Source: Phycicoccus sp. Soil802
GTDB taxonomy: Bacteria > Actinomycetota > Actinomycetes > Actinomycetales > Dermatophilaceae
DNA: 64,000 nucleotides
Assembly (NCBI RefSeq): GCF_001429605.1
Contig: NZ_LMSS01000007.1
Coordinates: 310,528-374,527 of the forward strand
Direction: 5' to 3'
Shown here in pieces: positions 1 through 64,000 of this stretch. The notes under the pieces are model-generated. The model was not told the DNA's origin. It saw only the letters and a list, made by a program, of their open reading frames with translations, and searched no databases. The stretch's first letter is position 1. Each line of letters begins with the position of its first letter. The position numbers and the translations under genes are program-made.

Positions 1-1
1 C

Positions 2-178
2 CAGCAGGCGGCAATCGACGCCAACCCGGACCACGAGTTCTACAGCCTCAACATCGACGCCGGCGGTATGTGGGTGCGCCGGATCCTCGACCGGATGCTG
101 GCCGCGGAGGGCCGGGGTGGCGCAATGAGCGAGGATGGCGCAGACTCCGGGGCCGCCTCCTCGGTGCAGGCGCGATGA
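2..178 (+). CDS. Rieske aromatic-ring-hydroxylating oxygenase, C-terminal end (partial)
   Basis: The reading frame is open from the left edge and ends at the TGA at 176-178, so only the last 58 codons are present. The segment reads EFYSLNIDAGGMWVRRILDRM, which resembles the end of the catalytic alpha subunit of Rieske-type oxygenases, followed by a low-complexity tail. Its stop overlaps the start of the next gene in an ATGA at 175-178. That gene encodes a matching flavin/ferredoxin reductase, so the pair probably forms a two-component oxygenase. The Rieske centre and the mononuclear iron site lie outside the window, so the substrate cannot be inferred. Confidence 0.7.
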   Translation, partial: QQAAIDANPDHEFYSLNIDAGGMWVRRILDRMLAAEGRGGAMSEDGADSGAASSVQAR

Positions 179-1206
179 GCACCGGCACCCAGCCCGACTG
201 GCGGCGGGGACGGGTCGTCGCCAGCGACCCTGTGACACAGGAGACCCGGCGGATCACCATCGAGCGACCGGCACGCGGGCGCGCTGCCCCGGGCAGCCAC
301 CTCGATGTCCGCGTGCGGATCGGGGATGTGACCGACACCCGCTCGTACTCGGTGGTCGAGTCCGACCCCAGCGGCGGCCGGCTCACCATCAGCGTGCTGC
401 GCTGCGTACCGTCACGGGGTGGCTCGACCTTCATGCACGAGCTCGCTGTCGGCGACGAGGTCGAGGTCACCCAGCCGCTGCAGAACTTCCCGCTGCGGGT
501 CGGCGCGCGCCGGTACGTGCTCCTGGCCGGCGGGATCGGGATCACCGCGCTGGTCGAGATGGGACGGGTGCTGCACTCGCTGGGAGCCGACTACACACTC
601 GTCTACGTCGGACGCAGCCGCGGCCGGATGGCCTACCTGCGAGAGCTCACCGCGCTTCACGGCAAGCGGCTCGTGGCGGCGATCGACGACGAGGGGTCCG
701 CCCTGGACGTGGCCGCCCTCGTTGCTGGCGTTGCGCACGATCCGCTCGGTGCGGAGACGGAGCTCTACATGTGCGGCCCGATCCGGTTGATGGATGCCGT
801 TCGTCGTGAGTGGGAGGGTGCGCAGCTGCCTGCCTCGAACCTGCGCTACGAGACCTTCGGCAGCAGCGGCTGGTTCCGGCCCGAGGAGTTCACCGTCCGG
901 ATCCCCCAGCTGCAGCTCGAGACGACCGTGGGGGCGGACGAGACGATGCTGGAGGCCCTGACGCGCGCCGGCGCTGACCTCATGTACGACTGCCGCAAGG
1001 GAGAGTGCGGACTCTGCTGTATCGACATCGACCAGGTCGACGGCAGGGTGGACCATCGCGACGTCTTTCTCAGCAGCGCCCAGAAGAGCGGCGACCGGTC
1101 CTTGTGCACCTGCGTCTCCAGGATCGTCGCCGCCAGCGCACGCGACAGGCCTGCCGTCTCGCTCGTGCTGCCCGGCGCGGCTGCACGAACCCCCAGCCTT
1201 CCCTGA
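175..1206 (+). CDS. PDR/VanB-family oxygenase reductase (FMN, NAD, 2Fe-2S)
   Basis: This 343-residue protein would pass electrons from NAD(P)H through flavin and a plant-type 2Fe-2S centre to the Rieske oxygenase encoded just upstream. Visible motifs in order are the flavin-binding TRSYSVVES (about residue 48), the nucleotide-binding GGIGITALVEM (about 120) and a C-terminal ferredoxin domain with CRKGECGLC and a distal Cys in RSLCTC. This FMN, NAD, ferredoxin order is that of phthalate dioxygenase reductase and VanB. The ATG at 175 is chosen because it overlaps the upstream stop (ATGA) and begins right at the domain; an in-frame ATG at 70 lies inside the upstream gene. The tail after the ferredoxin domain is somewhat long for the family. 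Confidence 0.85.
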   Translation: MSTGTQPDWRRGRVVASDPVTQETRRITIERPARGRAAPGSHLDVRVRIGDVTDTRSYSVVESDPSGGRLTISVLRCVPSRGGSTFMHELAVGDEVEVTQPLQNFPLRVGARRYVLLAGGIGITALVEMGRVLHSLGADYTLVYVGRSRGRMAYLRELTALHGKRLVAAIDDEGSALDVAALVAGVAHDPLGAETELYMCGPIRLMDAVRREWEGAQLPASNLRYETFGSSGWFRPEEFTVRIPQLQLETTVGADETMLEALTRAGADLMYDCRKGECGLCCIDIDQVDGRVDHRDVFLSSAQKSGDRSLCTCVSRIVAASARDRPAVSLVLPGAAARTPSLP

Positions 1207-1220
1207 CCGAACGGAGTCTC

Positions 1221-2162
1221 ATGTCTGCCCTCTCGCAGCCGATGGTGGCCTCGCTGGCCGCCAAGGCCATGCAGCGCCTCGTCGTTGCCGGCCAAGGCCG
1301 GAGCAAGCGCCGCTCCCCCCTCGCGCGCTTCCCGGACGTCCCACGCGACGCCTTCGAGCTGTCGATCCCGACCTCGATCGCACCCGCCAGGGCTGTCGTG
1401 TACCTGCCTGCGAAGACGGACGGCAACCCGCCTCCCGTGCACGTCAACTTCCACGGGGGCGGCTACGTCATGCCGCTCCTCGACGGGGATGACCCCTTGT
1501 GCCGGTTCCTCGCCGCCGATGCGGGTGTCGCCGTCATCAACGTGGACTACGTCCTCGCTCCCCAGCACCCGTTCCCGGCGGCGCCCCGACAGGCGTTCGA
1601 GGTGGTCCGGTGGGCCGCCTCACACGGTGCCCAGCACGGCTGGGACGGCACCCGTCTCACCGTGGGCGGCCAGAGCGCCGGGGGCGGGCTCGCGGCGGCA
1701 GTCGCGCGCCAGGCCCTCGAGGAGGGCGGCCCTGCCCTCGCACTCCAGGTGCTTCACTACCCACCGCTCGACCTCGCAACCAGTGCCAAGGACAAGCGCG
1801 CCTCCATCCCCAAGCCGTTCCTCCGCCCGTGGATGGCCGAGATCTTCGACAGCTCCTACGTCCCCGACCGGCAGGCCCGCTTCGACCGCCTCGTCTCACC
1901 GGCCAACCCGGCGGACGACGAGGACCTGACCGGAATCGCCCCTGCCCTCGTCATCACGGCGGCCTTCGACCTGCTCAAGGCAGAAGGGGCGCGGTACGCC
2001 GACCGACTCCGACGAGCCGGCGCCCTGGTCGAGCACCACGACGTGTCAGACGCCGACCACGGGTACGACGGCGAGGACGACGCCAAGGCACGTGCTGCCT
2101 ACTCCCTGATCGCCCGTCACGTCCACCGGGCCACCACCCCTGAGGAGGCCAAGGCCCCCTGA
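1221..2162 (+). CDS. alpha/beta hydrolase, HSL-type esterase
   Basis: This 313-residue carboxylesterase of the hormone-sensitive-lipase family has the oxyanion motif HGGGY (about residue 76), the nucleophile elbow GQSAGG, the acid in AAFDLLKAEG and the His in DADHGYDGE, so the catalytic triad is complete. It has no signal peptide and should be cytoplasmic. The ATG at 1221 follows a purine-rich ACGGAG; in-frame codons further upstream lie inside the reductase gene. It follows the reductase by 14 bases in the same direction and may hydrolyse an ester connected with the oxygenase substrate. That link rests on position only. Confidence 0.85.
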   Translation: MSALSQPMVASLAAKAMQRLVVAGQGRSKRRSPLARFPDVPRDAFELSIPTSIAPARAVVYLPAKTDGNPPPVHVNFHGGGYVMPLLDGDDPLCRFLAADAGVAVINVDYVLAPQHPFPAAPRQAFEVVRWAASHGAQHGWDGTRLTVGGQSAGGGLAAAVARQALEEGGPALALQVLHYPPLDLATSAKDKRASIPKPFLRPWMAEIFDSSYVPDRQARFDRLVSPANPADDEDLTGIAPALVITAAFDLLKAEGARYADRLRRAGALVEHHDVSDADHGYDGEDDAKARAAYSLIARHVHRATTPEEAKAP

Positions 2163-2219
2163 GCTTCCGCTCCGCCGAAATCGGCCCATCGCCGCCTCCT
2201 TGGCGCGTGTGGCGATCGG

Positions 2220-3704
2220 TCAGGCATCGAAGACGACCGGCTCATTGCTGCGTGTGCCACTCGTGAACCTGGGCAGGAACCGGGCACCCACCGTGAGCAG
2301 CAGGGCGATCAGGAACTGGATGCCGACCGTGGTCGCGAAGGCGGTCGGGATGCTGTGCGGCTCGAGGGCGAGGTAGATGGTGCCGAGGGTGGCCACGCCC
2401 AACGCGAGGCCGGACTGCTGGAGCGTGATCAGGACGCCGCCTCCGATGCCGGCGTGGTGCGCCGGGACGTCGGTGATCACGACGCGGAACAGACCGGCGA
2501 ACAGCAGAGACTGGCCGGCGCCGATCAACGCCAGTGGCCCGGCGAGCGCGACGAGGGCGACGTGCGGCCAGGTTTCGACCATGACTGTGGCGATGAGGGC
2601 CAGACCGAGGGCCTGGGTTGCGGCGCCGGCGGCGATGGCGGCGCGGCCGTACCGGTTGATGATCTTCGCGCTGACGAGGGAGCCGAGGAGGAACATCGCG
2701 GCCATCGGCAGGATCGACAGCCCGCCGACCAGTGCGTCCGCGTGCAGCCCGTTCTGCACGGTGAGTGCGAAGACGAACATGAAGGAACCGAAGCCCACGC
2801 TGAATGGCAGGACCATCGCCAGGCCGCGCGCCATGGACGGCAACCTGAGCACGGATGGCGGCAGCAGCGGAGTGAGTCCCGCGCGCTCGCTGCGCCGTTC
2901 GACTCTGACTGTGAGGGCGCCCAGCACGACGGCCAACCCGAGCAGCGCCCAGGTCCAGGTCGGCCAGCCGAGCGTGTGACCCAGGCTCAGCGGCAGCAAC
3001 AGCGCGACGAGGGTCCCGCCGAACAGCAGAGTGCCCGGCAGGTCGACGTGGCTTGGGTGCGGCGACCGGGTGGCTGGGACGACGTGTCCGGCGATGTAGT
3101 ACACGGCGACGCCGAGTGGCACGTTGATCAGGAAGATCGGTCGCCAGGAGGACCCGGCGATGTCCGCGGTCACCAGCAGCCCGCCGGCGAGCTGTCCGAC
3201 GACGGCGGCGATGCCGGACGTCGCCCCGTAGAGCGCCAGCGCGCGAGTCTTGCGTTCACCCTCCAGCACCGCATGGAACGTCGCCAGGACCTGCGGGACC
3301 AGCGCAGCCGCGGTCGCGCCCTGGACCAGCCGCGCCGCGACCAGGACCCAGGTGTTCGGGGCGAGGCCGCAGGCGGCCGACGCGAGCACGAATCCGGCAG
3401 CGCCGATCTGGAAGAGGCGATGCCGCCCCATGCGGTCGCCAAGCCGCCCGCCAAGGACCAGCAAGGCTGCGTAGGCCAAACCGTAGGCAGCGACCACCAG
3501 TTCGAGTGCACCGGGGGTCGCACGCAGCGACCTGCCGATGCTGGGCAGCGCCACGTTGACGATGAAGAAGTCCGCGATCGGCAGGAAGGCACCAGCCAGG
3601 AGGATGAACACGCCCAAGGGGTGGAGGCCTCCGGCCCGGGCCACCTCGCGCGGCGAGCCTCGGCGGGTTCCTGCGACGCCGGCTTGGACAACGACTTCGG
3701 TCAT
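2220..3704 (-). CDS. MFS drug exporter, DHA2 (EmrB/QacA) family
   Basis: A 494-residue integral membrane protein with about 14 hydrophobic segments, the size and layout of proton-driven DHA2 multidrug exporters. The loop between segments 2 and 3 carries motif A, seen as GGRLGDRMGRHR, and the first segment contains the family-typical DFFIVNVALPSI. It is divergent from a MarR-type regulator across a 102-base AT-rich spacer that holds palindromes, the usual arrangement of a self-regulated efflux pair. The exported compound cannot be read from sequence; toxic aromatics handled by the neighbouring oxygenase are one possibility. Confidence 0.88.
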   Translation of the reverse strand: MTEVVVQAGVAGTRRGSPREVARAGGLHPLGVFILLAGAFLPIADFFIVNVALPSIGRSLRATPGALELVVAAYGLAYAALLVLGGRLGDRMGRHRLFQIGAAGFVLASAACGLAPNTWVLVAARLVQGATAAALVPQVLATFHAVLEGERKTRALALYGATSGIAAVVGQLAGGLLVTADIAGSSWRPIFLINVPLGVAVYYIAGHVVPATRSPHPSHVDLPGTLLFGGTLVALLLPLSLGHTLGWPTWTWALLGLAVVLGALTVRVERRSERAGLTPLLPPSVLRLPSMARGLAMVLPFSVGFGSFMFVFALTVQNGLHADALVGGLSILPMAAMFLLGSLVSAKIINRYGRAAIAAGAATQALGLALIATVMVETWPHVALVALAGPLALIGAGQSLLFAGLFRVVITDVPAHHAGIGGGVLITLQQSGLALGVATLGTIYLALEPHSIPTAFATTVGIQFLIALLLTVGARFLPRFTSGTRSNEPVVFDA

Positions 3705-3739
3705 GACACGCCCACTTCGTAGAGTGTTAATGCTTTCAT

Positions 3740-3780
3740 AATCAATATAGATTCATAACTACGCTTTTCTCATACGTATG
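3740..3780. promoter_or_regulatory. Divergent operator region between MFS exporter and MarR gene
   Basis: This spacer is much more AT-rich than its surroundings. It contains an inverted repeat AATCAATATAGATT at 3740-3753, symmetric except at two positions, and a perfect palindrome CATACGTATG at 3771-3780. Short AT-rich dyads between a MarR gene and a divergent exporter are typical MarR binding sites. Which dyad is bound is not known. Confidence 0.5.
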
Positions 3781-3806
3781 TCAAGCGGAGCAGTTAGGGT
3801 GTCGGA

Positions 3807-4283
3807 ATGGTTGCCAGAGGTGGACGACGCCCCCGTGGGGCACGTCGAGCCGACCAACGCTGGGCCGAGCTCGGCGACCTCGCACTGGTCGTCGCCCGGG
3901 AGATCCAGATCCGGCCCTACCTCGACGAGCGCGTCCTGCACCTCTCGCCGTCCGAGGGCATGGTGATGCGCCACCTCCAAGGGGGCGACGCCGCGACCCC
4001 CACCAGCATCGCCGCTGCCGTCGGACTGCAACGCACGAACGTCTCCACGGTGCTACGCGGCCTCGAGCAGAAGGGCCTCATCGAACGCAGCACGAACACC
4101 GAGGACCGGCGCGTGGTCACCGTGCAGCTGAGCGAACGCGGGCGCGGGCACTACGAGCTGGCCCGCAACGAGTGGGCCGCCGCAGTAGCCTCGGCCGCCG
4201 GCAACGACACCCGCCAGCTCGACGCAGCCATCGAGCTCCTGACCCGAGTCCGAGACGGAATGACTTCGTACCGGCGAGGCTGA
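3807..4283 (+). CDS. MarR-family transcriptional regulator
   Basis: A 158-residue winged-helix protein. The helix-turn-helix region reads about PTSIAAAVGLQRTNVSTVLR and is followed by the wing with GLIERSTNTEDRRVV, the conserved MarR DxR signature. It probably represses the divergent DHA2 exporter and itself, with ligand-released repression as usual for the family. The ATG at 3807 gives a normal family length; the first 20 residues are Arg-rich and a slightly later start cannot be excluded. Confidence 0.85.
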   Translation: MVARGGRRPRGARRADQRWAELGDLALVVAREIQIRPYLDERVLHLSPSEGMVMRHLQGGDAATPTSIAAAVGLQRTNVSTVLRGLEQKGLIERSTNTEDRRVVTVQLSERGRGHYELARNEWAAAVASAAGNDTRQLDAAIELLTRVRDGMTSYRRG

Positions 4284-4411
4284 TCCTCCTGGGCGAGACA
4301 CCGCGACTACCACCACCCCGCAATCGAGCGCGGGCAACGCGCGGGGCAACGCGCTACCCGGAGGCGTTGGCGGGAGACGACGAGCGACTCGCCCACGCAC
4401 AGGAGAACAGA

Positions 4412-5140
4412 TCAAGTCTTCGACAGCCAGCTGCCTGCCCGAGAGCCGAACTCTCTGGCAGAGAGGGCTCCGGCGCCGCTGGGCAGGGTCCCGAGCAGGG
4501 GTGCGTTGGCGACCCGTGGGAGGTCGAGCAGGTTCGACTGCTCAGCCAAACCGGGCTGCGTCGGGTACGAGCCGACCACGACCCCCAGCAGTGGGAGCCC
4601 CCGGGAGGCCAGTGCCTCGGCGGTGAGGGCGGTGTGGTTGAGGGTCCCGAGGCTGGGACTGGCCACCAGGATGAACCCGGTGCTCATCCCCTTGTACCGC
4701 AACGCTGTTCCGATGTCGGCCAACGTGCCGCCGCGGCTGTCGAGCCGTACCAGCAGCCCACCGGCCCCCTCGACCAGCACGACGTCGACGTCGGTCGCGA
4801 TGGCCGCAATCGCCCGCGCGTGCTCGGCGACGGGAGGCAGGGTCAGCTCCTCGAGCCGTGCCGCCGCGTCCGGCGCCAGTGGTGCCCGGAGCCGGACGAA
4901 CTCGTGGAAGGTGACGCCCGGGTCGTCGCCGAGCAGCGTCTGGACGGTCTGGATGTCCCCGTCCTCGCCTTCGGTCACCCCCGTCTGCACTGGCTTCACC
5001 ACGGCCACCGCGGCCCCGCGTCGGCGCAGCATCACGGCGAGGGCGGCCGTCACGACGGTCTTCCCCACGTCGGTGCTGGTGCCGGTGACGACGACGACCT
5101 TGGGCAGGGAGATCGGGTCGGAGGTGTCGGGGTCAGCCAT
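4412..5140 (-). CDS. bioD: ATP-dependent dethiobiotin synthetase
   Basis: This 242-residue enzyme closes the ureido ring of dethiobiotin from 7,8-diaminopelargonate, CO2 and ATP. The P-loop is seen in VVVVTGTSTDVGKTVV near the N-terminus, and EGAGGLLVRL is the conserved switch segment. It is the last gene of the biotin operon, 22 bases after the bioF stop. The ATG at 5140 gives the usual length. A GTG at 5170 that overlaps the bioF stop is an alternative coupled start that would add ten residues, and a more distal in-frame ATG at 5233 lies within bioF and is unlikely. Confidence 0.93.
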   Translation of the reverse strand: MADPDTSDPISLPKVVVVTGTSTDVGKTVVTAALAVMLRRRGAAVAVVKPVQTGVTEGEDGDIQTVQTLLGDDPGVTFHEFVRLRAPLAPDAAARLEELTLPPVAEHARAIAAIATDVDVVLVEGAGGLLVRLDSRGGTLADIGTALRYKGMSTGFILVASPSLGTLNHTALTAEALASRGLPLLGVVVGSYPTQPGLAEQSNLLDLPRVANAPLLGTLPSGAGALSAREFGSRAGSWLSKT

Positions 5141-5162
5141 GTCGGGGTCGGGCTCCGTCGGG

Positions 5163-6287
5163 TCAGCCACGCGCGACCAGTCCCCGCAAGACCTCGACCG
5201 CGTGGTCGAGCACGTCGGGCCCGTGATCCGCATGGGCCGTCAGCCGCAGCCGCGAGCTGCCGTCCGGCGTGGATGGCGGCCGGAAACAACCGATGTGTAT
5301 GCCGCGCTGCTTCGCTTGGGCGACCGCCGCGAGGGCCTCCGCGGGTCCGGGCATCGTGACCGAGAGGACCGCCCCGGCCGGGGCGTCCACGCCGCAGGCC
5401 TCGGCCAGTCGTGCCGAGTTGGCCCGCGCAGCGGCCGGCAGGTGAACGTCGCCGGCCAGGACGTCGAGGGCACCCAGCGCCGCCCCCGCGGCAGCCGGCG
5501 CCAGTCCAGTGTCGTAGATGAACGGACGCGCCGTGTTGACGAGGTGGTCCCGCACCGCCTCGTGCGCGAGCACCGCTCCCCCTTGGGCCGCAAGCGATTT
5601 CGAGAGCGTGACGGTGACGACGACGTGCTCGCGGGCGATGACACCGGCCTGCGCGGCGCCGCCCTCACCACGCTCCCCCACGACCCCGAGTCCGTGGGCG
5701 TCGTCCACGACCAGCACGGCACCGAGCTCCTCGGCAAGGCCAGCCAGCGGCCCCAGCGGAGCGGCGTCGCCGAGCACCGAGTAGACCGACTCCACCACGA
5801 CGATGGCTCGCGGCTGGATGCGGGTGGTGAGCAGCTCGCGGACGTGGTCGAGGTCGTTGTGGCGGCTGACGGCGACCGTTCCTCGGCTGAGGCGGGCCCC
5901 GTCGATGAGGGAGGCATGGGCGTGGGCGTCGGAGACGATCAGGGTCTCCGGGTCGGCCAGGGAGGTCAGGACGGCGAGGTTCGCGTGGTAGCCCGTCGAC
6001 AGCACCAGCCCCGCTGGCGCCCCGGTGAGGCGGCACAGCGCGCGCTCCAGCTCCTCGTGGATCTCCAGCGTGCCGGTCACCAGCCGGGACGCCCCCGCTC
6101 CGCCGCCGTACGTTTCCGCCGCGGCGACGGCGCCCGCGACGACGGCCGGGTGCCGGCGCAGGCCCAGGTAGTCGTTGCCCGCCAGGTCGACCAGCTCACC
6201 GGTCTTGAACGGCCTGACCTCGCGGCGCAGCCCGCGGCGGTCACGCTCGTCGGCGCGGTCGGCCAGCCAGTCCAGGAACGCACTCAC
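5163..6287 (-). CDS. bioF: 8-amino-7-oxononanoate synthase
   Basis: This 374-residue PLP enzyme of the alpha-oxoamine synthase family condenses pimeloyl-ACP (or pimeloyl-CoA) with alanine. The fold-type I landmarks are visible: LAGNDYLGL near the N-terminus, VVDDAHGLGVVG holding the PLP-ring Asp and His, and TLSKSLAAQGG holding the Schiff-base lysine. It starts with GTG at 6287, 12 bases after the bioA stop, and lies inside the bioB-bsaP-bioA-bioF-bioD operon. Confidence 0.94.
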   Translation of the reverse strand: MSAFLDWLADRADERDRRGLRREVRPFKTGELVDLAGNDYLGLRRHPAVVAGAVAAAETYGGGAGASRLVTGTLEIHEELERALCRLTGAPAGLVLSTGYHANLAVLTSLADPETLIVSDAHAHASLIDGARLSRGTVAVSRHNDLDHVRELLTTRIQPRAIVVVESVYSVLGDAAPLGPLAGLAEELGAVLVVDDAHGLGVVGERGEGGAAQAGVIAREHVVVTVTLSKSLAAQGGAVLAHEAVRDHLVNTARPFIYDTGLAPAAAGAALGALDVLAGDVHLPAAARANSARLAEACGVDAPAGAVLSVTMPGPAEALAAVAQAKQRGIHIGCFRPPSTPDGSSRLRLTAHADHGPDVLDHAVEVLRGLVARG

Positions 6288-6299
6288 GCGGGCATCCTC

Positions 6300-7637
6300 T
6301 CAGCCGTGCACCGTGGCGACGGACTGCACCATGGCGTCGCAGACGGTGGCCAGGTCCTCGGCGGACGTGACGTAGGGCGGCATCGCGTAGACGAGGTCGC
6401 GGAACGGCCGGATCCAGACGCCACGCGCCAGCGCTGCAGCCGTGAGCTCGGCAACCCGCGCCGGCTCCCGCAGCTGGATCACGCCGACTCCCCCGAGGAC
6501 ACGGACATCAGCCACGGCAGGGAGGTCGGCGGCGGGCTTCAGGCCGGTGGTCAGACCAGCCTCCAGACCCCGCACCTGGGCACTGAAGTCGTTGTCCTGC
6601 ACCAGGTCGAGACTCGCCAAGGCCACTGCACAGGCCAACGGGTTGGCCATGAAGGTGGGCCCGTGCATCAACGCTCCCCCGGCCCGCTCGGTGCTCACAC
6701 CGATGGCCACCTCGTCGGTGCACAGGACCGCCGCCAGCGTGACGTAGCCGCCCGTGAGTGCCTTGCCGACGCACACGATGTCGGGCACGACCCCGGCGCG
6801 CTCCATCGCGAACAGGGTCCCGGTGCGGCCGAACCCGGTGGCGATCTCGTCGAAGATCACGAGAGCACCGTGTTCGCGGGCCAGCTCGGCCAGGACCTGC
6901 ACCACGCGCGGGCTGTGGAACCGCATCCCTCCTGCGCCCTGGAGCAGTGGTTCCAGGATGACCGCGGCGACCTCGTGCGCGTGCGCCGCGAAGAGCTCAC
7001 GGGTCTGGCGCTCCCACGCCAGCAGGGCCGGGTCGTCCGCCGCGACGTCGATGCCCGCCGGGGGGATGGGCGCGAAGACGTGCTCGGGCAGGATGCCGGT
7101 GAAGAGCGTGTGCATTCCCCCGACCGGGTCGGTCACCGACATGGGCGAGAAGGTGTCGCCGTGGTAGCCACCGCGGATCGTGAAGAACCGGGTGCGCCGG
7201 GCGCCGGCTCCGCCCCCGACGCCGACCTGGAACTGCAGCGCCATCTTCATCGCCACCTCCACGGACACCGAGCCCGAGTCGGCGAAGAACACCCGCTGCA
7301 GAGCCGCTGGGGTCAGCGCCACGAGCCGCTCGGCCAAGGCGATGGCGGGCTCATGGGTCAGGCCGCCGAACATCACGTGGCTCATCCGCGAGAGCTGGGC
7401 CCGCACCGCGTCGTCGAGCTCTGGCACGGCGTAGCCGTGGATGGCACACCACCACGACGACATGGCGTCGATGGCCTCCACAGCCGAGCCACCCGGCATA
7501 CGCAAGGACAGGCGGACGCCCGCGGCGGACTCCACGAGGTAGGACGCGGCAGCCGAGCCAGCCGACGAGTAGGGGTGCCAGACGTGGTCGCGGTCGAAGG
7601 CCATCAAGCGGTCGAAGCCAGCCACGCCGTCAACCAT
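6300..7637 (-). CDS. bioA: Adenosylmethionine--8-amino-7-oxononanoate aminotransferase
   Basis: This 445-residue class III aminotransferase uses S-adenosylmethionine as amino donor to make 7,8-diaminopelargonate. It begins with the BioA hallmark WHPYSS, contains [14 protein letters not shown] and the Asp in [15 protein letters not shown], and the Schiff-base lysine is in [15 protein letters not shown]. Its ATG (7637-7635) overlaps the end of the small upstream gene by 8 bases, indicating coupled translation. Confidence 0.95.
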
Positions 7638-7836
7638 CGCTGCGGGTCTCTCCGTGGACGGCGCACTGCGCGGACCAGCCGCGTGGGAGCACCTGCACCT
7701 TCATCCGGCGACGGCACCGCTCGCAGAACCGCGGCGGCTCAAGGGTGAGCGCCCGGTCGCACGCGGCATGGTCGGCGCCCTCCCGCGCCCGTCCGCAGCG
7801 TCCGCACCACGGGCCCTCACTCGGCATACCCGTCAC
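7630..7836 (-). CDS. bsaP: Biotin synthase auxiliary protein
   Basis: A 68-residue Cys-rich protein with CGRCG near the N-terminus, a further Cys in AACDR, CERCRR, and a Cys in QCAVHGE. It lies directly between bioB (4-base gap) and bioA (8-base overlap). Size, Cys pattern and position match the actinobacterial BsaP family (mycobacterial Rv1590-like), reported to be an iron-sulfur protein needed by type-I-like biotin synthases of these bacteria, possibly in maintaining the auxiliary cluster that donates sulfur. The assignment rests on context and motif because the protein is very short. Confidence 0.8.
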   Translation of the reverse strand: MTGMPSEGPWCGRCGRAREGADHAACDRALTLEPPRFCERCRRRMKVQVLPRGWSAQCAVHGETRSDG

Positions 7837-7840
7837 GCTC

Positions 7841-8857
7841 TCAGAACGTCTCGCTCAACGCCTTGATCGGCATCTCCAGCTCGGAGAGCAGGCCGAGGTC
7901 TTCCTTCGGGTCGCGGCCCAGGGTGGTCAGGTAGTTGCCGACGATCACGGCGTTGATCCCGCCGAGCAGCCCCTCGCGGGTGCCGAGGTCGCCCAGGGTG
8001 AGCTCGCGCCCACCGGCGTACCGCAGGATCGTCCGCGGGAGCGCGAGCCGGAACGCCGCGATCGTGCGCAGGGCGTCCCGCGAGTCCATCACCGGCAGGT
8101 CACCGAACGGCGTCCCCGGGCGCGGGTTGAGGAAGTTCAGCGGCACCTCGTGGGGGGCCAGCTCACCCAGCTGTGCGGCCAGCTCGGCGCGCTGCTCGAG
8201 CGTCTCACCCATGCCGACGAGCCCGCCGCAGCAGAGCTCCATGCCGGACTCCTTGACCATGAGGCAGGTGTCCCAGCGCTCCTCGAACGAGTGCGTCGTC
8301 ACCACCTGCGGGAAGAACGACCGCCCCGCCTCGAGGTTGTGGTTGTAACGGTGCACGCCCATGTCGACCAGGTCGTCGACCTGCTCCTGGCTGAGCATGC
8401 CCAAGGAGGCCGCCACCTGGATGTCGACCTCCGCCTTGATGGCCGCCACACCCTCGCGCATCTGGGTCATCAGGCGGGCGTCGGGACCCCGCACCGCAGC
8501 GACGATGCAGAACTCGCTGGCCCCGGTCTCACGCGTCTGCCTGGCCGCGCGGACCAGCTCGGGGATGTCCAGCCAGACCGAGCGCACCGGGGAGCTGAAC
8601 TGGCCCGACTGGCTGCAGAAGTGGCAGTCCTCGGGGCAACCGCCGGTCTTGATCGAGACGATGCCCTCGACCTCGACCTCGGGCCCGTTGAACTGCAGCC
8701 GCACCTCGTGGGCCAGGGCGAGCAGCTCCTCGAGCTGGTCGTCGGAGGTCTGCAGCACGGCGAGGATCTGGTCGTAGCCCAACGGCTCACCCCGCCCAAG
8801 CACCTGCTCACGGGCGATCGAGAGGATGTCTGCGCTGACGGTTGCCTCGGCGGTCAT
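7841..8857 (-). CDS. bioB: Biotin synthase (radical SAM)
   Basis: This 338-residue enzyme inserts sulfur into dethiobiotin. The radical-SAM cluster motif is [13 protein letters not shown] (CxxxCxxC) at about residues 60-70, preceded by [22 protein letters not shown] and [11 protein letters not shown], and the later RYAGGRE, are further BioB landmarks. It is the first gene of the minus-strand biotin operon, so the promoter should lie in the 256-base spacer before it. The neighbouring small Cys-rich protein fits the actinobacterial group that needs BsaP. Confidence 0.96.
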
Positions 8858-8974
8858 GGAGCGAGTGTGGCGCAGCCGTGGGTGGGTTGCGGACCGATCT
8901 CAAACCCCGAACGTCCAGGCGGCCGGCGGCGCCCGAATCGCCGGCTCCCCGCTCCGTGTCGGGCGGTAGCCTTC

Positions 8975-9006
8975 TCGCGATGTGGTCCAGTCGCGATGTG
9001 GTCCAG
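8975..9006. repeat. Perfect 16-bp tandem repeat (two units)
   Basis: The unit TCGCGATGTGGTCCAG occurs twice head to tail with no mismatch, in the spacer between the divergent bioB and aldo/keto reductase genes. Beyond this repeat the 256-base spacer shows no gene. It could be a regulator site for either gene or a recent slippage duplication; no known box was recognised. Confidence 0.8.
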
Positions 9007-9113
9007 TCGTTACCTGGTTCAGCTCGGATACCAGCGACGCAGGCCCACGCCTGAGTCAGGCGAGGAACAGGCTCTCGAGCGGACAGACCACGGCCTGAAA
9101 GGGGCGAGCGTCG

Positions 9114-10115
9114 ATGGAGCAACGGGTACTAGGGCGTACTGGCAGGCACGTTTCGGTGGTCGGGCTGGGGACCTGGCAGCTCGGCGGCGACTGGGGCGAC
9201 GACGTCGGTGACGGCCAGGCCTTGGGGATCCTCGAGGCCGCGGCCGCTGAAGGGGTGACGTTCTTCGACACGGCCGACGTCTATGGCGACGGGCGCAGTG
9301 AGCAGCTGATCGGCCGCTTCCTACGCGAGTCCGACCCGGATCGCACCATCACCGTGGCGACCAAGATGGGACGTCGAGCCGAGCAGGTGCCGGCGAACTA
9401 CACCCTGAAGAACTTCCGCCTGTGGGCCGACCGATCGCGGCGCAACCTTGGCGTGGACCAGCTCGATCTCGTCCAGCTGCACTGTCCGCCAAGCGATGTC
9501 TACTCCCAGGACGCCGTCTTCGACGCCTTGGACACCCTCGTTGACGACGGGGTCCTGGCCCATTACGGCGTGAGCGTCGAGCGGGTCGACGAGGCGCTGA
9601 CCGCTATCAGTCGACCGCGGGTTGCAACGGTGCAGATCATTGCGAACGCCTTCCGAGTCAAGCCGATCGAGCAGGTCCTGCCTGCCGCTGCCCGAGCGGG
9701 TGTCGGCGTGATCCTGAGGGTCCCGCTCGCCTCCGGCCTGCTTTCCGGGAAGTACGACGAGCAGACCACCTTCGCGGCGGACGACCACCGGACCTACAAC
9801 CGGGACGGCAGCGCCTTCGATGTCGGCGAGACCTTCTCCGGAGTCGACTTCACCACGGGGGTGGAGGCTTCGAGGACCTTCGCGGAACTGGTCCGTCAGG
9901 AAGCGCCAGCCGGCACGACCAGCGCTCAGGCGGCCATCGCGTGGCTCTGCCAACAACCCGAGGTGTCCACCGTCATCCCGGGCGCGCGCACCGTGCAGCA
10001 AGCCCGGGCCAACGCGGCGGCAGCCTCCGTGCCAGCGCTCGGGCCTTCCTTCACCAAAGAGGTCATGGCGATCTACGACTCCCGCTTCCGGGAGGCCGTC
10101 CACTCCCGCTGGTGA
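9114..10115 (+). CDS. Aldo/keto reductase
   Basis: A 333-residue TIM-barrel NADPH-dependent oxidoreductase. The catalytic tetrad can be placed: Asp and Tyr in FFDTADVYGDGRSE, Lys in VATKMGRR and His in LVQLHCPP. The C-terminal cofactor region STVIPGARTVQQARANAAA is typical of the YakC/AKR11-13-like subfamilies. The ATG at 9114 gives the canonical VLGRTG start. It stands alone next to the xylose genes, separated by 20 bases from the convergent xylB remnant; a role in sugar or aldehyde reduction is possible but unproven. Confidence 0.88.
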   Translation: MEQRVLGRTGRHVSVVGLGTWQLGGDWGDDVGDGQALGILEAAAAEGVTFFDTADVYGDGRSEQLIGRFLRESDPDRTITVATKMGRRAEQVPANYTLKNFRLWADRSRRNLGVDQLDLVQLHCPPSDVYSQDAVFDALDTLVDDGVLAHYGVSVERVDEALTAISRPRVATVQIIANAFRVKPIEQVLPAAARAGVGVILRVPLASGLLSGKYDEQTTFAADDHRTYNRDGSAFDVGETFSGVDFTTGVEASRTFAELVRQEAPAGTTSAQAAIAWLCQQPEVSTVIPGARTVQQARANAAAASVPALGPSFTKEVMAIYDSRFREAVHSRW

Positions 10116-10135
10116 GCTCCGGGGCCCGACGCGCA

Positions 10136-11002
10136 TCACCGCAGCTGGGACCCTGCGACCTCTCGCGCCGCCTCGCGGTAGCGCTCGAGGACCGTGGGCG
10201 TGGCCTCGGCCTCGAAGGTCGCGACCTGCCCGGGCTGCCACTTCGGCGGTTCTGCCGCGCCGGAGAGGACCCAAGCGGCCTGGCGCGCTGCCCCGTCCGC
10301 GACGTACTCCCCGGGCGACGGCACTTCGACCGGCACACCGAGGATCGCAGGCGCGATCTCGCGCACGGCCCGGGACCGAGCTCCCCCACCGACGAGCGTG
10401 ACCCTCTCGATGGGCACGCCTTGGCGGCGCACCGCCTCCATGCCATCGGCCATGAGGCAGAGCAGACCCTCGACCGCCGCGCGAGCCAGGTTCTCCCGGC
10501 TCATCGACTCGAGCGTCATGCCCCACAGGGAGCCGGTTGCTCGCGGCAGGTTGGGCGTGCGCTCGCCCTCGAGGTAGGGCACGTGGACGAGACCGCCCGC
10601 GCCGGGACCCGCGGCAAGGGCGAGCTCGGTCAACCCGTCGTGATCCACACCGAGGAGGCGAGCGGTGGCGTCGAGGACCCGCGCGGCGTTGAGGGTGCAC
10701 GCGAGTGGGAGGAACTGCCCGGTGGCGTCGGCGAAGCCCGCCACGAGCCCGCTGGGATCGGAGGTGGTGGTGTGCGACACCGCTGCCACCACGCCCGAGG
10801 TCCCGAGGGAGACGGAGGTCTCGCCGGGCCGTAGTCCGAGGCCCAGAGCAGCGCCGGCGTTGTCGCCACAGCCGGGTCCCAGCTGCAGGTGGCCTCGGCC
10901 GGCGGTGTGGTCCCCGTCTCGGACGAGGCGGCCCGTCTCCGCGTCGCGGATGACGACCTTGCAGGACTGGGTGGAGGAGTCGATACCCGCGACGAGGGTC
11001 AT
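10136..11002 (-). pseudogene. xylB: Xylulokinase with large in-frame internal deletion
   Basis: The frame is open (288 codons) but xylulokinases of the FGGY family are about 460-490 residues. The first 30 or so residues are a normal N-terminus ([20 protein letters not shown], the first phosphate-binding strand). The sequence then jumps within about 15 residues to [14 protein letters not shown], the catalytic-Asp region normally near residue 230. The C-terminal actin-like domain is intact, with [16 protein letters not shown] and the ATP-binding VGGGARS. Most of the substrate-binding domain is therefore missing, about 200 residues, with the frame kept. It lies 12 bases after xylA as in a normal xylAB operon. 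Probably non-functional as a kinase, though transcribed. Confidence 0.85.
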
Positions 11003-11014
11003 CAGACGGTCCGG

Positions 11015-12193
11015 TCAGCCGATCAGGTGCTCGAGCGCGAGCTGCTGAAGCTTCACGAAGCCGTAGTCGCGCTCCGCGGCCTTCTCCGGGTCGAAGCCGT
11101 CGTCCGTCGCCAGGAGGTCGGCCACGGTCTCGCCCGGCTCCAAGGTGGGCCGGGCAAGGTCGAGCACCCCGGCATACTCCATCGCTTCCTGGACCCGCGC
11201 GTCGGCGCGGTACGCCTTGGCCTTGTCCGCAAGCATGATGTACATGGACATGCAGGCCCGTGCCGACTCCCAGACGCCCTCCATGCCCTCCGTGCGGGAC
11301 GGCTTGTAGTCGAAGTGCCGCGGCCCGTCGTAGCGCGGGCCGTCCGGGTGGCCGGGAAAGCCGTTCTCGATCAGGTCGACGGTGAAGAACGCGGAGATCA
11401 GGTCACCGTGGCCGAAGACGAGGTCCTGGTCGTACTTCAGGCCGCGCTGCCCGTTGAGGTCGATGTGGAAGAGCTTGCCGCTCCACAGCGCCTGACCCAA
11501 GGCGTGGGTGTAGTTCAGGTTGGCCATCTGCTCGTGCCCGGTCTCGGGGTTGAGCCCGACGATGTCACCGTGCTCGAGCTCGGCGATCAGCGCGAGGGCG
11601 TGGCCAGCGGTCGGGAGGAAGATGTCACCCCGCGGCTCGTTCGGCTTGGGCTCGAGGGCGATCTTGAGGTCGTAGCCCTGGGCCTTGATGTGACCCGCGA
11701 CGGTGTCCAGACCTTCCTTGTAGCGCTCCATGGCGCTGAAGACGTCCTTGGAGCCGTCGTACTCGCTGCCTTCGCGGCCACCCCACATCACGAACGTGCT
11801 GGCGCCCACCTCCGCGGCCAGGTCGACGGCGCGCAGGACCTTGCGCAGGCCGAAGCGGCGCACCGACCGGTCGTTCGCGGTCAGGCCGCCGTCCTTGAAG
11901 ACCGGGTGCGTGAACGTGTTGGTGGTGACCATCTCGATGACCAGGCCGGCCTGGTCGGTGGCCTCCTTGAACCGCCCGAGGAGGCGCTGCTTCGTGGCGT
12001 CGTCGGCGTCGAACGGGAACACGTCGTTGTCGTGGAAGGTCACGCCCCAGGCGCCGAGCTCGGCAAGCTTCTCGGAGTACTCCCACGGATCGAGGGCGGG
12101 CCGGCTGGGCCCGCCGAACGGGTCGGTGCCCGTCCAGCCGACGGTCCAGAGACCGAACGAGAACTTGTCCTCAAGGGTGGGCTGACGTACCAC
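11015..12193 (-). CDS. xylA: Xylose isomerase
   Basis: A 392-residue TIM-barrel metalloenzyme converting D-xylose to D-xylulose, of the short actinobacterial class I type. It starts with the family-typical [11 protein letters not shown]. Active-site parts visible are [12 protein letters not shown] (His/Asp charge relay), [22 protein letters not shown] with metal ligands, and [16 protein letters not shown]. It is the first gene of a minus-strand xylA-xylB unit and is divergent from a ROK repressor gene, with an AT-rich operator-like dyad between them. Confidence 0.96.
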
Positions 12194-12211
12194 GGCTACT
12201 CCTCGGATAAT

Positions 12212-12227
12212 TTGTTTTCGCGTACAA
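12212..12227. promoter_or_regulatory. Putative ROK (XylR) operator between xylA and its repressor
   Basis: The 64-base divergent spacer holds an AT-rich stretch with the interrupted dyad TTGT-N8-ACAA centred near 12219.5. ROK-type xylose repressors bind AT-rich dyads of this kind, and its position would block both divergent promoters. The match is a weak consensus. Confidence 0.45.
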
Positions 12228-12257
12228 CATATAGAAGCCGGAAGGTAGGGTCAAGGG

Positions 12258-13490
12258 GTGCCGACACCCTCCGCTGCCAGCGCCGCGCGGCCGGATCCGC
12301 CAGCCGTGGAGCCGCTGGGCGCGAGGCAGTCCACCCTGCGGGAGAGCAACCTCTCCCTGGTGGCCCGGACGGTGTGCGCGTCCCCAGCTCCGCTGTCGCG
12401 CGCCGGCGTGGCTGCCCGCACCTCGATGACTCGCTCGACCGTTTCGCGGCTGGTCGACGATCTCGTCGCAGGAGGGGTGCTGGCGGAGCTCGAGCCGCCC
12501 GCGGTGACCGGACCGGGCCGACCAGCCATCCCGCTCGTCCCGAGCAGCGGGCTGGTGGCGCTCGGCCTGCAGGTCAACGCCAGCTACCTCGCCGCCCGGC
12601 TCGTTGACCTGCGCGGTCGCGTGGTGGCCGAACACGTCGAGTACGACGACCTCGTCGGCTGCGATCCACGCTCGACGCTCGGCCGCCTGGGGGCCATGAG
12701 CAAACAGGTGCTCGGCCAGGCACAGGGCGCCCGACTGGTGGGCGCCGGCCTTGCTCTGCCCGGGATCGTCTCCTCGGGATCCGGCCGGCTGCTGCTCGCA
12801 CCCAACCTGGGCTGGTCCGATCTCGAGCCTGCCGCGTTCCTGGACGACGAGGCCGTGGGCGGCACACCTTTGCGGATCGGCAACGAGGCGGACCTGGCCG
12901 CCCGGACGGTGGCGCAGGTCGCACCGGGCCGTCCTGGCCGGCTGGCGGACTTCATCTACCTCTCCGGCGAGATCGGCATCGGCGGCGCCGCGGTCGTCGA
13001 CGGGCAGGTCATGTCGGGCCGGCACGGCTGGGCGGGGGAAGTGGGACACGTCTGCGTGGACCCCGACGGCCCACCCTGCCGCTGCGGGTCCACCGGGTGC
13101 CTCGAGCAGTATGCCGGTCGGCAGGCGCTCGTTGCCGCCGCCGGACTCGCTCCTGACGCGACCCCCGCCGAGCTCGCGGAACGGTTGCGGTCAGGCGACT
13201 CCCGCGCGAAGACCGCCGTCGCGAGCGCCGCGTGGGCCCTGGGCATCGCCCTGGCGGGTGTCGTGAACGTCCTCGACATCCCGGCCATCGTCCTGGGCGG
13301 TCACCTGGGCCAGATCACCGAGCTTCTCCGGCCGGACCTCGAGCAGCAGCTGCGCCGGCGAGTGCTGTCCGCCCGCTGGGTTGCCCTGACCATCGAGCCG
13401 GCGGACGGCGACCCTGCACCGGGTGCGACGGGGGCGGCCCAGCTCGAGCTGACCGCCGTCCTCGCGAACCCCGCGAAGTGGGTCGACTGA
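12258..13490 (+). CDS. ROK-family transcriptional repressor, XylR-like
   Basis: A 410-residue protein with an N-terminal winged helix (about residues 20-85, with LSRAGVAARTSMTRSTVSRL) and a C-terminal sugar-kinase-like ROK domain. The ROK zinc motif is CRCGSTGCLEQYAG and GEIGIGGAAVVDG is a typical ROK segment. Divergence from xylA indicates a xylose-responsive repressor of the xyl genes. The start is GTG at 12258 in a GGGGTG context, with residues 20-30 reading LGARQSTLRESNLSLV, common for this group. A strong hairpin follows the gene. Confidence 0.88.
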   Translation: MPTPSAASAARPDPPAVEPLGARQSTLRESNLSLVARTVCASPAPLSRAGVAARTSMTRSTVSRLVDDLVAGGVLAELEPPAVTGPGRPAIPLVPSSGLVALGLQVNASYLAARLVDLRGRVVAEHVEYDDLVGCDPRSTLGRLGAMSKQVLGQAQGARLVGAGLALPGIVSSGSGRLLLAPNLGWSDLEPAAFLDDEAVGGTPLRIGNEADLAARTVAQVAPGRPGRLADFIYLSGEIGIGGAAVVDGQVMSGRHGWAGEVGHVCVDPDGPPCRCGSTGCLEQYAGRQALVAAAGLAPDATPAELAERLRSGDSRAKTAVASAAWALGIALAGVVNVLDIPAIVLGGHLGQITELLRPDLEQQLRRRVLSARWVALTIEPADGDPAPGATGAAQLELTAVLANPAKWVD

Positions 13491-13491
13491 G

Positions 13492-13532
13492 CCGGCCGCC
13501 CTCGCCCGATGGATGGGGCGGCGGGCGGCCGG
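13492..13532 (+). terminator. Strong GC hairpin after the ROK repressor
   Basis: CCGGCCGCCC at 13492-13501 pairs perfectly with GGGCGGCCGG at 13523-13532, and the intervening bases can add further CGCCC/GGGCG pairs. It begins directly after the repressor stop. No T-run follows, as is common for terminators in high-GC actinobacteria. Confidence 0.65.
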
Positions 13533-13589
13533 GACGATTCCTGGCCTCTTGTGGCGATCCTGAGTGCGGTGTTACCGTCCCCACGGCTT

Positions 13590-13612
13590 TAGTTTTGCCA
13601 CGCACCAAACTA
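13590..13612. promoter_or_regulatory. Palindromic operator upstream of the alditol oxidase
   Basis: TAGTTT (13590-13595) and AAACTA (13607-13612) form an exact inverted repeat with an 11-base centre, inside an otherwise GC-rich 243-base spacer. TTAGTTT...AAACTAA-type dyads are classical xylose-repressor operators, so the ROK regulator encoded upstream may control this gene too. Confidence 0.5.
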
Positions 13613-13733
13613 TCGAGCCCGCACAACCACGCGGGCCGCTGGGTCGCTGGCAGACCAGGCTTCGCCGTCACGGCAGTTCGAATCGACAACGTCCGCGCCC
13701 CCGGGCACACCTTCGGCGAAGGAGCCGCACGAC

Positions 13734-14966
13734 ATGCAGACCAACTGGGCCGGGAACCACGTGTACCGGGCCGCTCGCCTCGAGGAGCCCGGATCCGTGG
13801 CAGAGCTCCAGGAGCTCGTGGCCTCGCACGAGCGCGTGCGGGCACTGGGCTCGCGGCACTCCTTCACGGACATCGCTGACACCGACGGCGTGCTCGTGTC
13901 GCTCGCGAACCTGCCCGACGACGTGGACATTTTCGAGCCCGGCCGCAGCGTCACGGTCGGCGGTGGGGTTCTCTATGGCCACGTGGCAGAGTCGCTCCAG
14001 CAGCGTGGTTGGGCCATGGCGAACATGGCGTCCTTGCCGCACATCTCGGTCGCGGGCGCCGTGGCCACTGGCACGCATGGGTCCGGCGACCGCAACGGAA
14101 GCCTCGCGGCGGCTGTGAGTGCAGTAGAGGCGGTGGGGCCCTCAGGCGAGATCTACCGGCTGCAGCGTGGTGACGCCGACTTCGCAGGCAGCGTCGTGGC
14201 GCTCGGGGCCCTGGGGATCGTCACCGCCCTGACCCTCGACATCGAGCCCAGCTTCGACGTGCGCCAGGACGTCTTCACCGACCTGCCCTGGCCGGTGGTC
14301 GAGCAGAGCTTCGACGACATCACCGGCCGCGCGTACAGCGTCAGCCTCTTCACGGACTGGACTGCCGACTCGGTGCAGCAGGTCTGGATGAAGAGCCGGG
14401 GCACCGACTCGCCAGGGGACCTCCTCGGTGCCGCGCCGGCGACCGCCACGCTCCACATGCTCCGCGGTGGAGCGACCGAGTCGGTCACCGAGCAAGGTGG
14501 CGTCACGGGTCCTTGGCACGAAAGGCTCCCGCACTTCCGGATGGCCTTCACGCCCAGCCGGGGCGAGGAGCTGCAGACCGAGTACTTCGTACCCCGCCGG
14601 CACGCCCAGGCGGCCTTCGCCGCCATGCGGCGGCTCGGCCCCCGCATGGCGCCGCTCCTCCAGGTGGGCGAGATCCGCACCGTCGCCCGGGACGAGCTTT
14701 GGCTCAGCGGTGCCTACCAAGAGGATGTCGTCGGCCTCCACTTCACGTGGGTCCGCGACCCGGAGGCCGTGTATGCCGTCTTGCCCGCCATCGAGGCCGA
14801 GCTCCTTCCGCTCGACGCCCGGCCGCACTGGGGCAAGTGCTTCACGGCCTCGCGAGACCAGCTGCTGGCCGCGTACCCCCGGCTCACGGACTTCGTCGCG
14901 CTGCGGACCAAGGTCGACCCTGGGGGCAAGTTCGGCAACGCATTCCTCGAGCGCGTCCTGGGCTGA
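13734..14966 (+). CDS. FAD-linked alditol oxidase (xylitol oxidase type)
   Basis: A 410-residue flavoprotein of the aldonolactone/alditol oxidase family. The FAD domain shows RALGSRHSFTDIADTDG, which includes the HSF motif whose His carries covalent FAD in the family, and SVAGAVATGTHGSGDRNGSL. The C-terminal portion has HWGKCFTASRDQLLAAYPRL and KVDPGGKFGNAFLERVLG, the substrate domain of alditol and aldonolactone oxidases. Such enzymes oxidise xylitol or sorbitol at C1 to the aldose with release of H2O2. Next to xylA this would make xylose from xylitol. The substrate is inferred from neighbours. Confidence 0.88.
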   Translation: MQTNWAGNHVYRAARLEEPGSVAELQELVASHERVRALGSRHSFTDIADTDGVLVSLANLPDDVDIFEPGRSVTVGGGVLYGHVAESLQQRGWAMANMASLPHISVAGAVATGTHGSGDRNGSLAAAVSAVEAVGPSGEIYRLQRGDADFAGSVVALGALGIVTALTLDIEPSFDVRQDVFTDLPWPVVEQSFDDITGRAYSVSLFTDWTADSVQQVWMKSRGTDSPGDLLGAAPATATLHMLRGGATESVTEQGGVTGPWHERLPHFRMAFTPSRGEELQTEYFVPRRHAQAAFAAMRRLGPRMAPLLQVGEIRTVARDELWLSGAYQEDVVGLHFTWVRDPEAVYAVLPAIEAELLPLDARPHWGKCFTASRDQLLAAYPRLTDFVALRTKVDPGGKFGNAFLERVLG

Positions 14967-15477
14967 GGCCCACGCTACGACGCCGCCGCGCGACGCCGTT
15001 CGAGCACCCCGGATCACCAGAAGCCCTGATCGGCGCGTGCGGCACGCCGCCCGGCATGACGTCGTGGGGCCAGTCCGTCGGGACCCAGCATGACCGGACT
15101 GACCAGTTGGGTCCGAGCCGAGCTCAGGCGTGGATCCGGCACCGCACGAGTCGGCGCCAGTCGGCTCGGCAAGGGCTATGTTGGTCGGGACAGGTCCAAC
15201 TCGTCGTCGCCCTGGACCCGGTGACTTCAGCTGCTGCACCGCTTGGCAGAGGAGACATCGTGTGGCACCGCCCGGGACCAGCGTCCCGACAGGCTCGAAG
15301 AGCCGACCGGGCATCTCCGATGGGCAGGACGTTTGGCACTGGCAGGCATGCACCGAAGCCACTGTGCTTGTTTCCGCGCCGCCCCACCACCGCCGGTGGG
15401 CCGATAAGGAGACCAGCCATGGCCGAACAGGCCGCCGCAACGCCCGTCGTCGACAGCTCCGTCGTCAGAGCACGACC
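14967..15477. other. Intergenic region before the nar operon, with a coupled mini-ORF
   Basis: This region of about 510 bases holds no recognisable gene. Near its end an ATG at 15419 is preceded by AAGGAG at 15406-15411 and opens a 20-codon frame that stops at 15479-15481. The stop overlaps the likely GTG start of narK at 15478 (GTGA). This could be a leader peptide giving coupled translation, or chance. The region must hold the nar promoter; no convincing FNR or NarL box was identified by eye. Confidence 0.4.
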
Positions 15478-16728
15478 GTGACCACTCCGATGACCACCAC
15501 CCCGTTGACCTCGGACCAACAGCCCCGAGCGGCAACCAGATCGCCCTGGCTGATGCTGGCGATGGCCACCCTCGGCTTCGCGGTGAACTTCTGGGCCTGG
15601 GCGCTGATCAGCCCGCTCGGACCACTATTCCGGGCCACCGGGTCCCTCGGCACCCTGACCGAGTCCGACGTCGCCCTCCTCGTCGCTGTCCCCGTCGTGG
15701 TGGGCTCCCTCGGCCGCATCATCGTGGGCGGGCTGACCGACCGGTACGGCGGACGGGTCATGTTCCCGATCGTCTCGGGCGTGACCATCATCCCGACCCT
15801 CTTCATCGCCTTCTTCGCCCTCGACTCCTACGCCCTGCTCATCCTCGGCGGCTTCCTCCTCGGCATCGCCGGCACCGCTTTCGCCGTGGGCGTCCCGTTC
15901 GTGAACGCGTGGTTCCCGCCAGAGAAGCGCGGTCTCGCGGTCGGCATCTTCGGCGCCGGCATGGGCGGTACCGCGATCAGCGCGCTGACCACCGTCAAGC
16001 TCACCGACCACCTGGGCGCAAAGGCACCCTTCCTCATCACCGCGGTGGTGCTGGCCGGCTACTCCCTCGCCGCCTGGCTGATCCTTCGGGACGCACCCGA
16101 CCGCGTGGTGCCCACCACCTCACTGGCCTCGCGGATCTCGGCCAACGCCCGGCTCCCGATCACTTGGCAGGCGTGCCTTCTCTACGCGGTGGCCTTCGGT
16201 GGGTACGTCGCCTTCTCGGTCTACCTCCCGGCATACCTCAAGACCGCCCACCACCTCACCCCGGACAGCGCGGCCAACCGGATGGCCGGCTTCGTGCTCA
16301 TCGCGGTCATCCTGCGCCCCGTCGGCGGCTGGCTCGCCGACAAGGTGGGTTCGATCCCTGTGCTGGCCACCGGGTTCGGCGTCGTCGTCGTGTGCGCCGC
16401 CATCTCCGCCGGCACACCACCACTGCACGGCATCGGCACCCTCGCGTTCCTCGCGATGGCCGCCGCGCTCGGCTCCGGAAGCGGCGCCACGTTCGCCCTC
16501 ATCGCCAAGGTCACTGAGCCTTCTCGGGTCGGGGGCGTGACCGGACTCGTCGGCGCAGCCGGAGGTCTGGGTGGTTTCGTGCCGCCACTGATCATGGGCT
16601 ACGTCTACGGCCGCACCGACTCCTACGCCATCGGGCTGTGGATGCTCAGCGTCACCGCCGCACTGGCACTGCTCCTCACCGTCACGGTCGTCCGACGAAC
16701 CGCCGCCCAAGGACAGGAAGCTCGTTGA
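15478..16728 (+). CDS. narK: Nitrate/nitrite transporter, NarK type (MFS)
   Basis: A 416-residue, 12-segment MFS protein of the nitrate/nitrite porter family. The NNP landmarks GIAGTAFAVGVPFVNAWFPP and GNNP-like motifs (GAGMGGTAISALTT and the later SGSGATFALIAK) are visible, with GRIIVGGLTDRYGGR as the cytoplasmic loop motif. It should import nitrate or exchange it for nitrite for the reductase encoded downstream. The GTG at 15478 is chosen for its overlap with an upstream mini-ORF; ATG at 15490 is the alternative. Its stop overlaps the narG start (TTGA). Confidence 0.88.
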   Translation: MTTPMTTTPLTSDQQPRAATRSPWLMLAMATLGFAVNFWAWALISPLGPLFRATGSLGTLTESDVALLVAVPVVVGSLGRIIVGGLTDRYGGRVMFPIVSGVTIIPTLFIAFFALDSYALLILGGFLLGIAGTAFAVGVPFVNAWFPPEKRGLAVGIFGAGMGGTAISALTTVKLTDHLGAKAPFLITAVVLAGYSLAAWLILRDAPDRVVPTTSLASRISANARLPITWQACLLYAVAFGGYVAFSVYLPAYLKTAHHLTPDSAANRMAGFVLIAVILRPVGGWLADKVGSIPVLATGFGVVVVCAAISAGTPPLHGIGTLAFLAMAAALGSGSGATFALIAKVTEPSRVGGVTGLVGAAGGLGGFVPPLIMGYVYGRTDSYAIGLWMLSVTAALALLLTVTVVRRTAAQGQEAR

Positions 16729-19700
16729 CCCCCTCGCACAAGAAGTCCACGTCCGACATCGGGATGGACGGCTCCCTCATGGAGGCACTGGTCCGCAGCC
16801 GGAGGTTCTTCACCAAGGGAACCGTCTCGGACGACCTCCGGACCATCTCGCAGGTCGGAGGGCGCGAGGCCGACGACTTCTACCGCGACCGCTGGAGCCA
16901 CGACAAGGTCGTACGGTCCACCCACGGGGTGAACTGCACCGGCTCCTGCTCGTGGAAGGTCTACGTCAAGGACGGGATCATCACGTGGGAGACCCAGCAG
17001 ACCGACTATCCCTCGGTCGGCCCGGACTCCCCCGAGTACGAGCCCCGCGGCTGCCCCCGTGGCGCGGCGTTCTCCTGGTACACCTACTCCCCCACTCGAG
17101 TGCGCTACCCGTATGTGCGCGGCGTCCTGCTCCAGATGTTCCGCGAGGCCAGGTCCCAGCACGACGGGGACCCGGTGAAAGCCTGGGAGCACATCGTCGA
17201 GAACCCGTTGCGGGCCAAGGCATACAAGTCGGCGCGCGGTAAGGGCGGCCTGGTCCGCGCCACCTGGGAGGAAGTCAGCGAGATCGTCGCCGCTGCGCAC
17301 GTCCACACGATCAAGAAGTACGGGCCCGACCGCGTCGCCGGATTCTCGCCCATCCCCGCGATGTCGATGGTCTCGCATGCCTCCGGCGCCAGGTTCGTGA
17401 ACCTCATCGGCGGCTCCATGCTGAGCTTCTACGACTGGTACGCCGACCTCCCCGTCGCCTCCCCGCAGGTCTTCGGCGACCAGACCGACGTCCCCGAGTC
17501 CGGTGACTGGTGGAACGCGGGCTACCTGATCATGTGGGGCTCCAACCTCCCCGTCACCCGCACGCCGGACGCCCACTGGATGACCGAGGCCCGATACCGC
17601 GGCCAGAAGGTCATCGCCGTCGCCCCGGACTACGCCGACAACGTGAAGTTCGCCGACGAGTGGCTGGCTGCCAAGCCCGGCACGGACGCCGCCCTCGCGA
17701 TGGCGATGGGCCACGTCGTGCTGAAGGAGTTCTTCGTCGACCGCCAGACGCCCTACTTCACCGAGTACGTGAAGACCTACACCGACCTGCCCCACCTGGT
17801 CCGCCTCGAGGAAGCGGCTGACGGTGAGTACACCGCCGGCAAGTTCCTCACCGCCGCCGACCTCCCCGACCACATCGGCGACGAGAACGCCGCCTTCAAG
17901 ACCGTGCTCATCGACTCCGTCACCGGCAAGCCCGTCATCCCGAACGGGTCGCTGGGCCATCGGTACGGCGAGGCAGGGGTGGGCAGCTGGAACCTCGAGC
18001 TCGGCGACGTCGACCCGGTTCTCTCCCTCCTGGACACCGCGACCGAGTCCGTCGTCGTCCGTATGCCGCGTTTCGACACCCCTGACGGCGCGGCCGCCGA
18101 CCTTCCTCGGGGCATACCCGTGCGCCGCGTCGACGGTCACCTGGTCACCACCGTCTACGACCTGCTCCTCGCGCAGTACGGGGTTGGCCGGTCGCACGAG
18201 GGTCAGGCCCTTCCGGGAGTCTGGCCGACCGGTGACAACAGGGGTTACGACGACGCACAGTCGCCGTACACGCCCGCCTGGCAAGAGGCCATCACGGGAG
18301 TGCCGGCCGCCACCGCCGCTCGGATCGGGCGCGAGTTCGCGCAGAACGCCGAGGAGTCCAAGGGCCGGTCCATGATCGTCATGGGCGCCGGCACCAACCA
18401 CTGGTTCCACTCCGACACGATCTACCGCGCCTTCCTCACCCTCACCAACCTCACCGGCTGCCAAGGCGTCAACGGCGGCGGCTGGGCCCACTACGTCGGT
18501 CAGGAGAAGGTCCGCCCGATCACCGGCTACACGCAGATCGCCAACGCACTCGACTGGAACCGGCCGCCGCGCAACATGATCCAAACGGCGTACTGGTACC
18601 TGCACACCAACCAGTTCCGCTACGACCAGTTCGGCGCCGATACCCTCTCAGCGACCACCGGCAAGGGCCAGCTCGCGGGCAAGTCCACTGCCGACGTCAT
18701 CGCCCAGAGCGCCCGGATGGGCTGGATGCCGTCCTATCCCACCTTCGACCGCAACCCGCTCGACCTCAGCGACGACGCGGCTGCCGCCGGGAAGCCGATC
18801 GGCGAGTACGTCGCCGAACAGCTCAAGTCCGGCGAGCTGGACTTCGCCGGCGAGGACCCTGACGCGCCCAGCAACTATCCGAGGATCCTGTCGATCTGGC
18901 GGGCCAACCTCCTCGGCTCGTCGGGCAAGGGCAACGAGTACTTCCTCAAGCACCTGCTCGGCACCGACTCCTCGGTGCGAGCCACCGAGACACCTGAGGG
19001 GCAACGACCCGTCGATGTGAAGTGGAGGGACGAGGCACCGGAGGGAAAGCTCGACCTGCTCATGACGATCGACTTCCGCCAGACCAGCACCACGATCTTC
19101 TCCGACGTCGTCCTCCCCGCCGCCACCTGGTACGAGAAGCACGACCTCAACACCACCGACATGCACCCCTTCGTACACTCCTTCAACCCCGCCATCGCCC
19201 CGCCGTGGCAGACCCGCACCGACTGGGACGCGTGGCAGACGATCGCCGAGAAGTTCAGCGAGCTCGCCGCCACGCACCTCGGTGTCCGCAAGGACGTGGT
19301 CGCCGTGCCGCTCACCCACGACACCCCCGACGCGATGGCCAACCCGCACGGCGTCGTGCGCGACTGGAAGAAGGGCGAGTGCGAGCCGATCCCCGGTGTC
19401 ACGATGCCCAAGCTCGTCGAGGTGGAGCGTGATTACGGCGCAGTCGCAGAGAAGATGAACGCACTCGGCCCCCTGGTGGACACGCTCGGCGCGACCACCA
19501 AGGGCGTCACGTTCGAGCTCAGTAAGCAGGTCGACTACCTCCGGGCCAAGAACGGGGCGGTCCGAGGCGGCGTGGCCGACGGTCGGCCGTCGCTGAAGAA
19601 GGACGTCAACGTGTGCGAGGCGATCCTCGCGATGTCCGGGACCACCAACGGGCACCTGGCCACCCAGGGCTTCAAGACCCTCGAGAAGCGCACCGGAGTG

Positions 19701-20480
19701 CGACTGGCCGATCTGGCCGAGGAGCACGAGGGCAAGCAGATCACCTTCGCCGACACCCAGGGGCCGCCCGTGCCGGTGATCACCTCGCCGGAGTGGTCGG
19801 GTTCGGAGACCGGGGGGCGGCGCTACTCACCCTTCACGATCAACGTGGAGCGCAAGAAGCCCTGGCACACCCTGACCGGGCGGATGCACTTCTACCTCGA
19901 CCACGACTGGATGACCGAGCTCGGCGAGGGCCTTCCCGTATACCGGCCCCCGCTCAACATGGCGGCGCTGTTCGCCGAGCCCGCGCTGGGCACCGTGTCG
20001 GACGGTTCGGCCGGCCAGGTCGAGGGGCTGACCGTGCGGTACCTGACCCCACACAACAAGTGGTCGATCCACTCGGAGTACCAGGACAACCTGTTCATGC
20101 TCTCGCTCTCGCGCGGCGGCCAGAACATCTGGATGAGCGACCGCGACGCGGCCAAGGTCGGCATCAAGGACAACGACTGGATCGAGGCGGTCAACCGCAA
20201 CGGCGTCGTCGTGGCCCGGGCGATCGTCTCGCACCGGATGCCGGAGGGAACGGTGTACATGTACCACGCCCAGGACCGGCTGATCGACGTACCGCTGGCG
20301 GAGACGTCCGGCAAGCGCGGAGGAATCCACAACTCACTGACCCGGCTGCTCGTGAAGCCGTCCCACCTGATCGGGGGGTACGCCCAGCTGACCTTTGCGT
20401 TCAACTATCTCGGCCCCACCGGCAACCAACGTGACGAGGTCACCATCATCCGCAAGCGCAGCCAGGACGTGACGTACTGA
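16725..20480 (+). CDS. narG: Respiratory nitrate reductase, alpha subunit
   Basis: A 1,251-residue molybdenum bis-MGD catalytic subunit that reduces nitrate to nitrite on the cytoplasmic side. The FS0 cluster ligands are visible as HGVNCTGSC plus the Cys of EPRGCPRGA, and the Mo-ligand Asp lies in SFYDWYADLP followed by GDQTDVPES. No twin-arginine signal is seen. The TTG at 16725 overlaps the narK stop in TTGA and follows a purine-rich GGACAGGAAG; ATG at 16764 is a conservative alternative. The narH start overlaps the stop (TGATG). Expression is probably oxygen- and nitrate-dependent, but no site was confirmed. Confidence 0.95.
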   Translation: MTPSHKKSTSDIGMDGSLMEALVRSRRFFTKGTVSDDLRTISQVGGREADDFYRDRWSHDKVVRSTHGVNCTGSCSWKVYVKDGIITWETQQTDYPSVGPDSPEYEPRGCPRGAAFSWYTYSPTRVRYPYVRGVLLQMFREARSQHDGDPVKAWEHIVENPLRAKAYKSARGKGGLVRATWEEVSEIVAAAHVHTIKKYGPDRVAGFSPIPAMSMVSHASGARFVNLIGGSMLSFYDWYADLPVASPQVFGDQTDVPESGDWWNAGYLIMWGSNLPVTRTPDAHWMTEARYRGQKVIAVAPDYADNVKFADEWLAAKPGTDAALAMAMGHVVLKEFFVDRQTPYFTEYVKTYTDLPHLVRLEEAADGEYTAGKFLTAADLPDHIGDENAAFKTVLIDSVTGKPVIPNGSLGHRYGEAGVGSWNLELGDVDPVLSLLDTATESVVVRMPRFDTPDGAAADLPRGIPVRRVDGHLVTTVYDLLLAQYGVGRSHEGQALPGVWPTGDNRGYDDAQSPYTPAWQEAITGVPAATAARIGREFAQNAEESKGRSMIVMGAGTNHWFHSDTIYRAFLTLTNLTGCQGVNGGGWAHYVGQEKVRPITGYTQIANALDWNRPPRNMIQTAYWYLHTNQFRYDQFGADTLSATTGKGQLAGKSTADVIAQSARMGWMPSYPTFDRNPLDLSDDAAAAGKPIGEYVAEQLKSGELDFAGEDPDAPSNYPRILSIWRANLLGSSGKGNEYFLKHLLGTDSSVRATETPEGQRPVDVKWRDEAPEGKLDLLMTIDFRQTSTTIFSDVVLPAATWYEKHDLNTTDMHPFVHSFNPAIAPPWQTRTDWDAWQTIAEKFSELAATHLGVRKDVVAVPLTHDTPDAMANPHGVVRDWKKGECEPIPGVTMPKLVEVERDYGAVAEKMNALGPLVDTLGATTKGVTFELSKQVDYLRAKNGAVRGGVADGRPSLKKDVNVCEAILAMSGTTNGHLATQGFKTLEKRTGVRLADLAEEHEGKQITFADTQGPPVPVITSPEWSGSETGGRRYSPFTINVERKKPWHTLTGRMHFYLDHDWMTELGEGLPVYRPPLNMAALFAEPALGTVSDGSAGQVEGLTVRYLTPHNKWSIHSEYQDNLFMLSLSRGGQNIWMSDRDAAKVGIKDNDWIEAVNRNGVVVARAIVSHRMPEGTVYMYHAQDRLIDVPLAETSGKRGGIHNSLTRLLVKPSHLIGGYAQLTFAFNYLGPTGNQRDEVTIIRKRSQDVTY

Positions 20481-22129
20481 TGAAGGTCATGGCCCAGATG
20501 GCGATGGTGATGAACCTCGACAAGTGCATCGGGTGCCACACCTGCTCGGTGACCTGCAAGCAGGCATGGACCAACCGCTCGGGCACCGAGTACATCTGGT
20601 TCAACAACGTCGAGACTCGGCCTGGGCTCGGCTACCCGCGCACCTACGAGGACCAGGAGAAGTGGAAGGGCGGCTGGGAGCTCACCAAGAGCGGCCGCAT
20701 GAAGCTCAAGGCAGGCGGACGCCTCAAGAACCTGATGACGATCTTCTCCAACCCGATCCTGCCCTCGATCGGCGAGTACTACGAACCGTGGACGTACGAC
20801 TACTCCACCCTCACCGACGCGCCCGCCCAGGAGCACACTCCGGTCGCACGACCCAAGTCGCTGATCAGCGGCAAGAACATGAAGATCGAGTGGTCGGCCA
20901 ACTGGGACGACGACCTCGGCGGCTCCACCGAGACCGCGCACCGCGACCCCATGCTCAAGAAGATCGCCGACAAGGTGAAGTTCGAGTTCGAGCAGACCTT
21001 CATGTTCTACCTGCCCCGGATCTGCGAGCACTGCCTCAACCCGTCGTGCGCCGCGTCCTGCCCCAGCGGCGCGATCTACAAGCGCGAGGAGGACGGCATC
21101 GTCCTGGTTGACCAGGACAAGTGCCGGGGCTGGCGCAAGTGCGTCTCGGGCTGCCCCTACAAGAAGATCTACTTCAACCACCGCACCGGCAAGGCCGAGA
21201 AGTGCACGTTCTGCTTCCCGCGTATCGAGGTCGGCCTGCCAACCGTGTGCGCCGAGACCTGTGTGGGTCGGCTGCGCTACATCGGGTTGATGCTCTACGA
21301 CGCCGACAAGGTCCTCGCGGCCGCCTCGACCACTGACGACCAGGGGCTCTACGAGGCCCAGCGCGACGTGTTCCTCGACCCGTTCGACCCCGAGGTGATG
21401 CGTGCGGCGGAGTACGCCGGCATCGCCCGCGACTGGATCGACGCGGCACAGCGCTCACCGATCTACGCCCTGATCAACACCTTCAAGGTCGCACTGCCGC
21501 TCCACCCGGAGTACCGCACCATGCCCATGGTCTGGTACATCCCACCCCTGTCCCCCGTCGTCGACGTCGTCGCAGAGACCGGGGAGGACGCCGAGGACAA
21601 GGGCAACCTCTTCGCCGCGATCGACGCCCTCCGGATCCCCATCGAGTACCTCGCCGAGCTCTTCACGGCCGGCGAGGTCGAACCCGTGGACGCCGTCCTC
21701 AAGAAGCTCGCCGCGATGCGCTGCTACATGCGCGACATCAACATGGGCCGCGACCCCGACCCCTCGATCCCCGCCGCAGTGGGGATGAGCGAGGAGGAGT
21801 TGTACGACATGTACCGCCTCCTCGCGATCGCGAAGTACGACGAGCGCTACGTCATCCCGGCCGCGCACGCCGAGCAGGCCCACTCCCTGGAGGAGCTGTC
21901 CACGGAGTGCTCCGTGTCGGAGTACGGCGGCGGACAGCAGGACCTGTTCGGCGAGGGGTCCGGAATCCCGACGCCGATCGCGGTCGAGAACTTCCAGATG
22001 CTCCAGGACCGGCAGACCTCCGACTCGCTGGCCGGACCGAGCCACACAAAGGGCCGGGTCAACCTCCTCAACTGGGATGGCAAGGGCTCCCCGCCGGGGA
22101 TGTTCCCACCAACGGGCTCCGACTCATGA
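20480..22129 (+). CDS. narH: Respiratory nitrate reductase, beta subunit
   Basis: A 549-residue iron-sulfur subunit that carries electrons from NarI to NarG. Four Cys clusters are visible: CIGCHTCSVTCK near the N-terminus, CEHCLNPSCAASC, CRGWRKCVSGC and CTFCFPRI followed by CAETC. The Trp in CRGWRKC at a position where Cys would be expected is the known signature of the 3Fe-4S centre of NarH. Start and stop overlap the neighbouring nar genes by one and four bases, so translation is tightly coupled. Confidence 0.96.
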   Translation: MKVMAQMAMVMNLDKCIGCHTCSVTCKQAWTNRSGTEYIWFNNVETRPGLGYPRTYEDQEKWKGGWELTKSGRMKLKAGGRLKNLMTIFSNPILPSIGEYYEPWTYDYSTLTDAPAQEHTPVARPKSLISGKNMKIEWSANWDDDLGGSTETAHRDPMLKKIADKVKFEFEQTFMFYLPRICEHCLNPSCAASCPSGAIYKREEDGIVLVDQDKCRGWRKCVSGCPYKKIYFNHRTGKAEKCTFCFPRIEVGLPTVCAETCVGRLRYIGLMLYDADKVLAAASTTDDQGLYEAQRDVFLDPFDPEVMRAAEYAGIARDWIDAAQRSPIYALINTFKVALPLHPEYRTMPMVWYIPPLSPVVDVVAETGEDAEDKGNLFAAIDALRIPIEYLAELFTAGEVEPVDAVLKKLAAMRCYMRDINMGRDPDPSIPAAVGMSEEELYDMYRLLAIAKYDERYVIPAAHAEQAHSLEELSTECSVSEYGGGQQDLFGEGSGIPTPIAVENFQMLQDRQTSDSLAGPSHTKGRVNLLNWDGKGSPPGMFPPTGSDS

Positions 22130-22836
22130 GCAGCCGCCGTCCCAGACCGACCCTGCCCCCCGACCAGCTCACCATCGTGTGGCAGTCGGTCTCCCTGCTC
22201 CTGGACTACCCGGACGAGTTCCTCCTCGCCCGCGCCGACCTGCTGAGGTCCGCCTCGCAGCGGCTGACGCCGGCGGTTGGGGGCTCCATCCGGGCCTTCC
22301 TTGACCACCTCCAGTCCACTCCGCTGCCGGAGCTCCAGGCGGACTACGTCGAGACGTTCGACACTCGGCGCCGCTGCAACCTGTTCCTGACCTACTTCGC
22401 CCATGGGGACACCCGCAAGCGCGGGATGGCACTGCTCCGGTTCAAGCAGTCGTACCTGCGCGCCGGGTTCGAGCTCGACGACGGGGAGCTGCCCGACCAC
22501 CTCTGTGTGGTGCTCGAGTTCGCCGCCACCGTCGACCAGGACATCGGCCGCGACCTGATGCTCGACCACCGGGCCGGCCTCGAGCTGCTGCGACTCTCGC
22601 TGCGGGACATGGGCTCGCCGTGGGCGCACCTGATCGATGCAGTCACCGCCACGTTGCCGCCGCTGCGTGGCGACGAGCGCGATGCCGTCCGGCGTCTCGC
22701 TGCCGAGGGGCCACCCGAGGAAGAGGTCGGGCTCGCCCCGTTCGCCAACCCGCAGTTCAGCCCCGGCGCGGACACCCGTGCTGCCACGGCATCCATCGCG
22801 CTGCCCATGCCGTCGTTCCCGGGAGCCCGCACATGA
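22126..22836 (+). CDS. narJ: Nitrate reductase assembly chaperone
   Basis: A 236-residue protein of the NarJ/TorD chaperone superfamily needed for cofactor insertion and membrane attachment of NarGH. Visible family features are LLDYPDEFLL near the N-terminus and YVETFDTRRRCNLFLTYFAHG, with LPDHLCVVLEFA further on. The ATG at 22126 overlaps the narH stop (ATGA); the frame is open further upstream but only inside narH. Confidence 0.93.
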   Translation: MSSRRPRPTLPPDQLTIVWQSVSLLLDYPDEFLLARADLLRSASQRLTPAVGGSIRAFLDHLQSTPLPELQADYVETFDTRRRCNLFLTYFAHGDTRKRGMALLRFKQSYLRAGFELDDGELPDHLCVVLEFAATVDQDIGRDLMLDHRAGLELLRLSLRDMGSPWAHLIDAVTATLPPLRGDERDAVRRLAAEGPPEEEVGLAPFANPQFSPGADTRAATASIALPMPSFPGART

Positions 22837-23561
22837 ACGAGTTCCTCTTCGTCATCCTCCCCTACCTGTGCCTGACGACCTTCGTGGTCGGTCACCTGTG
22901 GCGCTACCGCTACGACAAGTTCGGGTGGACCACGCGATCGTCCCAGCTCTACGAGAACCGCCTGCTGCGCATCGGGAGCCCGCTCTTCCACTTCGGGATG
23001 CTCGGCGTCGTCGGCGGCCACATCATCGGCCTGCTGGTGCCGCAGTCCTGGACGGACTGGGCCGGGGTCAGCGAGCACGCCTACCACGTGGTGGCCGTCA
23101 CGGGAGGCCTGCTGGCCGGCGTGATGGCCGTGGTCGGCATGGCGATCCTGATGTACCGCAGACGCACCGTCGGCCCCGTCTTCTCCGCCACCACGCGCAT
23201 GGACAAGGTCATGTACGCCTTCCTCGCCGTCGTGATCGTGCTGGGCATGTGGAACACCATCGCCGGCTCGATCATGACGATCGGCGGCGAGTACAACTAC
23301 CGCGAGGGCGTATCCGTCTGGTACCGCTCGTTCCTCGCGTTCCACCCCGACGCCTCCCTGATGGCGGACGCGCCGCTGGGATTCCAGCTGCACGCGCTGG
23401 TCGCCTTCGGGCTGTTCGCCCTGTGGCCCTTCACCAGGCTGGTGCACGTGTTCAGCGCGCCGGTCGGCTACCTGACCCGCCCCTACATCGTCTACCGCAG
23501 TCGCGACGACGCCCAGCTCGGCAGCCACCGGCCCCGTCGCGGTTGGGACCGCGTCGGCTGA
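22833..23561 (+). CDS. narI: Respiratory nitrate reductase, gamma subunit (cytochrome b)
   Basis: A 242-residue membrane di-heme cytochrome b that oxidises quinol and anchors NarGH. Five hydrophobic segments are predicted. Candidate heme histidines occur as the pair in FHFGMLGVVGGHIIG and the pair in FQLHALVAFGLFAL/TRLVHVFS, matching the NarI pattern. The ATG at 22833 overlaps the narJ stop (ATGA). It completes a narK-narGHJI operon. Confidence 0.95.
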   Translation: MNEFLFVILPYLCLTTFVVGHLWRYRYDKFGWTTRSSQLYENRLLRIGSPLFHFGMLGVVGGHIIGLLVPQSWTDWAGVSEHAYHVVAVTGGLLAGVMAVVGMAILMYRRRTVGPVFSATTRMDKVMYAFLAVVIVLGMWNTIAGSIMTIGGEYNYREGVSVWYRSFLAFHPDASLMADAPLGFQLHALVAFGLFALWPFTRLVHVFSAPVGYLTRPYIVYRSRDDAQLGSHRPRRGWDRVG

Positions 23562-23611
23562 GGGCTCTGCGCCCCCGCCAGACCTGAACCACAACCCTGG
23601 AGATGAGCACG

Positions 23612-23947
23612 ATGCAGAACGAGTCCCTGAACGATCTGACGCGACACCACCTCGAGCTCGCCCGGACGGCGACCAGCGGACGGAGTGCACAGACCGTGTT
23701 CGGAGGTCACGACCATGTCCTTCGCCAGACCCTCATCGCACTCCGCGCCGGCAGCGCCCTCGACGAGCACGAGAATCCGGGCGAAGCGACGGTCCAGGTC
23801 CTGCACGGACACGTCAGGCTCGTCTCAGGGGACACTTCGTGGAGCGGGTCAACGGGGGACCTGCTGGTCGTGCCCGATGCCAGACACGCCCTCGAGGCCG
23901 ACGAAGACTCCGCGATCCTCTTGAGCGTCGGGAAGAAGAACGGCTGA
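23612..23947 (+). CDS. Small cupin-domain protein
   Basis: A 111-residue single cupin barrel. The two cupin motifs are recognisable in ALDEHENPGEATVQVLHGHVRL and GDLLVVPDARHALEADED, with His residues positioned to bind a metal. The ATG at 23612 has GGAG nine bases upstream; an earlier in-frame ATG at 23603 sits too close to that site. It follows narI by 50 bases in the same direction and may belong to the operon. Similar small cupins are often found next to anaerobic respiration genes, but the function is unknown. Confidence 0.8.
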   Translation: MQNESLNDLTRHHLELARTATSGRSAQTVFGGHDHVLRQTLIALRAGSALDEHENPGEATVQVLHGHVRLVSGDTSWSGSTGDLLVVPDARHALEADEDSAILLSVGKKNG

Positions 23948-24010
23948 CACCTGGCTGCCAGCCCGCGCACTGACCCAAGGTCGGGCGGCTGGCCCTGCAC
24001 CAAGCGGGCA

Positions 24011-24481
24011 TCACTGCCCGATCATGCTCTGACCCGGGTGAGCCTCCTGCCACGCCAGCATCGAGGCGTCCCACTCGGCGCCTCCCAGCGCGATGAGTGA
24101 CGCAGGGAAGAGGCCGTCCTCCTCCTTCGCGATGTGTTCGTGCAGCTCGGAGACCGCAGTCCGGATACGTTCCTGGTCGGCCGGGTCAGCCAGATCCACG
24201 GCGACAAGCAGGTCCTCGAGCTCGCGGTGCTCCCGCACCAATGGACCGATGTGCTCCGCCGCCAGGGGGTCGCGACCCATCACGGCGAACAGGCCGTTCT
24301 CCTCGCCCTGCCAGTGGGACCGCAGCTCGGCACCCATCAGGCGCAGAAGCTCACTCGCCTCGGCCAGCTCACCGCGGTCGATGGCGCGCACCGCGTCGCC
24401 ACCGAGGTTGGTCGCCCGCTCGTGCTCGGCGATGTAGTCCCGGATCAGAGGCATCTCTCGACACCCGCAGTAGTGGCACAT
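24011..24481 (-). CDS. Hemerythrin-domain protein
   Basis: A 156-residue four-helix protein with an N-terminal MCHYCGC Cys motif. Candidate di-iron ligands are in EHERA, HWQGEENGLF, EHIGPLVREHREL and LHEHIAKEEDGLFP, the usual H/E pattern of hemerythrin domains. Proteins with this N-terminal Cys motif are common near nitrate or nitric-oxide genes in actinobacteria, and roles in oxygen or NO sensing or iron-sulfur repair have been proposed. It is convergent with the nar operon and cupin gene. Confidence 0.85.
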   Translation of the reverse strand: MCHYCGCREMPLIRDYIAEHERATNLGGDAVRAIDRGELAEASELLRLMGAELRSHWQGEENGLFAVMGRDPLAAEHIGPLVREHRELEDLLVAVDLADPADQERIRTAVSELHEHIAKEEDGLFPASLIALGGAEWDASMLAWQEAHPGQSMIGQ

Positions 24482-24687
24482 GGCTCCATCCCTCTACGGG
24501 GTCGGACCCGTTCCTCCGACCCTAGGCGACGTCGACCCGTAGACGACGGGCATGGGACCAGCCAGTTCTCGAGGCCGGGAAGACGGCCCAGCAAGGAAGG
24601 CCCACCCGGCCAGGAAGGCCTGACACCCGGCGGCCTCACTCCCGGGCCGGTCCGTGCGCCCGCAGAAGGGCGCGCTGATCTGCGGTG

Positions 24688-24975
24688 TCACGCGGTACCG
24701 CCGCCCAACGGTCTCGGGTTGTGACTCCGCAGCGCGCTGGCGCTTGGGATGTCAGCCTGTATGGGGATCTGGTCATCAGTGATCTCACCACGCTTCGGTG
24801 GATCCTGTGTCGGCCAAGCATCCTCAACGTCGGTCCGGTCGGGGCCCGGACTCCCCGTGGTGCCGCGCAGCACAAGCTCCGTCGGGGCTGTCACGATCTC
24901 AGCCGGAAGGGTCGGATCCCCCATGCGCCGGATGAGCATCTCGGCAGCCAGCTCACCCTGCGCTTGCAAGTCTTG
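24688..24975 (-). pseudogene. LacI-family regulator, C-terminal fragment (minus strand)
   Basis: The frame from about 24969 encodes QGELAAEMLIRRMGDPTLP followed by TAPTELVLRGTTG, the characteristic end of LacI/GalR regulators. It is preceded by an in-frame stop at 24976-24978. The DNA-binding domain and most of the ligand domain are absent. It abuts a second LacI C-terminal fragment on the opposite strand, which marks a rearrangement joint near 24976. Confidence 0.75.
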
Positions 24976-24976
24976 T

Positions 24977-25213
24977 CACGGGCTGCGCGTTCCCGACGAC
25001 GTCTCCCTCGTCTCCTTCGACGACGACGAGCTGGGGGCCTACATGCGACCGCCCCTGACCACGGCCAGACTTCCCTACTACGAGATGGGCAGACTCGCGA
25101 TGGCGATCGCTCTGGCGCCGGACACGGGGAACGGCGAGAACTTGGTGCCGATGCCGCTCCAGGTCCGCGACTCCGTTCGCGACCTGCGGCGCGCCACGTC
25201 CTGGTCAGGTTGA
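24977..25213 (+). pseudogene. LacI-family regulator, C-terminal fragment (plus strand)
   Basis: The open frame contains GLRVPDDVSLVSFDDDELGA and then RPPLTTARLPYYEMGRL and LVPMPLQVRDSV, the C-terminal subdomain of a LacI regulator, ending at the TGA at 25211-25213. About 79 residues remain of a normal 330-350. The sequence before residue HG is unrelated and comes from the opposite-strand fragment. Confidence 0.8.
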
Positions 25214-25267
25214 GCCCCTCAGGGGCCCGCGGTCAGGCGGCGTGACCGGGACCCGGTCAGCACCGGG

Positions 25268-25357
25268 GTGGGCAGCGGACGGCCGCGGCACTACGCACCA
25301 GGAATCGCGCGGCGCGAGGCGATCATGGTTGCCGCCTACGAAGCCTTCGGCATCCGG
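25268..25357 (+). pseudogene. TetR-family regulator, N-terminal fragment
   Basis: The frame reads GSGRPRHYAPGIARREAIM followed by VAAYEAFG, the start of the helix-turn-helix domain of TetR regulators, and then loses similarity. Only about 30 residues remain. A TetR C-terminal fragment on the same strand lies at 59980-60156. Confidence 0.55.
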
Positions 25358-25487
25358 GCGCGGGTGCCAGCCCGCCGGCATACCGACCGATCGGCGTCCG
25401 GACCCCGAGACCAGGTATGCCGCGCACAGGGCTCACGTGGCGCCCCCCGGAGATACGGGCGCGACCGTGTTCGGTGACCGCGCAGGC

Positions 25488-25544
25488 CCCGTGATCCGTG
25501 GTCCACACGCTGGACGCCGGGCCGTACTTGACGTCGTTGGCCAA
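25488..25544 (-). pseudogene. Aldehyde dehydrogenase fragment
   Basis: One minus-strand frame carries LANDVKYGPASSVWTTDHG, which matches the conserved ANDxxYGLAxSVWTxD segment near the C-terminus of betaine- and aminobutyraldehyde-type dehydrogenases. Only about 19 residues are recognisable. It lies just downstream of the aminotransferase fusion and may be what is left of a former operon partner. Confidence 0.5.
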
Positions 25545-25634
25545 GCCTGACCGCTTACCGCTCGTCGTCGAAAGTTTGAACGCCTGCGAGCGATGCACCG
25601 GAGGTGCCACACTCGGGGTGAGTCGCGCGCTCGG

Positions 25635-28547
25635 TCACCAGCCCTCCGACAGCACCCGGTCGAGGGTGTCGACAAAGAAGTCGGCAGCGGCCTGGTCCAA
25701 GCACAGTGGCGGCTTCACCTTGAGCACGTTCATCCGGTCACTCGTCGGCTGAATCACCACACCGAGGTCGAGCATCCGGTCGCAGATGGCCGCTGTCTCA
25801 CTCGATGCCGGTTCGAGCGTCGTCCGGTCGCGCACCAGTTCCACGCCCAGGTAGAGGCCGTATCCGTGGACGGCTCCGATGATGTCGTGCCGTTGCGCCA
25901 GCTCTTCGAGACGGGCCTTGAGATGGCCGCCCACCGTTCGAGCGTTTCCCTGCAGGTCCTCGTCACGGATGATGTCGAGCACGCACAGACCGATGCGTGA
26001 GGACAGCGGGCTGCCGCCGGTGGAGGAGAAGAAGTAGCCAGCGTCGCGGTACTTGTCGGCCACAGCGCGGCTGGTGATGACGGCTGCCACCGGGACGCCG
26101 TTTCCCACTGCCTTCGCCACGGCGATGATGTCGGGAACGACGCCTTGCTGCTCGAATCCCCAGAACCAGTGACCGAGCCGGCCGTAGCCGACCTGGATCT
26201 CGTCGGCGATCGTCAGGCCGCCGTGGCGGCGTACCGCGGAGTACACGGCGGCGAGGTATCCCTCGGGCAAGGGCATGCCGCCGGCGTTGCCGTAGTAGGC
26301 CTCGCCGATGAAGCCGGCCGGCGCTTGTCCGGATGCGGCGAGCTCGTCGATGGCGGCGGCCGCTTCGGGTCCGTACCGGGTCGCGTCGGCCCCGCGGTGC
26401 TGACCCCGGTACGGGTTCGGCGCCGGGACGGTGTGCACCCAGCTGGGTCGGGTGTGCAGGGCATTGGGGTTGTCGGCGACAGAGGTGGAGACCGCGTCCG
26501 ACGCGTAGGTCCAGCCGTGGTATGCCTCGCTCATCGCGACCATGTCGGACCGGCCGGTGGCCACGAGCGCGAGCCGGATGGCCAGGTCGGTCGCCTCCGA
26601 GCCGGAGTTCACCAGGAAGACGGTGTCCAGCGGATCAGGCGCGAGGTCGGCGAGCCGGGCGCTGAACGCGGCGATCGCCTCGTAGTTGAATCGGGAGTTC
26701 GTGTTCAACAGCCGTAGCTGGCGTTCGGCAGTTCTCGCGAGACGCGGGTGAGAGTGGCCGACCACCGCGATGTTGTTGATCATGTCCAGCAGCGGGCGAC
26801 CCTCCTCGGTGATGAGGAAGTGGCGCCAGCCGCGTTCGATCCGGGGCGGCTCGCGGTAGTAGTGCTCCTGGACTTCGGCCAGGGCACGTTCGCGTTGTTG
26901 GAGCACGGACTCCGCTGCGCTGCCGACGTCACCTGCGTCCGTCATGGGCAGCCCGAGCAGAGGAGCGGGGTCGGCCAGCGTCGCCAGCCATCCCCGTGCG
27001 TACTGCGCGGCTACCCCCTCGGGTACCCCTCCGGCCCGGAGGCCCGCCGTGATCCGGGTTCGACCGCTCGGCACCGTCGTGGCGACCACCGTGCCTGCGC
27101 CCACGGCTCCCGTTGCAGAAGCGACGACACCGTGCGCCACCAGCTCGAAGCCGTCGGCGAGCAGCACGATGCCAGACTCGTCGGAGGACACCTCGCAGTC
27201 CCACGGTGCCCTGAGCTCCTCGGATCCGGCCGTCCAGAGGTCTATCCCGGTCGCGACAGTCGCAGGCTGCGCGTGCACGAGCACGCCACTGCCGGCAAGG
27301 CGTGCCTCGCCGAACCTCGTCACCACGGCGCGATGCCCAGCCGCCAAAAGATCCGCGGCAAGCACCTCCGGAATCTCGGCGTTCTCCCACGCCCCGCCGT
27401 CCAGCAACGACGACTGCGGGGACAGGTCTAGCACCGCCGCGTCCGGGAGGGCTAGCAGCACTCCGTCCGGCACGGGCGCCGCTGCAGCGCCACGGATTGC
27501 GCTCAGGCCCAGGGCGTCGCCGATCATGGCGGTCATCACCTCGGGCGGGACCGAGAGCGCCTGTTCCGCGATGCGCCACTCCCTGACCAGGCGCGTCTCC
27601 GCATAGGCGTTGTCACCGTCGACTGCCACCTGGTGGCAGCCGCTGGCCACCAGGACCCCGGCACGCAGAACCACGAGTGGCCAGATCGCCATGACCTCGG
27701 CCTCGGACAGCGGACGCAGGGAGTGGTACGCCCGCACCGCGGGTAGAACGCTGGCCGGCTCCGCGCCGGGGTGGTGCAGGATCGAAGAGATCGCGATCGC
27801 GAGCTCGCAGACCGTCCAGGTCCTGGTCAGATCGCTGAAGTCGATCACCCCGTCGACGAGACCGTCTGCGCCGAGCACGGTGTTGTCGTCGGTGAGGTCG
27901 AGGTGCACGACCTGTACAGGGAGGTCGGGGACGAGGGGTGCGAGCAGGTGCCAGGCCCTGGCCGCAGCTGTTTCGATCTCGGCACGCCGAGCTGCGGGTA
28001 GCGACGAGCCGAGCGTGGCCACCGTCCTGTCTGCATATTGCAGGTCCCACTGCAGGACCCGGTCGAGTCCGTTGCCATCGGTGATGTCAGCCAGCGCCAG
28101 GTCGACCTTGGCTGCGACCTCGCCCAACCGGGCCACGCTTCGCGGATCCAGGTAGCCCTTGTCGAAGAGCGTGCCGCCGTCCAGGAACCGGATCAGCCGC
28201 GCGACCGCTGGGCCGTCCGGAGTGGCGACCCTGATGCGCTGGGCGACTCCGTCATCACCGCGCAGCACATGGGCGACCCTCAGCTCCGGACATGCAGCGG
28301 CTATTCGGTCGGCAGCATCGTCCTGGACTGTGACCTCGGCGGCGCCGAAGGCGGGATTCGACACCTTGAGCACCGCCACTGGTTGGCCGTCGGGCGTCCG
28401 GATGAGGAAGTTGGCGTCCTGGTTGCTACCCAGCTGGTGCGCAACGGCGTCGATACCGAACGATTCCCGGACGACCCTTCGAGCCCACGCCTCGTCGACG
28501 CGTGGCGCGGGAAGGGTGACGGCGTCGAAGTCCATCCCGGTCGTCAT
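25635..28547 (-). CDS. Kinase / M23-like / class III aminotransferase-type phospho-lyase fusion
   Basis: A 970-residue three-part protein. Residues 1-350 are an aminoglycoside-phosphotransferase-like kinase, with VVHLDLTDDNTVLGADG holding the catalytic Asp and VDGVIDFSDL holding the metal Asp. Residues about 380-530 resemble an M23 peptidase-like hybrid module. Residues about 540-970 are a class III aminotransferase fold with LVNSGSEATDLAIRLA, TIADEIQVGYGRLG and the PLP-lysine region IAVAKAVGNGVP. Known relatives of the last part (AGXT2L proteins) are phospho-lyases for phosphoethanolamine or phosphohydroxylysine, and separate kinases feed them in animals. The fusion should therefore phosphorylate an amino alcohol and eliminate phosphate and ammonia to give an aldehyde. 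The substrate is unknown. Confidence 0.82.
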   Translation of the reverse strand: MTTGMDFDAVTLPAPRVDEAWARRVVRESFGIDAVAHQLGSNQDANFLIRTPDGQPVAVLKVSNPAFGAAEVTVQDDAADRIAAACPELRVAHVLRGDDGVAQRIRVATPDGPAVARLIRFLDGGTLFDKGYLDPRSVARLGEVAAKVDLALADITDGNGLDRVLQWDLQYADRTVATLGSSLPAARRAEIETAAARAWHLLAPLVPDLPVQVVHLDLTDDNTVLGADGLVDGVIDFSDLTRTWTVCELAIAISSILHHPGAEPASVLPAVRAYHSLRPLSEAEVMAIWPLVVLRAGVLVASGCHQVAVDGDNAYAETRLVREWRIAEQALSVPPEVMTAMIGDALGLSAIRGAAAAPVPDGVLLALPDAAVLDLSPQSSLLDGGAWENAEIPEVLAADLLAAGHRAVVTRFGEARLAGSGVLVHAQPATVATGIDLWTAGSEELRAPWDCEVSSDESGIVLLADGFELVAHGVVASATGAVGAGTVVATTVPSGRTRITAGLRAGGVPEGVAAQYARGWLATLADPAPLLGLPMTDAGDVGSAAESVLQQRERALAEVQEHYYREPPRIERGWRHFLITEEGRPLLDMINNIAVVGHSHPRLARTAERQLRLLNTNSRFNYEAIAAFSARLADLAPDPLDTVFLVNSGSEATDLAIRLALVATGRSDMVAMSEAYHGWTYASDAVSTSVADNPNALHTRPSWVHTVPAPNPYRGQHRGADATRYGPEAAAAIDELAASGQAPAGFIGEAYYGNAGGMPLPEGYLAAVYSAVRRHGGLTIADEIQVGYGRLGHWFWGFEQQGVVPDIIAVAKAVGNGVPVAAVITSRAVADKYRDAGYFFSSTGGSPLSSRIGLCVLDIIRDEDLQGNARTVGGHLKARLEELAQRHDIIGAVHGYGLYLGVELVRDRTTLEPASSETAAICDRMLDLGVVIQPTSDRMNVLKVKPPLCLDQAAADFFVDTLDRVLSEGW

Positions 28548-28595
28548 CTCACTGCCCCCGCCCGCTCGTTCCTTGGTTGCTGCTGGGTGATGCGG

Positions 28596-30209
28596 TCAGG
28601 TCCATGCAGCACCGACCAATGCCTCGTGGGTGATCGCACCCTCCGCCACCGTCAGGATGATCGGAGCGTCGACCAGCTCGTCCGGCGGCGCAAGCAGCGG
28701 GTCCACCGCGAACGCGGTCAGGTCCGCGCGCTTGCCGACCTCGAGGGTGCCCGCGACGTCGTCCTCGCCGACCGACCACGCCGCGTGCACGGTGTAGCCC
28801 TCGAGCGCCATCCGGGCAGTGATCGCCTGCTCCGGCCCGATCGGCGCACGGTCCGGGGCGCCGCCGCGCCGGCGCAGCTGCGCGGCGGCCAGGATGCCTC
28901 GAGGGTCGAAGTCCGCGATCGGCCAGTCCGAGCCGAGCGCGACGCGCACGCCCGCGTCTCGCAGGTCGCGGATCCGCCAGCCGCGGCTCGTCCGCGCCGG
29001 GCCCAGCCGCGTCGACCAGTTGTCGCTGTGATCTGGTGCGGTGTACTCCGTGCAGTGCGTGGGCTGCATGCTGGCGGTGATCGGCAGCCTCGCGAACACC
29101 TCGACCAGGTCGTCCGGGATGGTCTCGACGTGCTCGATCCGGTGCCGCACCCGGCCACCGGCTCGAGCCACCGCCTGGAGCGCATGCCGGACGCCCTGGT
29201 CACCGATCGCGTGCGTGGTGGTCGGCACGTCGTGGGCGTCGAACCAGCCGATGGCGCGGGAGAATTCCGCCGGATCGGGCCAGTACGGCGACGTCGACTC
29301 GCCCAGCGTGTCGGGCTCGGCGAGCCACGCCGTGCCGTTGTCCACGGTGCCGTCGATGAACAGCTTCGCGCCGCGCACGTACCAGCGACGACCGCCCGTG
29401 CCTTGCAGTTGCGCGACCCTCGCCCAGTCCGCTTCGTGCGTGCCTGGCTGCACCCAAGGGGAGCATCGCAACCGGACCGGCAGCTCGCCCTCGGCCTCGA
29501 TCAGCCCGTAGACCGCAGGCGCCTCGGGCGCGTGCTCGAGCGCGTGGGCCGCGGTGATCCCGAGCGCAGCCATTCCCGACAGCGCCTCGTGGGCGCGTGC
29601 GGCGATCTCCTCGACGGATGCCTCGGGCGCCGCGGTGTCCACCAGGGCGATCGCGGCCGCCTCGAGCAGCAGCCCGGTCGGCCGCCCGTGGGCGTCGCAC
29701 ACGACCTCCGACCGCTGGTCGAAGGCGCGCGGGCCGTCGACGCCGGCGACCCGCAGCGCCTCGGTGGAGGCGAGCGCCGAGTGGCCGTCGAAGAGCCTGA
29801 TCAGCGCCGGCCGTCTGCCGACCACGTCGTCGATGTCCGCTGCGGTCAGCCTCCTTCCGTGCACCACGTTCGGGTCCAGGCCCCAACCGAGCACCCAGGT
29901 GCCGGGCTCGAGGGTGGCGGCATGGTCGGTCAGCGCGCGGCGGACGCCGTCGAGGTCGAGGCCGAGCAACGCGACGCCGCGCGTGAGCTTGGCTCCCAGC
30001 ACGGGGTGGACGTGCGCGTCGATGAGACCGGGCGTGACCGTCGCCCCGCCCAGGTCGACGACCCGGGTCGCCGCTCCCCGCCACGCGGTGACGTCCTCAC
30101 GACTGCCGAGGGCGGCGATCCGGCCGTCGCGGATCGCCACAGCGGTCACGCCCAGTTCTGCGCCGGCCATGGTTCTGATCCGGTCGGCGGTGACGATGAG
30201 GTCGATCAT
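28596..30209 (-). CDS. YtcJ-like amidohydrolase
   Basis: A 537-residue metal-dependent amidohydrolase of the amidohydrolase_3 (YtcJ) group. The metal site is outlined by GLIDAHVHPVLG (HxH), RGAKLFIDGTVDNGT with the lysine, TTTHAIGDQGVRHAL, RHRIEHVE and the Asp in ALGSDWPIADFDP. It probably cleaves an amide or N-acyl bond in the cytoplasm. The ATG at 30209 overlaps the permease stop (ATGA), so the two are coupled; in-frame codons upstream lie inside the permease. Together with the kinase/phospho-lyase downstream it could release an amino alcohol from an imported amide. Confidence 0.85.
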   Translation of the reverse strand: MIDLIVTADRIRTMAGAELGVTAVAIRDGRIAALGSREDVTAWRGAATRVVDLGGATVTPGLIDAHVHPVLGAKLTRGVALLGLDLDGVRRALTDHAATLEPGTWVLGWGLDPNVVHGRRLTAADIDDVVGRRPALIRLFDGHSALASTEALRVAGVDGPRAFDQRSEVVCDAHGRPTGLLLEAAAIALVDTAAPEASVEEIAARAHEALSGMAALGITAAHALEHAPEAPAVYGLIEAEGELPVRLRCSPWVQPGTHEADWARVAQLQGTGGRRWYVRGAKLFIDGTVDNGTAWLAEPDTLGESTSPYWPDPAEFSRAIGWFDAHDVPTTTHAIGDQGVRHALQAVARAGGRVRHRIEHVETIPDDLVEVFARLPITASMQPTHCTEYTAPDHSDNWSTRLGPARTSRGWRIRDLRDAGVRVALGSDWPIADFDPRGILAAAQLRRRGGAPDRAPIGPEQAITARMALEGYTVHAAWSVGEDDVAGTLEVGKRADLTAFAVDPLLAPPDELVDAPIILTVAEGAITHEALVGAAWT

Positions 30210-31693
30210 TCCGGCAGCTCCACGCCGGCGTCGTCGCGGGCGAGCAGAGCGATTGTGTCGGGTCGGATGCTTCGCAGCACGAGGCCGCCGACGACACCGA
30301 GCAGGAGCACGGCTGGGACAACCGCGAGCAGCACGTCGTTGGTCGCCTTGGGCGCGCCGGTGAGCACGTCGAGGTGCTTGACCACCATGTAGATGACCCA
30401 CGCCATCAGCCCAACCGCGACCACCGAGCTGGAGATGAGGAACATCCGTCGCGGCATGTCCCGACGGCGCAGGAAGAACGCGACCGCCGCGGCTGCCGCG
30501 AGCGCCTGCAACACGATGATGCCGATGACGCCGGGAGTGTTGACCTTGATGAGCAGGTCCTGGAACGGGTCGAGTCCCGCCAGCCCGAAGACGAGCACAA
30601 CGGTGAGCGCCAGCAGGCTCTGCACCGCACCCGCGAACGCCGGGCTTCCAGCACGGTTGGTGCGGGCGAACAGGCGCGGCAGCGCACCGCTCTGCGCCAT
30701 CCCGAAGGTGTAGCGGTTGATCGCGTTGTGGAAGGCGAGCTGCGAGGCGTAGACGCTGGTCACGATGAGGGCGTACATCGCGTGCTCGGCCCAGCCGCCG
30801 ACGTACTGATGGATGGTGGCGAAGAACAGCGCCGGCCCCTGCTCGCCGGCCCGGGCCTGGACGTCGGCCTGTCCGATCGCCTGCACCACCGTCCAGGCGA
30901 TGAAGCAGTAGAACAGCGCCATGAACCCGACCGCGGCGTACGTCGCCCGCGGGATCGTGCGGGCGGGGTCACGCGCCTCCGCACGGTACAACGCCGTCGA
31001 CTCGAACCCCATGAACGCGGCGAAGCAGATCCCGAGGACCGCGAGCACCCCGCTGGTGAAGATGTTGTGGGGGTCGAACGAGGCGACCCCGAGTCCGTTC
31101 GCGCCACCCTGAACGACGATGGCGATGCCCATGATCGCCAGGATCGCCGACTCCAGGGTGATCAGCACCACGAGCACCTTTGCGCCGACATCGATCCCGA
31201 GCGCTCCGAGGATGAACACGGCCACCACAGCGATCGCCGAGATCACCCACCACGGAGCGGTCACGCCGAAGAGGTCGTCGAGCGCCGCGCGAGTCTGGAT
31301 CCCGAGGAGACCGTAGACCCCGATCTGGAGGAAGTTGTAGGACACGATGGCCAGCACCGCGGCGGCGAAACCGGCAGTGCCGCCGAACGCGTGCCCGATG
31401 TAGACGAAGAAGCCGCCGGTTCGTCTGATCTCTGCCGCCATCGCGGTGAACCCGATCGCGAAGATCGCCAGCACCGCACCGGCCAGCAGATAGGCACCGG
31501 GCACGCCGACGCCGCCGATGGCCAGTGCCACCGGGGCGACGCCGGCCATGACTGTGAGGGGGGCGGCCGCAGAGATGACGGTCGCCATCACGCCGACGGT
31601 GCCGATGGAGTCCGGGCGGAGCTCCGTCGAGCCCGACCTGGGCGAAGATGGTGCCGAGACCGAGGAGGTGGAGCTGGCAGGGAGTGCAGACAT
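30206..31693 (-). CDS. APC-superfamily amino acid permease
   Basis: A 495-residue transporter with about 12 hydrophobic segments. The first segment contains VMATVISAAAPLTVMAG, and GFFVYIGHAFGGTAGF and FAAFMGFESTALYRAEARDP are APC landmarks, the last with the conserved FES-A-EA motif. It is the first gene of a permease, amidohydrolase and kinase/phospho-lyase unit, divergent from a TetR regulator. The ATG at 31693 is used; an upstream in-frame ATG at 31759 would lie beyond the operator palindrome. The substrate is probably an amine or amino acid derivative. Confidence 0.87.
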   Translation of the reverse strand: MSALPASSTSSVSAPSSPRSGSTELRPDSIGTVGVMATVISAAAPLTVMAGVAPVALAIGGVGVPGAYLLAGAVLAIFAIGFTAMAAEIRRTGGFFVYIGHAFGGTAGFAAAVLAIVSYNFLQIGVYGLLGIQTRAALDDLFGVTAPWWVISAIAVVAVFILGALGIDVGAKVLVVLITLESAILAIMGIAIVVQGGANGLGVASFDPHNIFTSGVLAVLGICFAAFMGFESTALYRAEARDPARTIPRATYAAVGFMALFYCFIAWTVVQAIGQADVQARAGEQGPALFFATIHQYVGGWAEHAMYALIVTSVYASQLAFHNAINRYTFGMAQSGALPRLFARTNRAGSPAFAGAVQSLLALTVVLVFGLAGLDPFQDLLIKVNTPGVIGIIVLQALAAAAAVAFFLRRRDMPRRMFLISSSVVAVGLMAWVIYMVVKHLDVLTGAPKATNDVLLAVVPAVLLLGVVGGLVLRSIRPDTIALLARDDAGVELPE

Positions 31694-31709
31694 GGCGACC
31701 TCGATGCTG

Positions 31710-31730
31710 TAAACGAATGATGTTCGTTTA
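31710..31730. promoter_or_regulatory. 21-bp palindromic TetR operator
   Basis: TAAACGAA at 31710-31717 and TTCGTTTA at 31723-31730 form a perfect 8-base inverted repeat around TGATG. It lies in the 104-base divergent spacer between the permease and a TetR-type gene, 16 bases from the permease ATG, where bound protein would block transcription. Confidence 0.75.
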
Positions 31731-31797
31731 GAGTGATGGCGACCTGTCTCACATGTCAAGGGATCCGTCGAGAATCTGTCTGGCTAGAGAGGAAACC

Positions 31798-32433
31798 GTG
31801 GGTAGGCCCCGTACGCCGTTGTTGTCCAAGGACGCCATCGCGATGGCAGCGCTCCGTCTGGTCGATGGCACGGGCGAGTTCACCATCGCCCAGGTCGCCG
31901 ACGCCCTCAGAGTGCGACCCTCGTCGCTCTACAACCACGTCTCCAGCAAGGGCGAGATCGTCGAGGCGATGCGCTCCTTGGTGTTCCGCGAGGGCGGCGT
32001 GTCCCGCGAGGGCGGCCTCGCGGCCGGCGACTCCGGCCCGTGGGAGCAGACGGTGCGCGCGATGCTCCGCCGGTACCGCGAGTGTTTCGCCCGGCACCAG
32101 CGCCTCATTCCGCTGGTGACCGCGTACACCGTGTCGTCTCCGGAAGTCATGGGCATGTACGACGAGCTCGCCGAGACCCTGAGGGCCGCGGACGTGCCGG
32201 ACGGGCAGCTGCTGGACGTGATCACGATGTGTGACAGCGTTGTCTTCGGCGCTGCCCTCGACCTCGCAGCGCCCGATGAGGTCTGGGCGGTGGACCAGGC
32301 CCGCAGCCCCGCGTTGATCGCGGCGATCCAGCAGGCCGGCTCCGGACGGCAACGATCTGATCGGGCCTTCGATCTCGCCCTGGACATCCTCATCGCGGGC
32401 ATCGCCCGCTTGGCCGACGGGGGCCAGCCCTAA
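31798..32433 (+). CDS. TetR-family transcriptional regulator
   Basis: A 211-residue regulator starting GRPRTPLLSKDAIAMAALRL, with the helix-turn-helix TIAQVADALRVRPSSLYNHV, and a C-terminal all-helical ligand domain of TetR_C_33-like type. The GTG at 31798 is preceded by AGAGAGGAAACC and is preferred over the ATG at 31753. It is divergent from the permease operon and probably represses it through the palindrome at 31710-31730, with induction by the transported compound. Confidence 0.85.
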   Translation: MGRPRTPLLSKDAIAMAALRLVDGTGEFTIAQVADALRVRPSSLYNHVSSKGEIVEAMRSLVFREGGVSREGGLAAGDSGPWEQTVRAMLRRYRECFARHQRLIPLVTAYTVSSPEVMGMYDELAETLRAADVPDGQLLDVITMCDSVVFGAALDLAAPDEVWAVDQARSPALIAAIQQAGSGRQRSDRAFDLALDILIAGIARLADGGQP

Positions 32434-32489
32434 TCGTGGCCCAGCGTTCGAAAGTCAAGTCCTATGACCCAGAATGCAGCCGCGCGGTC

Positions 32490-32684
32490 CAAACAAGCGC
32501 CGCGTTTCCGCAGGTCAGCAGGCTGAAGATGAGGCCGTGAATCTTCCTGCGTCGGCTACCCCTGCCGGATAATGACAGAGCACCTCTAGCCGGCGTTTCC
32601 GCTGGTCAGGGGCCCTCTGCTGCACTGGGCGACAGGTGAAGGATTCGAACCTTCGAAGCTTTCGCGATGGATTTCCAGACCGAG
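32490..32684 (+). repeat. tRNA-derived dispersed repeat, copy A
   Basis: This is the most degenerate of three related copies (others near 51.1-51.4 and 60.3-60.6 kb, same orientation). It keeps the box CGCGTTTCCGCAGGTCAG at its start, a second related box near 32595, and the tRNA-like core GGTGAAGGATTCGAACC (32636-32652) followed by TTCGAAGCTTTCGCGA. The core is the complement of a tRNA-Tyr-like 3' half with T-arm and long variable arm. The anticodon position reads GGA rather than GUA, and no matching acceptor half follows. Spurious frames cross the repeat. The flanks 32434-32489 and 32685-32865 hold nothing recognisable. Confidence 0.75.
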
Positions 32685-32865
32685 GGATGCCACCGCACTG
32701 CGGCGGACCCGGACCGGGCCATGCCTCCACGGTGAACGCCGAAGTCTCGTTCTGACCCGGCACACCGGTTATGGGCTGGACCTCACCGGTCGGAACCCGC
32801 CCTCCTCAAGCACGGTGCGGGACGCAACAACGACACATCGGCCCTTTGCCTTGGAACATGGCCGC

Positions 32866-33957
32866 TCATGCCTGAATGTCTACGGCCGCATCCGCGATCT
32901 TGTCGCGAATGGCGTCCGAGACATTGCGGGTGTCATCGGTCCCACCGATGTCGCGGGTCCGGGGACCGTCCCGCAGCACCGTGTCGATAGCCCGGTTGAT
33001 GCCGCTGGCTGCGGTTGTCTCGCCGAGGAAGTCGAGCATGAGCGCGCCGGTGGCGATCTGCCCCACTGGATTGGCGATGCCGCGTCCGGCGATGTCCGGT
33101 GCTGAACCGTGCACTGGTTCGAACATGGAGGGATATCGCCGCTCTGGGTTGAGGTTTCCGCTGGCTGCGAGCCCGATCGATCCCACGCACGCGGCCGCCA
33201 GATCCGACAGGATGTCGCCGAAGAGGTTGGACGCGACCACGACATCGAACTGCTGAGGGCGCGTCACCATCGCAGCGGCGAACGCATCGATCAGCAGGCT
33301 CCGTAGTTCCACCCCGGGTTGCTCGGCCACGGTCTGGGCCACGACCTCGTCCCAGAACGGCATCGAGTGGATGATCCCGTTGGACTTCGTGGCCGAGGTC
33401 AGCTGCCCGCGCCGCGTCGCGGCCAGCTCGGCTGCATAGCGTGCTACCCGCGTCGTTCCCTGCCTGGTGAAGATCGCCTCCTGCACGGCGAGCTCTGCGT
33501 CGGTGCCGCGCCCGAACCGGCCACCCACTTCCGAGTACTCGCCCTCCACGTTCTCCCGGACGATCACCATGTCGGTGCCCTCGGGGTTGGCGAGCGGGCT
33601 GGACACGCCCGGCACATGCCGCACCGGTCGAAGGTTGACGCACTGCTGGAAACCGCGGCGAATCGGAATCAGCAGCCCCCACAGGGTGACGTGGTCGGGA
33701 ATGTCCGGTGCCCCGACTGCCCCGAAGAACACGGCATCGTGCTGCGCCAGTTGGTCGAGGCCGTCGGAGGGCATCATCGTCCCGTGCTCGCGGTAGTACT
33801 CGGAGCCCCAGGGATAGGGAGTCCAGTCGACCGTGAACCCGTGACGTACGCCGGCGGCGTCGATGACCTCGGTGGCCAGTGGGACCACCTCGGTCCCGAT
33901 CCCGTCGCCGGCGATGACGGCGATCGAGTGTCGCCTGGTGCTGGTGTCGTTGCTCAT
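32866..33957 (-). CDS. Tartrate / D-malate dehydrogenase (decarboxylating) family
   Basis: A 363-residue NAD-dependent beta-decarboxylating dehydrogenase of the isopropylmalate/isocitrate family, closest in layout to tartrate and D-malate dehydrogenases. Visible are IAVIAGDGIGTEV at the N-terminus, IVRENVEGEYSEVGGR, TSATKSNGI with the catalytic Lys, VVASNLFGDILSDLAA with metal Asp residues, and FEPVHGSAPDIAGRGIANP. The ATG at 33957 overlaps the upstream dehydrogenase stop (ATGA); GTG at 33963 is possible. Together with an aldehyde dehydrogenase and aminotransferase it forms a minus-strand operon, so the substrate may be a hydroxyacid made in that pathway. Confidence 0.85.
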   Translation of the reverse strand: MSNDTSTRRHSIAVIAGDGIGTEVVPLATEVIDAAGVRHGFTVDWTPYPWGSEYYREHGTMMPSDGLDQLAQHDAVFFGAVGAPDIPDHVTLWGLLIPIRRGFQQCVNLRPVRHVPGVSSPLANPEGTDMVIVRENVEGEYSEVGGRFGRGTDAELAVQEAIFTRQGTTRVARYAAELAATRRGQLTSATKSNGIIHSMPFWDEVVAQTVAEQPGVELRSLLIDAFAAAMVTRPQQFDVVVASNLFGDILSDLAAACVGSIGLAASGNLNPERRYPSMFEPVHGSAPDIAGRGIANPVGQIATGALMLDFLGETTAASGINRAIDTVLRDGPRTRDIGGTDDTRNVSDAIRDKIADAAVDIQA

Positions 33958-35459
33958 GACCACCCCATGGCGATGCCGATGTACTTCAGCTCGAGGAACT
34001 CGTCGATGCCGACGCTGCCACCCTCGCGGCCCAGCCCGGACTCCTTGACCCCGCCGAAGGGCGCGGCCGGGTTGGACACAACGCCCTGGTTGAGCCCGAC
34101 CATGCCGGACTCCATCGCCTCGCCGACCCGCAACGCACGTCGCAGGTCGTTGGTGTAGACGTAGGCAACCAATCCGTACGGGGTGTCGTTGGCGACTGCC
34201 ACGACCTCTGCCTCGGTGCTGAACGGGGTGAGCGGGGCCACCGGGCCGAAGATCTCCTCGCTCGCCATCCGCGCCTGCGGCGACACCCCGGTGAGCACGG
34301 TCGGTGCGTAGAAGTACCCGGCACGCTCACCCGCACCACCACCCGTCAGGACGGTCGCACCACGGTCCACCGCGTCAGCCACAAGCTCGGCGACCTTTCT
34401 CTGGGCCGCATCGTCGATCAGCGGTCCGACCGTGACACCCTCCTCAGTCCCGCGCCCGACCTTGAGGGCGGCCATCTTCTCGGAGAGCCGAGCACCGAAC
34501 TCTTCGATCACGGACTCGTGGACGTAGATGCGGTTCGCGGCCGTGCATGCCTCCCCCATGTTGCGCATCTTGGCGGCCATGGCACCGGCCACCGCCTCGT
34601 CGAGGTCGGCGTCCTCGAACACGATGAACGGAGCGTTTCCGCCCAGCTCCATGGATGTGCGCAGGACCTTGTCGGCGCACTGCTCCAGCAGGATCTTGCC
34701 GACCTTGGTGGAGCCGGTGAAGGACAGCTTGCGCGCCAGACCCGAACGGATCAGCGGCTCCACCACCTCGTTCGCTCGCATGCAGGTCACGATGTTCACG
34801 ACCCCGTCGGGCAGTCCAGCCTCGGCGAGGATGGCGCCGAGGGCCAGCATCGACAAGGGTGTCTGGGGCGCAGGCTTGATGACGCTGGTGCAGCCCGCGG
34901 CGATCGCCGGCCCGATCTTGCGCGTTCCCATCGCCATCGGGAAGTTCCACGGGGTGATCAGCAGACAGGGGCCGACCGGTTGCCTGGTCACCAGGAACCG
35001 CGCATCCCCGGCCGGCGATGTTTGGTAGCCGCCGTCGATCCGTAGTGCCTCACCGGCGAAGTGCCGAAGGAACTCCGCGGCATACGCGATCTCCCCCCTG
35101 GCTTCGGCCACCGGTTTGCCCATCTCCAGGGTCATCAGCAGCGCCAGGTCGTCGATCCGCTCGTGCAGCAGGTCGAAAGCCCGGTTCAGGATGTCTGCCC
35201 GTTCACGCGGGCTGGTCCGGGCGAACGACGACTGCGCAGCCACGGCGGCATCCAGTGCGCGGCGACCGTCCGCGGGGGTTGCGTCAGCGACGGCACACAA
35301 CGGCTCGCCGGTCGAGGGGTCGATCACGTCGAAGGTCGCGCCATCCTCGGAGTCGACCCAGCGCCCGTCAATGAGCAGCTGCTTGGGGACTGCCTTGATG
35401 AGGCGCGACTCACGCTCGGTCAGCGCTGAGGTGGCCGGTGCTGCGGCGTGTGTGCTCAT
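33954..35459 (-). CDS. NAD(P)-dependent aldehyde dehydrogenase, succinate-semialdehyde type
   Basis: A 501-residue aldehyde dehydrogenase. The cofactor region shows LITPWNFPMAMGTRKIGPA, the general-base Glu is in MELGGNAPFIVFEDADLDEA and the nucleophile Cys is in MGEACTAANRIYVHE. The C-terminus carries PFGGVKESGLGREGG, typical of GabD-like enzymes. The ATG at 35459 follows GGAGAGGTTCTC and gives the standard length. It sits between the aminotransferase and the decarboxylating dehydrogenase and probably oxidises the semialdehyde made by the aminotransferase. Confidence 0.88.
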   Translation of the reverse strand: MSTHAAAPATSALTERESRLIKAVPKQLLIDGRWVDSEDGATFDVIDPSTGEPLCAVADATPADGRRALDAAVAAQSSFARTSPRERADILNRAFDLLHERIDDLALLMTLEMGKPVAEARGEIAYAAEFLRHFAGEALRIDGGYQTSPAGDARFLVTRQPVGPCLLITPWNFPMAMGTRKIGPAIAAGCTSVIKPAPQTPLSMLALGAILAEAGLPDGVVNIVTCMRANEVVEPLIRSGLARKLSFTGSTKVGKILLEQCADKVLRTSMELGGNAPFIVFEDADLDEAVAGAMAAKMRNMGEACTAANRIYVHESVIEEFGARLSEKMAALKVGRGTEEGVTVGPLIDDAAQRKVAELVADAVDRGATVLTGGGAGERAGYFYAPTVLTGVSPQARMASEEIFGPVAPLTPFSTEAEVVAVANDTPYGLVAYVYTNDLRRALRVGEAMESGMVGLNQGVVSNPAAPFGGVKESGLGREGGSVGIDEFLELKYIGIAMGWS

Positions 35460-35581
35460 GAGAACCTCTCCAGGATCCAGGTGATGTGGGGCTGTTTCCG
35501 ACTTTCGATGCCGCGCTGGCGAGGCGAGCCCCTTGGCGCTGTCCGTCGGTCGGGGAAGGGGCGCGGTGGTCGCGCCGGCTG

Positions 35582-36856
35582 TCAACGTGGCCCGTCGTAG
35601 GACGCCAGCGCACCGTCGATCGCGTCGACGATCTGCGCCACGTCATCGTCGGTGCAGACGAACGGCGGACAGATCTGGAGCGTGTTGTCGTGGATGGTCC
35701 TGATCAGGACGCCAGACTCCGCACAGGCGTCGATGATCGGGTCGGCGTCCACCTCGGCGCGGAGCTGGACACCGGCCATGAAGCCGGCGCCCGCACGCAC
35801 GTCGACGACCAGCTCGCTGTTGCGCAGTGGCTTCACCATCAGCTCCAGGACAGCCTCCAGCCGGCCGGCCTCCTCGACGAGGGACTCCTCGGCCAGCACC
35901 TCGAGGTTCGCCATGGCGACGACACAGGCAGTGGCGTGCCCGGAGTAGGTGAGTCCATGGCGGAAGATGGGCGCGTCCGGCCCGGCAAAGAAGCGGTCCG
36001 CCACACGGGGGGCGACCAGGACACCTCCCAGCGGCGCGTAGCCCGAAGTGATGCCCTTCGCCACCGTCACGATGTCCGGCACGATGCCCCAGCGCTGGGA
36101 GGCGAACATGTGCCCCGTCCGGCCGAAGCCCGTGATGACCTCGTCGGCGATGAACAGGATGTCGTGCTGCCGGCACAATGCCTCGAGCCCCTCGAGGTAG
36201 CCCTCGGCAGGCCCGATCACTCCCCCCGTGCCGATGACCGGCTCGGCGATGATGGCTGCGATGTTCTCGGGCCCCAGCTCCAGGACCGAGCGGCCGACGT
36301 CCTGGAGGTCGTTCGTGGAGATCCGGGCGGTCTCGGGCACCAGGGAGTCGGCTCCGTAACCCTCCCGGTTGTAGCTGAGACCAGCGACGCTGGTCCCGAA
36401 GGCGTGCAGCCCGTGGTAGGCATTGTGGCGGCTAAGGATGAGCTTCTTGCCCGGCCGGCCTTCCAGCTGCCAGTGCCGCCGCGCCAGCTTGCAGGCGAGG
36501 TCGACCGAGTCAGAGCCGCCACTGGTGAGCATCACCTTGGCACCCGCCATCGGCGCCTCGGCCGCGAGCCAGTCCGCCAACTGAAGAGCGGGTTCGTTCA
36601 CTGTCCGTCCGAAGGTGTGATAGGTCTCCAGCTTCGTCATCTGGTCGTATGCCGCGCGAGCGAGCCGTTCGCGGCCGTGCCCGATGTTGGCGTGCCAGAG
36701 ACTCGAGGTCGCGTCGATGAGACGGTCACCGGTCGACGTCTCCAGCCAGACTCCCTTGCCGCCAGTGATGACCAGCCTCCGCTTCCGCGCTGTGGGCATG
36801 TGAGCCTGCGGGTTCCAGTACGCATCGCCGGGGGTGATTTCTCGTACGCCGATCAT
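35582..36856 (-). CDS. Class III aminotransferase (omega-amino acid type)
   Basis: A 424-residue PLP enzyme. Family features are LIDATSSLWHANIGHGRERL, LTSGGSDSVDLACKLARRHW, FIADEVITGFGRTG with the PLP-ring Asp and VTVAKGITSGYAPLGG with the Schiff-base lysine, followed by HGLTYSGHATAC. It would transfer an omega-amino group to pyruvate or oxoglutarate, giving a semialdehyde for the next gene. The ATG at 36856 is used; longer starts run into the operator. It is divergent from a GntR regulator. Confidence 0.87.
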   Translation of the reverse strand: MIGVREITPGDAYWNPQAHMPTARKRRLVITGGKGVWLETSTGDRLIDATSSLWHANIGHGRERLARAAYDQMTKLETYHTFGRTVNEPALQLADWLAAEAPMAGAKVMLTSGGSDSVDLACKLARRHWQLEGRPGKKLILSRHNAYHGLHAFGTSVAGLSYNREGYGADSLVPETARISTNDLQDVGRSVLELGPENIAAIIAEPVIGTGGVIGPAEGYLEGLEALCRQHDILFIADEVITGFGRTGHMFASQRWGIVPDIVTVAKGITSGYAPLGGVLVAPRVADRFFAGPDAPIFRHGLTYSGHATACVVAMANLEVLAEESLVEEAGRLEAVLELMVKPLRNSELVVDVRAGAGFMAGVQLRAEVDADPIIDACAESGVLIRTIHDNTLQICPPFVCTDDDVAQIVDAIDGALASYDGPR

Positions 36857-36861
36857 GAAGT

Positions 36862-36876
36862 AACTGTAGTACAGTT
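36862..36876. promoter_or_regulatory. GntR operator palindrome
   Basis: AACTGTAGTACAGTT is a perfect inverted repeat of 7 bases around one G, in the 63-base divergent spacer between the aminotransferase and a GntR gene. A further AACTG half-site follows at once. Position and size suit a FadR/FCD-type GntR dimer. Confidence 0.65.
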
Positions 36877-36919
36877 GAACTGAACTGCACAAGCCCACGA
36901 TTTCGCTTATGATGGCCCC

Positions 36920-37624
36920 ATGTCAGCACTGGATGGCCTTGTGATTCACCGACAGACCGCCGCCCAGCAGGTGGCCAATGGCCTGGCCTCCCGGATCCTC
37001 AGCGGCGCGTTCGCCGCCGGGGCACCACTGCGGGAGAGCGCAATCGCTGCAGAGCTCGGCGTCGCTCGGAACACCGTGCGCGAAGCCGTCCGGATCCTCG
37101 AGCTGAGCGGGCTCGTACGTCACGAGGTCAACCGCGGCGCGGTGGTGATCTCGCCCACCCCGGAAAGGGTGGAGGCGCTGTACGCCGCCCGCGAGCGACT
37201 CGAGACCGCGGCGGCGGCGCGCCCCGCGAGCCCGGACCACATCGCCAAGCTCAGGAGCGCCTACCAGCGACTGGAACAGGCGGCGTCAACGCATGAACCA
37301 GCGCAGATCGTCGAAGTGGACCTGGAGTTCCACTCCGCCATCGTCGGAATGCTCGACAGCAGCAGGCTAGACATCTTCTACACAGAGCTCATGGTCGAGC
37401 TGCGGTTCTACCTGATGGTGCTGTCGGTCGAAGATCGCGAGTTCGAGCGTCCCCAAGACTTGCTGGTCGAGCACAAGGACATCCTCGACGCCATCGAGTC
37501 CGGCGACAGCGGTAAGGCGGTGGAAGCGGTTCGCTCGCACATCGTCCGCAATGCGGCACGTGTGGCGCAGATTGTCGCCGCGCGGGGGGACGGCTCCGGA
37601 GACTCTGGGGCTGCCGCACGCTGA
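36920..37624 (+). CDS. GntR-family regulator with FCD domain
   Basis: A 234-residue regulator: N-terminal winged helix (LRESAIAAELGVARNTVREA, about residues 40-60) and a C-terminal FCD ligand domain with EVDLEFHSAIVGM, whose Asp/His residues usually bind a metal. It is divergent from the aminotransferase, aldehyde dehydrogenase and dehydrogenase operon and probably represses it via the palindrome at 36862-36876. It is convergent with the SolA-like oxidase gene, 26 bases away. Confidence 0.87.
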   Translation: MSALDGLVIHRQTAAQQVANGLASRILSGAFAAGAPLRESAIAAELGVARNTVREAVRILELSGLVRHEVNRGAVVISPTPERVEALYAARERLETAAAARPASPDHIAKLRSAYQRLEQAASTHEPAQIVEVDLEFHSAIVGMLDSSRLDIFYTELMVELRFYLMVLSVEDREFERPQDLLVEHKDILDAIESGDSGKAVEAVRSHIVRNAARVAQIVAARGDGSGDSGAAAR

Positions 37625-37650
37625 TCGGCGTCCTCATGGCGCGCCGAGCC

Positions 37651-38784
37651 TCAGACGAGGCGCTCGGGCCGGACGAATTCGAGACCCTCGACCCCTGCGG
37701 GGCGGCCCAGCGCCTCGGAGGCGGCGATCGACCCGAATGCCGAGGCCATCTTGAATCCAGCACCGGAGAAGCCCGTTGCCAGATAGATCCGGTCGCTGCC
37801 CGGGACAAAACCCACGAGGGGCGTGGCATCACTCGTGTACAGATCCGGGTACGCATCGGAGCGCACGATGCAGGGAATCAGCCCAGGCAGGAACTGCGCA
37901 ACCGTCTCCTCGGACTCAGCGATCTCCGCTGCGGTGAGCGCACGATCGACACTGTTTGCGTTGGGTGCCGGCTGCCCCCGGCCATCCAGCGTCGCCTTGA
38001 CGCTCGCTCCATCGAGGGTGGGCGCCCCATAGAGGGAGCGTTGACCGGTGATCCGGATGAAGATTGGAAACCTTTCCGGCTCGAACTCCTTGGGGTCGCG
38101 CGCCGCGAACCAAGAGAGGTAGATCCGCCAGGTCTGCACTTGACCCTGCAGCGAAGATGGGAGCAGGTCGCGCGACCACGCGCCGGAGGACACGATGACC
38201 CGCTCGAACACCCAGGTGTCGGCGTCCGTGCTGATCCGGACGCCGCCCGGCACCTCGCGGATCTCGCGGATCGGCGTACCGGTCACCACGCTGGCCCCGT
38301 TGTTCTTCGCCGCGTCGATCGCTGACAGGACAGCGCGATCCGTGCGCAAGAAGCCTCCCTCGGGATCCAAGATCCCGCATTCGCCCGCAGCGAGGCGGTG
38401 TTGCGGATAGCGACGCTCCATCTCGGCGTGGTCGAGGATCTCGTGCGGCGCACCCGTCCGCTTGATCGACTCGAGCAGTGCGGGGATGTAGCTGCCGTCG
38501 ATCTCCCCGATCGAGAGGCCACCGCACTGGGTCAGGATGGTCTGACCGGACTGCTGCTCGAGCTCCCGCCACAGATGCTGGGCGACCCGGAGCACCGGGT
38601 AGTAGCTCCCCTCCCCGCGATAGGTCATCCGAAACAGCCGGGTGTCGCCGCCGACGGCGCTACGCGGGTGGGCGGGAGACGCGGCTTCCAAACCGACGAC
38701 GGATCGCGACGTCTGGGACGCCTGCCAGAGCGCCATGCTGCCGATGCTGCCGAGGCCGATGACGGCCAGCTGTCCGTCCGACAT
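37651..38784 (-). CDS. SolA/MSOX-like FAD amine oxidase lacking the covalent-flavin Cys
   Basis: A 377-residue FAD protein of the monomeric sarcosine oxidase / N-methyltryptophan oxidase family, with the dinucleotide motif VIGLGSIGSMALWQAS at the N-terminus and the C-terminal ATGFSGAGFKMASAFG. In characterised MSOX-type oxidases a Cys in a CxYT context carries FAD covalently; here the aligned segment is DAYPDLYTSDATP, with Asp in its place, so flavin is probably held non-covalently. It directly follows the ABC ATPase with no spacer and is the last gene of that operon, suggesting that the imported compound is a secondary or N-methyl amino acid. Confidence 0.82.
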   Translation of the reverse strand: MSDGQLAVIGLGSIGSMALWQASQTSRSVVGLEAASPAHPRSAVGGDTRLFRMTYRGEGSYYPVLRVAQHLWRELEQQSGQTILTQCGGLSIGEIDGSYIPALLESIKRTGAPHEILDHAEMERRYPQHRLAAGECGILDPEGGFLRTDRAVLSAIDAAKNNGASVVTGTPIREIREVPGGVRISTDADTWVFERVIVSSGAWSRDLLPSSLQGQVQTWRIYLSWFAARDPKEFEPERFPIFIRITGQRSLYGAPTLDGASVKATLDGRGQPAPNANSVDRALTAAEIAESEETVAQFLPGLIPCIVRSDAYPDLYTSDATPLVGFVPGSDRIYLATGFSGAGFKMASAFGSIAASEALGRPAGVEGLEFVRPERLV

Positions 38785-39615
38785 CTACACCAACACCTTC
38801 TCCAGGAACTTCTGGGTACGGGGCTCCTTGGGGTTGCAGATGACGTTCTTGGATGGTCCTTGTTCGACAACGAGGCCGCCGTCCATGAACATCACCGTGT
38901 CGGCGACCTCCTTGGCGAAGCCCATCTCGTGGGTGGCCACCATCATGGTCATGCCGCGTTCGGCGAGGTCCTTCATCACGGCGAGGACCTCCCCGACACG
39001 TTCGGGGTCCAGGGCGCTGGTCGGCTCGTCGAACAGCATCACCTGCGGGTCCATCGCCAACGCGCGGGCGATGGCCACGCGTTGCTGCTGACCTCCAGAC
39101 ATCTGCCAGGGGTAGTGCTCGCCGTGGCCCTCGAGCCCGACGCTGGCCAGCAGCGAGTCGGCCCGCTGCGACGCCTCGCGTTTCGGCGTCCCCTTCACCA
39201 GCACCGGCCCCGACATGACGTTCTCGCGGGCGGTCATGTTGGGGAAGAGGTTGAACTGCTGGAACACCATCCCGATCCGAGTGCGTTGGGCGGCAAGCTC
39301 CTTGCGGGGCAGCGCCTGGTAGGCGTTGTCGGTCTCGCGGAAGCCGAGGTCCTCGCCGTTGACGCGCAGGACCCCGCGGTCGACCTCCTCCAACCCGTTG
39401 ACGCACCGCAGCAGGGTCGACTTGCCCGACCCGCTCGGGCCGATCAGGCAGACGATCTCACCGCACTTGACGTCCAGGTCGATCCGGTCCAGGACCACCC
39501 GGTCGCCGAAGGACTTGCGCAGGCCGCGCGCGTACACGGTGCCCACGCCGCCGGTCACGCCGCCGGTCACGCTGTTGGCCGGGTTGTTGGTCACGTCGTT
39601 GCTCACGTCGGTCAT
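38785..39615 (-). CDS. Polar amino acid ABC transporter ATP-binding protein
   Basis: A 276-residue ATPase of the GlnQ/HisP type with the Walker [15 protein letters not shown]-loop in [13 protein letters not shown], signature LSGG-equivalent [15 protein letters not shown], Walker [15 protein letters not shown] and the switch His in VATHEMGFA. The first 25 residues are a Thr/Val/Asn-rich extension with [10 protein letters not shown] repeats that is not part of the fold. It overlaps the permease gene by four bases. Confidence 0.92.
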
Positions 39616-40562
39616 CTGGCTTCACCACCCACGGTTGCGTCCAGCGGGAGCTGGGGCTGTGCGGCGCCGGTGGCGACGCGGGACTTGGAGCGGGAGTACT
39701 TCTTCTCGATCAGGGACTGGGGGTAGCTCAGGGCGAGGGTCATGAGCAGGTACCACAGGCAGGCCACGATCAGCAGCGGGATGGTCTGGTAGGTGCGCGC
39801 ATAGATCAGCTGGACGCTCTGCAGCAGCTCAGCCACCCCGAGGACGCTGACCAGCGACGTCTCCTTGAACATGCCGATCACCTGGTTGCCGACGGCGGGG
39901 ATCACGGTCGGCATCGACTGCGGGATGATGATCCGCCACAGCTTCGTCCGACCGCTCATGCCGAGGGAGTCCGCGGCCTCGAGCTGCCCCTTGTCCACCG
40001 AGGCGAACCCGCCGCGGATGATCTCGGCCAAGTAAGCCGCCACGTTCATCGACAGCCCGACGATGGCCGCCGTGGTGGCACTCATCAACGCGTTCACGTC
40101 CACCGCCTGAGAGACATCGGTGAACGGGATCCCGATCCTGATGTTCGGGTAGAGCGCGGCGATGTTGAACCAGAAGATCAGCTGGACCAGCACCGGGGTG
40201 CCACGGAAGAACGTGATGTAGCCCGACGCGAGCAACATCAGGGGCCGCACCTTCGAGACCCGCAGGATCGCGATGAACATGGCCAGGATGGTGCCGAAGA
40301 ACATCGTCAACGCGGTCAGCACCAGCGTCAGGACCAGGCCCTTGAGCACCGTGGGGGCGGTGAAGTACTGCGCCACCACGCCCCACTGGTAGTTCTCGTT
40401 CGTCGCCAGCGTGTGTGCCACGCCGATGACGATGAGCAGACACAGCGCCCACGCGGCGTACTCCAGGAGTCCTCGTTGGTGCACCCGCGGCTTCTCGGTG
40501 GTCTTCACCCGTCTCATCTCCTCGGTCGGGGCCCGCTGTCCAAGACTGATGCCCGACGCCAC
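39612..40562 (-). CDS. Polar amino acid ABC transporter permease
   Basis: A 316-residue membrane protein with an N-terminal cytoplasmic stretch, a first segment at about residues 35-52 and a core of about five more segments. The family motif for ATPase contact is [20 protein letters not shown], and [19 protein letters not shown] is typical of HisM/GlnP permeases. It is a single permease and so probably works as a homodimer. The stop overlaps the ATPase start (ATGA). Confidence 0.9.
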
Positions 40563-40566
40563 GGCG

Positions 40567-41499
40567 CTACTTCAACAGTTCCGACGTCGGGATGGCGCCA
40601 CCGCCGAGGCCCCACTTGTCCAGTGTGGCCTTGTACGCCGGCCCGTCCATCAGCGACTGCATCGCGGCATGCAGCGCCGGCGCGAGCGGGGAGTTCTTCG
40701 CCACCCCGAGGGCCACGATGTCGTTCCCTTGCTTCTTCTTGTACTGCTGCGGGAACAGCTCGAACGCCTGCGGCTGCTGCTTGGCCGCCCACCCCAGCTG
40801 GGAGGTGTCGGAGAAGACCCCGTCTATCCGCTTCGAGGCGAGCTGGGTCAACGCTCCCTGCACGTTCGGCAGGACCACGGCGTCGACGGGATCCGCGCCG
40901 TTGCCCTGACACGCCTTGGAGATCTCGGGGACGTAGGTCTCCTGCTGCGTGCTACCGGTCATCACCGCGATCTTCCTGCCGCACAGGGACTGGTCGGTCA
41001 GGTCCAGGTCCAGCGGGTTGCCCTTCGCCACGATGAGGGACGACCCGGCGGACCAGTAGGTGACCATGTCCAGCACCTTGAGCCGCTCCGGCGTCGGAGT
41101 CATGTTGGTGGCGGTGAAGTCGTAGCGCTGAGCCGCGATCCCCGGGATCACTCCATCCCAGGCCACGTTCTTGACCTCGACCTTCAGCCCGAGCGTCTGG
41201 CCTAGCAGGTGAGCGATGTCGACGTTGTACCCGATCGGCGTCTTGTTGTCCTCGGCGAGGAACGAGGTGGGTGGGTAGTGCAGGTCCGCGGCCATCGTGA
41301 TCGTCCCGCCCTTTCGCAGGTCCGCCGGCAGCAGCTTGACCGCCTCCGGGTCCGCCTTCACGTTCGGCAGCGAGTCGGCGGAGGCGTCGGCGGCGCTGGG
41401 GCCGCCGTTGGCCGCGGCGCCACCCCCTCCGCACGCACTGATCGTCAGCAGGAGTGCAGCCCCCGAAGCCAGGGCGGCGAACTTCGTTCCAACTCTCAT
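40567..41499 (-). CDS. Amino acid ABC transporter substrate-binding lipoprotein
   Basis: A 310-residue family 3 binding protein. The N-terminus has a lipoprotein signal with LLLTISAC (Cys about residue 23), followed by a Gly/Ala/Ser linker. Binding-fold landmarks include GYNVDIAHLLGQTLGLKVE, VAWDGVIPGIAAQRYDF and TNMTPTPERLKVLD. The ATG at 41499 follows GGAAGGGAAAGACC. It is the first gene of the ABC/SolA-like operon, and an exact palindrome for a regulator lies 56 bases upstream. The ligand is probably a cationic or polar amino acid or opine-like compound. Confidence 0.9.
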   Translation of the reverse strand: MRVGTKFAALASGAALLLTISACGGGGAAANGGPSAADASADSLPNVKADPEAVKLLPADLRKGGTITMAADLHYPPTSFLAEDNKTPIGYNVDIAHLLGQTLGLKVEVKNVAWDGVIPGIAAQRYDFTATNMTPTPERLKVLDMVTYWSAGSSLIVAKGNPLDLDLTDQSLCGRKIAVMTGSTQQETYVPEISKACQGNGADPVDAVVLPNVQGALTQLASKRIDGVFSDTSQLGWAAKQQPQAFELFPQQYKKKQGNDIVALGVAKNSPLAPALHAAMQSLMDGPAYKATLDKWGLGGGAIPTSELLK

Positions 41500-41718
41500 G
41501 GTCTTTCCCTTCCAGCGATGGACTCTTGCCAGCCATCGAAGCATGTCTTCAGCCGATTGTCGACAATCTGCTAACAAAACTTTGACTTTTCGTTCGGGGA
41601 CGCTTCAGGGACATGGGGCCACACGGCCCCTGCCAACGTCTCGAGTCCAGCGCAAGAGTCCGTTCAGGGACGCCCGGGAGACCTCAGACTGTGGCCCTGC
41701 CATCGCCCTCCGGCCGGC
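41500..41718. promoter_or_regulatory. Upstream region of the ABC operon with a 14-bp perfect palindrome
   Basis: GATTGTCGACAATC at 41555-41568 is a perfect palindrome about 55 bases before the binding-protein start, in an AT-richer stretch. The same TTGTCRACAA core recurs upstream of the divergent operon. Between this site and the GntR gene there is a small hairpin GGGGCC-ACAC-GGCCCC at 41615-41630 and two copies of GTTCRGGGACGC. The hairpin might end the GntR transcript. Confidence 0.65.
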
Positions 41719-42426
41719 TCACTCTGGTCGCCGAGCGTTCGCGGAAACCCGGGGAGAGGGCGCAAGGTGGCTCGCCGCCACCGTCAGGTGCTCGGCGATG
41801 GCCTTGACCGTCGCCTCCTGCTCCCCACTGGCGAGCGCCTCGATCAGGGTCTCGTGATCATCGATGACCTCTTCGCCCGAGGGAATCGCGATCTCCAGCC
41901 TGTTGATGCACGCCAAGGTCTGTGCAGACAGGATGGAGTAGGCGTGGACGAGGCGCGAGTTGCCTGCCGAGGCCACCAACGTGGTGTGGAACTCCAGGTC
42001 AGCCGCCGAGATCTGACGGTGATCGCCTCGTTTCACCGCCGCCCTAAGGCCATCCAGCCTGGCGCGAAGGGCATCGATCGCCCGGGCGCGGCCTCCGGGA
42101 CCGCTGTCGATGATGCGAACAGCCGCGTGGCTCTCGATGGCACACCTGGCGTCGTAGATCTCCCAGATGTCCGATGCCGAGAAGGTGACCACCGTGACGC
42201 CCTTGTTCCGCGTCGCAACCAGAAGTCGCTGCTGGACGAGCTGCTGCAACGCCTCGCGGACAGGGGCCCGCGACACGCCCAGCTGTTCTGCGATCCGCGC
42301 TTCGCCCAGCTGCTCGCCGGGCAACAGCGACCCCTCGATGATCATCTGCCGCAGCTCATCGCTGATGCGATCGGACGTCGACCGTCGTTCGAGCGCTTTC
42401 AACCTGTCCAAGCCAGACACAGCCAC
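41719..42426 (-). CDS. GntR-family regulator with FCD domain
   Basis: A 235-residue regulator with helix-turn-helix GEARIAEQLGVSRAPVREAL and an FCD domain showing AADLEFHTTLVASAGN. It lies between two divergent catabolic operons, with similar TTGTCRACAA-type palindromes on both sides, so it is the natural candidate regulator of the ABC/SolA-like operon, of the HAD/oxidase/aldehyde dehydrogenase operon and of itself. The inducer is unknown. Confidence 0.87.
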   Translation of the reverse strand: MAVSGLDRLKALERRSTSDRISDELRQMIIEGSLLPGEQLGEARIAEQLGVSRAPVREALQQLVQQRLLVATRNKGVTVVTFSASDIWEIYDARCAIESHAAVRIIDSGPGGRARAIDALRARLDGLRAAVKRGDHRQISAADLEFHTTLVASAGNSRLVHAYSILSAQTLACINRLEIAIPSGEEVIDDHETLIEALASGEQEATVKAIAEHLTVAASHLAPSPRVSANARRPE

Positions 42427-42511
42427 CGTCAGATCCCCTCACTCAAGCCCGGCGCCGGCCATGGAGCGGCAGGCACTCGGACCGCCTGCTCATCTTCACC
42501 ACACACATGTA

Positions 42512-42546
42512 ACTTGTCAACAAGTCGTTGCCGACGGTCGACAATC
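42512..42546. promoter_or_regulatory. Paired GntR-type operator sites upstream of the HAD operon
   Basis: ACTTGTCAACAAGT at 42512-42525 is an inverted repeat of 6 bases around CA. GACGGTCGACAATC at 42533-42546 matches the perfect site at 41555 in 11 of 14 positions. Two sites 21 bases apart would lie on the same helix face. A third related dyad, CGGTCGACAACCG, lies at 47604-47616 before the cupin gene. Confidence 0.6.
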
Positions 42547-42627
42547 TGCATTCAATGGGCTACTTTTCTCCTGGCGACCGACGTCACGGACGCAGACCGC
42601 ACTCACCTCACTCAGATGGGACAGAAC

Positions 42628-43302
42628 ATGGAGAACACCATCCGCCGCCCGCAGTACGTCTCATTCGACTGCCTCGGGACGCTCATCTACTTCGAGATCA
42701 CCAGCACGACCCGTCGTCTGCTCGGCGACCGCCTCACCGAGCCTCAGGTCCAGGCCTTCCTCCGCCAGTTCAGCAAGTACCGCTACGACCAAGTGTGCGG
42801 TGAGTTCTACGCGTATGAGCAGGTACTCCACGACGCCTACGCACGGACGTGCGTCAAATGGGGTCTGGAGGTCAACGAGGACGCCGGCAAGCAGCTGGCC
42901 GCCGCCGTGCTCAGCTGGGGACCCCACGACGACGTGCCCGCGCCGCTGAAGAAGCTCGGCGACAACTTCCCGCTCGTGATCCTCTCCAACGCCGACACCA
43001 GCTACCTGGACGCATTGGTGCCGAAGCTGGGAGCGGACTTCCATGCGGTGTACACCGCGGAGCAAGCCGGCTTCTACAAGCCGCGCTACCAGGCGTTCGA
43101 GTACATGCTCGACCAGCTCAACGCCAAGCCCGAGGACGTCCTGCACGTCTCCTCGCACACCCGGTACGACCTGATGCCCGCGGACGACCTCGGCTTCACC
43201 AACAAGGTCTTCCTCGACCGGGGCTACGACCCCGAGAGCCCGGCCTACAACTACACCACCGTGCAGTCCCTCGACGAGCTCAACTCGCTCCTCGGGCTCT
43301 GA
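42628..43302 (+). CDS. HAD-superfamily hydrolase, type II haloacid dehalogenase-like
   Basis: A 224-residue HAD enzyme. Motif I is VSFDCLGTLIYF with the nucleophile Asp and no second Asp, as in 2-haloacid dehalogenases. Motif II is VILSNAD, motif III the Lys in GFYKPRYQAFEYM, and motif IV lies in VSSHTRYDLMPADDLGF. In haloacid dehalogenases the segment after the serines is usually SSN; His replaces that Asn here, so dehalogenase activity is doubtful. ATG at 42628 is used; ATG at 42616 is possible. It is the first gene of an oxidase/aldehyde dehydrogenase operon. Confidence 0.82.
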   Translation: MENTIRRPQYVSFDCLGTLIYFEITSTTRRLLGDRLTEPQVQAFLRQFSKYRYDQVCGEFYAYEQVLHDAYARTCVKWGLEVNEDAGKQLAAAVLSWGPHDDVPAPLKKLGDNFPLVILSNADTSYLDALVPKLGADFHAVYTAEQAGFYKPRYQAFEYMLDQLNAKPEDVLHVSSHTRYDLMPADDLGFTNKVFLDRGYDPESPAYNYTTVQSLDELNSLLGL

Positions 43303-43326
43303 CCGCCTGCGAACCAGGAGAAAAAG

Positions 43327-44604
43327 GTGAAGCTCACTCCCTATTGGCTCGACACCGCGACGCCATCCAGCGACTATCGCCGGAATCCCGTGCCCGAGCG
43401 CGCAGACATCGCCATCGTCGGCGCTGGCTTCACCGGTCTGTCCGCCGCCCTGGAAGCGGCTCAGCACGGCGCGAGTGTCGTCGTCCTCGACCAGCACACG
43501 GTGGGATGGGGTGCTTCCGGACGCAACGGCGGGATGGCCACCACCGGCCTCGCTGTGGGCCTCGGCAAGGCGATCAAGCGCTACGGGAGTCAGCGGGCGA
43601 TCGAGATGTTCGCGGAGTACAACCGCGCCATCGACACCATCGAAGAGCTCGTGAAGGAGCATTCCATCGACTGCGACTTCCAGCGCTCGGGCAAGCTGAC
43701 CCTGGCCATGAACGCCAAGCAGGTCGGGCAGATGCGCAAGACTCAGCAGACCCTCGCCGAGCTGGCCGACTACTCAGTGACCGTCGTCGACAAGCACGAC
43801 ATCCACAGCGAGATCGGCAGCGACTTCTACGCCGGCGGCATGGTGGATCCCCGGGGGGCAGGAGTGCACGTCGGCAAGTTCGCGCACGGCCTGGCCGAGG
43901 CCGCCGCCCGTGCCGGCGTCGCGCTGTGCGAGAACGCCCAGGTGACGCAGCTCGCCGCCCGCCCGGGCGGCGGCCACGCGGTGCACACGACCCGAGGCGT
44001 GGTCCACGCCGACCAGGTCCTGATCGCCACCAGTGGCTACACCGGATCGCTGACGCCCTGGCTCAGGCGCCGAACCATCCCCGTCGGAAGCTTCATCGTC
44101 GTGACAGAGCCCCTCCCGCTCGAGACGGCGCAACGGATCCTGCCCCGCCACCGGCAGGCCTCCGACAACAAGATGCTCACCTACTACTTCCGCCTCACCC
44201 CGGACAACCGGCTGCTCTTCGGAGGTCGGGCCAGGTTCGCTCTCTCGAGCCCCGACTCGGACCTCAAGAGCGCCGAGATCCTCAAGCACGCGATGAGCAC
44301 GGTCTTTCCCTACCTGTCCTCCGCTCGGATCGACTACACGTGGGGCGGGTTGGTGGACCTAACCATGGACCAGATGGTGCATGCCGGACAGCGCAACGGC
44401 ATTCACTACTCGCTCGGCTACAGCGGCCACGGTGTCCAGATGGCCACCTACATGGGCAAGCAGATGGCGCTGTCCATGGTGGGCAAGCCGTCCCGGAACC
44501 TCTGGGAACACCTGCCGTACCGAGCCGTGCCAGGGCACGTCGGGCCGCCGTGGTTCCTTCCGTTCATCGGCGGATACGCCAAGGTCGTCGACCGATTCAG
44601 CTGA
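43327..44604 (+). CDS. FAD-dependent amine oxidoreductase, PuuB/DadA-like
   Basis: A 425-residue DAO-family flavoenzyme with the dinucleotide motif IAIVGAGFTGLSAALEAA and the typical second motif VGWGASGRNGGMATTGLA. The C-terminal flavin segment is GIHYSLGYSGHGVQMATYMG. Enzymes of this layout oxidise gamma-glutamylputrescine or other secondary amines and amino acids to aldehydes or oxoacids. The GTG at 43327 follows GGAGAAAAAG. It lies directly before two aldehyde dehydrogenases that could oxidise its product. Confidence 0.85.
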   Translation: MKLTPYWLDTATPSSDYRRNPVPERADIAIVGAGFTGLSAALEAAQHGASVVVLDQHTVGWGASGRNGGMATTGLAVGLGKAIKRYGSQRAIEMFAEYNRAIDTIEELVKEHSIDCDFQRSGKLTLAMNAKQVGQMRKTQQTLAELADYSVTVVDKHDIHSEIGSDFYAGGMVDPRGAGVHVGKFAHGLAEAAARAGVALCENAQVTQLAARPGGGHAVHTTRGVVHADQVLIATSGYTGSLTPWLRRRTIPVGSFIVVTEPLPLETAQRILPRHRQASDNKMLTYYFRLTPDNRLLFGGRARFALSSPDSDLKSAEILKHAMSTVFPYLSSARIDYTWGGLVDLTMDQMVHAGQRNGIHYSLGYSGHGVQMATYMGKQMALSMVGKPSRNLWEHLPYRAVPGHVGPPWFLPFIGGYAKVVDRFS

Positions 44605-44618
44605 TGAGGAGTCCAGTC

Positions 44619-46121
44619 ATGCACGCATCAGACCAGCGGGTGCACGCCCACGAGTGCGCCAGCGGCGCACCGCCCGTCAGCGCCCCTGTACCCGATCTGT
44701 CGGTGCCTGGAGGAGCGCTCGTCAACGGCAGCTGGCAGCGCCACGACCTCACGTTGCCGGTCACCGACCCCGAGGACGGCCGCGTCATCGGCTACGTCGC
44801 GGACTCGACCCCCGCCGACGTCGCCGCCGCGGTGTCGGGGGTCCTGGAGTCGGTCTCCACCGATGACTGGCCGTTGTGGGCCCGCAGCGAGTCCCTCCAC
44901 AAGGCAGCGCGGCTGCTGCATGAGGAATCAGCCCGGTTCGCGCACCTCATCGCGTCCGAAGGTGTCAAGACGATCGCCGAAGCAGAGCGCGAGGTCGGCC
45001 GTGGTGTGGAGACGCTGCGCCTGTCTGCGGAGGCGGGGGCGTTCCTCAAGGGGGAGACCATCCCGTTCGCTGCGAGCAGGCGGGGAGGGAACCGTGTTGG
45101 GTGGTTCACCCGCGAGCCCGTCGGTGTGGTAGCCGCCCTCACGTCCTTCAACGACCCCCTCAACCTCGTTGCACACAAGCTCGGACCCGCCCTGATCGCG
45201 GGCAACGGTGTTGTGCTGAAGCCCTCTGACCACACTCCCCTCACCGCGCTGGCCTTCGTCGAGCTCCTGCTCTCGGCCGGTGTGCCGTCCAAGCGGATCG
45301 CCGTGGTCTGCGGCCGCGCCCAAGCCGGGCAGTCGCTGGTGGCGGACGCGCGCATCGCTCTGGTGTCGTTCACCGGTGGGCCGGCGACAGCCGCCAGGAT
45401 CACCGCGGCCGCCGGCCCCCGGAAGATGCTGATGGAGCTCGGCGGCAACAACCCGACGATCGTGTGCGCCGACGCGGCGCTCGCCCACGCGGTCGACGCG
45501 GTCGTGGACGGCGCGTTCGGCGTGGCGGGTCAGAACTGCCTGTCGGTCCAGCGCGTCTACGTTGACGCCTCGATCTATCACGAGTTCCTCAGCGAGACCA
45601 TCGCCGCTACCAGCCGGCTCCGGGTCGGCAGCAAGCGCGACGCCGGCACTGACATTGGCCCCTTGGTCAGCGAGGCGGAGGCACAGCGCGTCGAGGAGTG
45701 GGTCGGGAAGGCCGTCGGGGACGGAGCGACCGTTCACGCCGGCGGGTCCCGGCGCGGGGCCTTTCACGAGCCGACGATCCTGACCGATGTCCCCGAAGGC
45801 GCCCAGGTCCTCACCGACGAGATCTTCGGCCCGGTCGTGACGATCGTCCCCTTCGAGGACATCGCCAGTGCGATCGCGGCCGCCAACAGCAGTGACTACG
45901 CCCTCCAAGCAGGGGTTTTCACCCAGTCCATCGAGACCGCGTTCAGTGTCTCGTCACAGCTGCTCGCGGGAGCCGTCATCGTCAACGGCACGAGCGACCT
46001 GCGAGTGGACGCCATGCCCTTCGGCGGGTTCAAGAGCTCGGGCATCGGCCGAGAGGGCGTGCAGTTCGCTGTCGAAGCCATGACCGAACCGAAGAACACC
46101 ATCATCAACCTGGTCTCTTGA
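44619..46121 (+). CDS. Aldehyde dehydrogenase
   Basis: A 500-residue NAD(P)-dependent aldehyde dehydrogenase. LTSFNDPLNLVAHKLGPAL replaces the more common PWNFP motif. The general base is in LMELGGNNPTIVCADA, the nucleophile Cys in GVAGQNCLSVQRVYVD, and the end has MPFGGFKSSGIGREG. The group resembles methylmalonate/phosphonoacetaldehyde-type dehydrogenases. The ATG at 44619 has GAGGAG about ten bases upstream; ATG at 44604 overlapping the oxidase stop is an alternative. Confidence 0.87.
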   Translation: MHASDQRVHAHECASGAPPVSAPVPDLSVPGGALVNGSWQRHDLTLPVTDPEDGRVIGYVADSTPADVAAAVSGVLESVSTDDWPLWARSESLHKAARLLHEESARFAHLIASEGVKTIAEAEREVGRGVETLRLSAEAGAFLKGETIPFAASRRGGNRVGWFTREPVGVVAALTSFNDPLNLVAHKLGPALIAGNGVVLKPSDHTPLTALAFVELLLSAGVPSKRIAVVCGRAQAGQSLVADARIALVSFTGGPATAARITAAAGPRKMLMELGGNNPTIVCADAALAHAVDAVVDGAFGVAGQNCLSVQRVYVDASIYHEFLSETIAATSRLRVGSKRDAGTDIGPLVSEAEAQRVEEWVGKAVGDGATVHAGGSRRGAFHEPTILTDVPEGAQVLTDEIFGPVVTIVPFEDIASAIAAANSSDYALQAGVFTQSIETAFSVSSQLLAGAVIVNGTSDLRVDAMPFGGFKSSGIGREGVQFAVEAMTEPKNTIINLVS

Positions 46122-46197
46122 CTTCTCGGTGGGAGCCGGCCGTCAAGCACGCCGACCGCTGAACGCACTCCACGAGACACGCGACTAGAGGACAAAC

Positions 46198-47577
46198 GTG
46201 ACCCAGACCCCGCCTTACCAGGTCATCGACCCGGCCACCGCTGAGGTGGTGCAGACGTTCCCGTACGCCACCGACGCTGACATCGCAGCGGCGCTGGGTG
46301 CCGCCGCGGCGGCCTTCGAGAGCTGGCGGACGTTCCCTCTAGCGGAGCGGGCGGCAATCGTGAAGCGGGTCGGTGCGCTGTTCACCGAGCGTGCCTCCGA
46401 GCTGGGCGCCCTGGTCACCCGTGAGATGGGCAAGCGGCCTTCCTCAGCTCGCGACGAGGCCTCGTACTGCTCCACGATCTTCGACTACTACACCGACCAC
46501 GGCCCAGCACTCCTTGCCGACCGCCCGCTGCCCGGCCGCGACGGCGCCCGGATCCAGCACCTCCCGATCGGCCCGCTGCTGGGCGTGATGCCGTGGAACT
46601 ACCCGTACTCCCAGGTTGCGAGGTTCGCCGCCCCGAACCTCCTAGCCGGCAACACCATCGTGGTCAAGCACGCCGAGAACTGCCCCACCTCGGCGCTCGC
46701 CATCGCCGACCTGATGAGGGAGGCGGGCGTCCCCGACGGGGTCTACGTCAACCTGTTCGCGACCCACGAGCAAGTCGCCACGATGGTCGCCGACCCGCGT
46801 GTGCGGGGCATCTCGCTCACGGGCTCCGAACGCGCGGGCGCCACGGTTGCCGAGGCCGCCGGGCGCCACCTCAAGAAGGTCGTCCTCGAGCTCGGCGGCT
46901 CCGACGCCTACATCATCCTCGACACCGATGACGTGGCCACCGCCGCCGAGCAGGCGTGGGCGACCCGGATGGCCAACGTCGGCCAGGCGTGCAACTCCAA
47001 CAAGCGGATCATCGTGATGGACGACATCTTCGAGGACTTCGTGGCCACCCTGGTCAAGCAGGCCTCGGCGATGACTCCGCGCATGCCGGGCGATGACTCC
47101 GACAAGTCGTACTCACCGATGGTGTCCCGCAAGGCCGCCGAGACCCTGCTGGCCCAGGTGCACGATGCGGTAGCCAAAGGTGCCACGCTGCACATCGGAG
47201 GCGAGCTCTGCTCCGAGCAGGGTGCCTACTTCGCCCCTGCGGTCCTGACCGGAGTCACGCCCCGGATGCGGGTCTACCACGAGGAGCTCTTCGGGCCGGT
47301 CGCCGTTGTCTACGAGGTCAGCAGCGACCACGAGGCGGTCGCCCTCGCCAACGCTGTCGAGTTCGGCCTCGGCGGCGCCGTCTTCAGCACCGACGAGGAG
47401 AGAGCAGCCAAGGTCGCCGCGCAGCTCGACGTCGGCATGGCCAGCGTCAACGCCCCCGCCTGCGAGGGACCCGACGTCCCCTTCGGCGGCACCAAACGCT
47501 CCGGCTTCGGCCGCGAGCTCGGCCCCATCGGCATCTACGAGTTCGTCAACAAACGCCTCTTCTACGTCCAGCGATGA
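46198..47577 (+). CDS. Aldehyde dehydrogenase, succinate-semialdehyde type
   Basis: A 459-residue aldehyde dehydrogenase of the short SSADH group, with MPWNYPYSQVARFAAPNLLA, the general base in VLELGGSDAYIILDTDDV, the nucleophile Cys in NVGQACNSNKRIIV and the C-terminal DVPFGGTKRSGFGRELG. It starts with GTG at 46198 after GAGGACAAAC. It is the second dehydrogenase of the operon, so the pathway probably yields two aldehyde intermediates or uses both on related substrates. Confidence 0.88.
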   Translation: MTQTPPYQVIDPATAEVVQTFPYATDADIAAALGAAAAAFESWRTFPLAERAAIVKRVGALFTERASELGALVTREMGKRPSSARDEASYCSTIFDYYTDHGPALLADRPLPGRDGARIQHLPIGPLLGVMPWNYPYSQVARFAAPNLLAGNTIVVKHAENCPTSALAIADLMREAGVPDGVYVNLFATHEQVATMVADPRVRGISLTGSERAGATVAEAAGRHLKKVVLELGGSDAYIILDTDDVATAAEQAWATRMANVGQACNSNKRIIVMDDIFEDFVATLVKQASAMTPRMPGDDSDKSYSPMVSRKAAETLLAQVHDAVAKGATLHIGGELCSEQGAYFAPAVLTGVTPRMRVYHEELFGPVAVVYEVSSDHEAVALANAVEFGLGGAVFSTDEERAAKVAAQLDVGMASVNAPACEGPDVPFGGTKRSGFGRELGPIGIYEFVNKRLFYVQR

Positions 47578-47638
47578 CACCCCTGTCGTCACTGCCCGAG
47601 TATCGGTCGACAACCGCAGCCCCCGAAAGGAACCCTCC

Positions 47639-48001
47639 ATGTCCTACGTTCACCAACCCGCCGCCACCGTCACCGGCGCCCTCCAGCCGAAGGGTCAGCG
47701 CCCCGGGGCCGACAGCGGTGACCCGCAGATCGCGTCCCTGGCCTTCGACACACCGGACGACGTCCGGGTGGGAATCTGGGAATGCGAACCGGGTGGTTGG
47801 CCGATCGTGAACCGAGCCGATACCGAGACGTGCTACATCCTGAGCGGCCGGGCGACGGTCACCGACGCCGACACCGGACACCGCCACGAGATCTCCGCCG
47901 GCGACGTCATCGTGCAGCCGCGCGGCTGGTCGGGCCGGTGGGACGTCACCGAGACAATCCGGAAGGTCTACAGCATCGGCGTACCAGCCGCCGCCAACTA
48001 A
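47639..48001 (+). CDS. EutQ-like cupin (cupin_3) protein
   Basis: A 120-residue cupin of the DUF861/EutQ-like type, with VGIWECEPGGWPIVNRADTE, the glycine-turn YILSGRATVTDADTG and the conserved SAGDVIVQPRGWSGRWDV. Such proteins are small cytoplasmic accessory enzymes or isomerases in amine and uronate pathways; no direct function can be named. The ATG at 47639 follows GAAAGGAACC. It closes the HAD/oxidase/dehydrogenase operon, and a GntR-like dyad just before it may allow separate control. Confidence 0.78.
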   Translation: MSYVHQPAATVTGALQPKGQRPGADSGDPQIASLAFDTPDDVRVGIWECEPGGWPIVNRADTETCYILSGRATVTDADTGHRHEISAGDVIVQPRGWSGRWDVTETIRKVYSIGVPAAAN

Positions 48002-50223
<2,222 letters not shown>

Positions 50224-50446
50224 CCCTGGTTTCCCGACAGGTGCCCCCGGTCGCGTCACCGGCCCGGCACGCGCAACCTGGCCCGCTACAGCCGGTCGGG
50301 CTCCGGTCGCGCTCCCTGCACGCCGTGCCGACGACGCCTGCATCCTCCTGCGCACCATGCACCTACCACCAGGCCCTCAACAAAGCTCACCTAGCGGCAT
50401 CCCTGCCTCCCGCCCATGACGGCCGAGTGTGCTCGAGGTGGTGGCC

Positions 50447-50825
50447 TCAGCGAGTTCCTGCTGCTGCGAGGTCGCCGAGCTCCTGTTCCTGCTGCAGCTG
50501 GAGGGCGATGTCGATGATCATGTCCTCTTGGCCCCCCCACATACCCGGCCTCCCCTACACGCTGGAGGATCTGCTGAGTCGGCACGCCGTAGCGCTCAGA
50601 GGCCCGCTCGGCGTGCAGGAGGAACGAGCTGTAGACGCCGGCATACCCCTGGGTGATCGACGCGCGGTCCATCCGCGGGAGCTGCGGGATTAACGGGCGC
50701 ACCACGTCCTGTGCCGCGGACAGCACCTCGCCGAAATCGACACCCGTGCGGATTCCCATCCGCTCGAAGGTGGCGGCCAGCACCTCGGCCGGCGAGTTGC
50801 CTGCGCCCGCGCCGAGGGCTGCGCC
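50447..50825 (-). pseudogene. 4-hydroxy-2-oxovalerate aldolase remnant, frameshifted
   Basis: On the minus strand the frame reads GAALGAGAGNSPAEVL, GYAGVYSSFLLHAERAS and ERYGVPTQQILQ, the C-terminal half of MhpE/HsaF-type hydroxy-oxovalerate aldolases. At a run of seven G (minus strand; C at 50532-50538) the frame breaks. Removing one base restores GGQEDMIIDIALQLQQEQEL and the stop at 50447-50449. The N-terminal catalytic half is missing. A former meta-cleavage or steroid-degradation gene is implied. Confidence 0.8.
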
Positions 50826-51076
50826 TCTCCAGCGGCTCCGACGGGAATCCTGGTGACCCGCAGCTACGCCGTCGCGAACGCGCCCGCCGTCGGTCGGTGG
50901 CGAGCTGGTGGGCAAACGCGCTCGCCGTGTCCGACTCCCAGCCCCGAGCCGCCACCCCTCCGCGCCCGTGGACACAATCGCAGTGGTGGGAACTCCATCG
51001 CGAATGCCTACCCCCACCCGACGTTTCCGAGCAGGTCACGCGGCGCGTGAGTCCGACTGTCACGGCCATCCGAAGC

Positions 51077-51380
51077 CAGATTTCCCCGCCCATTCCCGGC
51101 GCGCCCAAACAGGCACCGCGCTTCCGCAGGTCAGAAGCCTGGCACTGTGACCGCATATCTTCCTGCGCCACATACCCCTACTGGGTACAGACAGAGGGCG
51201 CCGGACTCGCGTTTCCGCAGGTCAGACGCCCTCTTGAGCACTGGGCGGCAGGTGAAGGATTCGAACTTCGAAGCTTTCGCGATGGATATACAGACCGGGG
51301 TGTGCCGCCCGCTCACCTGTTGCTTCTCAGCTCCCTAGCGAACTTTGCCGTGAATTCGCACAAACGCTCGACGCCGGTCG
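51077..51380 (+). repeat. tRNA-derived dispersed repeat, copy B
   Basis: This copy is about 300 bases, colinear with copy C. It has the box CGCTTCCGCAGGTCAG at its left, a TACCCCTACTGGGTAC dyad near 51173-51187, a hairpin GAGGGCG (51194-51200) / CGCCCTC (51227-51233) enclosing a second GTTTCCGCAGGTCAG, and then the tRNA-like part. On the minus strand 51247-51321 keeps a Tyr-type anticodon loop (CTGTATA), the variable arm CGCGAAAGCTTCG and a T-arm with one base deleted. ACAGGT and ACCTGC could pair as acceptor stem. It lies just after the 3' end of the lacI gene of the fructan cassette. Confidence 0.82.
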
Positions 51381-51464
51381 GCGACTTTCGGGCACACCCG
51401 GACCCTCAGACGCCATGATCGGCTCGTGCGGCACCCTGCCCAGAGTGACGCAGGGCCCCGCTAG

Positions 51465-52529
51465 TCACGCCGGGAGTCGGACAGGTCTGACAGCGGTCAC
51501 GGAGGCGCGGCGCACGAGAGGGCACTCCAGTCGGGCGACCTCACCGGTGCCGTTGGGCTGCCAGGAGGCGGACGAGGTGTCGTGGCCGAGCAACGTTTGG
51601 ATTGCCAGCTTTCCCATCTCGGCATGAGGCAGCCGCATCGTCGTCAGGGGCGGGTCGAGTTCTGAGGCGATGAACTCTTGGTCGTCGAAGCCGATCACTG
51701 AGATGTCGTGGGGGACGGAAAGCCCTCGCTGTCGCGCGGCGCGGTAGAAGCCCATCGCGACCTGGTCGTTGAAGCAGAACACCCCGGTGGGACGCACGTC
51801 GTCGGGGAGGTCGAGCAGTTCGCCTCCATGCACGCCGCCGCTGACCCTCGGCAGGACACCGAGGCGTAGGCGCGGGTCGGGGCGGATTCCGGCCTCTGCG
51901 AGGGCTTGCCGGTAGCCGGCTAGGCGAAGGCTCGAGGCAACAAGACCGGTGTCGTCCCCGAGGTAGGCGATGCGCGTGTGTCCGTGCGCGAGAAGCTCAC
52001 GGGTCGCGTCGTATGCCGCGGCCGTCTCGGAGGGAATGATCGAGCGAAATGATCCGCTCGTGGCGCGGCAGTTGAGGAAGATCGTCGTCTCGGGAAGTCC
52101 CGGGAGGGGTTCGACCTCCTGGTGGAACATGTGTGCGACCACCAGTGAGGACACCTGATGCTGCACCAAGGAGTCGAGTGCGCGTTCCATGTCCGCGTCG
52201 TTGGGCGAGCGACCGATGTTCACCGTGATGAGCAGAAATCCGTTGCGCGCGGCCTCGGTCTGCGCAGCCGCCAACATCGCCACAGCGAACGGGGTGGTGG
52301 TCACCTCATCGGACAGAAATCCGATCGCCTGGCTGCTTCGTCGTCGCAGCCCCCGGGCCATCTCGTTGGGCCGGTAGCCGAGCTCGGCGGCCGCCTTCTG
52401 CACACGCTGTCGGGTCGCTTCAGGAACTCGGACACCCTGTCGCTTTCCATTGAGCACGACCGAAACCGTCGTGATGGAGACGCCGGCACGCAGGGCAACG
52501 TCCTTCAAGGTGGGACGAGAGGGCGGCAC
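51465..52529 (-). CDS. LacI-family repressor of the fructan/sucrose genes
   Basis: A 354-residue regulator with helix-turn-helix TLKDVALRAGVSITTVSVVL and hinge RPNEMARGLRRRSS, followed by a full sugar-binding domain ending in SVIGFDDQEFIASELDPPLT. It starts with GTG at 52529 and is divergent from the ABC sugar importer. Two GAAACGTT-type operators lie in the 130-base spacer, consistent with repression of the importer and GH32 operon and autoregulation. The likely inducer is a fructose-containing oligosaccharide, by context. Confidence 0.9.
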   Translation of the reverse strand: MPPSRPTLKDVALRAGVSITTVSVVLNGKRQGVRVPEATRQRVQKAAAELGYRPNEMARGLRRRSSQAIGFLSDEVTTTPFAVAMLAAAQTEAARNGFLLITVNIGRSPNDADMERALDSLVQHQVSSLVVAHMFHQEVEPLPGLPETTIFLNCRATSGSFRSIIPSETAAAYDATRELLAHGHTRIAYLGDDTGLVASSLRLAGYRQALAEAGIRPDPRLRLGVLPRVSGGVHGGELLDLPDDVRPTGVFCFNDQVAMGFYRAARQRGLSVPHDISVIGFDDQEFIASELDPPLTTMRLPHAEMGKLAIQTLLGHDTSSASWQPNGTGEVARLECPLVRRASVTAVRPVRLPA

Positions 52530-52573
52530 AGGATTCTCCTCTGCATCGTCCGGAAACTGGGCTCCGGTGGGTA

Positions 52574-52616
52574 TTGACAGTGAAGAAACGTTGTATCACT
52601 ATTGCGGAAACGTTTC
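52574..52616 (+). promoter_or_regulatory. Promoter with two overlapping LacI-type operators
   Basis: A consensus -35 box TTGACA lies at 52574-52579, with CACTAT 17 bases downstream as a fair -10. GAAACGTT at 52585-52592 lies in the spacer, and the perfect palindrome GAAACGTTTC at 52607-52616 lies just after the -10. The larger stretch from TGAAGAAACGTT to AACGTTTCTTCA is itself an imperfect inverted repeat, so two LacI dimers could clamp the promoter. Confidence 0.75.
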
Positions 52617-52659
52617 TTCAGTCCGCTCCACAGTACCTCAACCCCCAAGGAGAACCACC

Positions 52660-53955
52660 GTGAATCGAGACATGCGACGCAGGGTTGTGAGTGCTGGCGC
52701 GCTCTTGGCAACCACCGCTCTGATGATGACGGGCTGCGCGAAGGCCACCACCAACGCCAGCGGCGGAGACGGGGGCACCCTGACCCTGTGGACGCACGCG
52801 GGTGGCGCCCCCAAGGAGATCGCGCTCCTCAAGACGGCCATCGCGGACTACAACTCGAGCCAGCAGAAGTACAAGGTCGACCTCAAGTCGTTCCCGCAAG
52901 AGGCGTACAACGGCGCAGTCACGGCTGCCGCCACGTCGAAGAAGCTCCCGTGCATCCTCGACATCGACGCGCCGAACGTGCCGGCGTGGGCGAAGGCCGG
53001 TTTCCTGGCCCCGCTCGACCTGCCGGCGGACCTGGTAGCCAAGAACCTCGACAGCACCAAGGGCATCTACAACGACAAGCTCTACTCGATCGGCTACTTC
53101 GAGGCGGCACTGGCGATCTTCGCCCACAAGGACGCCCTGGTTCAGGCTGGCGTGCGCATCCCCACGGTGAAGCAGCCGTGGACCGCCGCCGAGTTCGATG
53201 ACGCGCTGAAGAAGGTCAAGGCGACCGGGAAGTACAAGACCACGTTCGACCTCGGCACCGGCGACTCGGGCACCGAGTGGTGGACCTACGGCTACTCGCC
53301 CTTCCTGCAGAGCTTCGGCGGCGACCTCATCGACCGCTCCGGCTACAAGACCGCGGAGGGCGCGATCAACGGCGACGCGGCCAAGAAGTGGGCCGCGTGG
53401 TTCCGGGGTCTGGTGGACCAGGGCTACACCCCTGCCAAGTCCGGGGTCGACGCGTTCGCCGACTTCTCCAACGGCAAGTCGGCGATGGTCTGGACGGGTA
53501 TCTGGAACTCCACGGGTCTCGACAAGGTCAAGGACGGCGTCGCCCTGCCGCCCCCGGACTTCGGCAAGGGTCCCAAGATCGGCGGCGGTTCCTGGCAGTG
53601 GGGCGTGAGCTCCAATTGCGCGAACAAGGCCGCTGCAATGGACTACCTCGCATACTCGCTCCAGCCGAAGTACCTCTCGAAGATCGTGACCGACTCCGGC
53701 AACGTCCCGGCAACGGACGAGGCGGCCCAGCTGTCGCCGGGGTGGCAGGAGGGAGGCCCGAAGCGCTTCTTCCTCGAGGAGTCTGCGGCCTTCGCCGAGC
53801 TTCGTCCCCCCACGCCGGGCTACCCGTTCCTGACCACGACCTTCGCCAAGGCAGCGCAGGACATCATCGCCGGTGGTGACGCCAACGCGATCCTCGACAA
53901 GGCGGCCGCCGACATCGACGCCGACCTCAAGGCGAACGACTACTACGGCAACTGA
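52660..53955 (+). CDS. Sugar ABC transporter substrate-binding lipoprotein
   Basis: A 431-residue family 1 (maltose-type) binding protein. The start is GTG at 52660 with AAGGAGA six bases upstream. The lipoprotein signal ends at LMMTGC (Cys about residue 26). The mature part starts GGTLTLWTHAGGAPKEIALL and includes WTGIWNSTGLDKV and GSWQWGVSSNCANKAAAMDY, typical of CUT1 binding proteins. It is the first gene of the importer operon; a stable hairpin separates it from the permease genes. Confidence 0.92.
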   Translation: MNRDMRRRVVSAGALLATTALMMTGCAKATTNASGGDGGTLTLWTHAGGAPKEIALLKTAIADYNSSQQKYKVDLKSFPQEAYNGAVTAAATSKKLPCILDIDAPNVPAWAKAGFLAPLDLPADLVAKNLDSTKGIYNDKLYSIGYFEAALAIFAHKDALVQAGVRIPTVKQPWTAAEFDDALKKVKATGKYKTTFDLGTGDSGTEWWTYGYSPFLQSFGGDLIDRSGYKTAEGAINGDAAKKWAAWFRGLVDQGYTPAKSGVDAFADFSNGKSAMVWTGIWNSTGLDKVKDGVALPPPDFGKGPKIGGGSWQWGVSSNCANKAAAMDYLAYSLQPKYLSKIVTDSGNVPATDEAAQLSPGWQEGGPKRFFLEESAAFAELRPPTPGYPFLTTTFAKAAQDIIAGGDANAILDKAAADIDADLKANDYYGN

Positions 53956-53963
53956 GCTCGCTG

Positions 53964-53992
53964 GGGCGGGCGGCAATGACAGCCGCCCGCCC
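53964..53992 (+). terminator. Intercistronic hairpin after the binding-protein gene
   Basis: GGGCGGGCGGC (53964-53974) and GCCGCCCGCCC (53982-53992) form a perfect 11-base stem with a 7-base loop, 8 bases after the stop. No T-run follows. Placed between a binding protein and its permeases, it probably protects the upstream mRNA or partly ends transcription so that binding protein is made in excess. Confidence 0.75.
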
Positions 53993-54020
53993 TCATCGAG
54001 CCCCTCACTCTGGAGTCCTG

Positions 54021-54956
54021 ATGACCACCACAGTCGCCCCGCGGACCACCACTTCACGCAGTAGGACCCGACCGCCATCCAAGGCGCACACGCGCTCCTG
54101 GGTCGGATTCAGCTTCACTGCTCCGGCCATCGTCATGCTGCTCGTGTTCTTCTTCGTGCCGCTGATCCTGTGCTTCCTGCTGGCCTTCACGAACGCTCGG
54201 CTCATCTCCGGTGAGCCCACCAGAATCACGGGGCTGGACAACTTCCAACGACTGTTCTCCGATCCGCTGTTCTGGAAGTCATTGCGCAACACGGCCTACT
54301 TCGCGGTGGTCGTCGTGCCGATGCAGTCCGCCTTGGCACTGCTGCTCGCGATCCTGGTGAACGGTCAGGGACGGGCGAAGAACTTCTTCCGCACCCTGTA
54401 CTTCGTGCCCGTGGTGACATCGATCGTCGTCGTGTCGATCCTGTGGCGCTTCATGTACGCGAGCGACGGTCTCATCAACAGCATGCTGCAGCTGGTGACG
54501 TTCAACGCGGTGCAGGGCACCGACTGGTTGAGCAACACCTCGACCGCCATGCCGGCGGTCATCCTGATGTCGATCTGGCAGGCCGTCGGATTCCACATGG
54601 TGATCTGGCTTGCCGGCCTGCAGACCATCCCCATGGACCTGTACGAGGCGGCCTCCCTCGACGGTGCCGGCCGGTGGGACCAGTTCCGCTTCGTCACCTG
54701 GCCGGGCCTCAAAAACACCCGCACGTTCATTCTCGTCACCATCACCATTGCTGCGCTCAGCCTCTTCGCCCAGGTCCAGGTCATGACCAGCGGTGGCCCG
54801 CTCGACTCGACCTCGACCGTCGTCTACCAAGCTGTCCGCGCCGGCTACACGCAGCAGGCCACCGGCTACGCATCCGCGATCTCCCTGGTCTTCTTCGCAC
54901 TGGTGTTGACCGTCTCGCTCATCCAACAGTTCCTCACCCGAGACAAGGACGCCTGA
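54021..54956 (+). CDS. Sugar ABC transporter permease, MalF type
   Basis: A 311-residue inner-membrane permease with six segments after a basic cytoplasmic N-terminus. The ATPase-contact loop is EAASLDGAGRWDQFRFVTWP (EAA motif). The ATG at 54021 has GGAG six bases upstream. It ends in a TGATG overlap with the second permease. The operon lacks its own ATPase, so a shared MsiK-like ATPase encoded elsewhere is expected, as usual in actinobacteria. Confidence 0.92.
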   Translation: MTTTVAPRTTTSRSRTRPPSKAHTRSWVGFSFTAPAIVMLLVFFFVPLILCFLLAFTNARLISGEPTRITGLDNFQRLFSDPLFWKSLRNTAYFAVVVVPMQSALALLLAILVNGQGRAKNFFRTLYFVPVVTSIVVVSILWRFMYASDGLINSMLQLVTFNAVQGTDWLSNTSTAMPAVILMSIWQAVGFHMVIWLAGLQTIPMDLYEAASLDGAGRWDQFRFVTWPGLKNTRTFILVTITIAALSLFAQVQVMTSGGPLDSTSTVVYQAVRAGYTQQATGYASAISLVFFALVLTVSLIQQFLTRDKDA

Positions 54957-55879
54957 TGACCACGCTCACACACAAGGCCGCCTCCCGCCGAGCCTCGAAG
55001 CCGCGCCGAAAGATCACCCGAGGCACGGTCGGCCTGAACGTCGCTCGCCTCGTTCTCGGACTGTTCTTCGCATTCCCGATCGTCTTCATGCTGGTGTCCT
55101 CGCTGAAGCCGGACGAGCAGATCTTCGGCGATCTCGGCTCCCTCAAGGCGTTCCTCCCCGTCGGACACCTGTCTCTCGACAACTACCGCACGACCTTGGA
55201 CACCGTCCCGGCCTTGCGGTTCCTGCTCAACTCGATCGTGGTCTCGGGAGTGACCGTCGCCCTCGGGTTGTTCATCAACAGCCTGGCTGCCTTCGGCTTG
55301 TCCCGGCTGCAGTGGAAGGGTCGCAAGATCGTGCTCGCCCTGGTGCTCGCAACCCTGGTCGTGCCGTTCGAGACCTTCGCACTGCCCCTGCTTTGGTGGG
55401 TCAACCACCTGCCCTGGCTCACGCACGACGGCTTCACCCTGCTGTGGACGGAGGGCTGGCTGGATACCTACCGAGTGCAGATCCTGCCGTTCGTTGCCAA
55501 CGCGTTCTCGATCTACCTCTTCTACTCCTACTTCCAGAGCATCCCCAAGGAGCTCGACGAGGCAGCCATCGTTGACGGGGCCGGATGGTTCCGCATCTAC
55601 CGCAGCATCATCATGCCTCTCTCCGGACCCGCTATCGCCTCGGTCTCGATCCTGACGTTCCTCCCCGCCTGGAACTCCTACCTGTGGCCCCTCATGGTGG
55701 TGCAGACCGAGGAATTGCGGCCCGTCATGCTCGGTGTCAGCTACTTCTTCCAGCTCAACGTCGAGTGGGGCCCGATGATGGCCTACTCCAGCATGATCAC
55801 GATCCCCGTCCTCGCGCTCTTCTTGGCCTTCCAGCGAAACTTCATCGGCAGCATTGCCGCGAGCGGCGTGAAGGGATGA
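54956..55879 (+). CDS. Sugar ABC transporter permease, MalG type
   Basis: A 307-residue permease with six segments. The EAA motif is DEAAIVDGAGWFRIYRSIIM, and FLPAWNSYLWPLMVVQTEE is a MalG landmark. The ATG at 54956 overlaps the upstream stop, and its own stop overlaps the GH32 start (ATGA), so the whole cassette is translationally coupled. Confidence 0.92.
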   Translation: MTTLTHKAASRRASKPRRKITRGTVGLNVARLVLGLFFAFPIVFMLVSSLKPDEQIFGDLGSLKAFLPVGHLSLDNYRTTLDTVPALRFLLNSIVVSGVTVALGLFINSLAAFGLSRLQWKGRKIVLALVLATLVVPFETFALPLLWWVNHLPWLTHDGFTLLWTEGWLDTYRVQILPFVANAFSIYLFYSYFQSIPKELDEAAIVDGAGWFRIYRSIIMPLSGPAIASVSILTFLPAWNSYLWPLMVVQTEELRPVMLGVSYFFQLNVEWGPMMAYSSMITIPVLALFLAFQRNFIGSIAASGVKG

Positions 55880-57150
55880 CCTCGACAGCGCCCCGGGCGA
55901 CCGAAACCCGGCCGACCGTCCACTTCACCCCACCGGTGGGGTGGATGAACGACCCCCACGGGATCTACTGGCTCGACGGTGTCTACCACCTGTACTTCCA
56001 GCACGTGCCGGACGCGGTGGAGTGGCAGACCGGGATCTCCTGGGGCCATGCCACCAGTAAGGATCTCGTCCACTGGCGCCCAGCGGCCCCAGTCCTTGCA
56101 CCCGGCGAGGGCGACGAGGGCATCTGGTCAGGCAGCGCGGTGATCGATGACGACGGCCGGCCGGTGCTCTTCTACACCTCGGCCGGCGGCGAGGACGTGG
56201 ACCTCGGAAGGATCCGCTCCGCGCGGTTGTCACAGTCCGGCGATCAGTGGGTCAAGGGTCCAGTCGTGGTTGAGCCTGTGGACACAGCGACGCGCGTGTT
56301 TCGGGACCCGACAGTGTTCCGCGACGGCGACCACTGGACCATGGTCGTTGGCAGCGGCCGGTCCGACGGCACCGCGAACGCGGAGGTGTTCTCGTCCTCG
56401 GACCTCGCGAGCTGGACACCCGTCGGGATCCTGGCTTCGCGAAGCACCCGTTCACAGCACCCCTGGACGGGCGCTGCCTGGGAGTGCCCGCAAGTGATCA
56501 TCGGCGACGGTGATGCACCAGACATGCTCGTGGTGTCGATCTGGGACGACCACAAGCCGCACGATGTGGCAGCGGCGACGGGGACCTACGCCGACGGCCG
56601 GTTCGTCGCGCGTCACTGGCGCTTGCTCTCAGCCGGCGCTGGCCACTTCGCCGCCTCGGCGTTCACCGACGTCGAGGGACGGTCCTGCCTGATCTTCTGG
56701 ATACGAGGCATCACCGACCCCGGTCGGTGGGCCGGTGCCTTGAGCCTGCCGTACGTCATCACCGCAGACGGCGACGACGTCCGTCTGGAGCCTCACCCTG
56801 CGGTCGCGGCGGCGCGCCTCCCCCCTGACGCCGGCCACGTCGGCGCCGGCCGAGCCATCGACGTGGAATGGCGGCCCCACCAGGAGGACAGGCTGCAACT
56901 GGTCACGCCCGAAGGCGAGGTGCAGGCATCGGTCCACGTCGAAGGATGGACTGTTACGGTCGCCGTTCGCGACGCCGCGTCGGTCACGGTCAGCCACCAC
57001 AGCGAGTGCCTGCGGATCATCGCCGACGCCCAGGTCCTCGAGGTCGTCGCCGACGGCGGCTTGGTCGGGTTGCCCCTTCCGGCATCCAAGACTGGACTAC
57101 AGCCGCACACTGGCGATCCGAGCCGGGTCGCCTGCTGGCACCTCAGTTGA
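55876..57150 (+). CDS. Cytoplasmic GH32 fructosidase (invertase/fructanase)
   Basis: A 424-residue GH32 enzyme without signal peptide. The catalytic triad is present: nucleophile Asp in GWMNDPHGIYW, stabilising Asp in VFRDPTVFRDG and acid/base Glu in GAAWECPQVII. A short beta-sandwich follows the propeller. It is the last gene of the importer operon and would hydrolyse imported sucrose or fructo-oligosaccharides. No phosphotransferase system is linked, so a free-sugar substrate is more likely than sucrose-6-phosphate. Confidence 0.9.
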   Translation: MTSTAPRATETRPTVHFTPPVGWMNDPHGIYWLDGVYHLYFQHVPDAVEWQTGISWGHATSKDLVHWRPAAPVLAPGEGDEGIWSGSAVIDDDGRPVLFYTSAGGEDVDLGRIRSARLSQSGDQWVKGPVVVEPVDTATRVFRDPTVFRDGDHWTMVVGSGRSDGTANAEVFSSSDLASWTPVGILASRSTRSQHPWTGAAWECPQVIIGDGDAPDMLVVSIWDDHKPHDVAAATGTYADGRFVARHWRLLSAGAGHFAASAFTDVEGRSCLIFWIRGITDPGRWAGALSLPYVITADGDDVRLEPHPAVAAARLPPDAGHVGAGRAIDVEWRPHQEDRLQLVTPEGEVQASVHVEGWTVTVAVRDAASVTVSHHSECLRIIADAQVLEVVADGGLVGLPLPASKTGLQPHTGDPSRVACWHLS

Positions 57151-57237
57151 CTTCCCCACGACGCCCGGCATGGAGCAGTCATGCTTGGCCCGAAACGCGG
57201 TGTATCTGACTCCGAAACCACCCTTCAAACTCGCTAC

Positions 57238-57251
57238 TGACAACGTTGTCA
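57238..57251. promoter_or_regulatory. Palindromic LacI-type operator upstream of the levanase
   Basis: TGACAACGTTGTCA is a perfect 14-base palindrome with the central CG typical of LacI/GalR sites, 15 bases before the levanase ATG and next to its ribosome binding site CGGAGG (57255-57260). Its outer bases differ from the GAAACGTTTC site of the importer, so a second LacI-type protein may bind here. Confidence 0.7.
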
Positions 57252-57266
57252 TACCGGAGGTTAGTC

Positions 57267-59801
57267 ATGGCTTTCAGCACTCGTTCAGCTCCGCGCCGGC
57301 CGCTCGCCGTCGTCCTGCTGGTCCTCGCGGTCCTTGCCGCGCTCGGGGTGGCGCCCGCGGCGGCGGACACACCGCAACACCGACCCGCCTACCACTTCAG
57401 CCCCGCGAAGAACTGGATCAACGACCCCAATGGGCTCGTCTTCTCCAAGGGTGTCTACCACCTCTTCTTCCAGCACAACCCGCTCGGCAACGGCTGGGGC
57501 AACATGTCCTGGGGCCACGCGACGAGCACCGACCTCGTCCACTGGGAGGAGCAACCGGTCGCCATCCCGTTCGACGCCAACGAGGGAGTGTTCTCCGGCT
57601 CGGTCGTCATCGACAAGACCAACAGCTCCGGCTTCGGCACGGTGACGAACCCCCCACTCGTGGCGATGTACACCAGCGCCTACACGGCCGCCAGCGGCCG
57701 CGATGGCATTCAGGCACAGTCGCTGGCGTACTCGACCGACGACGGTCAGACGTGGACCAAGTACTCGGGCAACCCGGTCATCGACATCGGATCGCGCGAG
57801 TTCCGCGACCCCAAGGTCTTCTGGTACGAGCCCGCCCAGGAGTGGCGGATGGTGTCGGTGATCGCCAACGAGCACAAGGTCCTCATCTGGCGCTCCGCCA
57901 ACCTCAAGCAGTGGACGCGCCTGTCCGAGTTCGGCCCTCGCGACGCCATCGGCGGTGCGTGGGAGTGCCCGGACCTCTTCCCCCTGGCGGTCGACGGCGA
58001 CCCGGAGAACGTCAAGTGGGTCATGATCGTCAGCCTCAACCCGGGCGGGATCGCCGGCGGCTCGGGCACCCAGTACTTCGTCGGTGACTTCGACGGCACG
58101 ACCTTCACGCCCGACGGGCCGGCGAGCTACCAGCCTCCCACCGGCACGCTCCTGCAGGGGTTCGAGAACGGGTATGCCGGGTGGACCCCGACCGGGACCG
58201 CCTTCGGGTCCGAGCCGGCATCCGGTTCCCTGCCGGGCCAGCAGCCCGTCACCGGTTACGTGGGCGAGCACCTGGTCAACAGCTTCATCGACTTCGACGG
58301 CGCCCAGGGCGAGCTGACCTCCCCGCAGTTCACGATCAACCAGAGGTACCTCAACTTCCTCATCGGCGGCGGCCACCACGAGGCAGTTGCCGGCGCGACG
58401 CAGGGTGACCCTGGCGGCGAGGTCTTCACCGACTTCGAGAACCTCGACCCCGCGACGCACCTGCCCGCCGGTTGGAGTGCGACAGGGGACTTCGTCGGCT
58501 ACGGCGCGACCAGCTCGGGCCTGCCCTACCACCAGGGTGACAAGGTGCTCGACACGTGCGTCGTGCCCGACAAGTGTGACCTCGCCGTGGGCACCTTCGT
58601 GTCGCCCGAGTTCACCGTGACCAAGGGCTACGTCAACCTCCTCATCGCAGGAGGCACGCACCCGGCCGGGACGAGTGGCCCGACCGTCGTCGAGCTCGTC
58701 TCGGGTGGACAGGTCGTCGGGTCGGTGACCGGCAACAACTCCGGTGAGATGGACTGGCGCCACATCGACGCCCGGGCAGTGGTGGGCAAGCAGGCCCGGA
58801 TCGTCGTCCGGGACGACCACAGCGGCGGCGACTGGGGACACCTCATGGTGGACGACATCCGGTTCTCCGACACGGCTGCCGGCCCGCGCGACACCCAGAC
58901 GACCGTCAACCTCGTCGTCGGCGGCGAGGTCGTGCGGTCGAGCACGGGATCGGACAGCGAGGCCCTCGACTGGGCCGCGTGGGACCTCAATGACCTGCAG
59001 GGCAGGACCGCGCAGATCAGGGTGGTCGACCACAGCTCCGGCGGGTGGGGCCACATCCTCGCCGACCAGTTCATGCTCGCGCCGGCACCGGCCAAGAGCG
59101 GGACCGATCGTGCCAGCTGGGTCGACTTCGGACGCGACAACTACGCCGGCGTGACCTTCAACGGGCTGCCCGACAACCAGCGCACCACCATCAGCTGGAT
59201 GAACAACTGGCAGTACGCCGGCGACGTGCCCACCGACCCGTGGCGCGGCCAGATGACGATGCCCCGCAGGCTGTCCCTGGTCACCACCGAGGCAGGACCG
59301 CGCCTCCGCCAGACGCCCGTCCCGGGAGTCGATGCAGTCACCGTGAACCGTGACAAGCAGCAGGCCAAGCAGCGTTCGGTCGCGGCCGGTGTGACGCCGA
59401 CCGGGCTCGCGGCGAGCGTGGCACGGGTCGAGGTCCGGGTCGCCCTGGGCTCGGCGTCCGAGGCGGGCGTCGTGCTGCGACGCAGCGCCGACGGCGCCGT
59501 GGGCACCAGGATCGGAGTCCGTCGCGACGGCACTCTGGTCGTCGACCGGACCCGCAGCGGCAACGTCACGTTCAACCCCCTCTTCCCCAGCGTCGAGGAG
59601 GCGCCGGTGACGGTGCGCGACGGGGAGGTGACCTTCACGGCATACCTCGACCGCAGCTCGGTCGAGGTGCTGGCCGAGGACGGTCAGATCTCTGTCACCG
59701 ACCTCATCTACCCGCCGACCGCGGCGACGGGTGTCGCTGCCTACGCGGTGGGCGGGACTGCCAACGCGGTCGACATCAAGGTGACACCCATCCGCCCCTG
59801 A
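57267..59801 (+). CDS. Secreted GH32 levanase with inserted carbohydrate-binding-like modules
   Basis: An 844-residue secreted protein. The signal peptide covers about residues 1-33, cut after APAAAD. The propeller starts with KNWINDPNGLVF (nucleophile Asp about residue 53), followed by the stabilising Asp in REFRDPKVFWY and acid/base Glu in GGAWECPDLFP. After about residue 290 a 320-residue insertion with two or three beta-rich repeats (LLQGFENGYAGW, FTDFENLDPATHLPAGW, and twin GWGH/DWGH motifs) interrupts the propeller, which resumes with DFGRDNYAGVTFNGLPDNQR. A C-terminal beta-sandwich ends the protein. The modules probably bind fructan. A strong terminator follows. Confidence 0.9.
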   Translation: MAFSTRSAPRRPLAVVLLVLAVLAALGVAPAAADTPQHRPAYHFSPAKNWINDPNGLVFSKGVYHLFFQHNPLGNGWGNMSWGHATSTDLVHWEEQPVAIPFDANEGVFSGSVVIDKTNSSGFGTVTNPPLVAMYTSAYTAASGRDGIQAQSLAYSTDDGQTWTKYSGNPVIDIGSREFRDPKVFWYEPAQEWRMVSVIANEHKVLIWRSANLKQWTRLSEFGPRDAIGGAWECPDLFPLAVDGDPENVKWVMIVSLNPGGIAGGSGTQYFVGDFDGTTFTPDGPASYQPPTGTLLQGFENGYAGWTPTGTAFGSEPASGSLPGQQPVTGYVGEHLVNSFIDFDGAQGELTSPQFTINQRYLNFLIGGGHHEAVAGATQGDPGGEVFTDFENLDPATHLPAGWSATGDFVGYGATSSGLPYHQGDKVLDTCVVPDKCDLAVGTFVSPEFTVTKGYVNLLIAGGTHPAGTSGPTVVELVSGGQVVGSVTGNNSGEMDWRHIDARAVVGKQARIVVRDDHSGGDWGHLMVDDIRFSDTAAGPRDTQTTVNLVVGGEVVRSSTGSDSEALDWAAWDLNDLQGRTAQIRVVDHSSGGWGHILADQFMLAPAPAKSGTDRASWVDFGRDNYAGVTFNGLPDNQRTTISWMNNWQYAGDVPTDPWRGQMTMPRRLSLVTTEAGPRLRQTPVPGVDAVTVNRDKQQAKQRSVAAGVTPTGLAASVARVEVRVALGSASEAGVVLRRSADGAVGTRIGVRRDGTLVVDRTRSGNVTFNPLFPSVEEAPVTVRDGEVTFTAYLDRSSVEVLAEDGQISVTDLIYPPTAATGVAAYAVGGTANAVDIKVTPIRP

Positions 59802-59808
59802 CCTGGTC

Positions 59809-59849
59809 GGGGCGGCCAGTGCAGTCCCAGCAGCTGCACTGGCCGCCCC
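59809..59849 (+). terminator. Perfect 16-bp terminator hairpin after the levanase
   Basis: GGGGCGGCCAGTGCAG (59809-59824) pairs base for base with CTGCACTGGCCGCCCC (59834-59849) around a 9-base loop, beginning 7 bases after the stop codon. No T-run is present, but the stem is the strongest in the window. Confidence 0.85.
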
Positions 59850-59979
59850 ACCCGTCCACGACTCATCGCCAGGCAGGTACTGACGAGGTCCGGTCTCCCC
59901 GTCGCCGTGGTTTGAGCGCAAGGAGCGGGCCGCAGCCAGGTAGTCCTGTACTCCGTGGAGCCCTTAGGCCAGTAACCAG

Positions 59980-60156
59980 ATGCGCGGAGAAGTTGACGTT
60001 GAACGCGTCTCAATAGAGCTGACAGCCCTGCTGGACGGGCTGCAGGTCCAGTGGCTGTCCTCCCCCGACCTCGTCGACATGCCGTCTCAGTTTCGAGTCA
60101 GAGTCGATGAGCTGCTCAGGGAACCGTTGAACATGGCGCTTCCACATCCTGGCTAG
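59980..60156 (+). pseudogene. TetR-family regulator, C-terminal fragment
   Basis: An ATG-started frame of 58 codons encodes VERVSIELTALLDGLQVQWL followed by DLVDMPSQFRVRVDELL, a typical end of TetR ligand-binding domains (ALxDGLQxQWLLDPxxVDM). An in-frame stop lies at 59965-59967, so the DNA-binding part is absent. A TetR N-terminal fragment in the same orientation lies at 25268-25357. Confidence 0.65.
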
Positions 60157-60255
60157 GTGCTGACCGTGCGTCTTGGTTCGGTGGGCAATTCGCGCCCCCA
60201 CGGGTTCGTGCAGGTCACCGGCGCAGGAGTCCGACCATCACGGCCTTCGGTTCCC

Positions 60256-60556
60256 GGCTTCCCCACCCATTCGCAGGAGCCACGATCGGCCAACGCGTTT
60301 GCGCACGTCAGAGCTTTGACGATGGGGCCCGCAAATCTCCCGGCCTCAAATACCCCTAGCGGGTACGGACGGAGGGCGCCGGACTCGCGTTTCCGCAGGT
60401 CAGGCGCCCTCCATTGCACTGGGTGGCAGGTGAAGGATTCGAACCTTCGAAGCTTTCGCGAGGGATTTACAGAACGGCGTATGCCGACCGCTCACCTGCG
60501 GTTTCCCGGCTTGCCAGCGAAGTTCGCCGCGAATTCGCCACAGACTCTCGACGACA
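60256..60556 (+). repeat. tRNA-derived dispersed repeat, copy C
   Basis: The best-preserved copy. The left part has CAACGCGTTTGCGCACGTCAG and TACCCCTAGCGGGTAC. A perfect 10-base hairpin, GGAGGGCGCC (60371-60380) with GGCGCCCTCC (60403-60412), encloses GTTTCCGCAGGTCAG. On the minus strand 60425-60500 is tRNA-like: an acceptor of six to seven pairs (GCAGGT/ACCTGC), a 5-pair T-stem GAAGG/CCTTC around TTCGAAT, variable arm CGCGAAAGCTTCG and a Tyr-type loop CTGTAAA with anticodon GUA. The anticodon stem does not pair and the D-arm is poor, so it is not a working tRNA. It lies 450 bases after the levanase terminator. Confidence 0.83.
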
Positions 60557-60985
60557 CCCGAAGCCGGAGGTCGTCAGTCGGACACCACTAGGCGGACACC
60601 CATCGGGATTCAATGCCGATCTTCGGGCACAAATGAGGTACACGTCGTCGCGGGGTGCAGTCGTCCGAACGTTGACGCACCGAGAAGCTCGGTTTCGTCG
60701 GCAGCCGCGCCGGCATCGCCACGTTCACCGCAGACCAGGTCGACGAGGCAACCACCTGCCGCGCCCCCGCCATCAGCAACGGAAGGAACAGCCACCATGA
60801 CCAGCCATCATCGGCGTCCCCGTCCATGCCGGCCCAGATGCACCAAGCCGCTGCCGACCATCTGCTCGCCCTCGGGCGCAACCCTGCGCGCATGGACCCC
60901 CTGACCGCCCGCGGGCGCCGCGCCGCCAATCCGGACGCCATGAACGCTCGGCAGGCGCCTGGACGAGCGTTGGGCCCTACCTTCG

Positions 60986-61267
60986 CTATGACTTGCGTCC
61001 GCGACGAAGCGCGGCGGCCGCCTCGTTCCTCCTGTAGCTGAGGACCGCAGCTGCGCGCTCCACCCGCAGCCGTGTCTCCTCGCGGACATGGGGTTCGGCG
61101 TTCAACACCCTTGACACTGTTGCAAAGCTCACTCCAGCCATGCGAGCGACGTCCTTGATCGTCGGGGGGCTGGGGGCGTCTCTTCGATCCGCCGTCCCTT
61201 GGGCAGTCATCCCCTCAACCTCGCCATCCAACTGGGAGTCCCGGCACTCGGCCGAGGAGTTCGTCAT
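60986..61267 (-). pseudogene. LacI-family regulator reduced to its DNA-binding domain
   Basis: A 93-residue frame with helix-turn-helix TIKDVARMAGVSFATVSRVL and the hinge region YRRNEAAAALRRGRKS, where it stops. The sugar-binding domain (about 270 residues) is absent. The ATG at 61267 overlaps the galE stop (ATGA), so it sits as the last gene of the gal operon and was probably its repressor. A DNA-binding-only LacI could still bind operators weakly, but dimerisation and sugar response are lost. Confidence 0.78.
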
Positions 61268-62220
61268 GACTGGCGTCCTTTCATGAATGCCCAAGCGTCC
61301 GCCACGATGTCCAGAAGCCCAGCCTCTGGCGACCAGCCGAGCTGCGCTCCGATGCGGCCGTTGGACGCGACCAGCCGGGCGGGATCGCCTTGCCTTCGTG
61401 CCGCGGGAAGACTCGGAATGCGATGCCCGGTGACTGAGCGGCACGCTTCGATCACCTCGTTCACCGAGTAACCCGTTCCCGACCCCAGGTTGTAGATGCT
61501 GTGCGTCCCTGCCCGGGCCGCGTCGAGGGCGAGGAGATGGGCCGTCCCAAGGTCGACGACGTGCAGGTAGTCGCGCACGGCTGAACCGTCAGGCGTGGGG
61601 AAGTCGGTGCCGAACACCGAGACAGTGGCCCTGGAGCCCGTCGCCACGACCAGGACATTGGGGATGAGGTGCGTCTCGACCTTGTGCCGCTCCCCGAGGT
61701 CTCCCATGGCGCCGCCGACATTGAAGTAGCGCAACGACACGACCGCCAGGCCGTGGGCCCTCGCCGCTGCCCCCAGCATGAAGTCGACGGCCAGCTTCGA
61801 CTGTCCGTAAGCGTTGATGGGCACCGCCGGGGTCTGCTCGTCGATCGTAGCGACGTCGGGCTCTCCGTACACGGCTGCAGTCGAGGAGAAGACGAAGCGA
61901 GGTACTCCGTGAGCACGAACCGCTTCAATCAGGGCGAGACTCTCGACGACGTTGTTGCGCCAGTAGAGCTCCGGGCGGGCGACGGACTCGGCCACCAAAG
62001 ACTTCGCTGCGAAGTGCAGGACGCCGTCGTACGACTTCCCAGCGAGGGTGGGGCTCGCCTCCGAGACTCGCGCCCTCACGAACCGGGCGCCTGCGGGGAC
62101 CGCGTCCTCGTGACCAGTGGACAGGTCGTCCAGAACTGTCACTTCGTGTCCTGCGGCGAGCAACTGCGACGCGACGACGGACCCGATGTAGCCGGCCCCT
62201 CCGGTGACCATGAGTCTCAT
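61264..62220 (-). CDS. galE: UDP-glucose 4-epimerase
   Basis: A 318-residue short-chain dehydrogenase-type epimerase. The NAD motif is MVTGGAGYIGSVVASQLL, the catalytic Ser/Tyr/Lys are in FSSTAAVYGEP and NAYGQSKLAVDFML, and RYFNVGGA and RDYLHVVDLGTAH are GalE landmarks. It interconverts UDP-galactose and UDP-glucose in the Leloir pathway. It follows the galK remnant by 19 bases, and its stop overlaps the LacI fragment. Confidence 0.94.
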   Translation of the reverse strand: MRLMVTGGAGYIGSVVASQLLAAGHEVTVLDDLSTGHEDAVPAGARFVRARVSEASPTLAGKSYDGVLHFAAKSLVAESVARPELYWRNNVVESLALIEAVRAHGVPRFVFSSTAAVYGEPDVATIDEQTPAVPINAYGQSKLAVDFMLGAAARAHGLAVVSLRYFNVGGAMGDLGERHKVETHLIPNVLVVATGSRATVSVFGTDFPTPDGSAVRDYLHVVDLGTAHLLALDAARAGTHSIYNLGSGTGYSVNEVIEACRSVTGHRIPSLPAARRQGDPARLVASNGRIGAQLGWSPEAGLLDIVADAWAFMKGRQS

Positions 62221-62239
62221 CTGGCCTCACTACTGGTCA

Positions 62240-62806
62240 TCATCGGTCTCGCCCGGCCTGGCCGGAGGGCGCGACCGCGAAGCACTCCGGCGCCGAGAAG
62301 CAGCGGCCCGAGAAGGCCGTGGTCACGGCGCCCACGACCGCATCCTCGGTGTCCGCTCGGACCAGCGCCACGACCGAGCCGCCGAAGCCGCCCCCAGACA
62401 TGGCCGCGTCCACGGCCGTGTCGAGCTCCGTCGTCGAGACCTCAAAGTCGTCCCGCAAGGACGCGTGCGACGCAACGAAGATGTCGCCCATTGCCGTGAA
62501 GTCTCTCGCGCTGATGGCCGCGACAGCGGCGCGCACCCTCTGGATCTCGGTGAGGTTGCCCGGTGCGATGCCTTCGATCGGGACCTCGACGATCGACCCA
62601 CTCTGCATCGAGACGGCCCGCAGAACGTCTACTTCGCCCAGTCTCGCCGCGACCACGGCTCTCTGGCGCAAGGCCACGGGCAGGCGCAGCCCCTTGTTGT
62701 AGTCGGTGTGCTCGCCCAGGAGGTTCACACGCCCCGGCGCTGACCAGGCGCCAGTGGGCGGCGCGCCGTACACCTCGGCGAAGAGCTGGGACGCACCGGT
62801 GCTCAT
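62240..62806 (-). pseudogene. galK: Galactokinase with in-frame internal deletions
   Basis: The frame is open for 188 codons, half the usual 380-390. The N-terminus is normal, with SAPGRVNLLGEHTDYNKG, the galactokinase signature. After about residue 80 (VPIEGIAPGN) it jumps to LTEIQRVRAAVAAISARDF, normally near residue 280. The central ATP-binding GLSSSAA motif and catalytic Asp region are therefore missing. A second gap appears before SGGGFGGSVVALV, where about 15 residues including the usual ALGARMT are absent. Start and stop overlap or adjoin galT and galE normally. Catalytic activity is very unlikely. Confidence 0.87.
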
Positions 62807-63981
62807 GGCGTCGTCTCGCGGAGCCGGGCCGCGACCGCCTCGGGCGCGACGTGATTAACCCATCCACCGACGCCTGACTCCGACCCGGCGAGGAACTTCA
62901 GCTTCGCGGGCGACCGCCGGACGGACATAATCTGGAGGTGCAGTCTCGACACCTCGCGCCCCTCGCCGACAGGGGCCTGGTGCCATCCGGCGATGTAGGG
63001 CAGCCGGACGGACGATCCGTCAGGTGCCACGTAGAAGCGGTCGAGACGCCGGAGCAGGTCCAGGTAGACGGTCGCGAGGTCGTCTCGTTCGTCACCTGTC
63101 AGGGCAGGCAGATCCGGCGCATCGCGGCGCGGTGCGAGGTGGACCTCGACCGGCCAGCGTGCCGCGAAGGGGACGTACGCCACCCAGTGGGCCGACTCGG
63201 TCACGATGCGCGCCCCCTCGGCCAGTTCCTCGACCAGAAGGTCCGAGCCCAGGAGCCTCCCGGTCCGCTCGTGGTGCGCCTGGGCCTGCCGCAGGATCGT
63301 CGCGGTCCGTTGTGGCACATAGGGATACGCGTAGATCTGGCCGTGCGGGTGGTGGAGGGTGACACCGATCTCCTGGCCTCGGTTCTCGAAGCAGAACACG
63401 TGCCTGACCTCGTCCAGCGCGGCGAGCTCGAGCGTGCGGTCCGCCCAGGCGTCGATGACCGTTCGCACCCTACGAGGCGGCAGGTCGGCAAAGGTCGAGT
63501 CGTGGTCGCTGGTGAAGCACACCACCTCGCAGCGACCCACGGCTGGCCGCTTCAGGCCTCGCGCGCCGTCGGGCGTGGGCACGTCACCGGATAGGTCTGC
63601 CGTGCCGGCGTAAGAGGGAAAGCGGTTCTCGAACACCACGACGTCGTATGCCGCGTCGGGCACCTCGGAGGCCACGCTGCCCGTGCCTGTTGGGCACAGT
63701 GGGCACTCGTCCTTCGGGGGCAGGAAGGTTCGGTCGCCTCGATGCCCGGCCACGGCGACCCAGTCGTCGACGAGCGCGTCGTACCTGATCTCGCCACCTC
63801 CCGCCTTGGGTCCGAGGGGCCGGGCTTCGAGCACCGTCCGGGGAGGGGCTTCGGGGGTGTCGTCGAAGTAGATGATGGAGCGACCATCAGCGAGTTCACG
63901 CGCTGTGCGTCTGACCCCGCCCTGGAGCCCAGCTTCGTGGAGTAACGGTGACATCACGCGTCCTTCGCTGGCTGAAAGCAT
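62803..63981 (-). CDS. galT: Galactose-1-phosphate uridylyltransferase
   Basis: A 392-residue HIT-superfamily transferase exchanging UMP between UDP-glucose and galactose-1-phosphate. The active-site motif is seen in GVTLHHPHGQIYAYPYVPQ (HPHGQ), the zinc site includes KDECPLCPTG, and FENRFPSYAG and AYVPFAARWPVEVHLAPRR are family segments. The ATG at 63981 has GAGGAG seven bases upstream and is preferred over ATG at 63954. It is the first gene of galT-galK-galE; the stop overlaps galK (ATGA). Confidence 0.94.
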   Translation of the reverse strand: MLSASEGRVMSPLLHEAGLQGGVRRTARELADGRSIIYFDDTPEAPPRTVLEARPLGPKAGGGEIRYDALVDDWVAVAGHRGDRTFLPPKDECPLCPTGTGSVASEVPDAAYDVVVFENRFPSYAGTADLSGDVPTPDGARGLKRPAVGRCEVVCFTSDHDSTFADLPPRRVRTVIDAWADRTLELAALDEVRHVFCFENRGQEIGVTLHHPHGQIYAYPYVPQRTATILRQAQAHHERTGRLLGSDLLVEELAEGARIVTESAHWVAYVPFAARWPVEVHLAPRRDAPDLPALTGDERDDLATVYLDLLRRLDRFYVAPDGSSVRLPYIAGWHQAPVGEGREVSRLHLQIMSVRRSPAKLKFLAGSESGVGGWVNHVAPEAVAARLRETTP

Positions 63982-64000
63982 CGTGCGCTCCTCAGTGGTG

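Follow-up and report, generated by a model that had tools for sequence, protein, structure and literature searches.

The 64,000-nucleotide window analysed here, positions 310,528 to 374,527 of contig NZ_LMSS01000007.1 (C7) of Phycicoccus sp. Soil802, contains three repeats that resemble the 3' half of a tRNA-Tyr gene and stand between catabolic operons. What are these repeats, and how did they come to lie there? An initial annotation took them to be either att-like scars left by modular integration or a tRNA-derived mobile or regulatory element.

Number and location of the repeats

The three copies are present where the initial annotation put them, all on one strand, and form a family over 157 nt in which two members are 64% and 77% identical to the third, taken as reference. 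A search of the whole 4.29-Mb genome with the copy at 60250–60560 of the window returned six places (E value of the best match other than itself, 1.9e-64), all on C7 and in a single orientation, and the similarity among the copies is far above chance. All six places are at or behind tRNA-Tyr. The genome holds six tRNA-Tyr 3' halves on the same strand of C7, namely the intact gene (C7:487916–487998, 113 kb past the window end) and five scars located 90–145 kb downstream of it, which are named by their C7 position in kb (c343, c361, c370, c385 and c397). The three scars in the window are the most distant ones; three further copies, the tRNA-Tyr gene among them, lie outside it, and a remnant without a core is found at C7:415.5 kb. 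The minus-strand tRNA-Tyr 3' half reported earlier is thus borne out, with the intact gene on the same contig.

The alignment of the copies reaches well past the tRNA core, and no scatter over unrelated sites was seen. None of the partial copies was called as a tRNA, and Rfam at the gathering threshold gave zero matches within the window. The 40-nt core pattern had no exact match in viral contigs, and in phage and plasmid records (48 and 7, respectively) only the tRNA-Tyr-like part was matched, with a best query cover of 23% and 17%.

Anatomy of the repeats

Each scar is bipartite. The tRNA-Tyr sequence from the anticodon loop to the 3' end (the core), together with the terminator, lies between a shared 'end arm' and a 'begin arm'. 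In the window, all of these features are on the minus strand, and the terminator hairpins, taken from folds, have approximate limits. The begin arms are of type B and were matched by model R1, which was built from six type B begin-arm sequences, those of c343, c361 and c370 among them. Scar c343 comprises a begin arm at 32449–32571 (R1 match C7:342976–343098, E value 1.3e-16), in which the dyad is decayed, box 2 is present and the arm pair is lost, a tRNA-Tyr-type terminator hairpin at 32578–32623, a core at 32628–32675 with 3 edits over 48 nt, and a decayed end arm at 32676–32787 that has 15–19 of 35 matches with other scars. The begin arm of c361 (51012–51187; R1 match C7:361539–361714) carries the dyad, boxes 2 and 3 and an arm pair (C7:361609), and is followed by the hairpin (51192–51238), the core (51243–51290; 3 edits in 48) and an end arm (51291–51415). 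Scar c370 has the begin arm at 60191–60365 (R1 match C7:370718–370892) with an arm pair at C7:370786, +188 from the core marker, the hairpin at 60370–60417, the core at 60422–60469 with a single edit in 48, and the end arm at 60470–60597, whose arm pair lies at −76 from the core marker.

The similarity to tRNA-Tyr ends at the anticodon loop. Upstream of this junction the five scars match the tRNA gene at 8–13 of 35 positions (random pairs, 9.8 ± 2.7), whereas the DNA there is common to four of the five scars, with 25–28 of 35 matches between scars. The cores carry 0, 1, 1, 3 and 3 edits across the five scars. The counts for core plus terminator (5, 5, 7, 8 and 6) do not match this gradient, which counts against the explanation that we prefer below.

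The internal hairpin noted earlier is the tRNA-Tyr terminator, which in each of the six copies has a long stem and a loop of four bases; folds of the 76-nt terminator segments have energies of −31.8 to −41.3 kcal/mol in five copies and −45.2 kcal/mol in c370. Of the CCGCAGGTCAG boxes that had been described, box 1 is the stem of this terminator, and boxes 2 and 3 follow at 91–95-bp steps where present. Box 1 was considered as an integrase arm site and dropped, since it is the terminator stem and also occurs behind tRNA-Met, tRNA-Arg and tRNA-Leu genes. The reported dyad is real and reads TACCC-N4-GGGGTA; the 32.6-kb copy has it decayed to TATCC. The two arms of the repeat assort independently, such that the same end arm occurs with a type A or a type B begin arm.

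Arm pairs and integrase

The arm-pair pattern SGAA-N5-GG-SGAA has seven minus-strand matches in 278.6 kb, 7/7 of them at these sites, and one plus-strand match. The end-arm pair is positioned at −76 from the core marker in c397, c385, c370 and genome G025. The type A pair is at +154 at the tRNA-Tyr of the Soil802 genome and in the integrase-bearing genomes G090 and G088, and at +153 in G026 and G071. Counting against the explanation preferred below, just 12 of the 149 distinct cores in the fetched loci have the strict pattern, and other spacings are equally frequent overall.

Type A begin arms of relatives adjoin a tyrosine integrase gene, the 3' end of which faces the core. In Soil802 only a C-terminal integrase piece is found beside tRNA-Tyr and the begin arm (C7:487581–487742; 54 residues, 514–567, with 78% identity). 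It is the only integrase-like ORF in C7:310.5–494.4 kb; profile PF00589 gave zero matches in the array, and the families listed for 119 of its ~131 mechanical ORFs include no integrase, transposase or transfer gene. The Soil802 site has the arms of a tRNA-Tyr-directed element of the L118 integrase family and lacks a full integrase gene next to the core; a cognate full-length integrase was not found in the genome. Because no complete integrase-bearing element stands at this site, we infer the agent from relatives. Integrases of the L118 family probably made the scars, and the arms are their putative binding sites.

Modules and the tRNA-Tyr locus in relatives

The modules are catabolic operons with a G+C content of 65.0–67.0%, compared with 72.3 and 71.9% in the flanks. 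Modules E1 to E5 are bounded by cores with arms, the exceptions being the decayed c343 end arm and the coreless 415.5-kb remnant, and the scanned cargo differs from module to module. Module E5 (32676–51242) encodes dehydrogenases, a class-III aminotransferase, an ABC transporter, FAD oxidoreductases, a GntR regulator and a GH2 enzyme, and module E4 (51291–60421) a LacI regulator, sugar ABC proteins and two GH32 enzymes; no integrase was found in either. Module E3 starts at 60470, runs to the window end at 64000 and continues to C7:385.8 kb; its cargo includes an epimerase, a GH36 enzyme, an ABC transporter, and LacI and AraC regulators.

We looked for signs that E4 moves as one unit and found none, which counts against the explanation preferred below; only single genes are common between species, and seven genomes of genus g18 resemble E4 only in the GH32 gene. 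In one genome (G006) the GH32 gene follows the terminator and the type B arm is absent. This gene is 92.4% identical to that of Soil802, compared with 83.5% for the flank (4,961 bp); identity also reaches 93.0% in the 687 bp immediately beside tRNA-Tyr, and the excess in GH32 is thus only weak evidence of transfer.

The next conserved chromosomal gene lies 0.17–9.4 kb after tRNA-Tyr in seven congeners versus 228 kb in Soil802. The comparison for empty sites that the initial annotation had proposed therefore shows the 228-kb insert to be absent, or at most 9.4 kb long, in these congeners, and over the eight congeneric genomes, Soil802 included, the insert behind tRNA-Tyr ranges from 0.17 to 228 kb, as in an additive flexible island. 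The block at C7 250–260 kb is colinear with the congeners. A gene at C7:324.3 kb, 58–65% identical to a gene of the congeners, was rejected as the island end; it is on the other strand relative to tRNA-Tyr. Two or more cores occur in 18 of the 178 core-bearing genomes of the family.

The type B end

The type B end is a non-coding stretch of ~280 bp composed of the terminator, the TACCC-N4-GGGGTA dyad, CTGACCTGC boxes at 91–95-bp steps, the arm pair and a GGGGGTATG motif. A nucleotide search with the type B arm was weak, matching 2 of 185 other genomes with E values of 1.3e-7 and 9.7e-4; thus, model R1 was used instead. R1 at an E value of 0.01 matched 94 of 186 genomes, and matches above 1e-6 were treated as noise because the calibration is rough and the genomes are G+C-rich. 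The model identifies ten type B ends in 6 of 186 genomes of the family Dermatophilaceae and four genera, four of the ten lying outside its training set. At 1e-5, 396 genomes from the order yielded Soil802, G025 and one partial match (4.3e-6) in another family.

Behind type B ends there are sugar operons in Soil802 and a cobalamin-synthesis block in G091, and inspection of the seven ends with enough contig behind them revealed no integrase. One tentative proposal, which we consider rather improbable, sees in type B the left end of a family of non-autonomous 'operon cassettes'. These would never have an integrase of their own, and an operon situated between such an end and an end arm would be moved into tRNA-Tyr by the integrase of another element. 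Like integron cassettes, they would borrow an integrase. This conserved, integrase-less left end is possibly a new feature.

Origin of the row

The repeats are very probably attachment-site scars, formed as a tyrosine integrase brought about serial, site-specific accretion at tRNA-Tyr and left integrase-less, CIME-like metabolic modules. The confinement of all copies to one strand and contig with the intact gene at one end, the arm pairs at fixed positions, the failure to find an integrase in the array and the lower G+C content of the modules speak for this. The att-like reading of the initial annotation gains support from the junction at the anticodon loop and the likeness of the scars upstream of it, and further from the arms beside integrase genes in relatives, the C-terminal integrase piece and the lack of the insert in congeners. 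As expected for CIMEs and accretion, att sites flank the modules, in which no integrase and, among the families listed, no transfer gene was found. Elements with a tyrosine integrase, their own or one acting in trans, would have entered the tRNA-Tyr 3' half one by one. Each integration would have remade the tRNA from the core copy of the incoming element and pushed the older element from the gene with a hybrid site, consisting of the newer end arm, the core and the older begin arm. Later, the integrase would have been lost from the tRNA-proximal element, leaving the C-terminal piece. We infer this order of integration events; at least five core-bounded modules, and probably more, lie between tRNA-Tyr and the chromosome.

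It is possible, if unlikely, that homologous recombination between att repeats (cassette exchange) was the main process that built the row or now reshapes it, site-specific integration being only initial. The repeats of ~150–400 bp are long enough to recombine, the genome has no detected cognate full-length integrase, and species have only single module genes in common; however, the integrase-less copies retain exact arm-pair positions, which crossing-over alone does not need, and the begin arm types differ in adjacent modules. A self-copying dispersed repeat derived from tRNA-Tyr, SINE-like or MITE-like and located between operons by chance, would accommodate the tRNA-like centre and the ~400 bp common to several copies. 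It is very improbable given that all six places share a single strand and contig and are located 3' of the intact tRNA-Tyr gene, that no copy was found elsewhere in the genome and that end and begin arms assort independently. The last two findings likewise argue against the tRNA-derived mobile or regulatory element of the initial annotation. That the tRNA-Tyr region was duplicated as a segment and then decayed, as the tandem orientation of the copies on one side of the gene might suggest, is scarcely credible, as no scar includes the 5' half of the tRNA or the DNA upstream of it, the scanned module cargo is unlike and the insert is missing in congeners.

Relation to known systems

Serial accretion at tRNA-Tyr would yield an island of a kind already known from CIME arrays and additive flexible islands; the row here is long and has lost its own integrase. 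In the portion of the CIME literature drawn on here, site-specific accretion involves loss of the integration genes, retention of attL/attR and tandem placement behind the target gene (PMC5704250). The CIMEs described there are decayed ICEs/IMEs in pairs or small tandems, whereas Soil802 has five core-bounded modules plus remnants, all scanned cargo is metabolic and the type B begin arm has no integrase seen behind it. The Dehalococcoides ssrA islands, as excerpted, stand in tandem in the 100 kb downstream of a single RNA gene; direct repeats border them, their cargo is catabolic and 15 of the islands lack an integration module (PMC3146451). The Soil802 island is likewise tandem, repeat-bounded, catabolic and behind one RNA gene. 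However, the Dehalococcoides islands use ssrA, a 20-bp repeat and serine recombinases, in contrast to the tRNA-Tyr target, the ~48-nt core with terminator and arms, and the tyrosine integrase family of Soil802.

Additive flexible genomic islands with tRNA-fragment repeats occur in Ca. Actinomarinales and Methylophilaceae, one of which is an actinobacterial group (PMC7771536, PMC10872708). Their tRNAs and cargo are unlike those of Soil802, and the excerpts of these sources describe neither arm anatomy nor a cognate integrase. Tycheposons, in the account excerpted from PMC10872708, are similarly tRNA-bounded with metabolic cargo and a tyrosine recombinase; in Soil802 the tRNA boundary is present and the integrase gene is gone. 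Actinomycete integrative and conjugative elements (AICE) place a tyrosine integrase at tRNA 3' ends, with tandem pairs at tRNA-Lys and tRNA-Arg in the part of PMC3218068 used here. The Soil802 array differs from the AICE set of integrase, Rep and FtsK-like Tra in that the integrase is absent and no Rep/Tra family is among those listed for the scanned ORFs.

Many islands pose the question of how plain metabolic operons travel when they have no mobility genes of their own; a type B end, if it is a true cassette end free of an integrase, would point to one such route. The locus documents the anatomy of an additive island based on a tRNA gene, with arm positions and a probable integrase family, and illustrates how an integrase is reduced to its C-terminal piece at a site that persists. 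It suggests how operons for the catabolism of fructan, galactosides, sugar acids and other compounds come to stand next to each other in one strain.

Repeat copies on contig C7

A search of the 4.29-Mb host genome with one copy of the tRNA-Tyr repeat identified six places, all on contig C7 (the window is C7:310528–374527) and all in one orientation. One of them is the intact tRNA-Tyr(GTA) gene (C7:487916–487998, minus strand). The five partial copies, termed scars c397, c385, c370, c361 and c343, have the 5′ ends of their cores at ~ 397.6, 385.9, 371.0, 361.8 and 343.2 kb of C7, and none was called as a tRNA by tRNA prediction. The three same-orientation copies reported in the initial annotation are real and correctly placed; they are the last three scars (371.0, 361.8 and 343.2 kb). 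A remnant that lacks the core is located at C7 415.5 kb. ARAGORN also reported a plus-strand tRNA of unknown type (window 44995–45084), whose anticodon would have four bases; it lies inside long ORFs and is probably false.

Anatomy of the scars

Along the tRNA strand, each scar comprises an end arm, the core (the 3′ part of tRNA-Tyr, starting at the anticodon loop), the terminator hairpin of the tRNA and a begin arm. Upstream of the core, 8–13 of 35 bases agree with the tRNA gene in the five scars, which is the chance level (9.8 ± 2.7 matches, with a maximum of 20 among 2000 random pairs). The same 35 bases of c397, c385, c370 and c361 exhibit 25–28 mutual matches, and those of c343 match these four at 15–19 positions.

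Two types of begin arm were distinguished. Behind the tRNA gene, c397 and c385 the arm is of type A; behind c370, c361 and c343 (partial) it is of type B, which also occurs in the 415.5-kb remnant. Type B contains the dyad TACCC-N4-GGGGTA, further CTGACCTGC boxes in 91–95-bp steps and an arm pair. This pair, SGAA-N5-GG-SGAA, a direct repeat 11 bp apart, is present in type A, type B and the end arm. Over 278.6 kb it occurs seven times on the minus strand, each time at one of these sites, and once on the plus strand. The totals are unremarkable (other spacings yield 0 to 9, both strands summed); it is the positions that are special. The strict end-arm pair is located at −76 from the core marker in c397, c385, c370 and the family genome G025. 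The type A pair is at +154 behind tRNA-Tyr here and in the integrase-bearing genomes G090 and G088, at +153 in G026 and G071 and at +151 in G200, and the type B pair is at +188 in c370. Within −200 to +330, the strict pattern was found at 12 of the 149 distinct cores of the fetched loci, with 13 matches on the tRNA strand versus 2 on the opposite strand.

The pattern GTTTCCGCAGGTCAG, allowing at most one mismatch, has 18 matches in the genome, compared with 0 for the reversed pattern. Its sites include C7:128273, C2:353529, C7:1984 and C6:3162; some are tRNA terminators or adjoin an integrase gene, and at several others no tRNA lies within 1.5 kb.

Insertion into the chromosome

In congeners, C7:488–499 kb has a colinear counterpart on the 5′ side of tRNA-Tyr over the extent fetched. 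The conserved gene that comes first on the 3′ side, as defined by mechanical gene calls, starts 171 bp (G010), 0.96 kb (G007), 1.8 kb (G003), 2.0 kb (G009), 3.8 kb (G008), 4.9 kb (G004) or 9.4 kb (G005) from the core; for G001, G002 and G006, the fetched stretches of 17.9, 8.5 and 6.4 kb, respectively, did not include it. In the host, the conserved 3′ block is colinear at C7:250–260 kb, 228 kb from tRNA-Tyr, which places the whole window inside one insertion. The G+C content is 65.0–67.0% in the modules between scars, 67.7–70.3% in the scar-free inner part, and 72.3% and 71.9% in the flanks.

Integrase and its remnant

A Pfam PF00589 search detected eight tyrosine recombinases in the host genome, none inside the array. 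In core-bearing loci of other species, for example Intrasporangium calvum PheN6 (L118) and Segeticoccus rhizosphaerae (L137), integrase genes adjoin the core with their 3′ ends facing it. The I. calvum integrase used as a query matched 37 of 186 family genomes (E 1e-6), many distantly. Among 30 loci inspected from this search, a core match of at least 46 nt was found nearby in 12, only a 17-nt match in 4 and none in 14. The integrase is long in five of these 12 core-adjacent loci (G090, G088, G071, G192 and G026), spanning two frames in G026 and with one internal stop counted in each of G088, G071 and G192; the remaining seven (G000, G195, G178, G196, G200, G096 and G205) retain C-terminal pieces. 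In six of these seven, the match breaks off 267–428 bp from the core 3′ end; in G205 it does so at 671 bp. The conserved begin arm is about as long as this gap, and the site, rather than the integrase protein, appears to have been kept.

The same query yielded in the host a C-terminal piece and one distant match; a full-length cognate integrase was not detected in the genome. The piece (C7:487581–487742) faces tRNA-Tyr and covers residues 514–567 with 78% identity; the search tool extends it to residues 487–567 with one stop. The integrase-bearing element of G088 (L241:1978–18429) also holds a DnaG-like primase and an HTH_17 protein, and the autonomous relative may therefore be phage- or satellite-like.

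Distribution of the type B end

Model R1 of the type B begin arm, built from six rows, identified ten ends below 1e-6 in 6 of 186 genomes from four genera. Four ends are outside the training set (G091, two in G203, and G204), and all four adjoin a whole or partial core. In G091 (C23; L277, L278) a 31-kb block comes after the type B end; it encodes a CbiM transporter and cobalamin-synthesis proteins, and a core is located near its distal end. An integrase of the L118 family is on another contig. No integrase was found behind the seven type B ends examined, four in the host and those of G025, G091 and G204 (3.4 kb only). At the G015 end and the two G203 ends, the contig terminates within ~ 0.6 kb. 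The type B end is a feature that may deserve more attention.

Cargo of the modules

Module E5 encodes dehydrogenases, an aminotransferase, an ABC transporter, FAD oxidoreductases and a GH2 enzyme; E4 encodes LacI, sugar ABC proteins and two GH32 enzymes; E3 encodes an epimerase, GH36, an ABC transporter, LacI and AraC; and E2 encodes an SMP-30/gluconolactonase protein, a PfkB kinase, a KDPG-type aldolase, a mandelate-racemase-type enzyme, an SDR and a sugar transporter. The outer 90 kb contains oxidoreductases, sugar genes and acyl-CoA genes. Beside tRNA-Tyr and outside the window, C7:480–487 kb (L012:5660–12306) encodes a radical-SAM protein, an FMN dehydrogenase, a glycosyltransferase and a TetR regulator with an MftR C-terminal domain, a set that looks, from the Pfam name, like a mycofactocin-type cluster. 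A 208-residue ORF adjoining c361 (window 50394–51017) matches only the DmpG communication domain and is possibly a gene fragment.

Of ~ 131 mechanical ORFs in C7:340.7–487.9 kb, 119 were scanned: 59 were run singly against Pfam, and the other 60 were run together against PHROGs and Pfam. This set of 60 matched 14 PHROGs families, 9 without description, and, at 1e-20, 36 Pfam families, 25 of them listed. Integrase and transposase families are absent from the matches listed for the 119 ORFs; small ones could be hidden by the 1e-20 limit and by the capped listing.

Relatives

A core match was found in 178 of 186 family genomes, with more than one match in 18 of these 178. The count scored five candidates per genome, so that the host shows five and really has six; five are likewise seen in G205, whose assembly is fragmented and 68% complete. 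The GH32 gene that stands directly behind an att copy in G006 is 92.4% identical to the host gene over 2,624 bp. Because the first 687 bp on the 5′ side of tRNA-Tyr in G006 are themselves 93.0% identical to the host, with 83.5% identity across the 4,961 bp that follow, recent transfer of the GH32 gene is only suggested by these identities. Seven genomes of genus g18 have the GH32 gene at 78–85% protein identity without the rest of E4. A nar-like block (window 15131–23947; C7:325.7–334.5 kb) shares 81–94% protein identity with a block in G011, of another genus; the G011 block begins ~ 1 kb behind the tRNA-Tyr of that genome. Non-metabolic cargo occurs as well: the tRNA-Tyr modules of G025 (L068:5930–10597) hold an AbiEii-like protein with an HTH protein, and a HINT/Tox-REase-7 protein.

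Discussion

The anticodon loop of a tRNA gene may serve tyrosine integrases as the place of crossover, and for SLP1 of Streptomyces the gene used is that of tRNA-Tyr. The most probable history here is recombination, by a tyrosine integrase, between a circular element and the anticodon-loop region of tRNA-Tyr; each integration would restore the tRNA and push older elements outwards. From the nearest to the farthest scar, the cores differ from the tRNA by 0, 1, 1, 3 and 3 edits of 48, which fits a nearest-newest order; core plus terminator (5, 5, 7, 8 and 6 edits of 85) fits less well. The upstream junction, the arms, the integrase remnant and the 228-kb insertion bear out the first reading of the initial annotation, att-like scars of modular integration.

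Comparable systems have been published: CIMEs and site-specific accretion (PMC5704250), Dehalococcoides ssrA islands, with 15 members without an integration module (PMC3146451), tRNA-repeat cassettes of Ca. Actinomarinales (PMC7771536), islands of Methylophilaceae (PMC10872708), additive islands of Alteromonas and AICE tandems (PMC3218068). No description of this array was found in the open-licence literature searched on SLP1/tRNA-Tyr, Intrasporangiaceae genomic islands and Actinobacteria tRNA-Tyr islands. The array is a long new example of an already known kind. Having lost its integrase, it is probably fixed in place unless a related one reaches the cell.
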